DNA from: Diphasiastrum complanatum | Lineage: Eukaryota > Streptophyta > Lycopodiopsida > Lycopodiales > Lycopodiaceae | Reading direction: 5' to 3' | Assembly (NCBI GenBank): GCA_029204225.1 | Contig: CM055099.1 | Location: 42,524,597 to 42,588,596 of the forward strand | DNA length: 64,000 nucleotides | In this document: positions 1-64,000 of the stretch, piece after piece | How positions within the stretch are numbered: the stretch's first letter is position 1 | Layout: the number at the start of each line of letters is the position of its first letter | The notes under the pieces: generated by a model | The model's database searches: none | What the model saw: the letters and a program-made list of their open reading frames with translations, nothing else | Told to the model about the DNA's origin: nothing | Translations under genes and position numbers: made by a program

Positions 1-1300
1 TATTTGTCAATATGGACCAATCATAGTGAAGGATGCACCAAAATGGTCCAATCAATGTAAGAGGTGGCACATAGGATATCATGAGGGGTGGTAGTCTTGG
101 CACATATCGTGCAACCCAACATAGTGGCTTGAATGCAGGAGATGCGTGCCCAGTCCCGGAGAGAAAAACCTGGCAACCAGATCTCGGAGGCACACATCAC
201 TGCTCAAACCATCCGTGAGTGAAACAATTGGCATCTAGTAGTGGGAACAAAAATATGATTCATTGTACAACCACACTCGAACTAGACCACTTTCAAAAGA
301 CCGAAAGAAATGTGCGCAAATGTAGCTTGGCGGAAAACAATAAGGGGCTCAATAAATAGGACTTCCAAGTAAGTATAAGAGGCAACAATGTCAACTTGCT
401 GGCCATCATAGAAGAATTGATATGTAGGAGGTGATTCTAGAGAGGTCCAATCATTGATCACCATCTCCACACCTCTTGGAGCTCAAGCTACTATGAGAGA
501 GTGAGAGTGAGCAACTAAATTTTTAGGAGTGTGAAGATTTTGCAAAATCTAGCTTGAATAGTTTATACTTTCATGTACATATGTAAATCTCACATGTGTG
601 GAGCATGTTCCCATGTGTGCAAGGTAGGCCTAATCATTTTAGCTCATTCATGTTGAGTTTGAATAGTCAATAGGCCTCAAACTTGAGATCTAGTGAGATA
701 GTGACATTTGTCACATGATGTTAGGATTGAAATGCATTTGTTTGGCCCAATCACATTTAGAGACATAGATCACAAGGCCAATCACTTTAAGACGTGTATT
801 AAATGTGGACCAATTGTGCTAAGTGGTGCACATCAAGAGGCCCAATCAAATTTTGAGGTGAAAATCATGAGATCCAATCATGATGAGAGTTGCAAATCTA
901 GGGGTCCAATCATGATGTAGAAAGGCAATCAATGTGGTCCAATCACATTCAGAAATTCCTCATGCTAGATCTCGAGCTACTCCTATATGGAAGTGCCCTA
1001 TTATTCTACATACAAGTTTTTGTGAAGCAATCTATGTGATACACATTATTTTTCCTCATATTCTCTCTCTACTAGGGCTCACTCACTTTCTCTCTCTACT
1101 CGAGAGTAGGCTATTTTTCTCTCTCTAAAAGCATGTTGAGAACTTAGTTTTTTAATGTACTTTGATTGCTTTGAGTGTCAATTGAATGTGGATTTATTCT
1201 GCATGAAATTTTGTTCTTGCCTTAGAATCAATATAGGAAGATTGCAGGATGCAATCTTTGTGATAGATCTATTTCAAATCCTAACAACCGAACATGGACG
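1..1300. other. Unassigned intergenic DNA downstream of the FKBP gene
   Basis: No coding region is recognisable here; the short open frames lack domain-like sequence. The only structure I see is the recurrent CCAATCA motif, annotated separately. A copia LTR fragment begins at about 1404. Confidence 0.5.
744..950. repeat. Degenerate 32-bp minisatellite carrying CCAATCA
   Basis: The motif GG(N)CCAATCA or a close variant starts at 744, 776, 807, 839, 871, 903 and 936, a spacing of 31-33 bp. The intervening bases are poorly conserved. Two more copies stand 31 bp apart at 14 and 45, and one is isolated at 444. This is an old tandem array that keeps its period and core. CCAAT is also the core of the NF-Y box, but nothing else here suggests a promoter. 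Confidence 0.65.
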
Positions 1301-1403
1301 TAATACAATGCCTACCACTTGAGTTGTTGCACATTGCAGGGTAGAGGAAGCAAGTGTTGTGGGTCCAAGCAATCGAATCTCACAGTACCTTCACCTTTAA
1401 TAC

Positions 1404-2269
1404 AGTCGCGAAAGTCAAGACTAAATATAAGTCGCCAACAACTAGACTAATAATAATGCACTAAGAACAGATTATCAGATTGAGCAATAAGAGAGTCAGA
1501 CAAAATGTAGAAAAATATAACAATATTGACACAACTCTGAACGCAGAACAAAACAGAGCTGTTATTAGATTAGGTATAGCAAAATATGCATGTCAATAAT
1601 GTTGTGGAGCACAAGACAATAGCGGACGAAACCACGTGCTCTACAAAGCTAAATCAATCTGTAAAAGAAATGAACTTGTTACTGACAATACAAAAGAATC
1701 AATGCGCAAGGCATCTATTTCGTCTATCTCTAATAAGTTTCTGATGCTATTATTTTCACACACATTGTTATCTCACATCTTGTCATATATATACACAATT
1801 TTACAGGTGTGCAGATGAAGAAAGTACAAAGTGGATGTGCTGTTTGTAGGAGATCATGGGTGGCTGCTGTCATTGTCAAATCTGTTAGCATAGTTGCATG
1901 GGATGAGTGTGAGAAGGCCACGACATTAGCCTTTGCTGAAATGAACGTTGGTGAAGATGCGAAAAATGCGACACTTTGACAAATGTCTTAGGATTTGATT
2001 TACAGGGTGACTTTGCTTTTCTTAGGGCACCTTCGGCATTTTATAAGACAGTGTCATCTTTTTCGCCTGTCACAAATTACATGTAAAAATACAGGATCGT
2101 GTTTTTCGCCTGTGGAAATTTACTTGTATTTATGCAAAAAGTCAAATTTTTTGCCTGTCTTATTTTACATGTAAATATGCAGACTGTGCAACAACATGAG
2201 TAGAAATGCAGCATGAATGGAAGCAGATTAAAATAGGATTTTGGGAGAGTAGAGGAAATAAATCCAACA
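1404..2269 (-). mobile_element. Truncated copia-A LTR, minus orientation
   Basis: Read on the minus strand, it begins at 2269 with the terminal TGTTGGATTTAT and follows the complete LTR at 12742-13998 for about 865 bp. It stops near 1404, roughly 390 bp short of the full 1257-bp length. No primer-binding site or internal region follows, so it is a truncated LTR. Its intact terminus abuts copia-B reverse-transcriptase sequence at 2270, which suggests it landed in, or is joined to, that older element. Confidence 0.75.
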
Positions 2270-2520
2270 AAGGGATTTGAAGACAACATGTGTTTTTTAC
2301 CAAGGAGTCTCTATGGACTCAAGCAAGCACCTAGAGCTTGGCACTCTAGGCTCAACATCTTTCTAAACTCTATCAACTTTGTTATGAGCTCTTATAATCC
2401 TTCTTTGTACAAAAAGATCTAATGATGGCAAGATCATTGTACTTGTTTTGTATGTACATGACATTATTCTTAGTGGAAATGATCTTGATGACATAAGAGA
2501 TGTAAAAGTTGCTTTAGCAA
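2270..2520 (+). pseudogene. Copia-B reverse transcriptase fragment
   Basis: Translation gives the copia RT signature SLYGLKQAPRAWHSRLN, then a YNPSLY motif and a decayed LYVHDIILSGND catalytic block in which the usual VDD is changed. The same motifs appear in better form at 4150-4360. This piece lies upstream of integrase sequence, although RT follows integrase in a copia element. It is therefore a second partial copy or a rearranged piece. Frameshifts are present. Confidence 0.75.
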
Positions 2521-2585
2521 AGAATGAATTTTGAAAATGTCCTTTTTGTTCCTAAGTTAACCAAGAATTTGTTAAGTGTTGGCCA

Positions 2586-3769
2586 ATGGATAATGGCCTA
2601 GATGTACAATTTAAGCATGGAGTTCATTCCATCCTTAAATATGATGAATGCATATCAAAGGGTTTTAAACAAGGTAGATTGTTTAAACTAAGTGTGAATT
2701 TGGCAAAGGTGGAGATCTCTAATGTGGAGCTATGGCACAAAAGGTTGGGTCATCCCAACTTCAAAGCTATGGAAATACTGTGTGCAAAGAGCTTGCACTC
2801 GGCCTCCCCAAGCATTTGTCAAAGTGTGGAAAGCATTGTGAGGCTTGTAGCCTCTCAAAGGCTCATAAGCTACCTTTCTCTAGATCTACATCAAGATCTA
2901 ACACTCCTCTTGAGATAATCCATTTGAATATTCATAGTTTTTCACAATAATCTAATGGTGGTGCCAAGCACTATGTAATCTTCATTGATGACTATTCTAG
3001 ATATTGTTGGATTTACCTCTTGTCTAGTAAATCTATGGTGTATGATTTTTTTGTAAAGTTTAAAACTCTTGTAGAAAATCAACTTAGTACCAAGATCATA
3101 TACCCCTCAACAAAATGGAGTGGCCGAGAGGAGAAATAGATCTCTTTGTGAGTGTGCTAAGGCCTTAAGACTATATGCTTCTCTACCCAAACCATTTTGG
3201 AGTGAGGCAATCACATGCGCTAATTTCTTATGCAATAGGCTGCTCAACCAAGCCATTGGAGGAATCACACCACATGAAGCTCTATTTGGAAAGAAGCCCA
3301 ATCTTACGGATTTCAAGATTTTTGGATCCATTTGCCACACCAATCCTTGGATACAAGGAAGAAGGATGCTGCAACCTCCACCAAAGACATCTTTGTGGGA
3401 TATGGTGAGAATAGCAAAGGTTATAAAGTCTTCAATCCCATCGGTAGAAAAATAATAGTGAGTAGGGATGTTATTTTTGATGAAGGACATGCTTGTGAAA
3501 TGAATGACAATGCTACTAATCATTTAAATACCAAAGACCATGCTAGGATGGAGGAGGAGCTTCAAAGTGATGAAGATATTGAGGATCCACCTCAAGATGC
3601 AAGAACTCCAAGAAGATCCACAAGAGCAAGAGCCGAGCCATTGAGGCTCACTTATGATGGCAAAGGTGATCAAAGAAAAGACACTTTATCTTTCACATCT
3701 TACACTTTTCTTACTTCAATGCTTGATGAACCAACATGCTATGAAGATGCTTGTAAATCGAAAGGTTGA
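2586..3769 (+). pseudogene. Copia-B GAG-pre-integrase and integrase region (broken)
   Basis: The frame beginning at 2586 contains WHKRLGHPN of the GAG-pre-integrase/HHCC zinc finger. The matching CGKHCEAC half is in the next frame (2732-2950), so a frameshift splits the finger. Integrase core motifs follow: FIDDYSRYCWIYLL near 2985-3020 and NGVAERRNRSL near 3115-3150. The C-terminal integrase motif VGYGENSKGYKVFNP lies near 3391-3435. Intact copia integrase inserts element cDNA into the genome. Here at least three frame changes and stops make it a relic. Confidence 0.85.
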
Positions 3770-3869
3770 ATAGATGCTCTGCAAGAGAGTATGATACTCT
3801 TAGAATCGTACTTGGGATCTTGTGAATCTTCCTCAAGAAAAAAACCACTTGATTGCAAGTGGGCGTATA

Positions 3870-4440
3870 GATTGAAGTAAGACCAAGATGGATCAATTAG
3901 TAAGCATAAAGCTAGGCTTGTAGCAATAGAGTTTTTACAAACCAAAAGCATTGATTATGATGAAACTTTTGCTCATGTGGCTAAGCTTGTTACTATTAGA
4001 TTGATCATAAGTCTTGCAACTACCTTCAATTGGGAGCTATTCCAACTTGATTTTATAGATGCCTTCCTCAATGGATACTTGGAGGAAGAGATCTACATGA
4101 GGCAACCCAAGGGCTTCATCAAGGAAAAGCATGAAGGAAAGATATGTTTTTTGAAGAAGAGCCTTTATGGACTCAAGCAAGCACCTAGAACATGGTACTC
4201 TAGGCTAAACTATTTTTTTATCTCCGTCAAATTTGTTTTGAGTGCTTATGATCCATCATTGTATATAAGGTTTCATGATGGGAAGTCAAGGTGGGAAGAT
4301 CATCATTCTTGTTTTATATGTTGATGACATTATTTTGAGTGGCAATGATCTAGATGGAATAAGAGATGTAAAAATTGCATTGACAAAAGAGTTTAAAATG
4401 GTAGATCTCGGCCTATTGAGCTTCATTCAAAAAACAGTTA
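3870..4440 (+). pseudogene. Copia-B reverse transcriptase (RVT_2), broken
   Basis: The sequence shows the ordered motifs of a Ty1/copia RT: HKARLVA near 3906, FNWELFQLDFIDAFLNG near 4027-4075, SLYGLKQAPRTWYSRLN near 4159, and the catalytic LYVDDIILSGND near 4317-4350. The family copies element RNA into DNA. A frameshift falls between 4280 and 4320, just before the YVDD block. It lies in the right order after the integrase fragment and probably belongs to the same insertion. Confidence 0.85.
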
Positions 4441-4599
4441 ACTATAACTAGACCTGATCTTAGTTATAGTGTAGAAAAGTTAAGCCAATTCATGCAAAGT
4501 CCTTTGGTATCTCATTGGAAGATGGCCAAAAGAGTTTTTAGATATATTTCACCAACTAAAATTTTGGCATATTGTATACATGGACTAATCTTGGCTTAA

Positions 4600-5076
4600 G
4601 AGCCTATAGTGACTCGGATTTTGCAGGTGACAAAGTGGATCTAAAGTCAATAAATGCATTTGCCATCTTCTTATGTGATGGAGTAGTATCATGACTTTTC
4701 AAGATACAATCTCTTTATCTTCCACAGAATCCGAGTATAAGGCCTTGACATCAACATGCAAGGAGGTCTTATAGCTCAAAAGGCTATTGGTGAAACTTCA
4801 TGTCATTAAGGAGGACGTCCCAATCATCTGTTGTGACAACCAATTAGTTCAGTCACTTGCTACTAATCCTACATTCCATGCAAGGAGCAAACACATCGAG
4901 ATTGCTCATCATTTTGTGAGGGAGAAAGTGCAAGCCAAAGAGATCAAGCTCCAACATGTGTTATCATCAAATTGCTTAGCTGATTTGTTCACTAAATCTT
5001 TACCTAAAGATTCATTTGTTAGATATCCATCAGTCAAGAATTCCAACCTGGTTCGAGCACATAATTGTTCAAGCTG
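4600..5076 (+). pseudogene. Copia-B RNase H region, broken
   Basis: Copia RNase H landmarks are readable in several frames: LRAYSDSDFAGD near 4600, then CDNQLVQSLATNPTFHARSK near 4830-4890 with HIEIAHHFVRE, and ADLFTKSLP near 4978. These are the canonical end of a copia polyprotein. Stops and frame changes interrupt the first half. Nothing after 5077 could be recognised as its 3' LTR. Confidence 0.85.
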
Positions 5077-5079
5077 AAC

Positions 5080-5790
5080 TGCGATTGCAAAACTTCATGG
5101 AAAATTTTAACTGACTGCTAAGAGGGACTAAATGAAGACAATATGTGTTCATAGCCAGTGCTCCAATAGCGACTCCCCCGTAATCATTTTCAATCAGATC
5201 TGCACAAAAAAATAGGGTGGCATACCCTACCTATTCTTTTCAAGTCTCCTCACCTATATCTTGTTTTTGTGTTTTACATTACCCATTTCAGCTCATGCAA
5301 AATATGCTTGTTTTGATTGAATGGCAAGTTTGTATTGAAGCTTTATGTCACTGTTCCTTGCCATTAGCTCATGCATAGCTTAGTGACTGTTTCACTGCTT
5401 GATCTGAACAGATTTAGTTTGTCTTCTGCTACACACTATTGGAAGTGACAAAAAATAAAAAATCGTGACTCCATCAATGTTGAAGCCTCAGTTTCACAAA
5501 AACTTCAGGAATAGACAAACATCTAATTGATCAATGACCAATTTAATATTAATATCTAATTGAAAACAAAGCATTCTCAAGATTAAAGCATAACTAGAAA
5601 GAGAATGATACAAACGGAACCAAGGAACTTCACATTCTACAAAATTTCCGGGCTGAGTCTGAAATGTTACACTAACATATGTGCCTACTTGAGAGAGCAC
5701 CCTAAATATTTTCTTGAACTCTTGCAAACTATCTGTATTTTTGTTCATCAGCATAAGCTTGGCATGTATGATGGAAAAACTTGGATGCAA
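5080..5790. other. Downstream flank, probably the 3' UTR of the FKBP gene
   Basis: This stretch lies between the end of copia-B and the FKBP stop codon at 5791-5793 on the minus strand. It holds no recognisable protein. The FKBP 3' UTR must begin here. I cannot place the polyadenylation site with confidence. Confidence 0.4.
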
Positions 5791-5886
5791 CTATTTTGAG
5801 ACGACCTTTAGAAGCTCTATGTCAAATAATAATGTCTTATCGATGAGCCCTTGGTTCTTCAGAACAAAATCCAAAGCTCTCTGACC
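5791..5886 (-). CDS. FKBP19: FKBP19-like last exon with stop (96 bp)
   Basis: The exon encodes [20 protein letters not shown], then [11 protein letters not shown] and a TAG stop at 5793-5791. This is the C-terminal strand of the FKBP fold, and its end matches the usual end of the family. The acceptor is GTGTAG, with a 220-bp intron upstream. An open frame at 5837-6025 crosses it in the wrong frame and is a shadow. Confidence 0.94.
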   Translation of the reverse strand, partial: GQRALDFVLKNQGLIDKTLLFDIELLKVVSK

Positions 5887-8800
5887 CTACACAAACCAAT
5901 TCAGCTATGTGAGCCCAATCTATAAGCTGTTTGAGTCGCACAATATGCCAGCAGAACATCCATGAAGGATCTTCCTTGGAAAAAGAAGGCATACCACTTG
6001 AAAAGGACACGTGGTCTGCAATCATCTTGCATCATCCAACTATTATGTATGAATCTTATGAGTCTCAAAGCTTGTGAAGTTTCAAAGACAAAATATGGAA
6101 GCTTACAGAAAAGGTGGTGGGCTTTGGACCTTTCTTGGTAAAATCATTATCTGGATAACCTATATCAGGAGGAACTATTATCCTGCAAAAATAGATGGAG
6201 CAAAGTATGCAAACTCAGATATTCTGTTTTTTCTGCTTCCTGCAGAAGTAAAGTCGACACATTCACAGCTCATGTCTAACACTGATCCCCACTATCCTCG
6301 AGATTGGCAAGTAGTTTTGAAAATGGATTGTGAGAATATCCAAAAAAGGTTATGGCTTTTCATGCCACAGTCAAAATTAGGTTTTTAATTTTTGGTAGTC
6401 TAGCACCACGTCTTTCATAAAAATTTCCTTAGTATAAAGTATAAACCTGCTACACTTTACTTTGTGCATTAACAAAACTTCTTTCTTAAAAAATAAAAAA
6501 TCTCAAAATTAATTCCCCATGAGAGGAACTTGAACATTTGGGACAAGATATTATATAACAAAATTATGAAACAAAACATGCACATTGTAGTGAAGATCCT
6601 ATATTACCGGAAAAAAAAAAAAGGAAAAATGAAGGCCCTCCTAGCATTCAAAAACTTCACTCCTGTTCACATGGAGATTAGGCTTAAGTTTCGACGCTTT
6701 CTTCAATAGCATGCCGCCCCTCCACAAACTCGTCTTTTTTTACACTCCTTTAAACAGACTCTTCCGTCTCAATTGAAATGCTCTTTCTCAACAGCGTGAC
6801 TATTGCACATTTAAGTCACGGACATGTTTCATGACTTGGTTTGAGAGCACTTTTTCAGCATAGACAATATAAATTAAGATAGCGACTTCTGATGGGTGCT
6901 GAAATCATTTTGCTTCATTTATTGGAATTTGGGAGAAAACCTACTATATCTTCTGGTTTTTTTTCCCTCTGCACTAGTAAGATTTTGGTTTTGATAGCAG
7001 TTTTTTGTTCCTCTCTTCTAGTCACTGAAGGAAAAACAGTACAGTCAGATTTCCAAGCAGCAGATTGGGTAGGGTGACAAAAATTCATGTTTCCCTAGTT
7101 TCTGACACCTTCATCACTGTGTTTCCTACAATAGGATGCCCCTAATGTGCTTTACATATTATCATTTGAATCATTAGAAGTTTCTGGAACTTACCTTTCC
7201 CCCCTTTCTCTTTGCAACTTTTAGGAGATGTTAACAACATTATTCTTCCCACAACAGGGTGTTGCCAAATCTCTTTAAAATTTGCTCATAGGACCTCTGA
7301 AAGCCAAGATATTGAAGATCCATTTTTGGTTCATTTCCTACACTTCATACGTCTCATTAGTTTTTGGGTCTTGTGCTAGAACCTTTTACATCTTTGGCCT
7401 TCCAACAGCAGGTAACTGCATTTTCGTTTAACAGATTAAAGGTTGGGGAGATCAAGCTACCAGACTTTATGGCCCGCTAGCACGTAACATTTTCACATAC
7501 TTAAACAAGATCTGATCGTACCAGTTTTTTTCTACAGTAGGATGCTGCGTGAACCTTCCACAAGTTGCCGACTGAGGCAGCTTCGGTATCCGATCTATAG
7601 CCTATATATAGTACGGCAGAAGTGCGAGCTGCTTCACTCCTGCAATCCTTCTATTTGTATTGGAGTTACCTTGCTGCCAGAATATTGCGACTTGCTTATG
7701 TGCTAAGTAGTTTTGTCGACCCTTCTAATTTCTAAAGTTCACTTAGGGCATTACAACCATGATAGGTCCACGGCTTCTGTCAGGAGCTATGAGTCTACTT
7801 TGCAGTATATTTGCTTTGGCAGACTCTATTGGATCATTCAACAGTATCCTTACCATATTGATTGGCCATGCTGAGGTCATTTTTCTTCTCAGGCAGGGAC
7901 TATTGCTCCATACAGTTCATAGCATATCGATTTTTACAAAGCAGTTCCATTATGATATTCTTTAGCCATGGTTACACTGTGTCATTCATGTGGTATTCTT
8001 GGTCCACACATATGCATTCAAAAGGTACCATTTCCCAATTCCAGTTTTGTCACATCTGATTAAGTTTTTCTTGTGGCTCTTATGTCAGTATTGGCATCAT
8101 ATTCCTACTCAGATGAACATACTTGCTTCTATGTTATGTGCTATTGTGGATTCTTCTGCTGGTCTATTTTGACTCCATTCAATACTGCAATAATTACATC
8201 TGTGTTAATATGGCACTTGTGAGCTATCACCTCAACTAACTTGGTATCTATTTCCTCTAGTCCACATCAGTTTTCATGGCACTGGCTGGCCATGACGTGT
8301 TCGTTATGGAGGACAAATGGTATGCTTGTTTCTTCTGAATAGCTTGAATGAGTGTTTACAATACCAATCCATAAATATCACATATGCTCAAAAATGAAGC
8401 TTCCTTTTTCTGTTGTGGGTTAATTTTTAAAACTCTATTTTTGCAGCTTTATCGGCATATTCATTTTTGTGGTCTTCTTTCTATATGACATTGACATTTT
8501 GCAGCAAACTTTTTAGCATATGTATTTTTGTAATCTTCCATTTGACAATTATATATGTTGGTATCTCCCTTATGGTTTGGTCAAACATTGAAGGCACGGT
8601 ATTTGTTGGTAGGCACTATGTCAAGATTCTGCACAACCAGATCAGGCCAATGAAGCACAGACCATGATAAATTCCTTGAAGCTTAGAATTAAATAAGGTC
8701 TATCCAAACCAGAACATTTGAGATGTGGAAAACCTTCTCACGCCACCAACAGCCATAGTTGACACAGCTTCTTCAAAGGCAGGTATAACCTAAAACGCAT

Positions 8801-11800
8801 AAGCCAACAATCAGATTGACAAGGAAAAATGATTACAGCCCGCAATTTTTAAATTGCAACATTGTACCAACACCAAAGCCTCACCTCTTCAGTACCAACT
8901 TTGAATCTGAAGTATCCTTTCTCACTTCCCTACAACATAACAACCCATTGTAAATTTTGTGCAATAAACACCTTACTCTAAGAAATAAATCTTACAGCCT
9001 CTATGACAGACTTATGACCAAAAACACACGAGCTATATAGTATAGCAATAGAATTAATAATATATTGACAAACAGCTACAATAACTGCTAATATGAAAGC
9101 TGAAAAGATTGGTATGAAAGCTAAAACTAGTGTGCAATTAATCCATTACTCAAATATGAGGTCCATAGGCATAATCAAAACATTCAATTGCCCTAATCAG
9201 GCCTGGGCCTGTGACTTTAGGCCCAATGAAGCCTTTCGAAATTTTGCAAGGAATCCGGCCACTTTGCTGATTTCGAAGGAAGTTCCTTTCACCTGGAGGA
9301 TGCTTTACCTTCCTGAAACCAGAGGACTGATGCAATTCCTTTTTCTTGGGACATTATGAATTAACAGATTGTAATAGGCTACCTAAGTCTTGCATCTGAT
9401 TAGTGTGTTGCTTATTGCTTTTATGGAGTTTCCAAAACCGTTTGACTTAACGTGTCAATTGGGTTATATCGATCAATCCATTCATGACAAGAGAGACCAA
9501 TCAAATATCAGGAGATGGAACAAAGTCTTCTCCATTTGAATCTCCACATTAGCAAGTTTTCTTGGTTTAATGCAAGTAAACGGTAAAGCTATATTTCTAA
9601 AAAAATTACGTTTTTTGATAAATTTACATGCTCTCAAAATGCATAATCGGCAAACTATGCAATTCGGCAAACCGCAACTAAAAAACTGCAATTCATAACC
9701 TATTACAATTTTTAAACTTCGTCCCCCTCAACTACATTAAAAACAACGAAGCCCAATATGCCTATAAAGGCCATAATTCAATAAATTGGAAAAGCTACAA
9801 AACTTTGCAATGACGTGTCCGATCATGATGGTATGGTAATTATCAAGCCTCCTAGGGTCACCACTCTTATGGATGGGATAGACAATATTTGTACACCAGG
9901 AAGGAGGAAAGTCGGTAGTAATTGCACAATCAAGGAGATCAGAAGTAAAGGTGCTAATGTATCAGAGGCATGGATGAGGAGCTCAAAATCTAAGTCCTTT
10001 ACGTCACGAGCACGTGTGTTCTCATCTTCTTAATGGACAAGGACCATGTTAGAAGTCAAGATCGAGAAGAGGGACGAGGAGATATGACAACAGGCGTGTC
10101 AATAGGAATGGTATGCAATGTGATGGCATAGTTAGTCCAAATATGAAGATCAGTCAAAAGGGGAGGTGGAGAGCAAAGAGTAAAAGCATGCCAACAGGCC
10201 CCAATGGAGGCACTAAAGAGAAGGTTAATAAGCCTTTTGCCTTCATTCACTTCATAGGTGCACTATTTTGTGTGAAGAAAATGGTGATAAGAACATCTGA
10301 CATCACGGTCCTCTGGCACGGGGGAGATGCTATTGGAGATTGATCAGTAGCATCTGCATGGTTGGGTGGTTTGGCACCACTGTTATTCCTTTGTGTGTGT
10401 CTTCTAAGCAGGATCTTGGAGGTGCTTCTCCTTACACTGGTATTAGAGCAAGGCTTATGAAGATCGAAGGGATTGGAGCTATGAAGCTTTTTGTCGACTC
10501 TATGGTAGAAATCAATCCAGTTTTCTCTTCCTGGTGGTGAACAAGCTTCCAAGTGAGTGTTTTATCAGTACTTCCACTTTCATGTTGTTAAGATCCATTA
10601 GATATTGGCTTTCTCCATAGCAATATGAGTGATTGTCGATTTTAGCTAGTTTATGATGGTTTTTCAGGGTTTTGCTTGTGTAGCTCAAAACTAATGGTAG
10701 ATCTGAATTTCTAGCAAGTGTACCTTCAGTTAGGGAGTCATTAATTATTGATGTAATGATTGCATGCCGAAAATTTGCAAAATTTATGGTTCTAGGCTCT
10801 GTTCAAAATTTGCTTGTTTTTGAGGATTTTTGACTAGAAATGTGTAGTGAGAGCTATGATCTAGCAAAATCAGAACTTTTGTGCTTACATGTAGATAAAT
10901 TACAGGAGATTGGGCCTGATTGCACTTGCATGTGGATTGGATCCACAAGATCGTGCCGAAAAAGTCGAAAAATGGTAAAAAAATAAGGTTTTTTGATGAA
11001 TGTTTCACTATCTTGGATTTTTTCTCAAGATCAATGTACGAAACTTTGCATGCACATTCTTAGGTCTGTATTGAAGCTCTCCAGAAGCTGTTACCAAGTT
11101 TGGTAGGAATCGGTCACCTTTAAGGGCCTCAAAAATTCGAATATTAGTATATCTTTGATGATTTTTGAGCTTCAATAACTCTTGAAAGTGGATCTGAAAC
11201 CTCTGAACCTGTATACAGCCTGAAAGGTAGGTAGTATTGCCTTTGATTTGAGCCCTCATGCACCCAATTTGGTGATGGAAGGCTTAGGCACCGATCTTCC
11301 AAAGTTATGCTTGTTGGCGCCGTCCATAAAAGCTATCTTTGGTGGATCTAAATCTGTGCTTGCTTGCTAGACCTGTTTGAAGCTTCTATGGCTCTCTAAT
11401 GAACCTTAGTAGAGTGCTTGTAATCTCTGATTGAAGGCATGTTGGGCTGTAGTAGATTTTTGAGAAACCTACCTTGAAAAAGTGCACCCACCTACTGATT
11501 TTTTATGCATTTATCGCTTGCGCGTGTGAAGTCCAAGTGGCAGGGTGACATGGCAATCATCTTGCTAACCCACTCTCCCTCTATACTGTGCTTTCCAGAA
11601 TGCAATTTGACGAGGAAAAACAGCTACCAATGATGGAAAAGCCTATTCAACAGATGGATCAGCCAACTTCATCAACAGCTCTTGATTCCCCATTGAATTC
11701 ACAGGAAATGGATAATCAACATTTATGCAGTGCTATGGAATGTACACACAAGATCGACAACATAAATGTAATTCCCAATTTGAATCGACCCAGAAAATTC

Positions 11801-14800
11801 CAATTGCAAATACAATGTCAATGCAAGGACATTGAAAATCAGCTGAGGACAACAAACATGATGCGGAGGATTATGAGGACAATATTTTTGTTTTCAATAT
11901 TGATTTTCAATTGAGCAGTACAAAGGCCAGTTCAGACAATGAAGTTGTCAATGGGGCAAATCACTCAAGGACCTCATCTTCCTTGAGATCACAAGAACTG
12001 TTGCATCACGTTCAACCAAAAGACTTGTCTAAGACTTCTTGCAAAATAGAAGTATCTATATGAATGTTTCACATTCAGTATAGAGTGTACAATGGAATGT
12101 GATGAAACTTGTAATATAGCTATGAGATGGGACAAACAATCCAAGGTCCATTATATCAAAGTTTCTAGTTTGTGGTTCAAAATATTGGAAATATCAATAT
12201 TTTTGAACATGATGATCTAATCTACGAAAGATTTTTTGTAGAGACTTTGAGCGAAAGAGATATCATCACTCTTTGCAAGCATCTCATTCACTCAATATTC
12301 TTGGAAATGAATGTCCATTTAGAATATCAATTGTTATTTTCACAGATGATCAATCCAAACATATTGGTTCCTATATTGAAAATTGATTATGCCAATAATT
12401 CCTTCATGTGGGATCTTAACAATTCAAATGCAATGCTCATGGTTATCATCGAAGCATTTGGATTGAACAACAAAGTGACTACCAAACAACATGACAAAAT
12501 CTTCAGGCCAGCATAGCCAGATGCAATGACAAAGTACGATCCTAAAGGAATTGGACAATGGTTTGTAGATCGGATCCTTATAATAACCACTCAATTCCAA
12601 ATCATGGAATATCGGTGTCATATAGTCCTCAATCTGAAAGCTTGGTGAATGCCTTGATCGACTTTCTTTGAGCATAGCAATATTCCCAATCGTTAAATAA
12701 TTTATAGTTTTACTCCCTCAAGTTGGCGAATGGTGATTCCCTGTTGGATTTATCTCCTCTACTCTCCTAAATCCTATTTTAATCTGCCTCCATTCATGCT
12801 CCATTTTTATCATGTTGTCGCACATCTGCATATATACATATAAAAGAAGACAAATGAATAAAACGCGACTGTCTGCATAAACACAAGTAAATTCTCACAG
12901 GTGAAGAAGAGGCAAAAAACACGACACTGTATTTTTACACGTGTTTTGTGACAGGCAGAGAAAAAGGCGACACTGCCTTACAAAATGCCAAAGGTGCCCT
13001 AGGAAAAGCAAAGGCACCCTGTAAATCAAATCCTAAGGCATTTCGTCAGAGTGACGCATTTTTCGCATCTTCACCAACGTTCATTTCAGCAAAGGCTAAC
13101 GTCACGGCCCTTTTCACGCTCATCCCATACAACTGTGCTAACAAATTTGACAACGATAGCAGCCACCCACGGTCTCCTACAGACAGCACATCCACTTTGT
13201 ACTTTCTTCATCTGCACACCTGTAACATTGTGTATATATATTGAATACCACTTGCGTATTCAGGGTGATCAAGAAGTGTGTGTGTAAAATAATAGCATCA
13301 GAAGCTTATCAGAGATAGACGAAGTAGATGCCTTGCGCATTGATTCTTTATTGTCAGTAATAGGTTCATTCCTTTTATAGATTGAATTAGCTTTGTAGAG
13401 CACGCGGTTTCGTCCGCTATTGTCTTGTGCTCTACTGTATTATTGACATGTATATTTTGCTATACTTAATCTGATAATAGCTCTTTTGTTTTGCGTTCAG
13501 ATTTGCGTCGATATTGCTATGCTTTTCTTCATTCTGTCTGACTCTCTTGTTGCTCAATTTGGTAATCTGTTCTTAGCAAGTTATTATTAGTCTAGCTGTT
13601 GACGACTAATATTTAGTCTTGCCTTTCGCGAATCGTTCGCGACTGATTATCAGTCAAGCTCAGTCTAGCTCTTCGCGAATCATTCGTGACAAATAATTTG
13701 TCTAGATGTTCGTGACAAATTATTCTTCTGATGTTTTGTTAGTGTTTGGCTACGTAATCAAAACGACTGTGATTTCTATCACTAACGTTCTGTTCGTTTC
13801 TGATAGGCGTAGTCATGCTTAGGGAAAGAGTAATATAGCTCATTCCGCTGCGCATGAACACTCTCTGTTCGAGTTCGTTTCTTGTTCAAGTTTCGATTTC
13901 GTTTCTCGTTCGAGTTTCGAGTTCGCTTCTTTTTCGTGTTCGTTTTCTTTTAAAGCTATTTTCGTTTCTCACGCACGACACACTCTCTTTCTCCAACATG
14001 GTATGAGAGCTACAGAACAAGAAGACAATTACTCTATCAAAATTTTATAAATTATTTAAAAATTATATAAATAAATTACAAGTCTGTTTCTGGAAGGTAT
14101 GAAGAATCATGTCTGTAATTTCCACAAAGCACTTTATGGCTTGAAACAGTCTGCCAGAGCTTGGTTTCAGAGGATCAACACATTCCTCATCGAACAAGGA
14201 TTCAAACCAAGCACTGTTGATTGCAATGTCTATTCAAAGTCAGTGCAACAATCCTTCATTATCATCACCTTATACATGGATGATACGTTGCTTTTCAACA
14301 ACAATACCAATTTGGTCAAGGATTCTAAGCAGATGCTGTTTTTAGAGTTCGACATGACTGATCTGGGCGAAGCTCACTTCTGTCTGGGCATTCAGATCCA
14401 CACAGACAGAGTGAGACGACTGATTTACATCACTCAACAAAGGTATCCTCACAATGTTCTTAACAAATACAATCTAATGAATTGTAAATTAGCTCACTCA
14501 CCGATGGATCCAGGCCTGCATTTGTCAAAGGACCAATGTCCCTAGACCAAGCAGGAAGAGGAGCAGATGAGAGAGTATCCTTATCGATCGATACTTGGAT
14601 CTCTCATGTACGCAATGGTCTGTACAAGACCAGATATCTCTTTTGCAATAAGCTCACTCGACCAATATATGGCTAATCCTGGCATTACCCATTGGAAGGC
14701 TCTCATAAGAGTCATGAGGTGAATTCGAGCTACCATGGACCAGTGCATTTGCTATGGAGATGTCAGCAATGACAATCTTCATCAGCTCAGTGGATATTTT

Positions 14801-17800
14801 GATGCAAGCTGGGGAGGAGATGTAGACAATCGTAAGTCCACATCTGGATTTACATTCTTCTTCAACAACGGTCCTATCTCATGGAACAATCGTAAGCAAA
14901 CCTCTATCGCACTTTCTTCTATAGAAGCAGAATACATTGCTGCTTCTCAATCTACTAAGGAAGCGTTCTGGTTGAGAAATTTACTATCAGACGTTAATTT
15001 GCATCAGTATAGCCCTACAATTTTATTCTGTGATAATCAGAGTGCTATTGCCTTATCGACCAACCCTAGATTTCACTCTAGGAGTAAGCACATTGAAATC
15101 AGATATCACTACATCAGGGCAAGGTTCTCAACAAGGAGGTGAGCTTAACGTACTGCAGGACGCTAGACATGGTTGCAGGTATATTGACGAAAGCATTAGT
15201 GTTAATGCACACAACAAATTTTGTGCATTGCTTAGTCTGAAGATCAAGGCATTCACGGATCCAAATTAAGAGGGGGTGTTGGATTTATCTCCTCTACTCT
15301 CCTAAATCCTATTTTAATCTACCTCCATTCATGCTGCATTTTTACTCATGTTGTCGCATAGTCTGCATATTTACATGTAAGACGAATAAAATGCGACTGT
15401 CTGCATAAATAAAAGTAAATTCTCACAGGCGAAGAAGAGGCAAAAAGCGTGACACTGTGTTTTTACACGTGTTTTGTGACACGTGAAAAAGGCAACACTG
15501 CCTTACAAATGCGTCACTCTGACGAAATGCCTTAGGATTTGATTTACAAGGTGCTTTCGCTTTTCCTAGGGCATCTTTGGCTTTTGAATTCTAGAAAATC
15601 CATAGGAGTAAGGTTCTCCAACAAAAGCCACTTGAAGCTCTTGACTAATGGATCCATGAGGTGTTGAACAATAATCCAAAGTATCGATAAAAGAAGAATT
15701 TCCATGGATTAATGAAATCTCTTCATTTCTACCAGTATCCATGTTGAATACCTCATACTCCCTTAGATCATTGTCAAAAATAAAACTATTCTCAAAAGAT
15801 CCCATATCAATTTGACATGGTTTGTAGATCGGATCCTTATCGCATCTTCATTTTCTCAAACCATCTAGATTGGTCTTCTTTCCTTTCAGCTTCCAGCTTA
15901 AGCCTTTGTTCTTGTAGCTCGTACTTTAAAGCATATTCCATAAATAATTTCAATTATTTTTAATATGAATTTTTTTTAAGAGCAATTTTACCAGCCTGTA
16001 AAATACCATTCTGAATAAATTTCAGATAGTGAATTCATAGTCCACAAGTCTTCACTAGTCATTAATGATGGATTATCGTTATAGTCAAAACATTCATCTT
16101 CCATCTATTGATGAAATACAATTTGAAATCGTACGTTTTACAGCCTTGCATTTGACAGACAACCAAGTTCAATCAGCATTGATGATTGGTTGACTAAATT
16201 GGAAGGTTATTTCTATCATCGCCATTATTCTGAAGAGGATAAAATTTATTTCGCTTCATTGTGCTTTCAAGGACAAGTTCGAGCATGGTGGGATACTCAA
16301 GCACATTCGAACAGAAAGCTTTGGAGTCAATTCAAAATTGCTTGCATCGATAGTATTACCATATTTTATGAGAAATTATTCGAATCTCTCAAACAAACTA
16401 GTTCTGTACAACAATTTAATCAGCAATTCTTGGCATTGGTTTAGAAGACAAAATTTGAGTATAGAAAATGCTTGGGCTACTATTTAAATTCTCTTCAAAC
16501 TCCTATCAGAAATGTGCTTCAACCACATTCTTCCAAATCCATTCATGCTGCTAGTTTTATGGAGTTACGCAATATGATGGATCATGCACTTGCTCTGGAG
16601 CATTTATCTACAAACCATATCAATGAATGGTTGAAAGTCGCTGCTCAACGGGAACCTTATTATTACAACCAACGACTATCTGAATACGTTAGTCCTACTT
16701 TTGATGGAAGCATTCACTCCATTGATGTAGACAATTGGCTAGAAGATTTGGATTATAACTTCTACTACAGTGGATGTATTGGTGACAGTAGTATGGTTTT
16801 CTTTGCTTCATCGGGTTTCCAAGGACGTGTTCAGTCATGGTGGAACATCGTTCGCAACTTTCTTCCACAATCGAGAATTCCAACAAATGGCCCCAGTATT
16901 CAATGATGGAGACGTATATCTTGCACAATGCTATATACATGGCTTACAACCTCAATATTGGAGCATTGTGGAAAACTGTCTACAAGCAACTATGGATCGT
17001 CAGGTTGAGAATATTGCTATGCTCGAAGAAAGTCAATCAAGGCATTCATTAAACTTTCAGATTGAGGACTATATGACACCGACATTCCATGGCTTGGAAT
17101 TGAGTGGTTATTATCAGAATCCGATCTACGAACCATGTCAAATCGATATGGGAGCTTTTGAGAATATTATTATTTTTGACAACAACCTAATGGAGTTTGA
17201 GGTAAGCAATAAGGATCTTGTCCACATAGAAGAGATTTCACTATACCATGGAAATCCAACTAATATCAATACTTTGGATCATTGTTCGATGCCTCATGGA
17301 TCCATTACTCAAGAGCTTCAAGTGGCTTCTGTTGGAGAATCTTATCTCTATGGATTCTCTAGAATTCAAATGCCATCATCTAATTCGTGTGTATATCTAG
17401 AAACTATGGAATAGTGATTGGAAATGTATTTTCAATCAATCAACACTCTATTGGAAACTGAAATTTAAATATGCCAGCATTCTATATCAGTTTCTTTGGA
17501 GAAGTTTGCATTGCTCGGTGGGTTCTAACAAGATAAATATTCAATTGAGTAATGGCAACAATGATTGTTCATCAATGGTTATTTGAAACAATCGAAACAT
17601 TAAGTCCCTGGTTCAACTTTGGAGTGTATTTTCACTATTCGGGATTGATGCTTCAACGATTTATATGGGCAACTACAAATCTTATATTTCAAAACGAGAG
17701 CCAATTTTTGAGGTCAATCAGGCCAATTATTCACAACCACTTATGAATGAGGTATTGACCAGATTTGAAGAAATATATTTTGGTCAACAATATGCCCAGA

Positions 17801-20800
17801 GATATGATTCATCGTACGACAGAGTGTCAATATTCATGCCGACTACTTCATATGGAGCATTAATATACGAACAACAATTCATGACTACCATTGTTTATGA
17901 CAGAATTGTAATTTTCTTCAATGGATTGGCAGTTACAACAGAAGAGCCGGATGTAAGACAAGACCAAGAATCCAAGGGAATTAAATAAGCATCCGAGTTG
18001 GTATGATGTCGAGGAAGCAGACAAAAGAGGATATTGCGGTGATACACTCTGTCCATTCCATACAAATTGGTTGCCAACAAACAATATGGTGCTTCATCAA
18101 CCTCTTCTTCGACTATCATTTTTCTTCCATGGGAACAAGGATTACAGTCTAAAGCTAGCAAAATTGATTCAATTCGACAACTTTGGATCTATAATGAGGC
18201 AACACATTTTTGGACGACACATCCTCAATCATGACTACTTAACCAAGGCGATCAAGCTAATCAGACAAGCATCTTCATTTTTGAGGACAAACATGTTTAA
18301 GTAGGGGGAGTGTCATGTACTTCTAGTACATCAGTGTTTATCAATGCCTCCAAATATCCATTGTAAGCTTTGTAGGCCCAAAAGGAGCTATTAGCCTTAA
18401 GAACAAGGCGGTTCCCTCTTTAGGCCCTTCAAAGTACTAATATGGATAACAGGCCAATAAGGGCCCAATGTAGTTTGAATAATACTTAACAAGGGCTAAT
18501 TATCCCTCAAGATAGTTAAGTTAAGTTAGGTAAGAGCATTGTCTATAACTAGGCAAGAGACATCATTTTTGGAATCTTTTGGCTCATTTGCATTTGAGAG
18601 AACTAGGAGCTCCAACTCCTCTTCCTCTGTGAATGTGAGCATTGGGATCTTGATCTTGCTAGGTCTAATGTGCCCCATCACATGAATTCATGTACTCCTC
18701 ACCCTCTATTATGGAATCCATCTCCTCTTGAGCTTCACTTTGATATGAGCTTTGTGGTAGCTTGAGGTTATTCTTCATCTTTGGTTCTCTTCAACATAGG
18801 TGTGGTGGTTGCCTCCTTGTTCTAGCTTGCTTGGCTTGGATTGAGAGGAATGGCAAAAATAATGAAGTAAAGCTAGAAGCAAGAAGATAACAAGACAATC
18901 ATGATAGCATATCAATAGAAAGCTAGATACATGGAGATCTCAATGGCATTGCATTAGCAATGAAAGGAAGAGTACAAAGCAATGGAAATGGAGCCTTGAA
19001 TCATGTGGATAGGGCACATGAGACCTAGCAATGGAGATCCCTATGGCTCACATTCACAAGGAAGCTAGAAGCTCTCACTTGCAAATGAGCCAAAAGATGT
19101 CTCTTGCCTAGTTATAGACAATGCTCTTACTTAACTTAACTTAACTATCTTGAGGGATAGTTAGCCCTTGTTAAGTATTATTCAAACTACATTGGGCCCT
19201 TATTGGCATGTTATCCTTATTAGTACTTTGAAGGGCCTAAAGAGGGAACCGCCTTGTTCTTAAGGCTAATAGCTCCTTTTGGGCCTACAAAGCTTACAAT
19301 GGATATTTGGAGGCATTGATAAACATTGATGTACTAGAAGTACATGACACTCCCCCTACTTAAACATTTTTGTCCTCAAAAATGAAGATGCTTGTCTGAT
19401 CAACTTGATCGCCTTGGTAAAGTAGTCATGATTGAGGATGTGTCGTCCAAAAACGTGTTGCCTCATTACAGATCCAAAGCTATCGAATTGAATCCATTTT
19501 CCTAGCTTCAGACTGTAATCCTTGTTCCCGTGAAAGAAAAATGATGGTCGAAGAAGAGATGGATGAAACACCATATTGCTTTTTGACAACCAAATCGCAA
19601 TATCTTCTTTTGTCTGCTTCTTCGGCATCATGACAAATTGGATGATCTATCCAAATCCTTTAGGATTGTACTTTGTCATTGCATCCAGCTGTGCTGGCCT
19701 GAAGATTTTGTCATGTTGTTTGGTAGTCACTTTTGTTGTTCAATCCAATGCTTCGATGATAACCATGAGCATTGCATTTGAATTGTTAAGATCCCACATG
19801 AAGGAATTATTGGCATAATCAATTTTCAATATAGGAACCAATATATTTGGATGGATCATCTTTGGAAATAACAATTGATATTCTGAATGGACATTCATTT
19901 CCAAGAATATTGAGTGAATGAGATGCTTGCAAAGAGTGATGATATCTCTTTCACTCACAGTCTCTACGAAAAATCTTTCGTAGGTTAGATCATTATGTTC
20001 AAAAATCTTGATATTTCCAATATTTTGAACCACAAACTGGAAACTTTGATATAATGGACCTTGGATTGTTTGTCCCATCTCATAGCTAGGACAATTTCCA
20101 GCTTGTATATTACAAGTTTCATCACATTCCATTGTACACTCTATACTGAATGTGAAACATTCATATAGATCAGTTTTATCCTTTTCTATTACTTCTATTT
20201 TGCAAGAAGTCTTAGACAAGTCTTCTGGTTGAACGTGATGCAACAGTCCTTGTGATCTCAAGGAAGATGAGGTCCTTGAGTGATTTGCCTCATTGACAAC
20301 TTCATTGTCTGAACTGGCCTTTGTACTGCTCAATTGAAAATCAATATTGAAAACAAAAATATTGTCCTCATAATCCTCCGGATCATGTTTGTTGTCCTCA
20401 GCTGATTTTCGATGTCCTTGCATTGACATTGTATTTGCAGTTGGAATTTTCTGGGTCGATTCAAATTGGGAATTACATTTATGTTGCCGATCTTGTGTAC
20501 ATTCCATAGCACTGCATAAATGTTGATTGTCCATTTCCTGTGAATTCAATGGGGAATCAAGAGCTGTTGATGAAGTTGGCTGATCCATCTGTTGAATAGG
20601 CTTTTCCATCATTGGTAATTGTTTTTTCTCGTCAAATTGCACTTCTGGTTCATCCTCTGATGATGTTGATGATAAATCATTCTTGATTCCCAAGACATGA
20701 TTGTAGCAAGTTCTCAATGTTGACTGTTCCTTTGGGATCAATATCAATGTGCTCTCCTTGATTTGAGTCCTGACTTCCACTATCAGATTGTTCATCATCC

Positions 20801-23800
20801 TCAAAATGTTGGATCCTTGAAGCTTCACCTCTTTGTTGGACATTTTGATGAACATTCGTTGGCACATCTCTAGCTGCTATAGATTGTTGTGCTCGTTGTT
20901 CCAACATTCCCCTGTCATTTTCAAGTGTTTTGATTGTCGTGAATATAGATCATCATCACTGTCACTACTATAAAAACCGCCATCAAAATTAGATTGATAT
21001 TACTGCCTTTGTGCTCCTCATATTGATCTTCAAAATCATAGTTGGATTGATCTTCGTATTCGGAGTCACTGTCATCTATATATTCGAAATCAGACTCAAC
21101 ATCCATCTTGAGAATTGAAGGACTTGTGAGTTACGGTATAATGAGCTGAAGTTTATGTGCAAGGGACTTCAAAAAGCAATTTAAATGCTCTTTTCTCCAC
21201 CCATTTAAAACTCAGAGTTTTACGATGAGTGAAAATAAAATTGATAAAAACTTGTAGATCGTGTGAGACTGAGCGCTTTTGCTTTTTTTTTTTTACTGCA
21301 TTCAATTCCGAGATCAGACGGAGATGATATGAGGATCTAAAAATACACAAATTAAATACAAAAAAATTTGACCGAGGGAAAAAAAAGGTCTTGGAAAAAT
21401 AATAATTGAAACGTAATAATTACAAAATTTCAATAACTTAGCAGTGTCCGGCTCATCTTTCTGATCACTTTTCGTTTTTACAGCATTGGAATCTGAGCTC
21501 AAACAAGGAAGTTATCGGCACTCAAAGAATGAGAAAGAAAAATGAGTTGCATTCGACTTAGAACAGGGGGTGTAAAAAAAATTTACAAATTGAATCCAAT
21601 AAAACTTTGAAATACTTGAAATGTTTTTGTGCTCGAAAAAAAAAATTGGAGGAAGATGATCCTTAGGATTTGGATGTAATTTGTGATGTTAGAAGTAGAA
21701 TTTAACACATGGATCACATTTGGACCAGTTAGTGGTGACAAAAGCTTATCCCTAGAGTTACTGCTTATTACTAACTTGGAAGGGTTGACAATGTGATGGT
21801 AAACCATGTTAATCCTTCTGCTTAAATCACAAAGGCATGTGTGGATTTGGTATAACCATCTGAAAGGCATGCCAGTCATCCAAATAAATGGATTCTCTAG
21901 TGTTTGGTAGTGAAGGATAATCTCCTATATGGACTATAGGACAACTAGATGGATCAATGGATCTCTAGGAAAGTCAGATTAAGGGGTTAAGGATCTCTTT
22001 GGAGGGAAAGCTGGTGGTATGGGACATCAGTAATTCCAAAGGGAGGTTCTAGGACCATAAGGATTTGATTGACAATGGTAGGCTTTAATAATTATTGGAT
22101 GTCGATCTAAAAACCACTTGTCAAATTTTATGGGGTATTTTGTGAAATTCTGGGGTTTAATTTAGATCCCAAGTGGGTATCTCACTATTTACAAAATCGG
22201 AAACCCTTAAACCTATTTCTCACTTTTTAAACCCCGTACTTCTTAATAATTTTCTCAGATACAAGACTTCATATTGGTTTATATGATTCTTTCCAGCACG
22301 AAGTTATTCTTCTGAAAGACTTCTATATTATGTGAATTACTACTTGTATGAATAGATTTCGAATTCAGGTAAATTCCAGGGTGATTGTGACGCAATTTCT
22401 TAAACTCGGGTTGTCTCTTATGCATAGATGGATTTACATAGATGATAGTTACTGTCACTCGGGTTGAAAATGTTTGAAGGAAAAGTCATGGTTGTAATAA
22501 AGTGAATCCTTTTGTGGAAGGCCTTATTATTGACTTTTTCATGGATTTAGATATTTTCATATATCATCTTTTCAGTTCACTTTTATAAAAATTAGTAATT
22601 TCTTTATAAGGAGGGATGAAGTGATGGGATCAATTCTATCATAGGATCCATTGCTTGCATAGGTTTCCGAAATGAACTAGATGATGTATAGAATTGTGAT
22701 TATCTAAAGGTATTTTTGGACTAATCCAAAGTAAGATACATAATGGGAATTTTTTGAATAAGAGAATGCACTAGGATTGTGTGAAACAATTTGGAACTGG
22801 AGGTGGTTTGAATCTTGAAATCATTATTCATATGTATGAGTGAGAAATAGAATTTCTATGGTAGCTGAATCACAAGATTCTCAGTGAGATATGTGAGTAA
22901 CATATGCGGATTTTGGATGAATTTGCCAGAAAATGATGTATTTATGTACTGGGTCATAGTGAGATTATTCTCATATGTGCACGATTAATCTTGTATGGAT
23001 CTACTATGTATTCCTGGTTACTGGGTTTATTTGGTGCACTTAAACCAATTGGTGAGCAAATACTTGCAGAGTTAACAGATCTTTTTTTGGAAGATTTATA
23101 CGTTAACTTTAAAATGAGTTGGATAAGAATCTGAATGTGGTATTATACTAGTAAAATTGAAATCTGCACCTGGATATTTGAGATTTCTAAATCATTGGCA
23201 ATTAACTTGAGTAGCTTGTTACTCCTGGATAAAGTTAATTGGTTAAACGACCAGCGTGAAGGGAATTCACCAAAAACTGTTTGTTTTGAGTTATATTGCT
23301 TATAAGACGCATAATTTGTGAGTCATTAGGATTCATCAGAAAAAAATTATGTGCATAGGACGACATACGATGTTCTTGGTACAGAGCATTCTTTAGTCGA
23401 GGAGTAGACTCAGCTCATTAGTGATTGTATCCCAGAAAGCTCAATTGGATATCAAATCTTAATGATTCCAAGAATGCCAACTGAATTATATTCAACAGAA
23501 CTTGGGGGTCTAAATTCAGTTCTAGATGGTAATCTAAAGTTTTTTGTAGTTGAAGATATATTCTTAATCTAGTATTTTCCTAGTGGGAAAGACTTTAGAG
23601 TGATTCTTATATTTCCTGAGTTATGTTGGACATATACTCCAGTATCCTTTAATAATTAAGTATGGTTTTGGATTCCAGTGATTTATGGTTGACGAATCAT
23701 AAGGATCTAAATATTTGTAATTGACGAATCATAAATAGATACTTAACTATTAACAGAGGATTGCAAGGAAATATGATGATTCTTAAGTGTGGTGAGTAAT

Positions 23801-26800
23801 TCTCGATCTATTGAATGAGTCAAGAATTTAGATCAGTATGTTGAAAAATCTAAATCGATTTACTCCAGTGAATTGAGAACGTTTGAGTCTTACAGGCCTG
23901 CTTGTGTACGGTTTTCAGACTAGATCTCCGGTTGTTACAGATGCTAGACAAATCTATTAAGATTGAATGATTGCTATTTTCTTGCATGGGATGCTAGAAA
24001 CCAGGGCATTTAACTCAAGAAAGTATTTGTCCGAGAGAGGTTGTACTTGTAGGATACCGTCCTTTTCTGCTCTTAATTTGGAGGAAAATGGCTTTCGAAC
24101 AGTGCCAAACCAATAAATGGCACAAAAGTCCTTTGTCCCACCAACTGATTGAATATGGAGTCCTTTGGTCTGTTGCTACCTACATAATGAAATCGACGAT
24201 TCATCGAACAATTGAGATTTGACTGCAAACAATGCAATAATCCTTCAAAACCTGCTCTTCCTAAAAATCATGGTTTTTTCCGCATAAGGCTCAAAAGCCA
24301 CTGATTTCAATGTCGGTTGAAGCAGTAGAAACCTTTGTCCTACTAACTAATTGAATACGGAGTCCTTCCAGATCCCATTCGACGCTTCACAACTTTGAAC
24401 TGATAAAAAACTGAAAATTCGATAGCTTTAAATAAAATCAACCTTTCCCAATTCTTCGAATTCTTCCAGAATTCGGCTTCTGATACTTGCAAAGCTATAC
24501 CCAACCTCAATTCGATACCATGTAAATGATCAATCCTACAGTTTTATAGTTTATACTGACAATCTGACAAGCTATTAATAATTCAAAATCACAGGAGCTG
24601 AAGAAAATAGCACACCACTCCCCAAGCAACACTCTGAAAACTATATTCATGATTGAAAGAAAATACATATAGTTAAGCACTAATTTTTGGAGGTTACCAC
24701 TGGGTGGAAAACCGGTCCCCTTTACGAGACAACTGTCCCAACTCACTAACTCGAGTGCCATCGACGTGGTGCTCGTCATTGTAGCATGTATTTAAAGTTA
24801 AAAAATTGTTGTTTACAATAAAACAATGTATCCACTAGAAATAAAGTAGGCATATAATCCTAACAAATATGCTATTGGCAAATATGATATGAAGTATGTA
24901 GAAATTGGCCCCACTTTCCTCCCTAGTTGAAAGTGTTATTATAACAATTTATGACCAAAACTACACAAGAACCAAAGGGAACTACAATTATATTGAAAGG
25001 AAATGAAATATAAGCTAGAAAAAAAATCACACATAGATGAAGGGAATTATGATTGTATTGATAGAATGAAAAACAAAACAACAACTTGCTACAATAACTC
25101 TTCATGCGAAAGTTGGTATTACCGTAGAATGGACTAGAAGCTTCATGCATGTCCATACTGTTTAATTGGAGTTCTGTCCACAAGTTACTGATTAGGGCCA
25201 AGTAACAACCCAATTGTCAATAAATTTCAGTAATAAATGTGTAATAACATGATGGCCCAAGGGCCCAGTAACTACCAAAATAAGCTTGTAACTACCTAGA
25301 TATCAGTTGATTTATAACAACTGCTTGCATCTATGTGCTTCCAAAAAGTAACTACATGGACTTTGCCAAATTATATTTGATGATTTTTTCTTTCAATAGG
25401 AATTTTACATCTTTTAAGATTTGTTAGTAGCTTAATCACATAACACTTTCTATTATCTAGCTTGTGAACCCAACCTCTGCTATGATACCATGGAAATGAT
25501 CGATCCTACAATTTTGCACTAACAATCTGACAAGCTATCAAAGCTCTCTCTTGAAAGTTGTTCATCCATATGAATTTGAGATTAGTGTGGTACATCAAAT
25601 GTTTAGGATGATGAGAATATAACTAGAAAAGTGCGACTTTGAATTCTATGATTTCATCCCACAAAGAATTACTATTAGTATAACATGGATTATGGGCCTA
25701 GAAGGTATGCACTGCTTCATCAATGCTCAATAGTATGTGCACAGACATGCGAAAAGGTATATTCACATTATTCTCAACCCATAGATCAAAGAAGCAACTC
25801 CAAATGTTATCTTAAAGGCAGGTTCAAGTATGATGAAGGATAGCACCTAGATGGGCCACAATTTCTTTAGTTATGTTGTACTAATTTAGGGAACTTATAT
25901 GTAGAAATTAAAAATCAAACTTAGACAATATTCAATATTCCTTAGCTTTAAAATAGTGACACAATGAGGCATTCGATGCTACTCATAGAAGGATGTTGTC
26001 ATAACATTGAATTGAGTTTATGAATCAGATCAAAGAATTGGGTTTAGTCATAACCTTTATCATATATCTCTCAAAGTCTTTATACTAGAATACAAAACTA
26101 GCTTTTTACTTTAGCACATCGTCATATATCAAAATAAAAATGTGGGAGAAAAAGTAGGTTTATTACCTCAAATGATCCACCTTTTGCCTTATTTCGAGCC
26201 TCAAAAATACGTCCGTAGTACCCAATTGTGTATCCATCCCAATCAACCTACATACGCCCATTAAGTAACAAAATATGAAAAGTTTGTTTTCAATGGTATC
26301 AATAGCCTTAGAGCATAGCTTACTCTACTAAGGAAGGATAAATTGTTCCAACATGATATCATGAAAGGCCTTCTAGACCTAGCTACACATTTTGGACTGA
26401 TCATACATTGAGTCAAGTCAAGAAAAAAAGATATGAATGGCTCAAAAATTGATCATTAAACTCATGAAACCATCACCTTTGTCTAATGCGTAAAATCCAA
26501 GCTCCTACTAGCCAAGGCTGTGGCTATTTGTTTCAGGCATCTCATCGACTGTTGTTCGATCTCTCTTGGTTAGGATGGGATTGGAAATCTAATAGATCAT
26601 CTAGTCTTGGGCAAAGCATCTATACTAGTGGGGATGCCCATGGTGTTATGTGATCCCATAGCTACGGTCTAAGGGATTGATCTTGAATGCAATGTAGACT
26701 CTCACACCTTGCAAGTAGGCAAGGCTTGTGCTCTATGGTTGGGAGGTTGATTTGATGTCCTTATTACTCAAGTTGCCCAGATTGGTCTGTGTTAGGTTAC

Positions 26801-29800
26801 AATCTAGAGGGTAGTTATATTGGTATCAAAGCCTAATACCTACATGAAGGAGATTAGAAAATGGAGGGTATGTCATGGTCATATGTATCACTTATAAGTC
26901 ACAATCCGCGGAGAATCTTTTTTAGATAAAAATGTGCTTAGGATACATGAGAATTTTTGGTCTAATTTATTTCCCGATTGGATAGAAGGTTGGATTGCTT
27001 GGAGAATATCCCGCAAAACTTAGATGGAGTTGGATACTTAGCACAAACCAAAAGTCAGAGCTTCACGTCATGAAGTCTTATGAGACCTTAAGTTATTCTA
27101 GATAGGAACTTAAGGGTGATATTATCTAGATGTATTCGAGATCGGACTCAAAGTATATTGAGTGGAAATAAGAATTTTGTATAGCATGTTCTGGATAAGA
27201 ATCTGGGGTTGAGTTGATTTTTTTAAAAATTTGGAACTCTCCTCATGGAAAGGACTTAGGGTGACTCATTCCCTCTTTTCTTGTAACCTGAATCGAGAAA
27301 AGTCCACTTGAAAAGGATGATCTTGTTTTTGGAAATCAATTGGACCTATTGAGAATAATCATCAAGTAGGACGAATTTTGAACCCAAAAAGATATTGGAT
27401 TTATAAGCTAAATGAAAGGTAATCATATAGTTACGTGGGTATCTGGCTTGATGGAACTTATGATGATGATTCTTCTATGTAGGGCGAGAGTCTGAGAAAG
27501 GGCTTCCCTAACTTAAAGTTTTGACGATAGAACTTGAATTAGGGGGGAAGAATGTCATTCCCACAAAGCTCTGACCCTATATTTATATCCTGTAAGGGGG
27601 CCAAAGGGCCTAATTCAACCTAGGTATGAGCAATGACTCGTCAGAAAGTGACTGACGTGTATCAGTTACATGATTGACGTGTTCTAGTCAGGTGTCCTAG
27701 GTCACTCTAGGTGGTGGTTGGCCTTGGAGGTACAAGTATACCCATTACCTTCCCTAAGGATGGAGCTTGGCTACGTGTAGATAGCAACATGCTCCTAGAT
27801 TGACATATCATATTGTTACGTACCCATAAGGGCACGTAACAGGATGCCTGATGTGACGGTCTCATTTATGGGACAGAACGCTGGCCTGGAACTCTTTTGG
27901 GTGCCACGTGTCAATGTTTTATTGGTGCGATGCAATGCTTTGTTATGGACCCGCATCGATGTCCACAACTGACGCGTGTCGTTGGTCATGTGTGACCCCT
28001 ATGGTTGAACACCTGGACTATGTATATAGAGGTGGATCTCCATGAGCTAGTCATTCATTCTTTCCTGGAGAATGAAGAGCTCTTCCACTAGTGGTCAGGT
28101 CAGGACATTAATCTAGGCCTTAGGATGTAGGTAGGAGAGGGTCAAGTGTAAGGTATGGTGGTATGGGACAACGTGGCTTATCGGAGATCTGAACTTGCTT
28201 GATGGTGGTCTCTAGCTCCAGTGCACGGGGGAGAAGTGTCAGTACCTCTATGAATGGGCGGTAATGTTGCGTTCGTCACCTAGAATTTCTTCTGGCCAAA
28301 GATGAAAGGTCATGTCGAGGCATACGTTCAAGGATGTGCACAATGCCAATATAATAAAGCAGAAAGACTCAAAGTAGCGGGTCTTTTACATTCTTTGGAA
28401 ATTTCCAACAAGAAATAGGAAAGGATTTCAATGGATTTTGTGACTGAACTCCCTAAGACCGGGAAGGGTCATGATGCCAATTGTGTGGTGGTTGACAGGC
28501 TAACCAAATTGGCACAATTTATACCAACTAAATCAACGCTCAAGGCATCTAAACTAGCCTAAAGCTGTTCAGATTGCATGGCTTGCCAAATGATATTGTT
28601 ACTGACCGTGACTCCAAATTCACTAGCAAATTCTGGCACTTAGTCAGAAGGTTTACCTAATTCCGGAAGAAAAACTGGTTACCTTTGTGCCTAACATGCC
28701 AGAAAGGGACCGTCAACACCAACTGAGAAACCGTTTGGTTTTTGAATTTTTGGTGCATTGGAAAGGCAAGTCAATTGCAGAGGACTCTTGGGAGAGGTAG
28801 GACTACTTAAGACTGAACTTCCCTGGTTTGCTCCCTTTAGGAGGAGGTTCTTATAAGTGGAAGGAATGTTACGTACCCATAAGGGCACGTAACAGGATAC
28901 CTGAGGTGACAGTCTCATTTATGGGACTGAACGTTGGTCTAGAGCTATAGGTCTTTGGGGTGCCACATGTCAACGTTCTATTGGCATGAGGTGATCCTTT
29001 GTTATGGACCTACATCAATGTGCACAATTGACGCGTGTCGTTGGTCATGCATGACCCCTATGGTCGGAGATGACCCCACCTGGACTATGTATATAGATAG
29101 AGGTGGATCTCCATCAGCTTGTCATTCATTCTCTCCTTGGACAATGAAGAGCTCTTCCACTTGTGGTCAGGTCAGGATGTTAATCTAGGCCTCAGGATGT
29201 AGGTAGGCGAGGGTTGAGGGTAAGGCATGGTTGTATGGGACACCATGGCTTATCGGAGTTTGCTTGATGGTGGTCTATAGCTCCGGTGCACAGGGGAAAG
29301 GTGGGAGTATCTCTATGGATGTGGATGGGCGGTAACGTAGCATTCGTCGCCTGATTGTATCTTAGCAATGACCGGATTCGACGATGGGGATTCTAACACA
29401 TATCTTAGAGCCATTGCTAGTGTTCCATAGATTGGTGGCTAGATCCAATTGATCTAGGTTTGGTTGGGTTGGATTGATCCACCATTTGTTCCCATTGTTT
29501 CTATTCGTTTCGACATGCTAGTATTGATCTTGGAGGAGGCCATGATACAAGGCGAGTGTGATCAAACCTCCTGGCATGCCATGTCAATCATGACCCATGA
29601 ATATGTAGCCAACTTAATGTTTAGCCACCCTTGTGCCCCAGCCATGCCTAGAAGTAGTCCCTTGGACCTGACTACAGGTTGACTTGGTCAATGCATGTAA
29701 GGTTTATCACCGAGTCACCCACAGTGGCACACCCAAGACTCGGGTGCCTGGTATTGGGGTTGTGGGTTCTTCTACCATTGACGGTCACCTGATCCATGTG

Positions 29801-32800
29801 GATACTGGTCCCTCTGAGGTACATTAGGGCCATGACTAGGGCCAATTTTCTACTTTCAAAGGCTATTTGGTCTACCCTCTTGGCTCAACACTGCACATAC
29901 AATAATGCCACATGCATTTGTCTCTAGGTCAAAGGATTTCTAGGTATCATCAATTTTGAGGACTGGAGTCGTGTGGGTATAGCATCCCATCGTTAAGCAT
30001 TCCATAATTGGTCTGTTAAAGGAACAACTTCCTAGGAATAGTTCTTGATGAACCTCAAGTAAAACTTTTAAAATCCCAAAAATAATTGTAACTGGTATAT
30101 ATTGGAAGGCCTCAACCACTTCCTAATCACAGCCACATTGGTTCGGTCAACCAAAATACCCTCAAAGATCAGTACGTGACCCAAATACTTGACATTATTA
30201 TCACACAACTCGGTCATCTAAGCATTGACGTGCAAGTGAAAAGCTTGTAACTTGCCATACACGGTCTAGATATAAATCTCGTGACCCACTACCGCCTCAT
30301 TATAGACAAGTATATAATCAATAAAACTGATGACAACTTGCCCATATAGTCACACAAGATATCATTCATGAGCATCATGGATGTGGCTGGTGCATTGGTT
30401 AGCATAAACAACATCACCCAAAAATTCCTAGTGTCCCAAACGGGTTCAAAAGCAACTTGAGATACTCCTCTAACATCTTTTGCACTTCATCCTACTCTTT
30501 AGGGCTCATTCTATAAGAAGGTGTACATTGCCCCTAGAACGAACTTAATATGATGCTCAATGTTCCTTCTACGTGGCATTATGTATGCTATTTTTAAGAC
30601 ATTACATCAAAATGGACAAGGCCCGTACCTAGTCACTAAGTAACGTACATTTCAACTTAGCACGGATGGACTTTTCCAGCTCACTTGATAGACCACCACC
30701 TGTGAGCAACATCAATAAAGTGATAACAACTCTACGAACTCACCAAATCTCATCGGTTGGGGCTTGTTTCAAATCAAAGTACTCTTCCCACTTATGCAAG
30801 CACTGATCTACAACATCAATAGTTCTTTGGGGAGTATTTCAAAAAAATGGGTAGGTTTTATGTCTTTGTCTTCATGATAAGGCAATGAATATGCAGGAGG
30901 TGCAAATTTAGGAAACTGAAAAGGATGTGGTGGAGGATACGATGGAAAATGTTGAGATGATGACGTGTATTTCCTATAATAGATTCAAGGAGCACTCGCA
31001 TCTCTTGCATGGACTTTCCCATATAGTCCACACGAGCTTGCATGAATAGAGTACTAGTAGGCGAATTAGCCCCAACTACACTAGGGTTATTTCATAACTA
31101 GACATACAATAGTTAGGGCTATCAGGTGGTGATTGGAGTGCAACAAGATGGCTAGCAGGGATATCAACGTGGTCGTCAGCCAGAACTAGGTATAGGGAAG
31201 CAAGCAACAGGAAAAATAGACACACAAATTCACACTCTTTTTGTGTATACAAAACATAATTTTTTTTTGCAAACACAAGTGAATAGTTGGCAGGCATCTA
31301 CTCGGCAATACGGAGGTGGTGTGCATGGTGCCGGGTGGGTCTGAGCTTCGTGGAGAGCGAAACGACCAATTTTCGATATTTGGTAAGTGTGGGCTTGATT
31401 TTTTGCAATTGTTGACATTGAGCTGTAGGCAACCAAATCGAGCGTAGTTTGGCTCTAGACCACCTTTCTTCACGCCCACAGTGATTCCTACAGTGTCAGT
31501 TTCAGCCATTACGACATGCCTAGCGAGATTTGAACACCACATTCCAAATGCCGAGTGAGGTGATGTCTGTGCCTAGAATGCATTTCCACATGCCTGCACA
31601 GACTCCTATGACCTCCGTTCCGCCTATCTACGTTTGTATCACAAATTTCAATTTTCATGCCCTGATTCCATACTTTTTAGGGTTTAGGCATGGACCATCG
31701 TGCAAACATCTACTAGGGGTGTGGTTTAGGCCCACACTGCACTCCTTTATGCCTGCACAGACTCCGACGCTAACGTCAGTCGCCTGTTATCCCTCATACT
31801 GAAATTATTCTATCCCACGCCCTAATCTCATGTTCTTCTTTGGCACTTGATATGATGTGTGAACTGGAATCGTTCTGATGTATGCTCTGGTATTTTGAGC
31901 TCTATTTGAGCTCGGTAATGTTGTTCAATGCGATGTATTTTTTTTCTACTGAACGTTTGCTTGATTATTTGTTGTTTGCAGGTTTAGGGTCGTGTTGATA
32001 CGATGCCAGTGCGGGACCGAGGCCTTTGGGCCGAGGTTGAGCTTACCGACAGGGATGTGGGCACACACCATGGCTCAGGCACCCGTAGATGGAAATGCTT
32101 GCATTGCGGTGGTCACTTCACGTGATCACTCACCAGGGTTAGGGCTCACTTACTGCGGGTCAGAGGGCCAGATGGGCAGACATTGGGCATATCTGATTGC
32201 CCCAGGGTTTCTGATGAGGATCTGCAGAGGTTGTCTACCATGTACAGGCCTGGTATTGCATCATAGGGTTCTAGACAGGGACAGGTGGCAGGAGCAGCTA
32301 CAGGCAGGCATGCAGGAGGGCTCACAGGTAGGCAGGCAGGGCCTACCATGGGTATTGGGCCCAGTACATCACGGGCAGGGCATGGTATAGCTGCAAGGCA
32401 TAGTACATCACGGGTTGGGCATGGTACAGGTGCAGTGCCTAGTACATCATGGGCAGAGCATGGTACAGGTGCAGGGCAGAGCATGGTACAGCTGCAGGGC
32501 CCAGTACATCATGGGCAGAGCATGGTTCAGGTGCAGGGCCTAGTACATCACCTTCAGTTCCATCCGCAGCAGCAGCACAACCATCAGATGAGCATGTTGG
32601 TTCAGCAGCAGCGGGTGCTTCTCGTCCCTCCTCCTCGGCAGCAGATGCACCACATGCTTCGGCAGATGTTGCCAGAGAGAGTGACACACCCACGGATCAG
32701 CCATCCATTGGGCATGCTAGGCCACGAGCACCATATATACAGCAGAGAGGGGTTAGGCCCAGGCAGCAGACCCTTGATCGATGCGGCTGGCAGAGAAAGC

Positions 32801-35355
32801 AGCAGGCCCGTTGCACTCGACTGTGTGGCCAGTTCTTTTACGAGTGCGGCATTCCCTTTGTTGTTGCTAACACTTGGGTGTTCAGGGAGTTCTGTGCACA
32901 GATGGCTGCCGTGGATGCTACATGGACACCTCCCAGGCGAGAGGCACTGCGAGGCAGGTTGCTTTGTCAGGAGGAGGAGACCATCACGCGGGAGTTGAGT
33001 TCCATTCGCTCAGCTTGGCAGCAGTAAGTAACTTGTCTTTATAATCTCTTTGCATGTGTTTAGGATTTACTGGTGACCAATTTTTGTATGTAGCTAATGG
33101 GTGTTTTGCGGCAGGTATGGATGCACGATATTGAGTGATGGATGGACCGACATTCGTCGGCGATCCGTCATCATTGTCTTGGTTTCTTCCCCGCTTGGCA
33201 CAATATTCCTACGTGGCATGGATGTCACTCGAGGTGGTGACACCATCACAGCAGATTTCATATGGGAGGTCATTAGAGATGTTATTGTTGACATCGAGGT
33301 TGAGCACATGGTTTAGGTTGTCACCGACAACGCCTCGAACTGCAAGCAGATGGGCGAGATTATGATGAGGGAGCACCCCAGCATTGTGTGGACACCCTGT
33401 GCTGCACATTGCATAGACTTGCTCATCCATGACCTGTGTGCGCTTCCATGGATTAGAGAGGCATAGTTTGTTCTATTTGCTATGCTTTCTTCCTTCGATG
33501 CTGCTAACCACGTCACAACTACTGTCTAAACTTTTTTACTGGATGTTTGTGTTGCAGATCACTTCTACGGCCATGCGCCTGGTCACTTTTGTCACCAGGA
33601 AGAGGCATGTGTTGGCCCTGTTTGGCAACTTCTCCACCCTAAACCTGAAGAAGCCCGCACCCACACGCTTTGCATTTTACTTCTTGGTGCTAGACCGATT
33701 GGTGGTGGTGAAGGACATTGCGGCGGATGGTTTCCAGCGTGGCCTTCCAGGACTTTACAGACCTCCCCCATTCGGCATTTTTCCAGTCCACTGTGTACGG
33801 TGACGAGTTCTGGAGAGCTGCTGAGGAGATTACTGGGATCCTTCTACCCATTTTCAGAGTGCTGCGCCTGGTAGACCGTGAGGGGTGCACCCTCGGTCTC
33901 ATTTACGAGTTCATGGACCGCATTGGCGAGGGCATTCTGTTGTCAGCCTTGGACGAGCACAGGTATGACTCTTCAGTGTCTAGTTTGTTGTTTCTCACTC
34001 AAGTCTGATGCGTTTCTTTTATGCTATGGTTTAGTGATTGTTGTAATTTGTCTGCTACAGGAGGCGTGAGATCTCAAGGCCAGATGGGACTACTTCCACC
34101 GACCCATCCACGCCGTAGCCCACATGTTGGACCCCTTGTCGCGCTCTACCCAAGAGACGGACGATCCGGAGCTGCACCGGGGATGGGTGGAGTACACGGA
34201 GCGCGTATGGCCCGGACCAGGTACGTGTGAGAAATCAGTTGGTAGCAATGTTACTGCAATATTGTACTCATTGGTAGTGTGTGAATTCGAGGGGTCTTAC
34301 ATGTGCCATGTTTTTCCTTTTGCCAACAGGTCCTATTCTGGCCAACATTGCAAGCCAGCTGCTCGCATTTGAGCGCTTCCAGTTTCCTTTCGATGGAGAG
34401 CAGAGTCAGCGGAGGGAGGATCAGCTGAGGCTCATTACATGGTGGTGCATCCACAGGAGCAGCACAGGTGACCTGAGGCGATTGGCTGAGAGAGTCCTTG
34501 CAGAGGACTGTTCAGCAGGAGCTTGCGAGTGGAATTGGAGCACCTAGGCCTTGTATCACACGCGGAAGAGGAACAAGTTGTCCATCGAGCAGTGTAGGCA
34601 GTTGGTGTTTGTGAACACCAAAGGCCGTATGCTGAGGCGCACACGAGGAGAGGGTCAGATGCTCGAGGTGAGTCACATCATCAGCCCTTTTTTCTTGCTA
34701 TGCTTTGATGAATTGATTTGCTTTCAAAATATGCAGTGGGTTGCACAATACCTGCCTGACCACAATGTATCGTTTTTGGTTGCAGGTGGACCCTGACACT
34801 TGCTTGGTGGATTCGATAGCTGCTGCTCCTCGGGCACCACCCACGTAGGAGGAGATGGATGATGAGATCCATAGAGAGTTCTACAGACAAGCACAGGCTG
34901 ACGCACGGGCTTTACGGCGGCAGAGGAGGACAGAGAGGCAGAGGGAGAGGGCTAAGGAGGGAGATGACGAGGGCTCGGAGGGTGGAGAGGTGCTCGAGGC
35001 AGACTATGTGGAGGAGGAGTGGATTGAGGGGGATACGAAGGAGGACGAGGAGATGTGGGCAGAGGCACAGGGGGATGACCTGGCTGACGTGCTGGTGGAC
35101 CTTGATGCAGAGACAGAGGAGGAGCCAGCCATTCCTGCACGTAGGCCTAGGGGGAGACCTAGAGGTTCTGGGAGGGGGGGGCTGAGTACTCTTTTTGTAG
35201 ACAAGAGTGGAGCATCACAGGCAGCCGTCGGCCAGGCATCATCACAGTGGGTAGGGCCATCCCAGGGCGTAGGGTCACAGCCACCTGACACACAGGCACG
35301 ACGGAGTAGACACAGGGCTTGGGGCAGCCAGATGGGGGCTAGAGGAGGGAGAGAG

Positions 35356-35386
<31 letters not shown>

Positions 35387-35720
35387 GAGGGGGGTGGTCC
35401 AGAGCCAGGGCACGCAGCAGAGCTCCAGAGCACGCAACAGAGCCAGGGCCACACCACGGCATATGGCTCCCTCCAGTTCCGATTCATCTGCGGACCCATG
35501 GGACCTGCAGTCCACAGATTCGGATGATTTATCCTACCATGACACTGATGAGCCTTAGTTGTATAGTTTTCATTACGTTCATGGAACATTGTTGTACCCC
35601 TTTTTGGTGCCATGTGGCCCGATATTATATATTATGATGATCCTATTCACAGCATTGTCGTTATTCAGTATTGTTCTTTGTGTTTTAGTTCAGTAACTTC
35701 GGTTTTATGGTTTATGATTT

Positions 35721-35815
<95 letters not shown>

Positions 35816-38800
35816 GGTTGTTTTGTCAAAAATTGTTTCATTTAAGGCTAAAGTTTAGAATGATTCAGCTAGGTTTTTGTTCAGCATGGTTTTAGTTCTG
35901 TTTGTTGTGATCAGAGAGAGAGATAGAGAGAGGGAGAATCAGAGAAAGGGAGATTCCTGCAATGTTCATTGGGAATGCCCCATTGTGTTCTCTTTTTTTT
36001 TAAATGGGATGCAGCTATAGCGTAAAGTTGTAAACCTAGGAGTTAATACACCTAAAAGGGACCATCTTGCACCTGAAACAGTCGGCAAACTACACAATCA
36101 TATTCCCCTCAATCAGAGCTTTCATCTGATACCCATATTGCATAAAAAAATTTCAAAAAAAAAAAAAAGGAAAATCCCGAATCGCAAATCGGGATCGTGA
36201 TTCTGATCGCGATTCAGAATCGCGTTGCAACTATGGTTTGAACTAACTCTTATAGTGCTTGAAAATCCAATCAAGTTTCCAAAAAATTCCACTGATATTT
36301 TATATCCCACAATGCTTATACAACGACTAAATGATTGACCCTTACTCATTGCCCTAATCTAGACAAATTTTTCTAGGATTCTAGTATACAGAAAATATGC
36401 ACAACCAAGCTCTATGTCTGCGACTATCTCTAGACAACATAAATTCTCTCCAAAATCTGTTTTTTCACCCTAAACAATGCACCACCCTACCTACAATTGA
36501 TGTGATTCACAACATAAGTTCCAAGGGAATAGACGCCATTGTTGCAACAAATTCACCCCTATCTGCCACGTTATTTGCCTCAAACCAAGTTGAAGATTGG
36601 AAATCGAAGTGCAATGGAGGGCATCAAAATTTTGGTTGCAAGGCAGCATTCCCTTACTAATTAGAGGTTGAAGCAGCAACAATGGAGGCTAGGAAACACC
36701 TTTAGGGGCTAATCTCCACATACTCAACCTTTCTCTCACCCGATTTCCCTAAGAAAATGAGAAAAACTAATGTTTTTTTATCTTCTCTCTTCAAAATGGG
36801 CGGCTGTTTTCTCTCTAAAACAAGTTGTCCTCCCTCTAGAACGAGGCTTTGATACCAATTGTCACAAGCTCCTCTCTCCAAGCTCGAAAAACCTGGAAGG
36901 CTGGTGTGAAGAATGATCCTTCCAACCACAGGTTCGCACCTTGGAGTTCAACTACTTGCTATTCCTATCACGAGGCACATGACATCCAACTGTCCTCCCA
37001 AGCATGCTACTCGTGACCCATGAATGTTGAGTGACTAGGATCCCAACGGCCACACTTCACCACTTCTCTAATACCTTGTCAGGTGGTAACACCGGGTCAC
37101 AAGTTGTGATGCACTTGTCCCAGCTTGGGGCATATGTTCCCTTTGATTACCGACCTTCGCCAATCCTTGGCCTCAGGCCCTCTAGTAACCGGCCGTACCG
37201 AGGTCATACTACTAGTTTGTTTTCAGCTGCAAGTGAACAATACAATAATGTACTATACCAGTTCAAAAAATGGTATAGCAACAAACAAGCAACCACAAGG
37301 AATTCAAAAGAGACTTCTTGAAGGTGTCACTAAGTAGGATATAGCATACAATGTGTATGGCAAAACAACTAAGTCAGCACAAACAATACATAAAGATGCA
37401 TCGATCCAAAAGACACAAATGCCAAGGTAAGTTATGCCTTGGTGTTTTATGGCATGTTAGCAAGAAATCCAAAAATTGTCATTAAGAGGCAGCGTTGGAA
37501 ATTATATATGGCATACTGCTAGCTCTATTGGCACAAGGACATCATCCTATAATGACTAAAATTATAGATTCGCCTAAGTGCTTGAGGTAAACTTTAAGTC
37601 TAATAAAACTTCGGTAATATATGGATATAGACTTATCGTCCTATGGACCAAATGTGAGGGGGCATTGTCCCACTCTTAATGCCTTCTCTCCAATGTGTCA
37701 TTTATTAAGTCCTACAAGTCAAAATAAATGAGGTCCTAGCAGTGTTAAGACTTTTCACATAGAATAGATTTTAGGTAGTACACATAAGGCATCATCAATT
37801 GATTCATGAAGGACATGTCAAATAAGTCTTGGCACTTCCAAAATCATGATAGCAATTGGACCATTGTACATTAACCACTTCATTGATCCATTGACAGCAG
37901 GCTAAGAGGACATTCATTTACTACTAATTTACATAGTACAGAACTTTACATACTTTTCAAATTTATGCTTGAGAATGTGTGCTTGCCCATGATCTTCTAG
38001 ACATGACTGGACCAGCTACTAAAAAAGTCAAACTTTGTTGATGTGAAAATTCAAGGTTTAAGCCTACTTTTGAGTTCTCAATTTAATGGAAGAGAAGATG
38101 ATCCAGAATTCTCCTTAACAAGGCTAGAGAGATGTTCAAAGGTAACTCCCTTATTTTGAGTTATATGAGTTTGATCTTTGAAAAGTGTGAATGCTCCTAT
38201 AAGTAATGAGCTCACATAAAAGTTTACTATCAGATTTTAGAAGGTTGTTCGCGAAAACGAACTTCTAAACATATTCAAAATTGATCTTTTCATTGGTGAT
38301 GCTGCTTCTTGGTACATACTTATTTTCAAAGGATTCATCCATGTTGAAGTTAGATTTCAATATAAAGCAAAAAATTCACAAATGATAAAGGGATGACATT
38401 TATTTAAAAAGATTTGACACCATGACCACAAGGATTATCCAGACTTGATAGCTTACCACCACTGTCTCACCAGCCTTTGGAGTGGATCCAGTTCCCATCC
38501 TCAAATCCTGCAAACACAATGTGTTCCTTGCTTCAGAAATGTTGCATTCTTAGTTTAGTCAAAGGTCTCAAAACAGCCATCAATGAATGGAGAGTGCAAC
38601 TTAGTTAATTAAGCATCCTCCAATATCCATCAAGATGGATTGAAAAGCTTCTAGAACGCAAAGGTATGCAATAAGGCTATTGACATCATGCTTTTAAACA
38701 ATACATGCTTCAATGTCTGATTCAAAAAATAGGAGAAAGATGCTGGCAAAATATTTTAATACATAACGCAAAATGCTTGGAGAGTGATAGCTTTTCTAAG

Positions 38801-39474
38801 TATGATATTCAAAGTAGCATCTCTTCTACATTGTGAGCTTAAGGAGAAACATATATGTTTGGGCTTACCCCTCAACACACACAGTTTTTCCAAGTATGAT
38901 ATTCAAAGTAGCATCTCTTCTACATTGTGAGCTTAAGGAGAAAGATATATATATGTTTGGGCTTACCTTCAACACACCCCAAGTATGATATTCAAAGGAG
39001 CATCTCTTCTACATTGTGAGCTTAAGGAGAAAGATATATATATATATATGTGTTTGGGCTTACCCTCAACCATAGTTGCACTGCGTTTCTGAAATGCATT
39101 TCGAAAATATGGAATTTTTTTCCAGAAACGTTTTTTTAAATTTTTTTTTTTTTTTTTTGGGTTTTTTTTGTGCAATATGGGTACCCGGTGAAAGCTCTAA
39201 TTAAGAGCATAATTACTGTGTATTTTGTCGAACGTTTCGGGTGCAGGATGGTCTAGTTTAGGTGCATTAACTCCTAGGTTTACGCTTTAACTCCCAGGTG
39301 CATTAATAAAAAAACATGATGCCCCAAAATTTAACTCCCTCTGTCTCTCTCTCGCTCTCTCTCTCTCTCGTTATCTCTCTCAGATCCAAGAAACTAAACA
39401 AAAATGCTGAATCATGCTAAACAAAAACCATGCTAAGTGTTCTAAACCAATCACCATATTGCATCGTCCTGAAG

Positions 39475-39556
<82 letters not shown>

Positions 39557-42500
39557 GAATCGTTACACTGCTGTGAATAGGATCATCGTAAAATATAATA
39601 TCGGGCCACATGGCACCAAAATGGAGTACAATGATGTTCCATGAACATAATGAAAACTACACAACTAAGGCTCGTCAGAGTCATGGTAGGAACCATCATC
39701 TGAATCTGTGCCTGACTGCAGATCCCAAGGGTCTGTAGATGAATCAGAACTGGAGGGAGCCATATGCCGTGGTGTGGCCCTGGCTCTGCCGTGTGCTCTG
39801 GCTCTCTGCTGCGTGCTCTGGCTCTGGATCCTCCCCCTGCCTCTACCTTTGCCTCTACCTCTCTCTCCTCCTCTGCCCCCCCTCTGCCTGCCCCCACCCC
39901 TGTGTCTACCCCTGCGTGTCTGTGTGTCAAGTGACTGTGATCCAATGCCCTGGGATGGCCCTACCCACTGTGATGATGCCTGGCCGACGACTGCCTGTGA
40001 TGCTCCACTCCTGTCTACAAAAAGCGAACTCAGCCCCCCCCCAGAACCTCTAGGTCTCCCCCTAGGCCTACGTGTAGGAATGGCTGGCTCCTCCTCTGTC
40101 TCTGCATCAGGGTCCACCAGCAAGTCAGCAAGGTCATCCCCCTGTGCCTCCACCCCCATCTCCTCATCCTCCTTCGTATCCCCCTCAACCCACTCCTCCT
40201 GATAGTCAGCCCCGAGATCCTCTCCACCGTCCAAGCCCTCATAATCCCCCTCCTCATCCCTAGCCCTCTGCCTGTCTGCCCTCCTCGAACGCCGTAGAGC
40301 CCGTGCGTCAGCCTGCGCCTGTCTATATAGATCTCTATAGATCTCATCATCCATCTCCTCCTGCGTGGGTGGTGCCCGAGGAGCAGCAGCTGCCGAATCC
40401 ACCAAGCAAGTGTCAAGGTTCACCTGCAACCAAAAACAATACATTGTTGTCAGCAATTCATTGCATAATTCAAAATCAATTCAGTTCGTCAAAGCACAGC
40501 AAGAAACAGGGGGTGATGATGTGACTCACCTCGAGCATCTGTCCCCCTCCTCGTGTGCGCCTCAGCATACGGCCGTTGGTGTTCACAAACACCAACCGCC
40601 TACACTGCTCGATGGACAACCTGTTCCTCTTCTGCGTGTGATACAAGGCCCAGGTGCTCAAATTTCGCTCGCAAGCTCCCGCTGAACAAAACTGTGCAAG
40701 GACTCTCTCGGCCAGTCGTCGCAGGTCACCTATGTCGCGCCCATGGTAGCCCCACCATGAAACAGGCCTCAACATATCCTCCCTCCGCCGACTCTGCTCT
40801 CCATCGAAAGGAAACTGGTAGCGCTCAAAGATCAGCAGCTGGTATGCAATGTTAGTGAGCATCGGACCTGTTGGCAGAAGAAAAAACATGGCTCGTGTAA
40901 GTCCTCTTGAATTCACACACTAGCAATGAGCACACTACAGTCACTACTACAGTACTTAGCCTACCAAGCAATTTATCACACGTACCTGGTCCAGGCCATA
41001 CGCGCTCCGTGTACTCCACCCATCCCCGGTGTAGCTCCCGATCGTCCCGATCCCGAGTCTCGCACTACAAGGGGTGCAATATGTGGGCTACGACGTGGAT
41101 GGGTCGGTGGAAGTAGTCCCATCTGGCCTCCCAGATACGTGAGATCTCGCGCCTCCTGCAGTAGGAAAATCACAACAATCATGTAACCATAGCTGCCATA
41201 GCATAAAAGAATCGAATCAGACTTGAGTGAGAAACAACAAACTAGACACTGAAGAGTCATACCTGTGCTCGACCAAGGCTGACGTCTGAATCCCCTCGCC
41301 GATGCGGTCCATGAACACGTAAATGAGGCCGAGAGTGCACCCCTCACGGTCTACCAGGCGCAGCACTCTGAAAATGGGTAGAAGGACCCCAGTAATCTCC
41401 TCAGCATCTCTCCAGAACGGCTCACCGAACACAGTGGACTGGAAAAACGTCGCATGTGGGACGTCCATGAACTCTCGGAAGGACTCGCTGGAAACCATCC
41501 GCCGCAATGCGTCCTTCACTAATACTAATCGCTCTAGCACCAAAGTGTAAAAGGCAAAGCGTGTGGGTGCTAGCTTCTTCAGGTTCAAGTGCGAGAAGGT
41601 GCGGAATAGGGCCAGCACACGCCTCTTCCTGGTAACAAAAGTGACCAGGCGCATGGCCGTAGAAGTGACCTGCAACACAGACATCCAGTGAAAAATTTAG
41701 ACAATAGTTGAGATGTGTTTAGCAGCATGGAGCAGGCGTCAATCAAGATAGCATAGCAAATGGAGAAACCAATACCTCTCTGATCCATGGAAGTGCACAC
41801 AGGTCATGGATGAGCAAGTCTATACAATGCGCAGCACAAGGTGTCCACACAATGTTGGGGTGCTCCCTCGTCATAATCTCTCCCATCTGCTTGCAGTTCG
41901 AAGCGTTGTCCGTGACAACCTGAACCACATGCTCTACTCCAATGTTAACAATAACATCTCTGATAACCTCCCATATAAAATCGGCTGTGATGGCGTCACC
42001 ACCTCGAGTGGCATCCACGCCACGTAGGAATACTGTGCCAAGCGGGCAAGAAACCAAGACATTGATGACGGATCGCCGACAAATGTCGGTCCATCCATCA
42101 CTCAATATCGTGCATCCATACCTGCCACAAAACACTCATTAGCCGAATGCAAAAATTGCGCCATGAGTCAACCCTAAACGCATGCAATGGGTTTATGAAA
42201 ACAAAGTACTTACATCTGCCAAGCTGAGCGAATGGAACCCAGCTCCCGCGTAATGGTCTCCTCCTCCTGACGAAGCATCCTGCCTCGCAATGCCTCTCGT
42301 CTGGGAGGCGTCCATGTAGCATCCACGGCTGCCATCTGTGCGCAAAACTCTCTGAACACCCAAATGTCAACAACAACAAAGGGAATGCCGCACTCGTAAA
42401 AGAACTGGCCAGCAAGTCGAGTGCACCGGGCATGCTGCTCTCTCTGCCACCCGCATCGATCAAGCGTCTGCTGTCTGGGCCTAACCTCTCTGTGCTGTAC

Positions 42501-45500
42501 ACATGGCGCTCGTGGTCTAACACGCGAACCAGATGGCTGATCTGTGGGTGTATCACTCTCTCTGGGAGGACCTGTCGAACCATGTGCTGCATCTGTCGCC
42601 GAAGAAGAGGAGGGACGAGAAGGACCCGCTGCTGTTGATCCAACCTACTCATGTGACGCTCTCCCCTCTGAAGTAAGCCTTGCTGCTGCGGGTGGAACTG
42701 GAGTGGCACTGCCTGGACCATGCACTGCACCTAAACCCTACCAAGAACGTGCTGTACTAGGCTCTGCACCCGTAGTAGGCTGTGCCTGCATACCTGTGAT
42801 CCCTGCCTGTGAACCTGCAGCTGCTCCTGCCCCCTGTCCTTGTCTCTGTCCCTGTCCCTATCCAGAAACCTGTGATGCAGCACCCTGTCTCTGTCCCAGT
42901 CCCTGTCCCTGTCCAGAAACCTGTGATGCAGCACCGTGCCCGTACGTAATAGACAACCTCTGTCTCTCCTCATCGGAAATCCTGGGGCAATCAGATATGC
43001 CCAATGCCCGCCCACCCGGCCCTCTGACCCTCAGTCAGTGAGCCCTAACCCTGGTAAGTGATCCTGTGAAGAGACCACCACAATGCAAGCATCTCCATCT
43101 ACGGACTCCCAAGCCATGGTGTGTAGCCACATCCCCCTCAGTAAGCTCAACCTTGCCCCAAAGGCCTCGGCCCTACACCGGCATCGTGTCCACACGAGAT
43201 CAAACCTGCGAACAAAAACAAGCAAACAACCGTTCAGTAGAAGAAAACACATTGCATTGAAAAACATTACCAGCCTAAAACAGAGCTGAACACATCCGAG
43301 CACGCGTCACATTGATTCTAGCAAGATCATAGCAACTGTCAAAAAACACACGAGACAGGGCGAGGGATAGAATAATTCCAGTGCGAGCGAAAACGGGCGA
43401 CTGACGCTAGCATGGGAGTCCTTGCAGGCGTCTATGAGTCCAGTGCAGGCCTAAACCACGCTACTGGCGGATGCTTGCACGATGCTCTAACCCTAAACCC
43501 TAAAAAACATGGAATTAGGGCAACAAAATTGAAATTTGTGCTACAGACGTAGACGGGCAGAACGGAGGTCACAAGAGTCTGTGCGGGCATGTGGAAATGC
43601 ATTCTAGGCTCAGACACCACCTTAATCGGTTGTCCAGAAGCCATTTTCTGAAAATGGCAAAAAAAAACAAGCATTTGGATTGTGGTGTTCAAATCTCGCA
43701 AGGTGTGCCGTAATGGTTGAAACTGACCCCGTAGGAATCACTGTGGACATGAAGAAAGGTGGTCTAGAGCCAAACTGCTCTTGATTTGGTTGCCTACAGT
43801 TCAATGTCAACACTTGCAATAAAACAAGCCTACACTTACCAAAAATCGAAAAACTGATCGTTTCGATCTCCACAAAGCTCAGATCCCCTTGGCACCATGC
43901 ACACCACCTCCGTATCGCTGAGTAGATGCCTGTCGACTATCCACACGCCAAGATCCGATGCCTACAGCTCAAAACAAAAAAAATTAACACCTCCACGACT
44001 GGCGCGATTCTGGCTGTGAAGAGGTGTTCAAAAATTTTTATTTACTATTTTTTTTTAAAAAACGTTTCTGGAACGATTCTGGACTGAGAATCGCGTTTCT
44101 CAGAAATGCGATTTCCGAAACGCTCAGCCCCAGAATCACGTTTCGGTGCAACTATGCCCTCAACACACACAAAAAAAAAAAAGAACACAGAGGATGACAA
44201 ACCCCAATGTGTAAAACATTGCAAAAGAGCATTAGGTGAGTTAGGAGCATTGTCACTTGGGGGACCATCTATCCATATTTAAAACGTTTAACTATATGAT
44301 TAGACACCAGCCTCAATAGTAGGGTCGCTTGGTGGGAGGGAAGGGCAAGATTGTTTTGATAAATTATTTAGTTTTCTTTGTTGAAGAACGATCATCTATG
44401 ACTGGGCCTTAAGTTTGATCCCATCTTTGTCGACTGTTAGGAAGCGCGACTCTATCATCTCCTCAAGAAGAAGATCAGTCTCTTGGTGACTATGTCTCAC
44501 ATGACATCACAAGTAGGTAACAACGACTTTTCCACAACTTACATTCATTTAACCACATTAATGCTAGTTCACAATATGAAAAACTCATATAAATTGTTGT
44601 TCTCATCAAGCCAATAACATCACTAGTGCCAATTCCTATCAAACACCTTTGAAAGTCTTAAAATAGCAAAATAACTAGCACAACGTGAGCTTTTTGCTTT
44701 TTGTCCTAAATCAGCAATACTACGGGAATGCATTTTGCAACAAAGCATAGCAAAAGAAAATTGCTTAACCCACAACCATCTGTTTTTAGCAATTTGGATG
44801 CTACTGACTGCCAGATTTAACTAAAAGATGGCAAGATCATAAGCCCTTTTACCAATGTTTAAGTCCCTATGACATAAGTTCTTACCTAATTGATTTTCCA
44901 TAACAAAAGTATAAAAAAGGAACGGAGAATGGTCACCACCCAGCCACAAACATCTAGTGACCTACTGTATCTGACACTCTTCCATGAATCAAATGAAGCA
45001 CTATGAAGGGTGCATAATGGGGTTTGTCACACAAGCTAAATGCCAATAGATTTTTGAGAAGAAAGATTTTGCACCAACAATCACCTGAAGCTGGTAGATT
45101 GATCACCCATTTTTCTCCGAAAATGTTTTGTCCCCACTCTGGCCTATCTATAGGTGTTGAAGTGGTTAAGAGTCCTACCCTAGAATCTAGAAAGTTACTC
45201 CATTCTCTTGAATCTTTGTTGGGAAACCTCCCTCCCTTTTGCAAATTCAAACGTAACTTCATCCATAAATCTATTGGGCCTAATTAGGACATACCCAATT
45301 GACCAACCCCTTTTGACCCACCTAACTTCAATCACAAATTAGGGTTTCAAAGTCAACAGTCTTTGACCATAAAGGTCCATGACCTTAGAACTGATCATTT
45401 GGCCCATTAAACAATTGAGCTTGTGATAATTTATGATAACCGCAATGATTAGTCATGGGATTGTGATGCAAGAGCTTCTCAGGATGGTCAGTCTAACAAA

Positions 45501-48500
45501 AAGAAGTTCGGACAAGGTTTCTGACCCATAGACAAGAGAGTCAATTAGGCAAGATAGGACAAGACAAGTTACACCCATCAGTGAGAAGCTCTAGAGCTCC
45601 CAATGGTTTTAGTTTTGGTGAAAATAAAGAGAAAAGTTGCTTTCAATGTGAGAAACCATGTCATCTTAAAAAGGACTATAGCTTCAAGAGCGAACGTGGA
45701 AATCTAGGCGTGGACCTCCCCCCAAGTCAAACAAAGTAAAGACCATGGTTTTGAGAGCTAAATCTCACAAGGATGTACCTTAGTGCAGGCTTTTGCAAAA
45801 TGCAAACACAGGCTCTGCAGCCAACGATCATGGTGAAGAGATAGGTGCCAGTTCTTAGAGTCATGGTTCTTTTTTACCAGGTTCCTCACAATTGATAAAT
45901 GTTGCACAAGTAAAAAGGCTTTAGCTACAAACCATTGTTTTTAATCATACTGCTCAGTTGGGTTTGACAATGGCCAAGAAGGGTTGGTCTATGATAAGGT
46001 GATTCCAAAGGTGGAAGTCTCCATCCAGGATATGAAGATCAACTAAATTTTTGGAAGATGGTCCTTGGAAAGCTCAGTTGGTGTTGGGTGTGTGATGGCA
46101 TAGTCGCATTCAATTGGTTGTCAACTTTAGGATGCACAAGTACTCACTAAAATGGAACAGTATACAGACACTCTTCTCCTTGTACTAATGCTTTGGAATT
46201 ATGGCTGTTTTAGAAGGAAATGAAGTAACATGAGAGGGAGAAAATAAAATTACAGGTACTTTTTTGATCTTTTTTTGATGTTTTTCTCAAAGATTTGCCT
46301 TCTAATTTTCTTCCTTCTCACTTGAATGAACATGGAATAGAAATAGCAATCAGTAGTAAACATGCTCTTAGGCCACCCTATAGACTATCACTTAAAGAAC
46401 AGAAAAATTAAAAAAGCAGCTAATTAAATATATTGAGCAAGGTTGGTTTCAACCAAGTAATTCTCCTTTTGGTATTCTTGTTCTGCTAGTACACAGGAAG
46501 GATGGATCCTTTCGCTTTTGTGTAGATTATGGTCTTAATAAGATCAACATAAAGATTTATATCCTATTTCTAAGATAGATGACTTGATCGATGTTCTGAG
46601 GGGTTTGCATTACTTCTCTAAGATAGATGAAGTTTTGGATCAAGGTGGAGAATGTCTTTAAAGCAACTTTCTGAACAAGGTATGGGCACGCACAAGTAGC
46701 TTTTCAATGTATGATGAATGATATCCTCCAACTATACCTTTGGAAGTTTGAGATTGTATATCTAGATGATATCTTGGTCTTTAGTAAGACATGGGCAACC
46801 ATATCTTGCATTTGCGAACAAAGTTACAACTCTTCCATGATAGAAAACTATGACATGCGCAGTAGTTGTATGGACAGAGGACATGAGAAGACTAGCTTGA
46901 GTGTATAATGAACTATCTCTGTCTGGTACTTGGTATATGGGAACTTGTGATGTATATATATGTTGTGGGGCACAAGGGTGGAGAGGCACGTGGAGATTGC
47001 TAATCCATAATTGAGTTTAGGTGGCAAATGAGAGAGCAGTGATTGGACATAGTAATGAGAGAAATGGTTAAACTACAAATGCGTGGAATGACGGTCAATG
47101 ACCCTGTGAGGTAATTAATCGTGTTGTCCTCCACTATGTGGATGATATATGACATTCCTTGAAGAAGACTGTCTAGCCAAACCATCATATATGACAAACT
47201 CATGAGATTCACCAAAATGCAATAAATGTTCTCATATGTTGTAGCCGAGCCATTCCTTTCTACCAATAATTTGTGAATACTAAGCTCCTCAGTACCGAAT
47301 GTGTGTAGGCGTACTATGACTTTCAATCAAAACACCTATTGTCCTGGTATTAGAATCGCCTAAAAGTCAAATATATACTTGCTCATAAAAGGAGATGATG
47401 TTAAATAAGATTTTAGCATATAGAGATAGACTTGTACTCTCTGCGTATGAGGAGATTTTGGGAGGAAAATAGCAAGCCGCAATAAATGCATCCCTATCTA
47501 CACTAATAACACATCCTAGAAGCCTAATTCATATATACCATGGTTGCTCATCTCATCACATAACTATGAGTAGTGGATGTAAGAAATCCATGTACAAGCA
47601 TGATATATCGCTTGATCTTTTGCCACTTCCTGATCATGCCTGCACTGATTCTCAAGTAAACCTAAGAATGGTGATAACCATCTCTCCTGATTCTCATGTG
47701 TCCTTGTAGAAAATAAAATATCTTTGTTGTCAATAAAATCTCATAGATCTTTTTCTAACAATGATGAGTGGATACTATTGCAATTCCAAAATCGTATCCA
47801 CAACAAGAGTGGCTAAGACCCTGTTAGAAACCCCATTGTCGAATCCGATCATTGCTAAGACACAACGAGGTGAAGAACGCTTCGTTACTGCCCATCCATC
47901 GAGGTACTACAACCTCTCCCCCGTGCACTAGAGCCATAGACCACCATCAAGCATAATCCACGACGTCCTATACCACTGTACCTTACACTCGGCCCTCACC
48001 TACCTACATCCTGAGGCCTAGATTAATGTCCCAACCTAACCACCAGTGGAAGAGCTCTTCATTCTCCAAAAGAGCTCTTGGAGATCCACCTCTATATACA
48101 TAGTCCAAGTGTGGTCATCTCCAACCAAAGGGGTTGATGCGGGATCAAAACAAAGGGTCACCTTGTGCCAATGCACGTGGCACTCAAATGACCTATAGCT
48201 CCAAACCAGCGTTCTGCCCCATTAATGAGACCGTCACCTCAGGTAGTATCTGTTGCATGCCCTTATGGGTACTTAACATTCCCTCCCCCTTTAAGAACCT
48301 CCTCCTAAAGGGAGCAAGCCAGGGAAGTTCAGTCTTAAGTAGTCTTCCCTCTCCCAAGTGTCCTCCTCATCTGACTTGCCTTTCCAACGTACCAAAAATT
48401 CAGAAACCAAATAGTTTCTCGACTGGTGTCGACGAACGTTGACAACTTCTCTGGCATGTTTGCAACAAAGGTCGTCAGATCCTCCAATTCAACCAGTTCA

Positions 48501-51500
48501 CCTTCCAGAATTAGGTAATCCACTCTTTCAAATGACTTACATGGAAAACAGGATGAACCCCAACTCCAATCGGAAGATCTAGCTAATAAGCGACCGTATG
48601 GACCGCTATATTGTGGAGATAGCTTATGACATTTCACCGTCCACACAGTACCTTAGAATCTTTAGGAATTTTAAGATACACCCATGTTCCAACCTCAAAT
48701 TCTCGAGATGAGCGACCATAGTTAGCATAAAACCGAGCTCTATCCTGAGCGGTTTTCATACTTTCTTTGGCCACTTGCAACATTTCTTGCATATGTTGTA
48801 GGAAATCCACTACAGCTTGCACCTTGAGACCCTTGAGTCTGACATAAACTAGCAAACGTGGTTGTAAGCCATACCTCAGCATAAAAGGACTGAATCCGGT
48901 GGTAGAATGCACTCTAAGCATATCTTCCAACGTTTGGTTGATACGTTCTGTCTGCCATCAGATTCTAGGTGATCTGAAGAAGTAAGACCACAAGTTGTTT
49001 TAAGTATATCAAAAACTGACTGCCAGAACTTGCCAGTGAATTTGGAGTCACGGTCACTGACAATATCATTTGACAAGCCATACAATATGAACAACTTTTC
49101 AACAAAAAGCTGGGCTAGTTCAAATGCCTTGACAGTTGATTTAGTTGGTATAAATTGCGCCAATTTGGTTAGCCTATCAACAACCACCCAAATGGCATCG
49201 TGACCCCTCCCGGTTTTAGGGAGTCCAGTCACAAAATCCATTGAAATACTTTTTCACTTCTTGTTGGAAATTTCCAAAGAATGTAAAAGACCCACCACTT
49301 TGAGTCTTTCTACTTTATTATATTGGCATTGTTCACAACCTTGACCATATGCCTCGACATGACCTTTCATCTTTGGCCAAAAGGAATTTTGCCTGACAAG
49401 GTCAAGTGCCCTTTGTATGCATGGGTGACCAACACAAGGATTGTCAGAATAGTCTTCAAGTATCTTGTCATTTCGAGATTGCTTGGGATCCTGCCTCCCA
49501 AGGTCATCACTAGATCTAGAATTTCATGTCAGGACATCTAGCTAGATGCGACTGAAAAACCCATCGGTTCGAAAAAGGCTCAGCTGAAGTGATAGATACA
49601 AATCAGATTAGATTTCATCAAAGCACAACCGATTAACTTCTTCAATCCGACTCAAGGCATTGGCAACACTGTTTGACGTACCTTTACAATACTTAATGTT
49701 GAACACGAACTCCTGAATGGGTTCCGACCATCTACCCTTTCGGCCACAAAGGTCCTTAGTGTCACATAAATACTTAAGGAATAGGTGATCAGTCATCACC
49801 GTAAATTTGGCACCATAAAGATAATGCCTCCAGATTTTCAACATGTGACTGACTGCAAAAAGCTCCTTGAGCAGGATCCAGCTTTTTGCTTTCAAACACA
49901 ACTGGTCTACCATCCTGGTAAAGGACCGCTGCTACAGCAAAGTCACTAGCATGCGTATCTACCACAAAAGGGTCGGTTAGGATCGACAGTGTAAAATTGG
50001 AGCCGTAGAAACACAGTGCTTAAGAGTTTCAAAACTCTCATTCATTTCATCAGTCCATGTTACCTTACAAACCTTATCATAACCGATCTCAATACCCTAA
50101 TCAGATATGATATGGCCCAGGTATTTGAGTTTAGTTCGAAAGAACTCACGTTTTGAATCCTTAGCATAGAGCTTTTCTTGCCTTAGGAGACTTAAGACAA
50201 TATGACACCACCACAAACTTTCCCAGATATGGACGAAGAATATCATTCATCATCTGTTGGAAAGTGGAAGGTGCGTTCGTGAGTCCAAAAGGTAAAACTA
50301 AAAACTCATAATGACCGTATCTGGTTCAAAAACCAGTCTTAGGAACATCCTCGTTAGTGTCACATAGTCCTTTTTCAAGGACTCATTTTTGGTGGAAAAC
50401 CACTCCTTTCCTAGATATGCTGTCTAAATTCATAATATGAAAACCAATTGATTCAACATAATCTTGAATCTTAAGCGGCAACTAAGGAACGAGCTGGTCC
50501 CAAGCTTTCCGATCTTCTCTCAAAGCCATTTTCACCACGTACAGATGATTACTTGGCATGGTGGCCACCTTGAGTTTGTGCACCAGTTTAGAATTGATAG
50601 AATTATGGGTTGAACCATCATCGAAAAGAACAGTCATGGCTTGGTGTCCTACGAACCCATTCATACAAATGTGGTCATGGGGGAAAAAAACAGCCATATT
50701 AAAACAACAATTCTCACAACTAGTGTCATTCGCAAGAGCACGATCCTGATCCGCAAGTGATGGCGTATGATAAAAGACATCAATAGGCTCCCATGTGGCC
50801 TCCTCAATAGGACGACCATCCCAATGGATCGAAAACTGAATTTGTCGGCAGCGTCGACTATGGTGAAGGCGAACCTGGTGCATGGCAGCTGGTAAGAAAG
50901 GGATCAACATCGTGGCAACGAAGGAAACATCTCAGCCGCGTCATCAGAAACCAAGCAATATGGAACAACCAGGAATGACAAGGAACCAGAAGAAGATCAA
51001 GCAGCAACCAGGAGTGCCAAGGTATCTGTAATGCCCAAGCTAGTAGAGGATCAGCCCAAAAGATAGGGACATCATACCAAGGTATCCAGAAAGCCCGAGA
51101 AGGTATAACTGCATCAGCAACTGGAAAAGAGATGGACACTCATCACGAATAGCCGCATGATACACGTAATCATCAACCATATGTGCAAGGTGCCCCAAGA
51201 AAAGATAGCAGCATCGGAAGATTAGCACCAAGGAGATCATCCTGACAAAGGATAGCTAAAATGGTCAAAAGCCCAAGGTATCCATAGGGCCCATGAATGA
51301 GAAGTAGCAATGGCATACGATACCCTCAAGGCCCATATCACGAGAAGAGCAGCATGCCAAAAGCTCCAAAAGGTCCAAGAAATCAATGCATCATCTAAAA
51401 AGACATGATGCATGAAAATAGTAGCAACAAATCTAGAAATAGTAGAGGCCCCAACTGACAAACTGTAGCCGAAAAACTCATCCATAAAGGCCTCATATGG

Positions 51501-54500
51501 ACATACCAATCCATCATAGGATACACCAAAAACGGATGGAGAATCGGATGACCCATCGGAACTGGCCGCACGTGTAATCCCAAAGTACACACCAGGTGCA
51601 CAAGTGAGGAAAAGAAGAAATGCACTGGAACGAGGAACAGGATCCGCAACATCAGTAGCAAGCATCAGAGCAATATCCACGTGTAGCTGGGAATGAGTAT
51701 CAAAGCACATATGAGCAACACTGAAGTATATGGCGGCAACATCCCCAAAAACTATCCAAGAGAGGAGAAGGAATTCTTTCAAGGTACCCTGATGGTCTCG
51801 GAACACCAGAACAAAGTGCAACTCAGCATCGGAGACCAAGCGATATGGAGCAACCATAGGCGATCAGTAATATGAAAAAACCAGCACCAATCAACAGGTC
51901 AAATGAAAACCAAGCTATATGTAATAACCAAGAATGCCATATATCCATAGCTGAAAATGAAGCAGTAGTGTGAGCAATAGGTCCAAATGAAATCCAAGCG
52001 ATACGTAATAACCAGGAATGCCAAATATCAAGAGGTAACCCAAAAGTGTATACCATCGGCATGGACTGCAGCAAACCTATATGTAGAAACACCAGGAGAC
52101 TGAAGGATATAATCCTCTTCATGTTGGTAAGATTATACATTCTATAGGCCTTCTCATCTTCATTGTATGAAAAAAAGATACACTTAGAGAATTGTGCATC
52201 CAACTTCTCCTATCATCCTATCTCCTATCATTGTGAGCATACACCATACAAATAAACACTCACAATGCTCCCACCTTACTCATCTAGAAAGATCCCAGCA
52301 TATAAATACCCTAGATAAGTAATAGTGACCATCTGGCAAATATCCTCGGATGAAAAATGTGTAACAGTAAGGGCCAAAGGCACATGAATCATGTCAGGAA
52401 CCATAGAAGAGGCAGCTCACAACCTCAAGAAGAGATCCATGGAGTAAAGCGAAAGAAGATACAACCTGATCACCAAATAGCGAGGGAACCATCAAACGTG
52501 GACCCATGAAGAACCCCATAGAAATCAGCAGGAACATCGGCCATAACAAACTCAAGAGATGGAGATATAGAGACCAATGAAGAAGATACTGCACCAACCA
52601 CCGAACCAGGAGGGCTATCTGAAGTATGCGCAAAAGCAATAGTAGAAATACCACCAAGGTATATGGCCTCAATATCAATGAAACCAGGAATGACCACTGA
52701 ATACGATATCTGTGAATCAAGGCATATAGGCGCAAGGCACACAACAACAACCTATAGATCCGAAGCAGCATCAACCTGAGGAAGAGGACCCACGGATGGT
52801 GAAAGTGAAGCAGCAACTGATGTACTCTAAATGGAAAGAAGAGCTGCATTGTGAGCCTTTGGCAGGCTACGCATAAACTGCTTCCCGGTAACCAACTGAT
52901 AGTCACCCTGGGAATCAATACCAACAAGTGAACGATGCTGACTAGCATGAGTAAAGGAAAGTGTCTGCTGAGAGAGATCCACAACAACAGTACCAAGTGA
53001 AGAGAATCAGGCTGCTCCAAAAATAATGTCATAGTGCTCCAGAAGAATGATGTAGAAATCTGCTTGACCAGAAAAATCACCAATGTGATAATCCAAGCCC
53101 TGAATCATCTGAGAACTGGGAAAAGAATGGGAACGAGCAACCTCAACACTGAGAGGTTGGGAAGCAGGAACAGGTGTAGCACGAATCCTGGTGGAAATGT
53201 AATTGCTAATAAATGAATGTGTACTGCTTGTATCCACTAAAGAAATATACTCTCGCCCCGCATCTAGAATAATATGATCCACAAATGGAAAAACGTACGT
53301 AGGCATAATGATAGAAGCATCAATTGATAAGGTCTGGCCTAAATATGCATCTAGAAGAACAGCATACTCATCTAGACGGCTATCAGCAAAATAAACTAGT
53401 GAGTATACAATGGGACCATCATGAAATGTATAACCACATGCCATATGGAGATCTACTGGAGTAGCCAAAGCATCTGAAAGAGCAACCGTAGACCCATGAA
53501 TAATATCGAAATAAGAAGCATAGGCGACAACATCTATAGCAGGCGCTCAGGAACATGAGTAGCATCAAAGTACTCAGCAATAATATCAAAGCATGCAACA
53601 ACATCGGTAGCACCATCAAAGCATGCAACGACATAATCAATCGTATCATAGCATGCTATATCAGTATCAAGGACCATATCAGCCGCAACCTGTATATGTG
53701 AATCAACATCAGTAGGAACTTGTATATGTGACTCTGACTCACTATGGGATACAATGACGAGCTCCGATAGATCAATAACTATCTCAAGTAGATCAGGCAA
53801 CTCGCTCACACTGTGTGATATAGAATCATCCTCATGTGTTGCTAGCAATGTGTGAATCAACCTCATGTGAATCGCTAGAAATGTGTGACTGTATCTCTAG
53901 TTGTCCTGCACAAGAAAATGGAACCTCGCATATGGAAGAATGCTCACGAGAGGAATCAGAAGGAGTAGAACTCTCAAGACCTATAATACCACTCATAAGA
54001 GCGACAGGAGGAACAATTACAGAATTATCATCGAAAAATATAAGAAGGCGAAGTACTGGTAGAAAGTCATGCCACTCAGAGATAGGCGGATGAGAATGGA
54101 CATAGTCAAACCACTTCGACCTAGCAGAACCCTTTAAGAGAAAAATTGCATCAAAAATCTTATTAGGACCTGAATAAGTTGGCCGAGAAGTATCAAAGTA
54201 ATACTGAAGACATGTGAGCCATTTGTCGAACATATGTTCAGATGGTATATCACTATCAAAAACAAAAAAATAATTTAAAGGGGATAGAGACCGAAAATTA
54301 GAAGTCATGATAAAAAATAAAATTAAAATTAACGAAAAAGAATATGTAACCCAATGATCCAAATAATTTGGGTGCTTTTTATTTTTATGTTTTATAATGG
54401 AGCGTAGAAAACGAAGAAAAAGTGAAAAACGAAATCGATGATGAAAATGAATTATGGAATTGAAACGGAAATGGAACGGAAACTAATAACACATAATGAA

Positions 54501-55154
54501 TGACAAAATGAAAAATGCGATGGACAACACAAACTACAAAATGGAATGGAAATAACAAAACAACAGCCATCGGCAGAAAGTCAAGCCAGGCAAGACGCTA
54601 ATCAAGTGGACGAACTGAAGAAGAGGACGTAAGTCGTCACAACAGGTACGCCAATGAAAAGACGTAACAAAGTGTAGGTAGTACCTTGCAACTGCAAACG
54701 AGAGCGTGCTGAAAACGGTACTAAAATGAAGAGATACCGGGCAGCTACCAAATAGAGATAAAAAATGTTTTGGGCTGCTTTGTAGCTGGAAATCATGCGA
54801 AATGAACTACGTATAAGCTGTAGAAAGCTGCTGGAAATGTGCACGGACAGCCACCGATCAAATCTGTCGAGGAACTGCGTTGGAGCTGGAAATTTTGCCA
54901 AGTATTGGGGCCAAATGGGGCGCTGGACAGCCACCAAGTAATGCTGCAAGAAATGCTGGAGAAAAAAAAAACGCGTCGAAAAGGCTGGAAAATAGCAAAT
55001 ATGAAGGTTGTAAAAATGCGCAGACAACAAATGTAAAGGCTGGAAAAACAGCAACTATGAGGGTGGTGATGAGCCTGCAATCAAATGCGGATTTGGGGTA
55101 GCAAATGAAGTAAAAATTGGAGGGGGATGGGCACTGGACAGCTTAAAAACAAAA

Positions 55155-55205
<51 letters not shown>

Positions 55206-58200
55206 TAGTGGCCCTTGGTACCGCTAGTATGGTACCGCCGGTACGGTACCGCCCTGGGATCCCCAATACTAGGGCGGTACCATTTTTAATATTTTTTTTT
55301 TTTAATATTTTTAATATTTTTTTTTTTGCCTATTACCTACCAAAACAGGTCAGAAAAATGGAAAAAAAGGGGTTCTGGGTATAAAAAAAAGAGGGTACAG
55401 TGCATGGTGCAGGGGACTGGTGCAACAGCACATGGGCATTGTGGGTGACCAGACCATGGGGCCAATGGGAGAGCAACACAGGGGGGGAGCATCACATGGG
55501 TTTAGGGTACAGAGGCACATGGAGGGATGATGGGGATCCACATGGCCGATCAGGCTGTGGGGATAAATAAGCACTCGGAATGCCATTGTGATCGACATTT
55601 TCAGAGGCTGTGAGAGAGCTAGTGATAGACAGTGAGAGAGCAAGCGAGAGCCGGTGACAGGTTGTGAGAGGCTGTTTGAGAGCCAGGGTGCTGTGAGAGG
55701 GTGTTCGAGGACCAGCGTGCTGTGAGGAGAAGGTCGATTGAGATGGCAGAGCGCATACCACCGAAGCCCGAGGGAGAAGCCAGGAGGAAGCTCGAGGAAG
55801 ATATCCGAAGGCACAACGAAAGACATCGGAAGCAAGAGGCAGACATTGCAGAGATGCTGCGACAGACTCGGGAGAGACATCCAGAGCTGCAGATCCCCGC
55901 CCCTGCTGTGGCCCCTGCCCCCGCAGTCGAGCTAGATTTGGATGAGCAGATCGGAATGAACTTCACACGACGGCAGCTCATCATGGTCAAGGAAAGGGCG
56001 GCCAGACGTCGGGCTAACCAGGAGGCAGAGCGAGAGCGACAGAACAATGCACCTGACGAGGGCGAGGAGTCAGTGGAGGATCAGTAGGCATGTTTAGAAT
56101 AGAGAAGGTCCAGCCGTATGTGGCGGACTGTTGCTATGTAATTTTTGGCAGTTTAGGATGCGGCAAATAACTAGATAGCTGCTTAAAAAAAAGAGGGATA
56201 TGTAATGTTATCTTGATACAACCTTAGAATGAGTATATAGTTGTTTTTTGTGCAACGCGAGCCTGGTCATGTGAAATGCAATCTCTGTATTTTTTTAAAT
56301 GCAAATGTAATACGTGTTTGTGAAATGTCGTTTGGGGCGTAGGGGTTATTGTTGTGCTCATTATGTAGGTGCATTTATGTGAAGCTATCATTCACTTCAA
56401 TCGAAATTAGTTGAAAATAAGATTCACACATGCACAAAGAATTTGACATAAAATTGTAAATACAGCATCACATGTACAGAGCGACATACGCACAATGTGC
56501 AGCAAAAAAAGTACGCCAAATACTATATATAATGTGAAAAATGATCCGAGTACAATGGTAGACCGTATGCTAGAGACAAACTACTGAAACTAAAATAATA
56601 GAGCCACAATCAATGCTCTAGCTCTAACTCAGACGAATGCTCCGGAGACAACTCAGGGCCCCGAGCTGACTCTCGCAGCCGATATCTCTGCCTGTCTGGA
56701 ACTGGCATGGGCTGTGCGTCCGAGGAGGAGGACTCCTCACTAGCATCATCCCAATCTGCCTCCGCATCAGCCCCCAAGCAAGCCAAACCAACAACACCTC
56801 CTCCAGCTGGCTGTAATCCTGCACCTCTAGCTGTACCTCGAGCCCTGCGTGGTCGTCCTCTCTTCCCTGGCAGTTTCTGTGCCATGCCTTTCTTGTTCGG
56901 TGCACCCTTGGGCCTTCCTGGTCTCTTGCGGACAAGAGGAGCTGTCAATGCCTCATCACCCCCATGCAAATCACCTGACTGGCTAGGCTGGGCCCAAGCT
57001 GAGGCCGGCTGGGATAGGGAAGCAAAAGAGGGAACTCCCTGTGCGCCTGAGCGAGGAGGATGAGCTCGTGGAGTGTGCCCGTGGCACTGCTACTGGTGGA
57101 GGAACTGGCTGTGCAGGAGGCAAGTACAGCAGCGATATGTACTGGAAGGGGCGCTGCGGTGGCCGGTACTGGTACATCCTGGGTGCTGCCAAAGGGGGAG
57201 CCAGTGGAGTGGGTGCTGCCAAAGGAGGAGGATGTGGAGTGGGTGCTGCCGCTGGAGGAGCCACTGTGGATGTGGGCGCTGCAAGAGAAAACCTGGGCAC
57301 AGATGGTGGCCTGCCATGGAGACTTGGTGCTGCAGAAGTGGACGGCGATAGAGGGGCTGCAGGCCTGAATGGCATCGGTGGCACTGGAGGAGCTGTGTGG
57401 CGCACATATACCCTCTGAGGAGCTGGAGGAACTGTAGACACCTCATGCGGCTGCTCTAGCTGGGACTCTGTGTACGGCATGCTAGCAAGAGATGAAGGGG
57501 GTGCCCTGACACTCGGCATCTGCTGAGCCTCTAAATCCATTGTGGCAATCAAGTCGTCCAGCTGGGCATCTGAATACAAATGCTCTGGGCTCTGGGCCTC
57601 ATCCTGTGCACCATCCCCTGAATCATCCTGTGCACCATCCCCTGAATCATCCCGTGCACCATCATGTGCACCCTGTAGACCCTGCATGGCCTCCCAATCT
57701 GTGCAATCAAAGTCATCTAGTGCCTCCTTTGGTGTGCTATCGTAGTAACGGCCATGACTCTGTACTGCACGCATCCAAGCAGCTGCGGGACCGGCATCTA
57801 AATCACTCTGGTCTCTATCAAGAGCCTCCTCCATCATGTCGACATAGGTAGGTATGCCACTGGCCCCCCCTGTGTGCCCTGCCTGTCTCCCGGTATAACC
57901 TGTGCCATGTGCCCCACCTCTACCGCGTGATGCACCTGTGACCCCTGCCCGTGGCGTGTGCCCTGTAGTGAGACGTAAACCAACATGCTATGGGGGAATA
58001 GCCCATCACCTGCAATGCGCTTGTAATGGTCGGCAGTCTCCTGGCGAGACGTGCGTTGGTGCTACCAAACACCAACCGCTCTAGCTGACTCACTGACAGC
58101 CTGTTTCTTCTCCTGGTGTGAACCAGGGCCCACGTGCTCCAGTTACGCTCACACACGGAGGCAGCGCAACCCTGTGGTACGTGCAATAAAATGGTTCAGC

Positions 58201-61200
58201 ACAGGTGCACGGGTGGAACGTCAACGAAACACAGCAAGGGAGGATGAGATGAGATACATACCTGTGAAAGGACACGCAATGCAAGATGCTGTATGGAGGG
58301 ATAGGTGCTACCGAACATAGTCCACCAGGTAATGGGGAGCTGCCTCCTCTCTGGATCCTGAGCAGCCAGGTGACCGAACGTGCCCATGCCGAAACGAAAT
58401 GCAGCTAACTCCTCCATGAGTCTGATAGGATCCAAGCCAATGTGTGGACCCACCCTGTAGATGTACTCAAGCCAATCCACCTCGAGCTCCCTGTCTGATA
58501 TCTGTGTCGGAGAGAGGAAGAGGGGATGCAAGATGTGTGCAACGCTGTGGATACTCCTGTGAAAGTAGTTCCACCGCATCTCCCAGATGAACCTCAGCTC
58601 CGTCATCCTGCACGAAGACGAAGCAAATTTTGGAAAAAACTTAACATCGACATAAAAACAAATTAGCAAACAATGAAAAGATAAAGAACAATTTCGCTAA
58701 CCTCTCTGGCTGCAAGATGGGCAGCTGCAGGAACTGTCCGATCCGGTCCATGAGCTCATACACCAGTCCAAGTGTGGACCCTTCGCTGTCAGCCATGCGG
58801 AGCACATTGTAGAGTGGTCGAAGCAGTCCTAACAATGTCTGTGCATCCCTCCAGAACTGGTCTCCCCTCACAGTGGAAGAAAAGTGCTCCCCATCCTCCG
58901 TGTGCTGAAACATACTGGCACGCCAAAGATCAATGGCAACCATCTGTAGAAGCTGTGCCCTGCACCTGATCAGACGGTCGATGACCACCAAACCAGGAAG
59001 AGGGCCTCGCGGACGATGGCTCTAACCCAGGGAAGTGCACCTATGTCCCCCATCAAAGGTCTATGTCGTGCGCCGCACAGGGGGTATGGACGATGTGAGG
59101 TAACTTGGCCTCTAGCAGGACACCCATCTGAACACAGTTGGTGGCATTGTCCATCACCACTGTAATGACATGCTGGGGGCCTATGGACAGGATGGAAGAC
59201 CTAATGACGTCGTACATGAAATCTGCAGATATGACTCTCCCCCCTCTACTGCAATCCACGGCTCTCAAAAACTGTGTACCCATGTAGCTGGAGACCAAGA
59301 TGTTGAGGATCGGCCTCCTCCTGACATCAGTCCAGCCATCGGACATGATGCTGCATCCATATGTGGCCCACTGGCGGCGTAGAGGCTCCATCTCTCTGGA
59401 CAAGGACTCGACCCTATCTCTCAACATGTGTATACAGACAACCTCTGAACCAGGGACTCTCCAGCTAGGGCTGACAGACTGTGCAAGGCGGAAGGCCCTT
59501 CTGAAGGGCTCAGAATCGGTGATGGCAAAAGGTAGGTTCAGCTCGTAAATCAAACTGGCCACGGCCTGTGTGGCCTCTCTGTCCATGTGCGGCTGATGCG
59601 CGCCGCGAATGGTCTGCTGCACAAGGGCTCTACCTGGTGGGCGACGGGTGGTGGACCTCCAGCACGGTGCACCAACTGTGACAGGAATGGACGATGACGC
59701 GACAGGCTGGGCACTAGTGGATGCATCGGCTGTAGACGTGGAATGGGGAGAGTGGGATGCACTGGCAAGGATGGGTGCAGCAGCATAAGTGGGGTGCACT
59801 GGTGGAGGGGCAAGATCTGGCATGGGATACAAAAACTGCTGGCTAGGGAGATCATCCGGATGGGAAGGGAAAGAAGAAGGGATCTCATCCACATCCTCGA
59901 AGGCCTCGTCAATAGCATCCTGGGCCTGCTCGGGTGGCGGAGAATCCATGAGAAAATTGTAAACTGGGGGCGTGCGAGCAACAGGACGTGGTGGTGGAGC
60001 CGCAGTGGCAACTGGCGGACGTGATGGGACGGGATCCACCGGAATGGGTGCAGATGGGGGTGCGTGTGGTGGAACTGTCTGAGGGGGATGAGGGGCAATG
60101 GGACGGGATGAGGATGGACTCCCTCTCCTCGTGCATGCCAGCCAAGCAGGCAGCAACTCTGGGTCAACGACATAAGGATCGGTGCAAAACTGGAGAACGC
60201 CCTCCGAAATGGTGTTCTCCCCCGTCACAAGCCGCGACCCGTAGGTGTCCAGTAGTCGCTGCCTATCGGGGACGGTCATGCTGCCACAAGGGGCAACATT
60301 TAAGGTGGCACCCATTTTGGTGCGTGCACCGAGTAGGTGGCCTTTAAGGCGAGTGAGGGACGCAGCAAATTCGACGAGGCAGTATCGGCAACGCACGATT
60401 TTCTGACTAGTCTTGTTGGTCTTGTTGGCAACCCGCCTGACAATGTCTACCTCGTCCCACAAACCGGAAAGGTCGGATTGCACCACTGCGATGGAGAAGA
60501 AAAAAACAGCAGGGTTCACTGTTGGAGAGACGCCGAAAATGTCTGAAGGCAGCGAAGGCAAGGTGATGGCAGGGAGATGCAAATCAGATGCAAGGCAGGA
60601 CGGTCTGTGAGCGAAGGGCGACGCAAATCAAAAGAGGGGCGATCGAAGGCAGGGCAACAAAACCAGGAGCGATGACAGGGCAGCGATGGGCTGAAAAAAT
60701 TTGGGAGAGAAGAAGCGAGGGGGGTGGGTAGTTTAGGTTAAACAAAATTGAAAAAAATATTAAATAATATATATATTTATATATATATACTGTGGTACCG
60801 TGGTACCAGTATGGTACCGCGGTACCAGTACGGTCCCGCGGTACCCAGTACCGCGGGACTTATGATATATATATCATAGTGGCACGTGGTACCGCCATTA
60901 TGGTACCGCGGTACCATAATGGTGGTACTGCCATTATGGTGCCGCCCAAAAATCCGCGGTACCAGGGCGGCACCATTTTTAAACAAATATATATTTAAAA
61001 AAATTTTAATTTTTTTTTTTTTTTTAAATTTTAGTGGGCAATATGGGTATCAACTTGAAGCTCTTGACGAGAGCAGTGCATTTATGCAGGTTGCCGGTGC
61101 TTTCAGCTACAAAAATTTGTTAGACAACTAAACAATGCACCTCTCAGTTTAGTAGTCACTAGTTAACCGTGAACTCAGATCTGTAAGGCCCCCGTTATGA

Positions 61201-63707
61201 GGAGAAGCCATTACTGAGCACGGTTGTTAGTATAGGGTCTACTTGTGAGACCATGATGGTTATGAGATGGCTAGATTACAGTTTCTATATAGCAGCAAGT
61301 CTTGGGGGGTTCGGGGGGCGGTAGCCCCCCGGCGGGGGGTTTGGGAGGCAGAGCCCCCCAACGGTACGACCTCTTCATGATTTGGCCTTCCGACTCCCTG
61401 AGCGAAAACACACTTTTTGGTGTTTTGCATCCCCTTGGTCCTTTGGCTGTTTGCTCTCATCAGAACCGGCAACCTGCATAAATGCACTGCTCTCGTCAAC
61501 AGCTTCAAGCTGATACCCATATTGCCCACTTACTTTTTTATTTTAAAAAAAAATTTAAAAAAAAATATTATATATTATGGTACCGCGAATCAGTATGGAT
61601 CCGCAATACCAGTGTGGATCCGCGGTACCGGGATCCGCGGATCCTGGTACCGCTGGATCTATGATATATATATATATATATATTTTTCCGGCCGCCAAAT
61701 TTAGCGAAAGTACTTCCGCTAACTATTTACTAAAGCTCCGCCAAGGAAAATGCTCTGATGGGAGTTGGTCCTCCTCCAAATTGTGCTAAATGTTGCTGAA
61801 GCAATGAAAGCCCTTAGCAAAGAGAGAAAAATTAGCAAGGAAAATGGGCGCCCAATCAATAAATCAGATCTGAAATTCAGCAATCAGGAAAGTGCTCTGA
61901 TACCAAGTTACGAATAGAGCCACAGCTGATCTAGAGCTAAGCTATGAAAGCATCACATAAGCAAGACTTAAGCTATGAAAGCAACACATAAGCAAGACTT
62001 AACCCTAGAAAGCAGGAAAGAGAGAGATTAAGGAGACTAGGGAGAGAGATCAATATCATCAGCTGAATAACAAATGACACAGTTTCCCTACTTATAGCCA
62101 AGAGGAAGCCCTAAAAGGAAGCTTCCGGTGGCTAGGGCCCAACTGGGAGGGATAATAGTGCGCCCTCCAAGAAGGCCCCCCACTCTCCAGTAATATGTCC
62201 AAATGGCCTAATAATGAATAATAAGGCCAAAGGCCAACCATATAGTCTAAGTGTCACTAATGAATAAAAAGGGCCCAAGGCCTGTTTATGCATAAAGTAA
62301 AGTAAATGTAAATGGACGCGGCGAATGTAATGAGCCAAGTCCATAACTGACCGCGAGTGGGTTGTAGAACACCACTCTTGCTCGCGCCGCGACATGCCTA
62401 GACTACATTTCCAGGATTTGGTTTTGTAAAAAGTTAAGGGCCTGTACAAGCTGGGCGGTGTCTAGCTCGGGAGGAGAGGGTGGTGAAGACGCTCCTTCAC
62501 CCGAGGGTACAAAGGGGTCTAGGTAAGTTCGAATGGAAAAACGACACAAGCTTGGCTACAAATTGGCTTAGGAAGCTTGAGAGCTCTACTAAAGGAGGCT
62601 AGGCCAAAACAAGCTCCTCAATGATGAGAGTGGAGCCTTTACCCCCCACTCACACCACTTTCCTTCCTTTTTGGACTTACTAGGTGGCGGGCCTTATGGG
62701 CACCACCTAGCGAGCACATCACCCCCAAGCCAAGTGGCAACCCTTATGGGCACCACCTATCCTCATTTCACATGGCCACCACCCTCCCTATGCCACCTCA
62801 CCCAACTTGGGTCACACCCCACCTTCACCTCTAGTCACCTCCCCTAATCCCATGGCCCTATGGCCACAAAAAACTCCTAGAACTCCCCTACATCCTTCGG
62901 CTTGGGAGGAGAAACTACACTTGTACATTCATGAGAGAGGAGGTGGAGGTAAAAAGTCCAATTTTCCTCCCTTGAGGTTGTGAGAATGCTTTTGTTGTAA
63001 ATTTGTTAGTGAATGCAGGTGGCTTAAGGAGAAGAGGATGTAATAGGCTCAAGAGGAGGTAATGGGAGGTGGAGAGCTACACCCCACAGGCTTGTACTTG
63101 TTGCAGGTACAGCTTGTGTACTACTTCCATTCCCTCCCCCTATTTCTTTAAAGTCTAGAATAGGCTTTTGTTTAGCTTACAAGCTTTAAATCTTTAAATT
63201 ATAAGGTTAAAAGTTTTAAACTCATGATGTTTAAACATATGTTATAATAGTTTTAAATTTCTAGGTTATAAGTTATGTGAGGGCCGAAAAGTGTGTAAGT
63301 GGAAAAAAAATAATAGTTTGAGAGTGAGATTGGACGTGAGGGAGGGAGGGAGAGAAATTTAGAGGGTGAGAGCCTCTTGCAGAGATAGAACATTGGGAAG
63401 ACAAAGAACATTTCCCTCTATCTTGAAGGTCCACTAATCACTTGTGCTTTTTGTATTTGATCATGTGACACGATTATGACAAGGATTGACAAGGATTGCA
63501 TACACGATGCATTCATAACTGTGTGACATGTTTTAACCCCATTTTTCAATTAACCTCAATCGACACTTAGTTCAGGATCCAAAATGAGCCTTGACCTTGT
63601 ATTGAAGTCCAGATGTTGTCTCTATATAATCAGGATATCGCATCTTTGTCTTCCCATAATCCTTCCCTCGCAATGCTGGCACTGGATTCACAAACCAACC
63701 ATAATTC
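5791..63707 (-). CDS. FKBP19: Chloroplast-type FKBP peptidyl-prolyl cis-trans isomerase, FKBP19-like (5' partial, seven exons)
   Basis: Seven minus-strand exons join in frame into the C-terminal ~171 residues of a plant FKBP: 63596-63707, 38457-38507, 26167-26247, 8885-8929, 8734-8789, 6107-6182 and 5791-5886. Every intron begins GT and ends AG, and no stop interrupts the frame. Recognisable family blocks in order are [60 protein letters not shown]-like [24 protein letters not shown] and [14 protein letters not shown]. From memory of the family, these match Arabidopsis FKBP19, a predicted thylakoid-lumen protein of about 256 residues. Family knowledge: FKBP domains isomerise X-Pro bonds. The aromatic at the FKBP12 Trp59 position is Phe here and Asp37 is replaced by Glu, so drug binding and perhaps activity should be weak. 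The transit peptide (about 85 residues expected) is missing upstream. Three introns of 25, 12 and 17 kb are packed with transposons. Confidence 0.92.
6107..6182 (-). CDS. FKBP19: FKBP19-like exon: [13 protein letters not shown]...PTTFS (76 bp)
   Basis: The exon completes the Arg codon, then encodes [14 protein letters not shown] and KGPKPTTFS, the 80s loop of the FKBP fold. The acceptor is TTTGCAG and the donor GTAAGC. It restores phase 0 for the final exon. The long plus-strand open frame overlapping it (6074-6388) is a shadow. Confidence 0.93.
6183..8733 (-). other. FKBP intron, 2.55 kb
   Basis: The intron has a GT donor at 8733 and an AG acceptor at 6184-6183. I recognise no transposon protein inside. 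A loose motif of the form ACARYAGGRTG recurs near 7130, 7250, 7400 and 7534 at uneven spacing, too weak to call a repeat. Confidence 0.75.
8734..8789 (-). CDS. FKBP19: FKBP19-like exon: [18 protein letters not shown] (56 bp)
   Basis: The exon encodes [18 protein letters not shown] plus two bases of the next Arg codon. It contains the VI pair of the FKBP active site and the alpha helix; the Trp of FKBP12 is Phe here. The acceptor is TTTTAG and the donor GTTTTC. Phase 0 enters and phase 2 exits. A normal 95-bp intron separates it from the preceding exon. Confidence 0.94.
8885..8929 (-). CDS. FKBP19: FKBP19-like exon: [15 protein letters not shown] (45 bp)
   Basis: Fifteen codons read [15 protein letters not shown], the strand before the VIPAFEE helix. 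The acceptor is TTGTAG and the donor GTGAGG. Both edges are phase 0. It follows the preceding exon's GGSFE directly, as the family requires, despite the 17.2-kb intron between them. At 45 bp it is a very small exon. Confidence 0.92.
9811..10540 (+). mobile_element. Possible LTR end with initiator-Met primer-binding site
   Basis: The string TGGTATTAGAGCAAGG near 10439 differs by one base from the common TGGTATCAGAGC site complementary to plant initiator tRNA-Met. It follows a plausible LTR end (CTTACA). I cannot find the LTR start or a matching 3' LTR. The open frames here show no known domain. Confidence 0.3.
10541..11580. other. Intron DNA with no recognisable content
   Basis: I see no domain-bearing frame, LTR terminus or tandem repeat in this stretch. 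It precedes a family N fragment and may be its degraded upstream part. Confidence 0.4.
11588..12540 (+). pseudogene. Family N internal ORF fragment, plus-strand copy
   Basis: This is a near relative of the 375-residue ORF at 19740-20867 on the opposite strand. Shared blocks include [40 protein letters not shown] and [18 protein letters not shown]. Here the frame is broken at least near 11914 and 12050. The product is unknown: it is acidic to neutral with no domain I recognise. Its position upstream of an LTR-like end in the sister copy says it belongs to an LTR element. After about 12556 the sequence switches to a reversed piece of the family's gag region. Confidence 0.65.
12548..12700 (-). 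pseudogene. Family N gag-region fragment, reversed
   Basis: On the minus strand this reads [20 protein letters not shown] and [13 protein letters not shown], matching the plus-strand copy near 17030-17130. It is joined tail to tail with the 11588-12540 fragment at a breakpoint near 12556. Confidence 0.6.
12742..13998 (+). mobile_element. Copia-A 5' LTR (1257 bp)
   Basis: It starts TGTTGGATTTATC at 12742 and ends CAACA at 13998, directly before a primer-binding site. TATATATA at 13233-13240 is a plausible promoter TATA box. The last 150 bp are rich in TTCGAGTTCG-like pyrimidine repeats, and near 13625-13690 there are TCGCGAAT/ATTCGCGA short palindromes. A truncated minus-strand copy is at 1404-2269 and a rearranged partner at 15277. 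Confidence 0.85.
13233..13240 (+). promoter_or_regulatory. Putative TATA box of the copia-A LTR
   Basis: TATATATA lies 491 bp into the LTR, in the expected U3/R neighbourhood. The related copy at 1404-2269 keeps a TATATATA run in the same place. Confidence 0.5.
13999..14012 (+). other. Copia-A primer-binding site
   Basis: TGGTATGAGAGCTA follows the LTR end with no gap. It differs at one position (C to G) from TGGTATCAGAGC, the usual site for initiator tRNA-Met priming in plant copia elements. Confidence 0.75.
14099..15142 (+). pseudogene. Copia-A pol remnant: reverse transcriptase and RNase H
   Basis: Only the 3' half of pol survives. Residues from 14120 on give [16 protein letters not shown], the catalytic [11 protein letters not shown] near 14272, and [18 protein letters not shown] second frame from 14735 gives [32 protein letters not shown] and [16 protein letters not shown] of copia RNase H. 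Gag, protease, integrase and the front of RT are missing between the primer site at 13999 and 14099. The element is therefore internally deleted and cannot be autonomous. A stop at about 14543 and a frame change separate the two halves. It clearly differs from copia-B. Confidence 0.88.
15268..15276 (+). other. Copia-A polypurine tract
   Basis: AAGAGGGGG lies directly before the TGTTGG start of the 3' LTR, the expected place for plus-strand priming. Confidence 0.75.
15277..15590 (+). mobile_element. Copia-A 3' LTR, truncated and carrying an inverted segment
   Basis: The LTR begins TGTTGGATTTATC and follows the 5' LTR to about 15507. From there to about 15585 it matches the reverse complement of 5' LTR positions 12983-13061, and then departs into family N sequence. 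In the 5' LTR that segment is bounded by the 6-bp inverted repeat AAATGC...GCATTT. It is either a small inversion followed by truncation, or a junction with an oppositely oriented LTR fragment. Confidence 0.75.
15566..15841 (-). pseudogene. Family N gag-region fragment, reversed (second piece)
   Basis: The minus strand reads [20 protein letters not shown] and [20 protein letters not shown], matching the plus-strand copy at about 17150-17370. Together with 12548-12700 it flanks the copia-A element, but the two pieces are in the wrong order for a simple insertion. The string ATGGTTTGTAGATCGGATCC occurs at the matching edge of both. Confidence 0.65.
16062..17414 (+). pseudogene. Family N gag-like gene with duplicated capsid motif
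   Basis: The frame opens near 16062 and shifts at about 16160. It then gives [20 protein letters not shown] and [12 protein letters not shown], the fingerprint of the plant retrotransposon gag domain. A second, diverged copy of the same motif ([17 protein letters not shown] and [10 protein letters not shown]) follows at about 16710-16860. The final open frame ends at 17414 with [19 protein letters not shown]. Gag proteins form the particle that packages element RNA. No protease, integrase or RT follows, so the element looks non-autonomous. Breaks occur at 16160, 16444 and 16870. Confidence 0.7.
17552..18304 (+). pseudogene. Family N 3' ORF region, plus copy
   Basis: Fragments read [20 protein letters not shown] and, at the end, [20 protein letters not shown] with a stop at 18302. 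The last 300 bp recur reversed at 19356-19650. The stop is followed after a few bases by a polypurine tract and an LTR-like TGTCATG start, so this is the 3' end of an LTR element's internal region. Function unknown. Confidence 0.6.
18311..18830 (+). mobile_element. Family N LTR-like sequence, plus orientation
   Basis: It starts TGTCATGTACTTC at 18311, directly after the polypurine run GTAGGGGGAG. Its sequence returns reversed in the next feature. The right boundary is set at the symmetry centre, not by a terminus I can see. Confidence 0.6.
18831..19349 (-). mobile_element. Family N LTR-like sequence, minus orientation
   Basis: Read on the minus strand it begins TGTCATGTACTTC at 19349, preceded by CTCCCCCTACTTAAAC in plus reading (the reversed polypurine tract). 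It mirrors 18311-18830 with moderate divergence toward the centre, where each arm has its own insertions. Confidence 0.6.
19356..21106 (-). pseudogene. Family N internal region, minus copy (375-residue ORF)
   Basis: Three consecutive minus-strand pieces read as one decayed gene. First is a short ORF at 21106-20921 with an acidic stretch and a hydrophobic segment ([17 protein letters not shown]). Next is a 375-residue ORF at 20867-19740 with blocks [20 protein letters not shown] and [18 protein letters not shown]. Last is a 91-residue ORF at 19631-19356 ending [13 protein letters not shown] before a polypurine tract and LTR. I recognise no known domain. The plus-strand homologue at 11588-12540 shows it is a repeated mobile sequence rather than a cellular gene. 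Confidence 0.65.
21107..24500. other. Intron DNA without recognisable genes
   Basis: This is AT-rich sequence. Apart from two short minus-strand frames near 21.3-21.9 kb without domain features, no reading frame stands out. It is probably very old retrotransposon sequence, but I cannot assign it. Confidence 0.45.
24511..25490 (-). mobile_element. Two related LTR ends with primer-site-like sequence, minus orientation
   Basis: The strings GATACCATGTAAATGATCAATCCTAC-like at 24518 and GATACCATGGAAATGATCGATC-like at 25484 are homologous, each followed by CAATCTGACAAGCTAT. On the minus strand each reads as an LTR end followed by TGGTATCGAAT or TGGTATCATAGC, resembling an initiator-Met primer site. 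They are probably two insertions of one LTR family. LTR starts and internal genes were not found. Confidence 0.4.
26167..26247 (-). CDS. FKBP19: FKBP19-like exon: [13 protein letters not shown]...GGSFE (81 bp)
   Basis: Twenty-seven codons read [20 protein letters not shown] followed by AKGGSFE. This is a hallmark block of the FKBP19 group with no gap against my memory of the family. The acceptor is ATGTAG and the donor GTAATA. Both edges are phase 0. It is isolated between 12.2-kb and 17.2-kb introns. Confidence 0.94.
27541..27813 (+). mobile_element. Probable 3' LTR start of another gypsy-type element
   Basis: AGGGGGGAAGAA (polypurine) is followed at 27553 by TGTCATTCCCACAAAGC, a typical LTR opening. 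The sequence is interrupted at 27814 by the gypsy-A insertion. No matching 5' LTR was found. Confidence 0.4.
28023..28029 (+). promoter_or_regulatory. Putative TATA box in the gypsy-A upstream LTR
   Basis: TATATAG occurs in the context GGACTATGTATATAG. The same context is at 29082-29096 in the downstream LTR and, reversed, near 48095 in the minus-strand copy, so it is conserved across three LTRs. Confidence 0.5.
28290..28830 (+). pseudogene. Gypsy-A integrase and chromodomain remnant
   Basis: Pieces of a Ty3/gypsy integrase are readable: [20 protein letters not shown] of the zinc-binding end, [16 protein letters not shown] and [17 protein letters not shown] of the catalytic core, and DRDSKF-like codons near 28605. 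A chromodomain-like [18 protein letters not shown] follows at 28740-28795, which places it among plant chromoviruses. Frameshifts and a large deletion inside the core make it non-functional. Confidence 0.85.
28867..29398 (+). mobile_element. Gypsy-A downstream LTR (532 bp)
   Basis: It starts TGTTACGTACCC, ends CTAACA, has a TATATAG box at 29090-29096, and is preceded by the purine stretch GTGGAAGGAA. It is the best complete copy of this LTR in the window. Confidence 0.85.
29404..29980 (+). other. Sequence downstream of gypsy-A, unassigned
   Basis: An open frame at 29464-29682 has no recognisable domain. CTTAGAGCC just after the target duplication loosely resembles a primer-binding site, but the target duplication shows this is pre-existing sequence rather than gypsy-A. 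Confidence 0.35.
29990..30500 (-). pseudogene. Gypsy reverse transcriptase fragment, heavily decayed
   Basis: On the minus strand, FIDYILVYN stands where gypsy RTs have F-x-D-D-I-L-V-Y, so the second catalytic Asp is now Tyr. [20 protein letters not shown] and [14 protein letters not shown] follow in the right order. These are the RT palm and connection blocks of a Ty3/gypsy element. Many stops interrupt them. Confidence 0.75.
30501..31239. other. Unassigned intron DNA left of hAT-1
   Basis: No domain is recognised. hAT-1 should begin near here, but no CATAGTTGCA terminus was found, so its left end is deleted or rearranged. Confidence 0.4.
31982..35558 (+). pseudogene. hAT-1 transposase (BED, DUF659, hAT dimerisation), broken
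   Basis: Exons supported by homology to hAT-2 and by splice sites: 31982-33023, 33115-33460, 33558-33962, 34061-34220, 34330-34667 and 34786-35558. A BED zinc finger reads [12 protein letters not shown], then meets TGA at 32123-32125. The DUF659 core reads [20 protein letters not shown] and [14 protein letters not shown], with TAG at 33314-33316. The dimerisation region contains [24 protein letters not shown] sequence near 34540-34590. The last exon encodes an acidic tail with an AT-hook-like [11 protein letters not shown]. The third exon's donor is GC where hAT-2 has GT. Family role: cut-and-paste transposition. Two stops and a frame change in the first exon make it a pseudogene. Confidence 0.85.
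32363..32552 (+). repeat. 39-bp coding minisatellite in hAT-1 transposase linker
   Basis: AGTACATCA starts at 32363, 32402, 32441, 32503 and 32542, giving steps of 39, 39, 62 and 39 bp. Thirty-nine bases are thirteen codons, so expansion keeps the frame. hAT-2 lacks this array and has a different repeat in the same linker. Confidence 0.8.
35724..35812. repeat. (GA)n microsatellite in hAT-1
   Basis: An almost pure GA run of about 88 bp lies 170 bp after the transposase stop. A (CT)n run stands in the equivalent place in inverted hAT-2 (39475-39552). Confidence 0.95.
36236..38456. other. Intron DNA between hAT-1 and the 51-bp FKBP exon
   Basis: A minus-strand LTR end is possible at 36848, where TTTGATACCAATTGTCAC reads in reverse as a TGGTATCAAAGCC primer-like site. 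The rest shows no gene or repeat I can name. Confidence 0.4.
38457..38507 (-). CDS. FKBP19: FKBP19-like exon: DLRMGTG...ETVV (51 bp)
   Basis: Seventeen codons read [17 protein letters not shown], the loop between the first FKBP strands. The acceptor is TTTGCAG and the donor GTAAGC. Both edges are phase 0, so skipping would remove 17 residues without a frameshift. Introns of 25.1 kb and 12.2 kb flank it, each carrying a hAT transposon of the same family in opposite orientation. Confidence 0.92.
38798..39070. repeat. Three-copy tandem repeat, about 90 bp, hosting hAT-2
   Basis: Units start AAGTATGATATTCAAAG at 38798, 38892 and 38981 (periods 94 and 89 bp). Each contains GCATCTCTTCTACATTGTG and an expanding (TA)n just before GTTTGGGCTTACC. 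The third unit is cut by hAT-2 and resumes after 44156. Confidence 0.9.
39475..39552. repeat. (CT)n microsatellite in hAT-2
   Basis: A near-pure CT run stands just beyond the transposase 3' end, matching the GA run of inverted hAT-1. Confidence 0.95.
39665..43205 (-). pseudogene. hAT-2 transposase (BED, DUF659, hAT dimerisation), one clear stop
   Basis: Six exons with GT...AG introns read on the minus strand: 43205-42214, 42121-41776, 41669-41263, 41155-40986, 40867-40530 and 40423-39665 (stop). The BED finger is open here ([18 protein letters not shown]). DUF659 reads [20 protein letters not shown] and [14 protein letters not shown], followed by HCIDLLIHD. Later exons give [18 protein letters not shown] and [14 protein letters not shown], then the dimerisation block [20 protein letters not shown]. 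The final exon is an acidic, Arg/Gly-rich tail with the AT-hook-like [15 protein letters not shown] at 41067-41065 in the fourth exon breaks it; hAT-1 is open there. I did not verify the frame across the whole first exon. Confidence 0.85.
42838..42935 (-). repeat. 51-bp coding repeat in hAT-2 transposase linker
   Basis: TCCAGAAACCTGTGATGCAG occurs at 42861 and 42912, a 51-bp step (17 codons). On the minus strand it encodes [11 protein letters not shown]-type repeats rich in Arg and Asp. Confidence 0.75.
44165..45590. other. Intron DNA without recognisable genes
   Basis: The tandem-repeat unit resumes at 44157 and is followed by an A-rich run. A 102-residue minus-strand frame at 44954-45262 has no domain I know and is probably chance. 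Confidence 0.4.
45600..46910 (+). pseudogene. Gypsy-B gag zinc knuckle and reverse transcriptase relic
   Basis: A knuckle [14 protein letters not shown] near 45635-45675 lacks the last Cys of CCHC. RT blocks follow at 46430-46530 ([20 protein letters not shown], then [11 protein letters not shown], with Val-Asp-Tyr of the palm) and 46705-46790 (FQCMMNDIL, then [16 protein letters not shown], with the catalytic Asp pair). The order fits a Ty3/gypsy polyprotein. Protease between them was not recognised, and stops and frame changes are frequent. Nothing readable follows 46910. Confidence 0.75.
46911..47821. other. Unassigned intron DNA
   Basis: A 108-residue minus-strand frame at 47000-47326 has no domain that I recognise. 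No terminal repeat was found. Confidence 0.35.
47822..48278 (-). mobile_element. Gypsy-A LTR (457 bp), minus orientation
   Basis: It aligns reversed with 28867-29398 from the TGTT start to the CTAACA end and is somewhat shorter. It retains the GGACTATGTATATAG context near 48095. Confidence 0.8.
48335..50910 (-). pseudogene. Gypsy-A pol: protease, RT, RNase H, integrase, chromodomain (broken)
   Basis: The protease-like [18 protein letters not shown] is near 50600. RNase H is at 49913-49608, with [19 protein letters not shown] and [18 protein letters not shown]. The integrase zinc-binding part is near 49330. The catalytic core at 49241-48876 reads [20 protein letters not shown] and [16 protein letters not shown], so two Asp of the DDE triad are present. 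[20 protein letters not shown] follows. A chromodomain-like tail is near 48400-48440. Frame changes separate these blocks and RT (49960-50480) is strongly decayed. Intact relatives insert cDNA, often into heterochromatin through the chromodomain. Confidence 0.85.
50911..54362 (-). pseudogene. Gag and protease relic with a repetitive middle
   Basis: On the minus strand, 54362-53866 gives a gag-like segment with [15 protein letters not shown] and [18 protein letters not shown], as in plant retrotransposon capsid regions. Next, 53468-53007 gives a retropepsin-like fold ([19 protein letters not shown]), where the usual Asp-Thr/Ser-Gly is Asp-Thr-Ser. From 53000 down to 50911 no RT or integrase follows, only low-complexity frames with repeated HSWL(L)xIAW units. 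Near 52203-52100 a copia integrase-tail fragment reads [20 protein letters not shown]. The region looks like a chimeric, partly tandem-repeated relic. Confidence 0.6.
50940..52060. repeat. Degenerate interspersed tandem units with AACCAGGAATGCCA
   Basis: Units of the type AACCAAGCxATATGxAxxAACCAGGAATGxCA recur near 50950, 50990, 51915 and 51990, with further partial copies of CCAAGGTATCxxxAxxGCCCA near 51017, 51070 and 51274. Spacing is irregular. Confidence 0.5.
54363..55150. other. Intron DNA without recognisable genes
   Basis: A-rich sequence; its overlapping frames on both strands look like composition effects. It leads into the TA microsatellite. Confidence 0.4.
55157..55203. repeat. 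(TA)n microsatellite, hAT-3 target
   Basis: A TA run of about 46 bp ends at the hAT-3 terminus at 55204. TA runs reappear at 60865-60874 and after 61663. Confidence 0.95.
55743..56087 (+). CDS. Small charged ORF inside hAT-3, opposite to the transposase
   Basis: A 114-residue frame starts at an ATG in a good plant context (GAGATGGCA) and is open to TAG. It is rich in Arg, Glu and Lys, with an amphipathic, probably coiled-coil segment ([20 protein letters not shown]) near residues 12-31, a Pro/Ala stretch near 55-65 and a second basic helix ([20 protein letters not shown]) near residues 81-100. I recognise no family. GGATAAATAAG at 55561 could be a TATA box about 180 bp upstream. hAT-1 and hAT-2 have no equivalent between the transposase and their end. 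It could be a captured host fragment, an accessory gene or chance. Confidence 0.4.
   Translation: MAERIPPKPEGEARRKLEEDIRRHNERHRKQEADIAEMLRQTRERHPELQIPAPAVAPAPAVELDLDEQIGMNFTRRQLIMVKERAARRRANQEAERERQNNAPDEGEESVEDQ
56610..60582 (-). pseudogene. hAT-3 transposase (BED, DUF659, hAT dimerisation), deleted and frameshifted
   Basis: The first domain exon probably starts at 60485, after a pyrimidine-rich TCTCCATCGCAG acceptor. It gives a BED finger ([20 protein letters not shown]) and DUF659 ([44 protein letters not shown]). Near 59058 one base appears to be missing. After REALF the sequence jumps to [12 protein letters not shown], omitting about 45 residues and an intron that hAT-1 and hAT-2 have. 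Later pieces are 58991-58710, 58620-58260 (ITWWTMFGS) and 58186-57990 ([20 protein letters not shown], dimerisation). A Pro-rich region and an AT-hook-like tail ([15 protein letters not shown]) close it, with a frame change near 56985. Confidence 0.8.
60875..61663. mobile_element. Short non-autonomous hAT derivative (789 bp)
   Basis: It begins CATAGTGGCACGTGGTACC and ends GGATCTATG, related to the hAT-3 termini and likewise GGTACC-rich. TA repeats flank it on both sides. Inside, about 90 bp near 61030-61100 (GGGCAATATGGGTATCAACT, then GAGAGCAGTGCATTTATGCA) recurs inverted near 61447-61530, so the arms are long. The middle is a G/C-run segment. No transposase is encoded. Confidence 0.75.
61298..61368. 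other. G-run and C-run cluster with hairpin and quadruplex potential
   Basis: Runs of six G and six C alternate: GGGGGGTTCGGGGGGCGG, then AGCCCCCCGGCGGGGGG, then AGAGCCCCCC. Self-complementary pairing is obvious, and four or more G runs occur on the plus strand. Confidence 0.7.
61672..63590 (-). mobile_element. LTR end and primer-binding site, minus orientation; remainder unassigned
   Basis: GCTCTGATACCAA at 61898 is the exact reverse of TTGGTATCAGAGC, the initiator-Met primer site. The internal region therefore runs leftward and is cut by the hAT derivative at 61663, while its LTR extends rightward from about 61911. The LTR's far boundary could not be set. A 33-bp direct duplication (AGCTATGAAAGCAxCACATA) lies at 61942-62002. 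Repeated GGGCACCACCTA strings occur near 62700-62760. Confidence 0.5.
63596..63707 (-). CDS. FKBP19: FKBP19-like exon: GKDYGKTKM to SGLQYK
   Basis: The minus strand reads [18 protein letters not shown] and then ETTSGLQYK, ending at 63596 before a GTCAAG donor. This is the entry strand of the FKBP fold and the most FKBP19-specific block. The 3' edge is firm because the next exon starts with Asp-Leu-Arg in the same phase. The 5' edge is uncertain: AG acceptors are possible before 63707 or 63681, and the open frame runs on to about 63810. Confidence 0.88.
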
Positions 63708-64000
63708 CTGGCACCATAAGAACCAGTAATGATTAAATCCTTCAACCAAACTTGGGCATACTCACAAACTTCGAGGAGACAAACCTAGGCTAAACATTGG
63801 AGATATTAAAACTGTAGGACACTGAGCATGCAGTTAGGATTTGCTTACTGGCTCACACAAGTAGATCATATCACAACCACAGAATTTGCTCAAACCAACA
63901 TCATAATCGAAAAGAGCATGGCAAAAAAGTTGAAACCCTAATTGGCAAAAAACAAAAGACCACAATTTATCAAATGACAGAACAAAGAAGTACATAGATG
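63708..64000 (-). other. FKBP upstream sequence: intron or further coding
   Basis: The minus-strand frame continues open from the 63707 region to about 63810 ([18 protein letters not shown]). I cannot tell coding from intron here, because several AG sites could be the acceptor. No transit-peptide-like ATG frame is evident up to 64000. Confidence 0.35.

Follow-up and report, generated by a model that had tools for sequence, protein, structure and literature searches.

An apparently functional FKBP19 gene with transposon-filled giant introns in the lycophyte Diphasiastrum complanatum

We analysed a window of 64,000 nucleotides (the whole stretch of DNA under study; C8:42524597-42588596) in the 1.745-Gb assembly of Diphasiastrum complanatum, a lycophyte of the family Lycopodiaceae. 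Seven coding exons of an FKBP19 gene were located on the minus strand of the window: exon 1 (63596..63681, 86 bp, coding from the split codon A|TG), exon 2 (38457..38507, 51 bp comprising 17 codons, with phase 0 at either end), exon 3 (26167..26247, 81 bp), exon 4 (8885..8929, 45 bp), exon 5 (8734..8789, 56 bp), exon 6 (6107..6182, 76 bp) and the last coding exon, exon 7 (5791..5886, 96 bp including the TAG stop). The six introns obtained by joining these exons measured, in gene order, 25,088, 12,209, 17,237, 95, 2,551 and 220 bp, and the three giant ones on this strand (intron 1: 38508..63595; intron 2: 26248..38456; intron 3: 8930..26166) summed to 54,534 bp. GT...AG borders were present at all six introns, and the joined minus-strand frame was open as far as the TAG. 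The original prediction had proposed seven exons forming one open frame with GT...AG introns of such sizes; rejoining the exons confirmed this structure, including the exon bounds from 38507-38457 through 5886-5791 and the donor after 63596. Its expectation that gene finding would report transposons only was not borne out, as the public model O6H91_08G071800 already joins seven exons.

The 5' end required correction. Exon 1 had been started at 63707, giving 517 coding bases and a gene complete in seven exons, but examination of 80 kb upstream of the window revealed a missing exon that reads MKALTRRDMLYLPARVACLSMLAAWIQDQNVEAATFAD, followed by A|GTATGT. This upstream exon would occupy 64441-64569 in extended numbering (C8:42589037-42589165, minus strand) provided that its acceptor is the AG preceding ATCAAG; it lies 441 bp beyond the window edge (64000) and is separated from exon 1 by an intron of 759 bp. 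Across the junction to 63681, the split codon A|TG encodes M and yields FAD-MPALRG, as in other plants. Since the upstream exon ends in FAD A|GT and MPALRG is conserved among homologues, we placed the acceptor at 63681, which leaves 491 coding bases in the window; the gene thus runs on upstream past base 64000, with a known span of 58,779 bp. The start at 63707 was rejected on the homologue alignment, the motif counts and the split codon of the upstream exon. The conserved motif was present in 116 of the 120 listed proteins, with M as the preceding residue in 100 and V in 16; the V-bearing homologues appear to use a different first exon, which would be expected were the codon interrupted by an intron. 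Only four [FY]xD A|GT sites occurred on the gene strand in 80,319 bases, and an open frame lay behind the upstream-exon site alone. The same exon was the best profile match among 1,753 upstream peptides, although this match was weak by itself (E 0.16).

Judged by eye, the upstream exon encodes a lumen-targeting segment with a twin arginine, a hydrophobic stretch and an Ala-rich cleavage site (RRDMLYLPARVACLSMLAAWIQDQNVEAATFAD). No convincing candidate for a chloroplast transit-peptide exon was found among the upstream peptides from the 80 kb examined. The deposited O6H91_08G071800 begins at an internal methionine (MRYPDY) without the upstream twin-arginine exon, and is therefore a gene model cut short at its 5' end, with the targeting segment absent.

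We then compared the joined protein with 5.8 billion database proteins. The search yielded 868 candidates, 835 of them matching at E<=0.001, and the 120 best were listed. The top match, O6H91_08G071800 ("hypothetical protein" of D. complanatum), was identical to the joined protein over its whole 150 aa, and the other 119 listed matches were 78-88% identical, many of them named FKBP19, chloroplastic. The joined protein contained an FKBP_C domain (PF00254; score 58 bits, cut-off 21.1), and a 12-row alignment revealed both parts of the FKBP19 signature, namely the block that opens the mature region, with its Met supplied by the upstream exon, and the C-terminal block. In a PDB search, the 60 of 78 matches shown were either remote FKBPs of bacteria or of animal type, or plant FKBPs belonging to different types (best E 1.9e-11). 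The protein matches and the alignment support the FKBP19 identity proposed previously, and on sequence grounds we regard the seven-exon reading as not a chance product. A gymnosperm origin was rejected, since the identical protein comes from a lycophyte. Compared with Arabidopsis FKBP19 (AT5G13410), the protein is the same one, with a mature region that opens alike and an identical C-terminal end; with likeness judged from the proteins, the difference lies in gene architecture alone, namely three introns of more than 10 kb. According to a passage of PMC8346976, AT5G13410 is a detected thylakoid-lumen protein whose mature form starts at residue 89. A literature search on FKBP19 gene structure (exon, intron, gene family) returned nothing.

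Conservation of the protein was high. Among 116 homologues, which were drawn from the 120 best matches to the query and are thus biased toward similar sequences, 85 columns were invariant (one of them by construction, the first letter of the homologues having been set to M), and none was changed in Diphasiastrum FKBP19. Of the 103 columns conserved at 98% or more, one was changed (L to I). The earlier view that the gene is held intact by selection gains support from the unchanged invariant columns. Differences to Physcomitrium, out of 162 positions, numbered 29 for Diphasiastrum, 32 for Selaginella, 35 for Ceratopteris, 35 for Amborella and 41 for Adiantum, and three unnamed database sequences were nearer to Physcomitrium (26, 28 and 28 differences). 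By these counts, Diphasiastrum FKBP19 is not evolving faster than most of its relatives. Some classical FKBP12 active-site residues are replaced in this protein (Trp for Tyr26, Glu for Asp37 and Phe for Trp59). The corresponding W57, E70 and F101 were invariant across the 12 aligned FKBP19 rows; if isomerase activity is weak, this would therefore characterise the FKBP19 family as a whole and would not point to decay.

The giant introns contained recognisable transposons between intact exons. Stop-to-stop open reading frames of at least 90 aa numbered 128 in the window, and 30 of them were scanned against Pfam, so the transposon cover given here is a lower bound. Nine of the 30 (six intronic and three in the flank) encoded a transposon domain that reached the Pfam cut-off. 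In intron 1, hAT pieces (DUF659 twice, Dimer_Tnp_hAT) lay near 56.6-60.9 kb and 39.1-43.9 kb, and Gypsy/LTR-element pieces lay near 47-54 kb, with RT_RNaseH and SH3_retrovirus domains above the cut-off and chromo, rve and RVP_2 domains below it. Intron 2 contained a hAT copy and LTR-element pieces, and intron 3 a Copia remnant with an RVT_2 domain. The claim that the introns hold almost every transposon in the window was too broad, as three of the nine domain-bearing frames lay in the 5.8-kb flank, in a Copia remnant outside the gene (2556-4321; gag_pre-integrs, SH3 and RVT_2). For a 477-bp segment taken from the intron-1 hAT, the genome offered 2,311 candidate places; the 40 that were scored, the segment itself among them, were all 97-100% identical, so this hAT family has spread recently. 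The hAT and LTR pieces of intron 1 (39000-61000) were in the orientation of the gene, and the intron-2 hAT and the intron-3 Copia were in the opposite one. No match at the gathering score was obtained in an Rfam scan, and a tRNA search returned none.

To place these lengths within the genome, we compiled control introns from exon-by-exon matches to the MCM and Cpn60_TCP1 families on chromosome-size contigs, keeping gaps across which the profile was continuous. For MCM, 29 of 30 gaps were kept and 38 of 71 matches used; for Cpn60_TCP1, 31 of 49 gaps were kept and 73 of 94 matches used, 10 matches being lone, and the filter limits differed slightly between the two families. The resulting 60 control introns had a median of 329 bp; 14 exceeded 1 kb, seven exceeded 5 kb and one exceeded 10 kb, and the longest measured 11,937 bp, figures from which 19 of 79 gaps (some of 4.0-7.9 kb) had been dropped for profile residues missing between the matches, and in which the 40-kb grouping limit of the Cpn60_TCP1 set hides longer introns. 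Multi-kilobase introns thus also occur in housekeeping genes of this genome. The giant FKBP19 introns, at 12-25 kb, were longer than the longest control (11.9 kb). Introns of more than 10 kb made up three of seven in FKBP19 (with the 759-bp intron counted) and one of 60 in the controls (Fisher one-sided P 0.003), a value to be read with the fact that FKBP19 was picked for its length. With this selection considered, the comparison places FKBP19 in the long tail of a genome in which lengths of 5-12 kb are not uncommon.

When the assembly was searched in six frames, 11 matches were returned, comprising three exons of this gene, the same three on the unplaced contig C1587 and five other FKBPs at 34-37% identity; this search shows the longer exons only, small ones being missed, and the assembly may be incomplete. 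A diverged second FKBP19 locus or an intronless copy was found nowhere in this search and was ruled out by the breakdown of the 11 matches. An intact FKBP19 elsewhere in the genome, with this one unexpressed, had been named as one finding that would count against the gene; besides the window, the assembly search gave only C1587, which is allele-like. C1587 was collinear with window positions 1-39359 at 99.3-99.8% identity, and FKBP19 exons 2-7 were identical on it, with their splice sites intact. The exon identity itself was dropped as evidence, about 0.5 difference being expected in 405 exonic bases.

The locus is very probably a nuclear gene that encodes FKBP19, an immunophilin of the thylakoid lumen, and that is transcribed and spliced through transposon-filled introns, its protein going to the lumen. 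The gene looks functional, because no invariant column is changed and the only other close match is the allele-like contig. RNA polymerase II would read across the transposon-filled introns to make a pre-mRNA no shorter than 58.8 kb, and ordinary GT-AG splicing would remove the giant introns. The twin-arginine segment, whose exon lies just beyond the window, would then assist the protein in reaching the thylakoid lumen. Transposons may pile up because intron DNA away from the splice signals is nearly neutral, while the exons would stay intact through strong purifying selection on the protein. By analogy with Arabidopsis and rice, transcription through the giant introns probably relies on general plant machinery of the IBM2/EDM2 type that tolerates heterochromatic introns. 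Alternatively, the gene might have been silenced recently, with giant and probably heterochromatic introns stopping productive transcription and decay too recent to show. The unusual length of the introns for this genome and the targeting segment missing from the deposited model fit such silencing; however, the unchanged invariant columns and the unraised rate, the intactness of exons 2-7 and their splice sites on C1587 as well, and the assembly search, in which no replacement locus was found, make it quite unlikely.

The comparison of the window with C1587 bears on two further alternatives. We counted 49 mismatches in 39,306 aligned bases, and C1587 contained two extra blocks, one of 1,530 bp in intron 3 (at 14086) and one of 1,862 bp downstream of the gene (at 1400). 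Read by eye, the 1,530-bp block encodes Copia integrase and reverse transcriptase. Because the Copia frame continues in C1587, the window's copy seems to have lost this block by deletion. The intron length of FKBP19 is thus still changing. C1587 is most simply, and probably, the other haplotype. That it is instead a very recent duplicate at a second locus would suit an unplaced contig differing by two such blocks, yet this is very unlikely given its identity and collinearity over 39 kb, and other housekeeping genes are likewise accompanied by near-identical copies on small contigs, a pattern that leftover haplotigs would produce. It is extremely unlikely that assembly error, with misjoined repeats and shorter true exon distances, accounts for part of the giant introns: the introns are highly repetitive, but the window contains no N, and over 1-39359 C1587 agrees with it in order and nearly so in spacing (intron 1 beyond 39359 being uncovered). 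With the haplotype reading of C1587, two haplotype-like copies whose lengths differ by 1.5 kb in one giant intron would offer a test of intron length against expression outside seed plants.

Transposon-filled introns are already well known in large plant genomes, and FKBP19 gives a clear lycophyte example of this plant pattern, in which a small, strongly conserved gene stays intact while transposons stretch its introns. Passages of published reports give a maximum MSH1 length of 805,861 bp for Cycas, with more than 50 kb in two ferns (PMC10487979), a DNA-PKcs gene of about 794 kb in Cycas (PMC10419180), 18,536 introns above 20 kb in Pinus massoniana (PMC12122422) and a mean intron of 4.9 kb in one fern (PMC12868710); the last paper also cites Diphasiastrum for genes and repeats that are evenly spread. 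The present case resembles these gymnosperm and fern genes in that the introns of a conserved low-copy gene are stretched by LTR elements and other transposons, and differs from them in that Diphasiastrum is a lycophyte with a smaller genome (1.745 Gb) and hAT elements form a visible part. In part of a review (PMC9364684), the reason for keeping very long gymnosperm introns is called largely obscure, and transcript accuracy appears to be little affected by such introns. Proper mRNA formation through heterochromatic introns needs IBM2 in Arabidopsis and rice, as stated in a section of PMC7145194; the likeness of FKBP19 to IBM2-dependent genes, by analogy only, is that intronic transposons lie within a gene needing full mRNA.

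Two inverted hAT copies, each about 4.9 kb long and 79.9% identical to one another, flanked exon 2 and left it within a loop of about 2.8 kb. The intron-1 copy (39068..43944, minus strand) contained DUF659 and Dimer_Tnp_hAT, and the intron-2 copy (31279..36238, plus strand) was known by its identity to the first, its three scanned open reading frames giving no Pfam match. The two arms could pair in the pre-mRNA and cause exon 2 skipping, circular RNA or double-stranded RNA feeding small RNAs, in which case one transposon insertion would partly set FKBP19 output; we consider this unlikely. Skipping would keep the frame, since exon 2 consists of 17 whole codons. The inverted pair is no surprise because the gene contains three hAT regions, and it was kept out of the main claim for this reason and because, in the passage of PMC4647462 concerned, only 92 of 2,354 rice circRNAs studied had flanking MITEs or complementary flanks. 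C1587 ends at window position 39359, before most of the second hAT arm.

Pure dinucleotide repeats occurred near the ends of the inverted hAT copies (CT x39 at 39476-39553; GA x43 at 35726-35812), and C1587 breaks off near the former. Intron 3 contained an inverted repeat (18067-18569 / 19092-19593) with arms of about 0.5 kb, 95% identical, and a loop of about 0.5 kb, a possible source of hairpin RNA. A second inverted pair in intron 3 (11595-12555 / 19650-20648) was 93% identical over about 1 kb and overlapped a 375-aa open frame (19740-20867) without a Pfam match.
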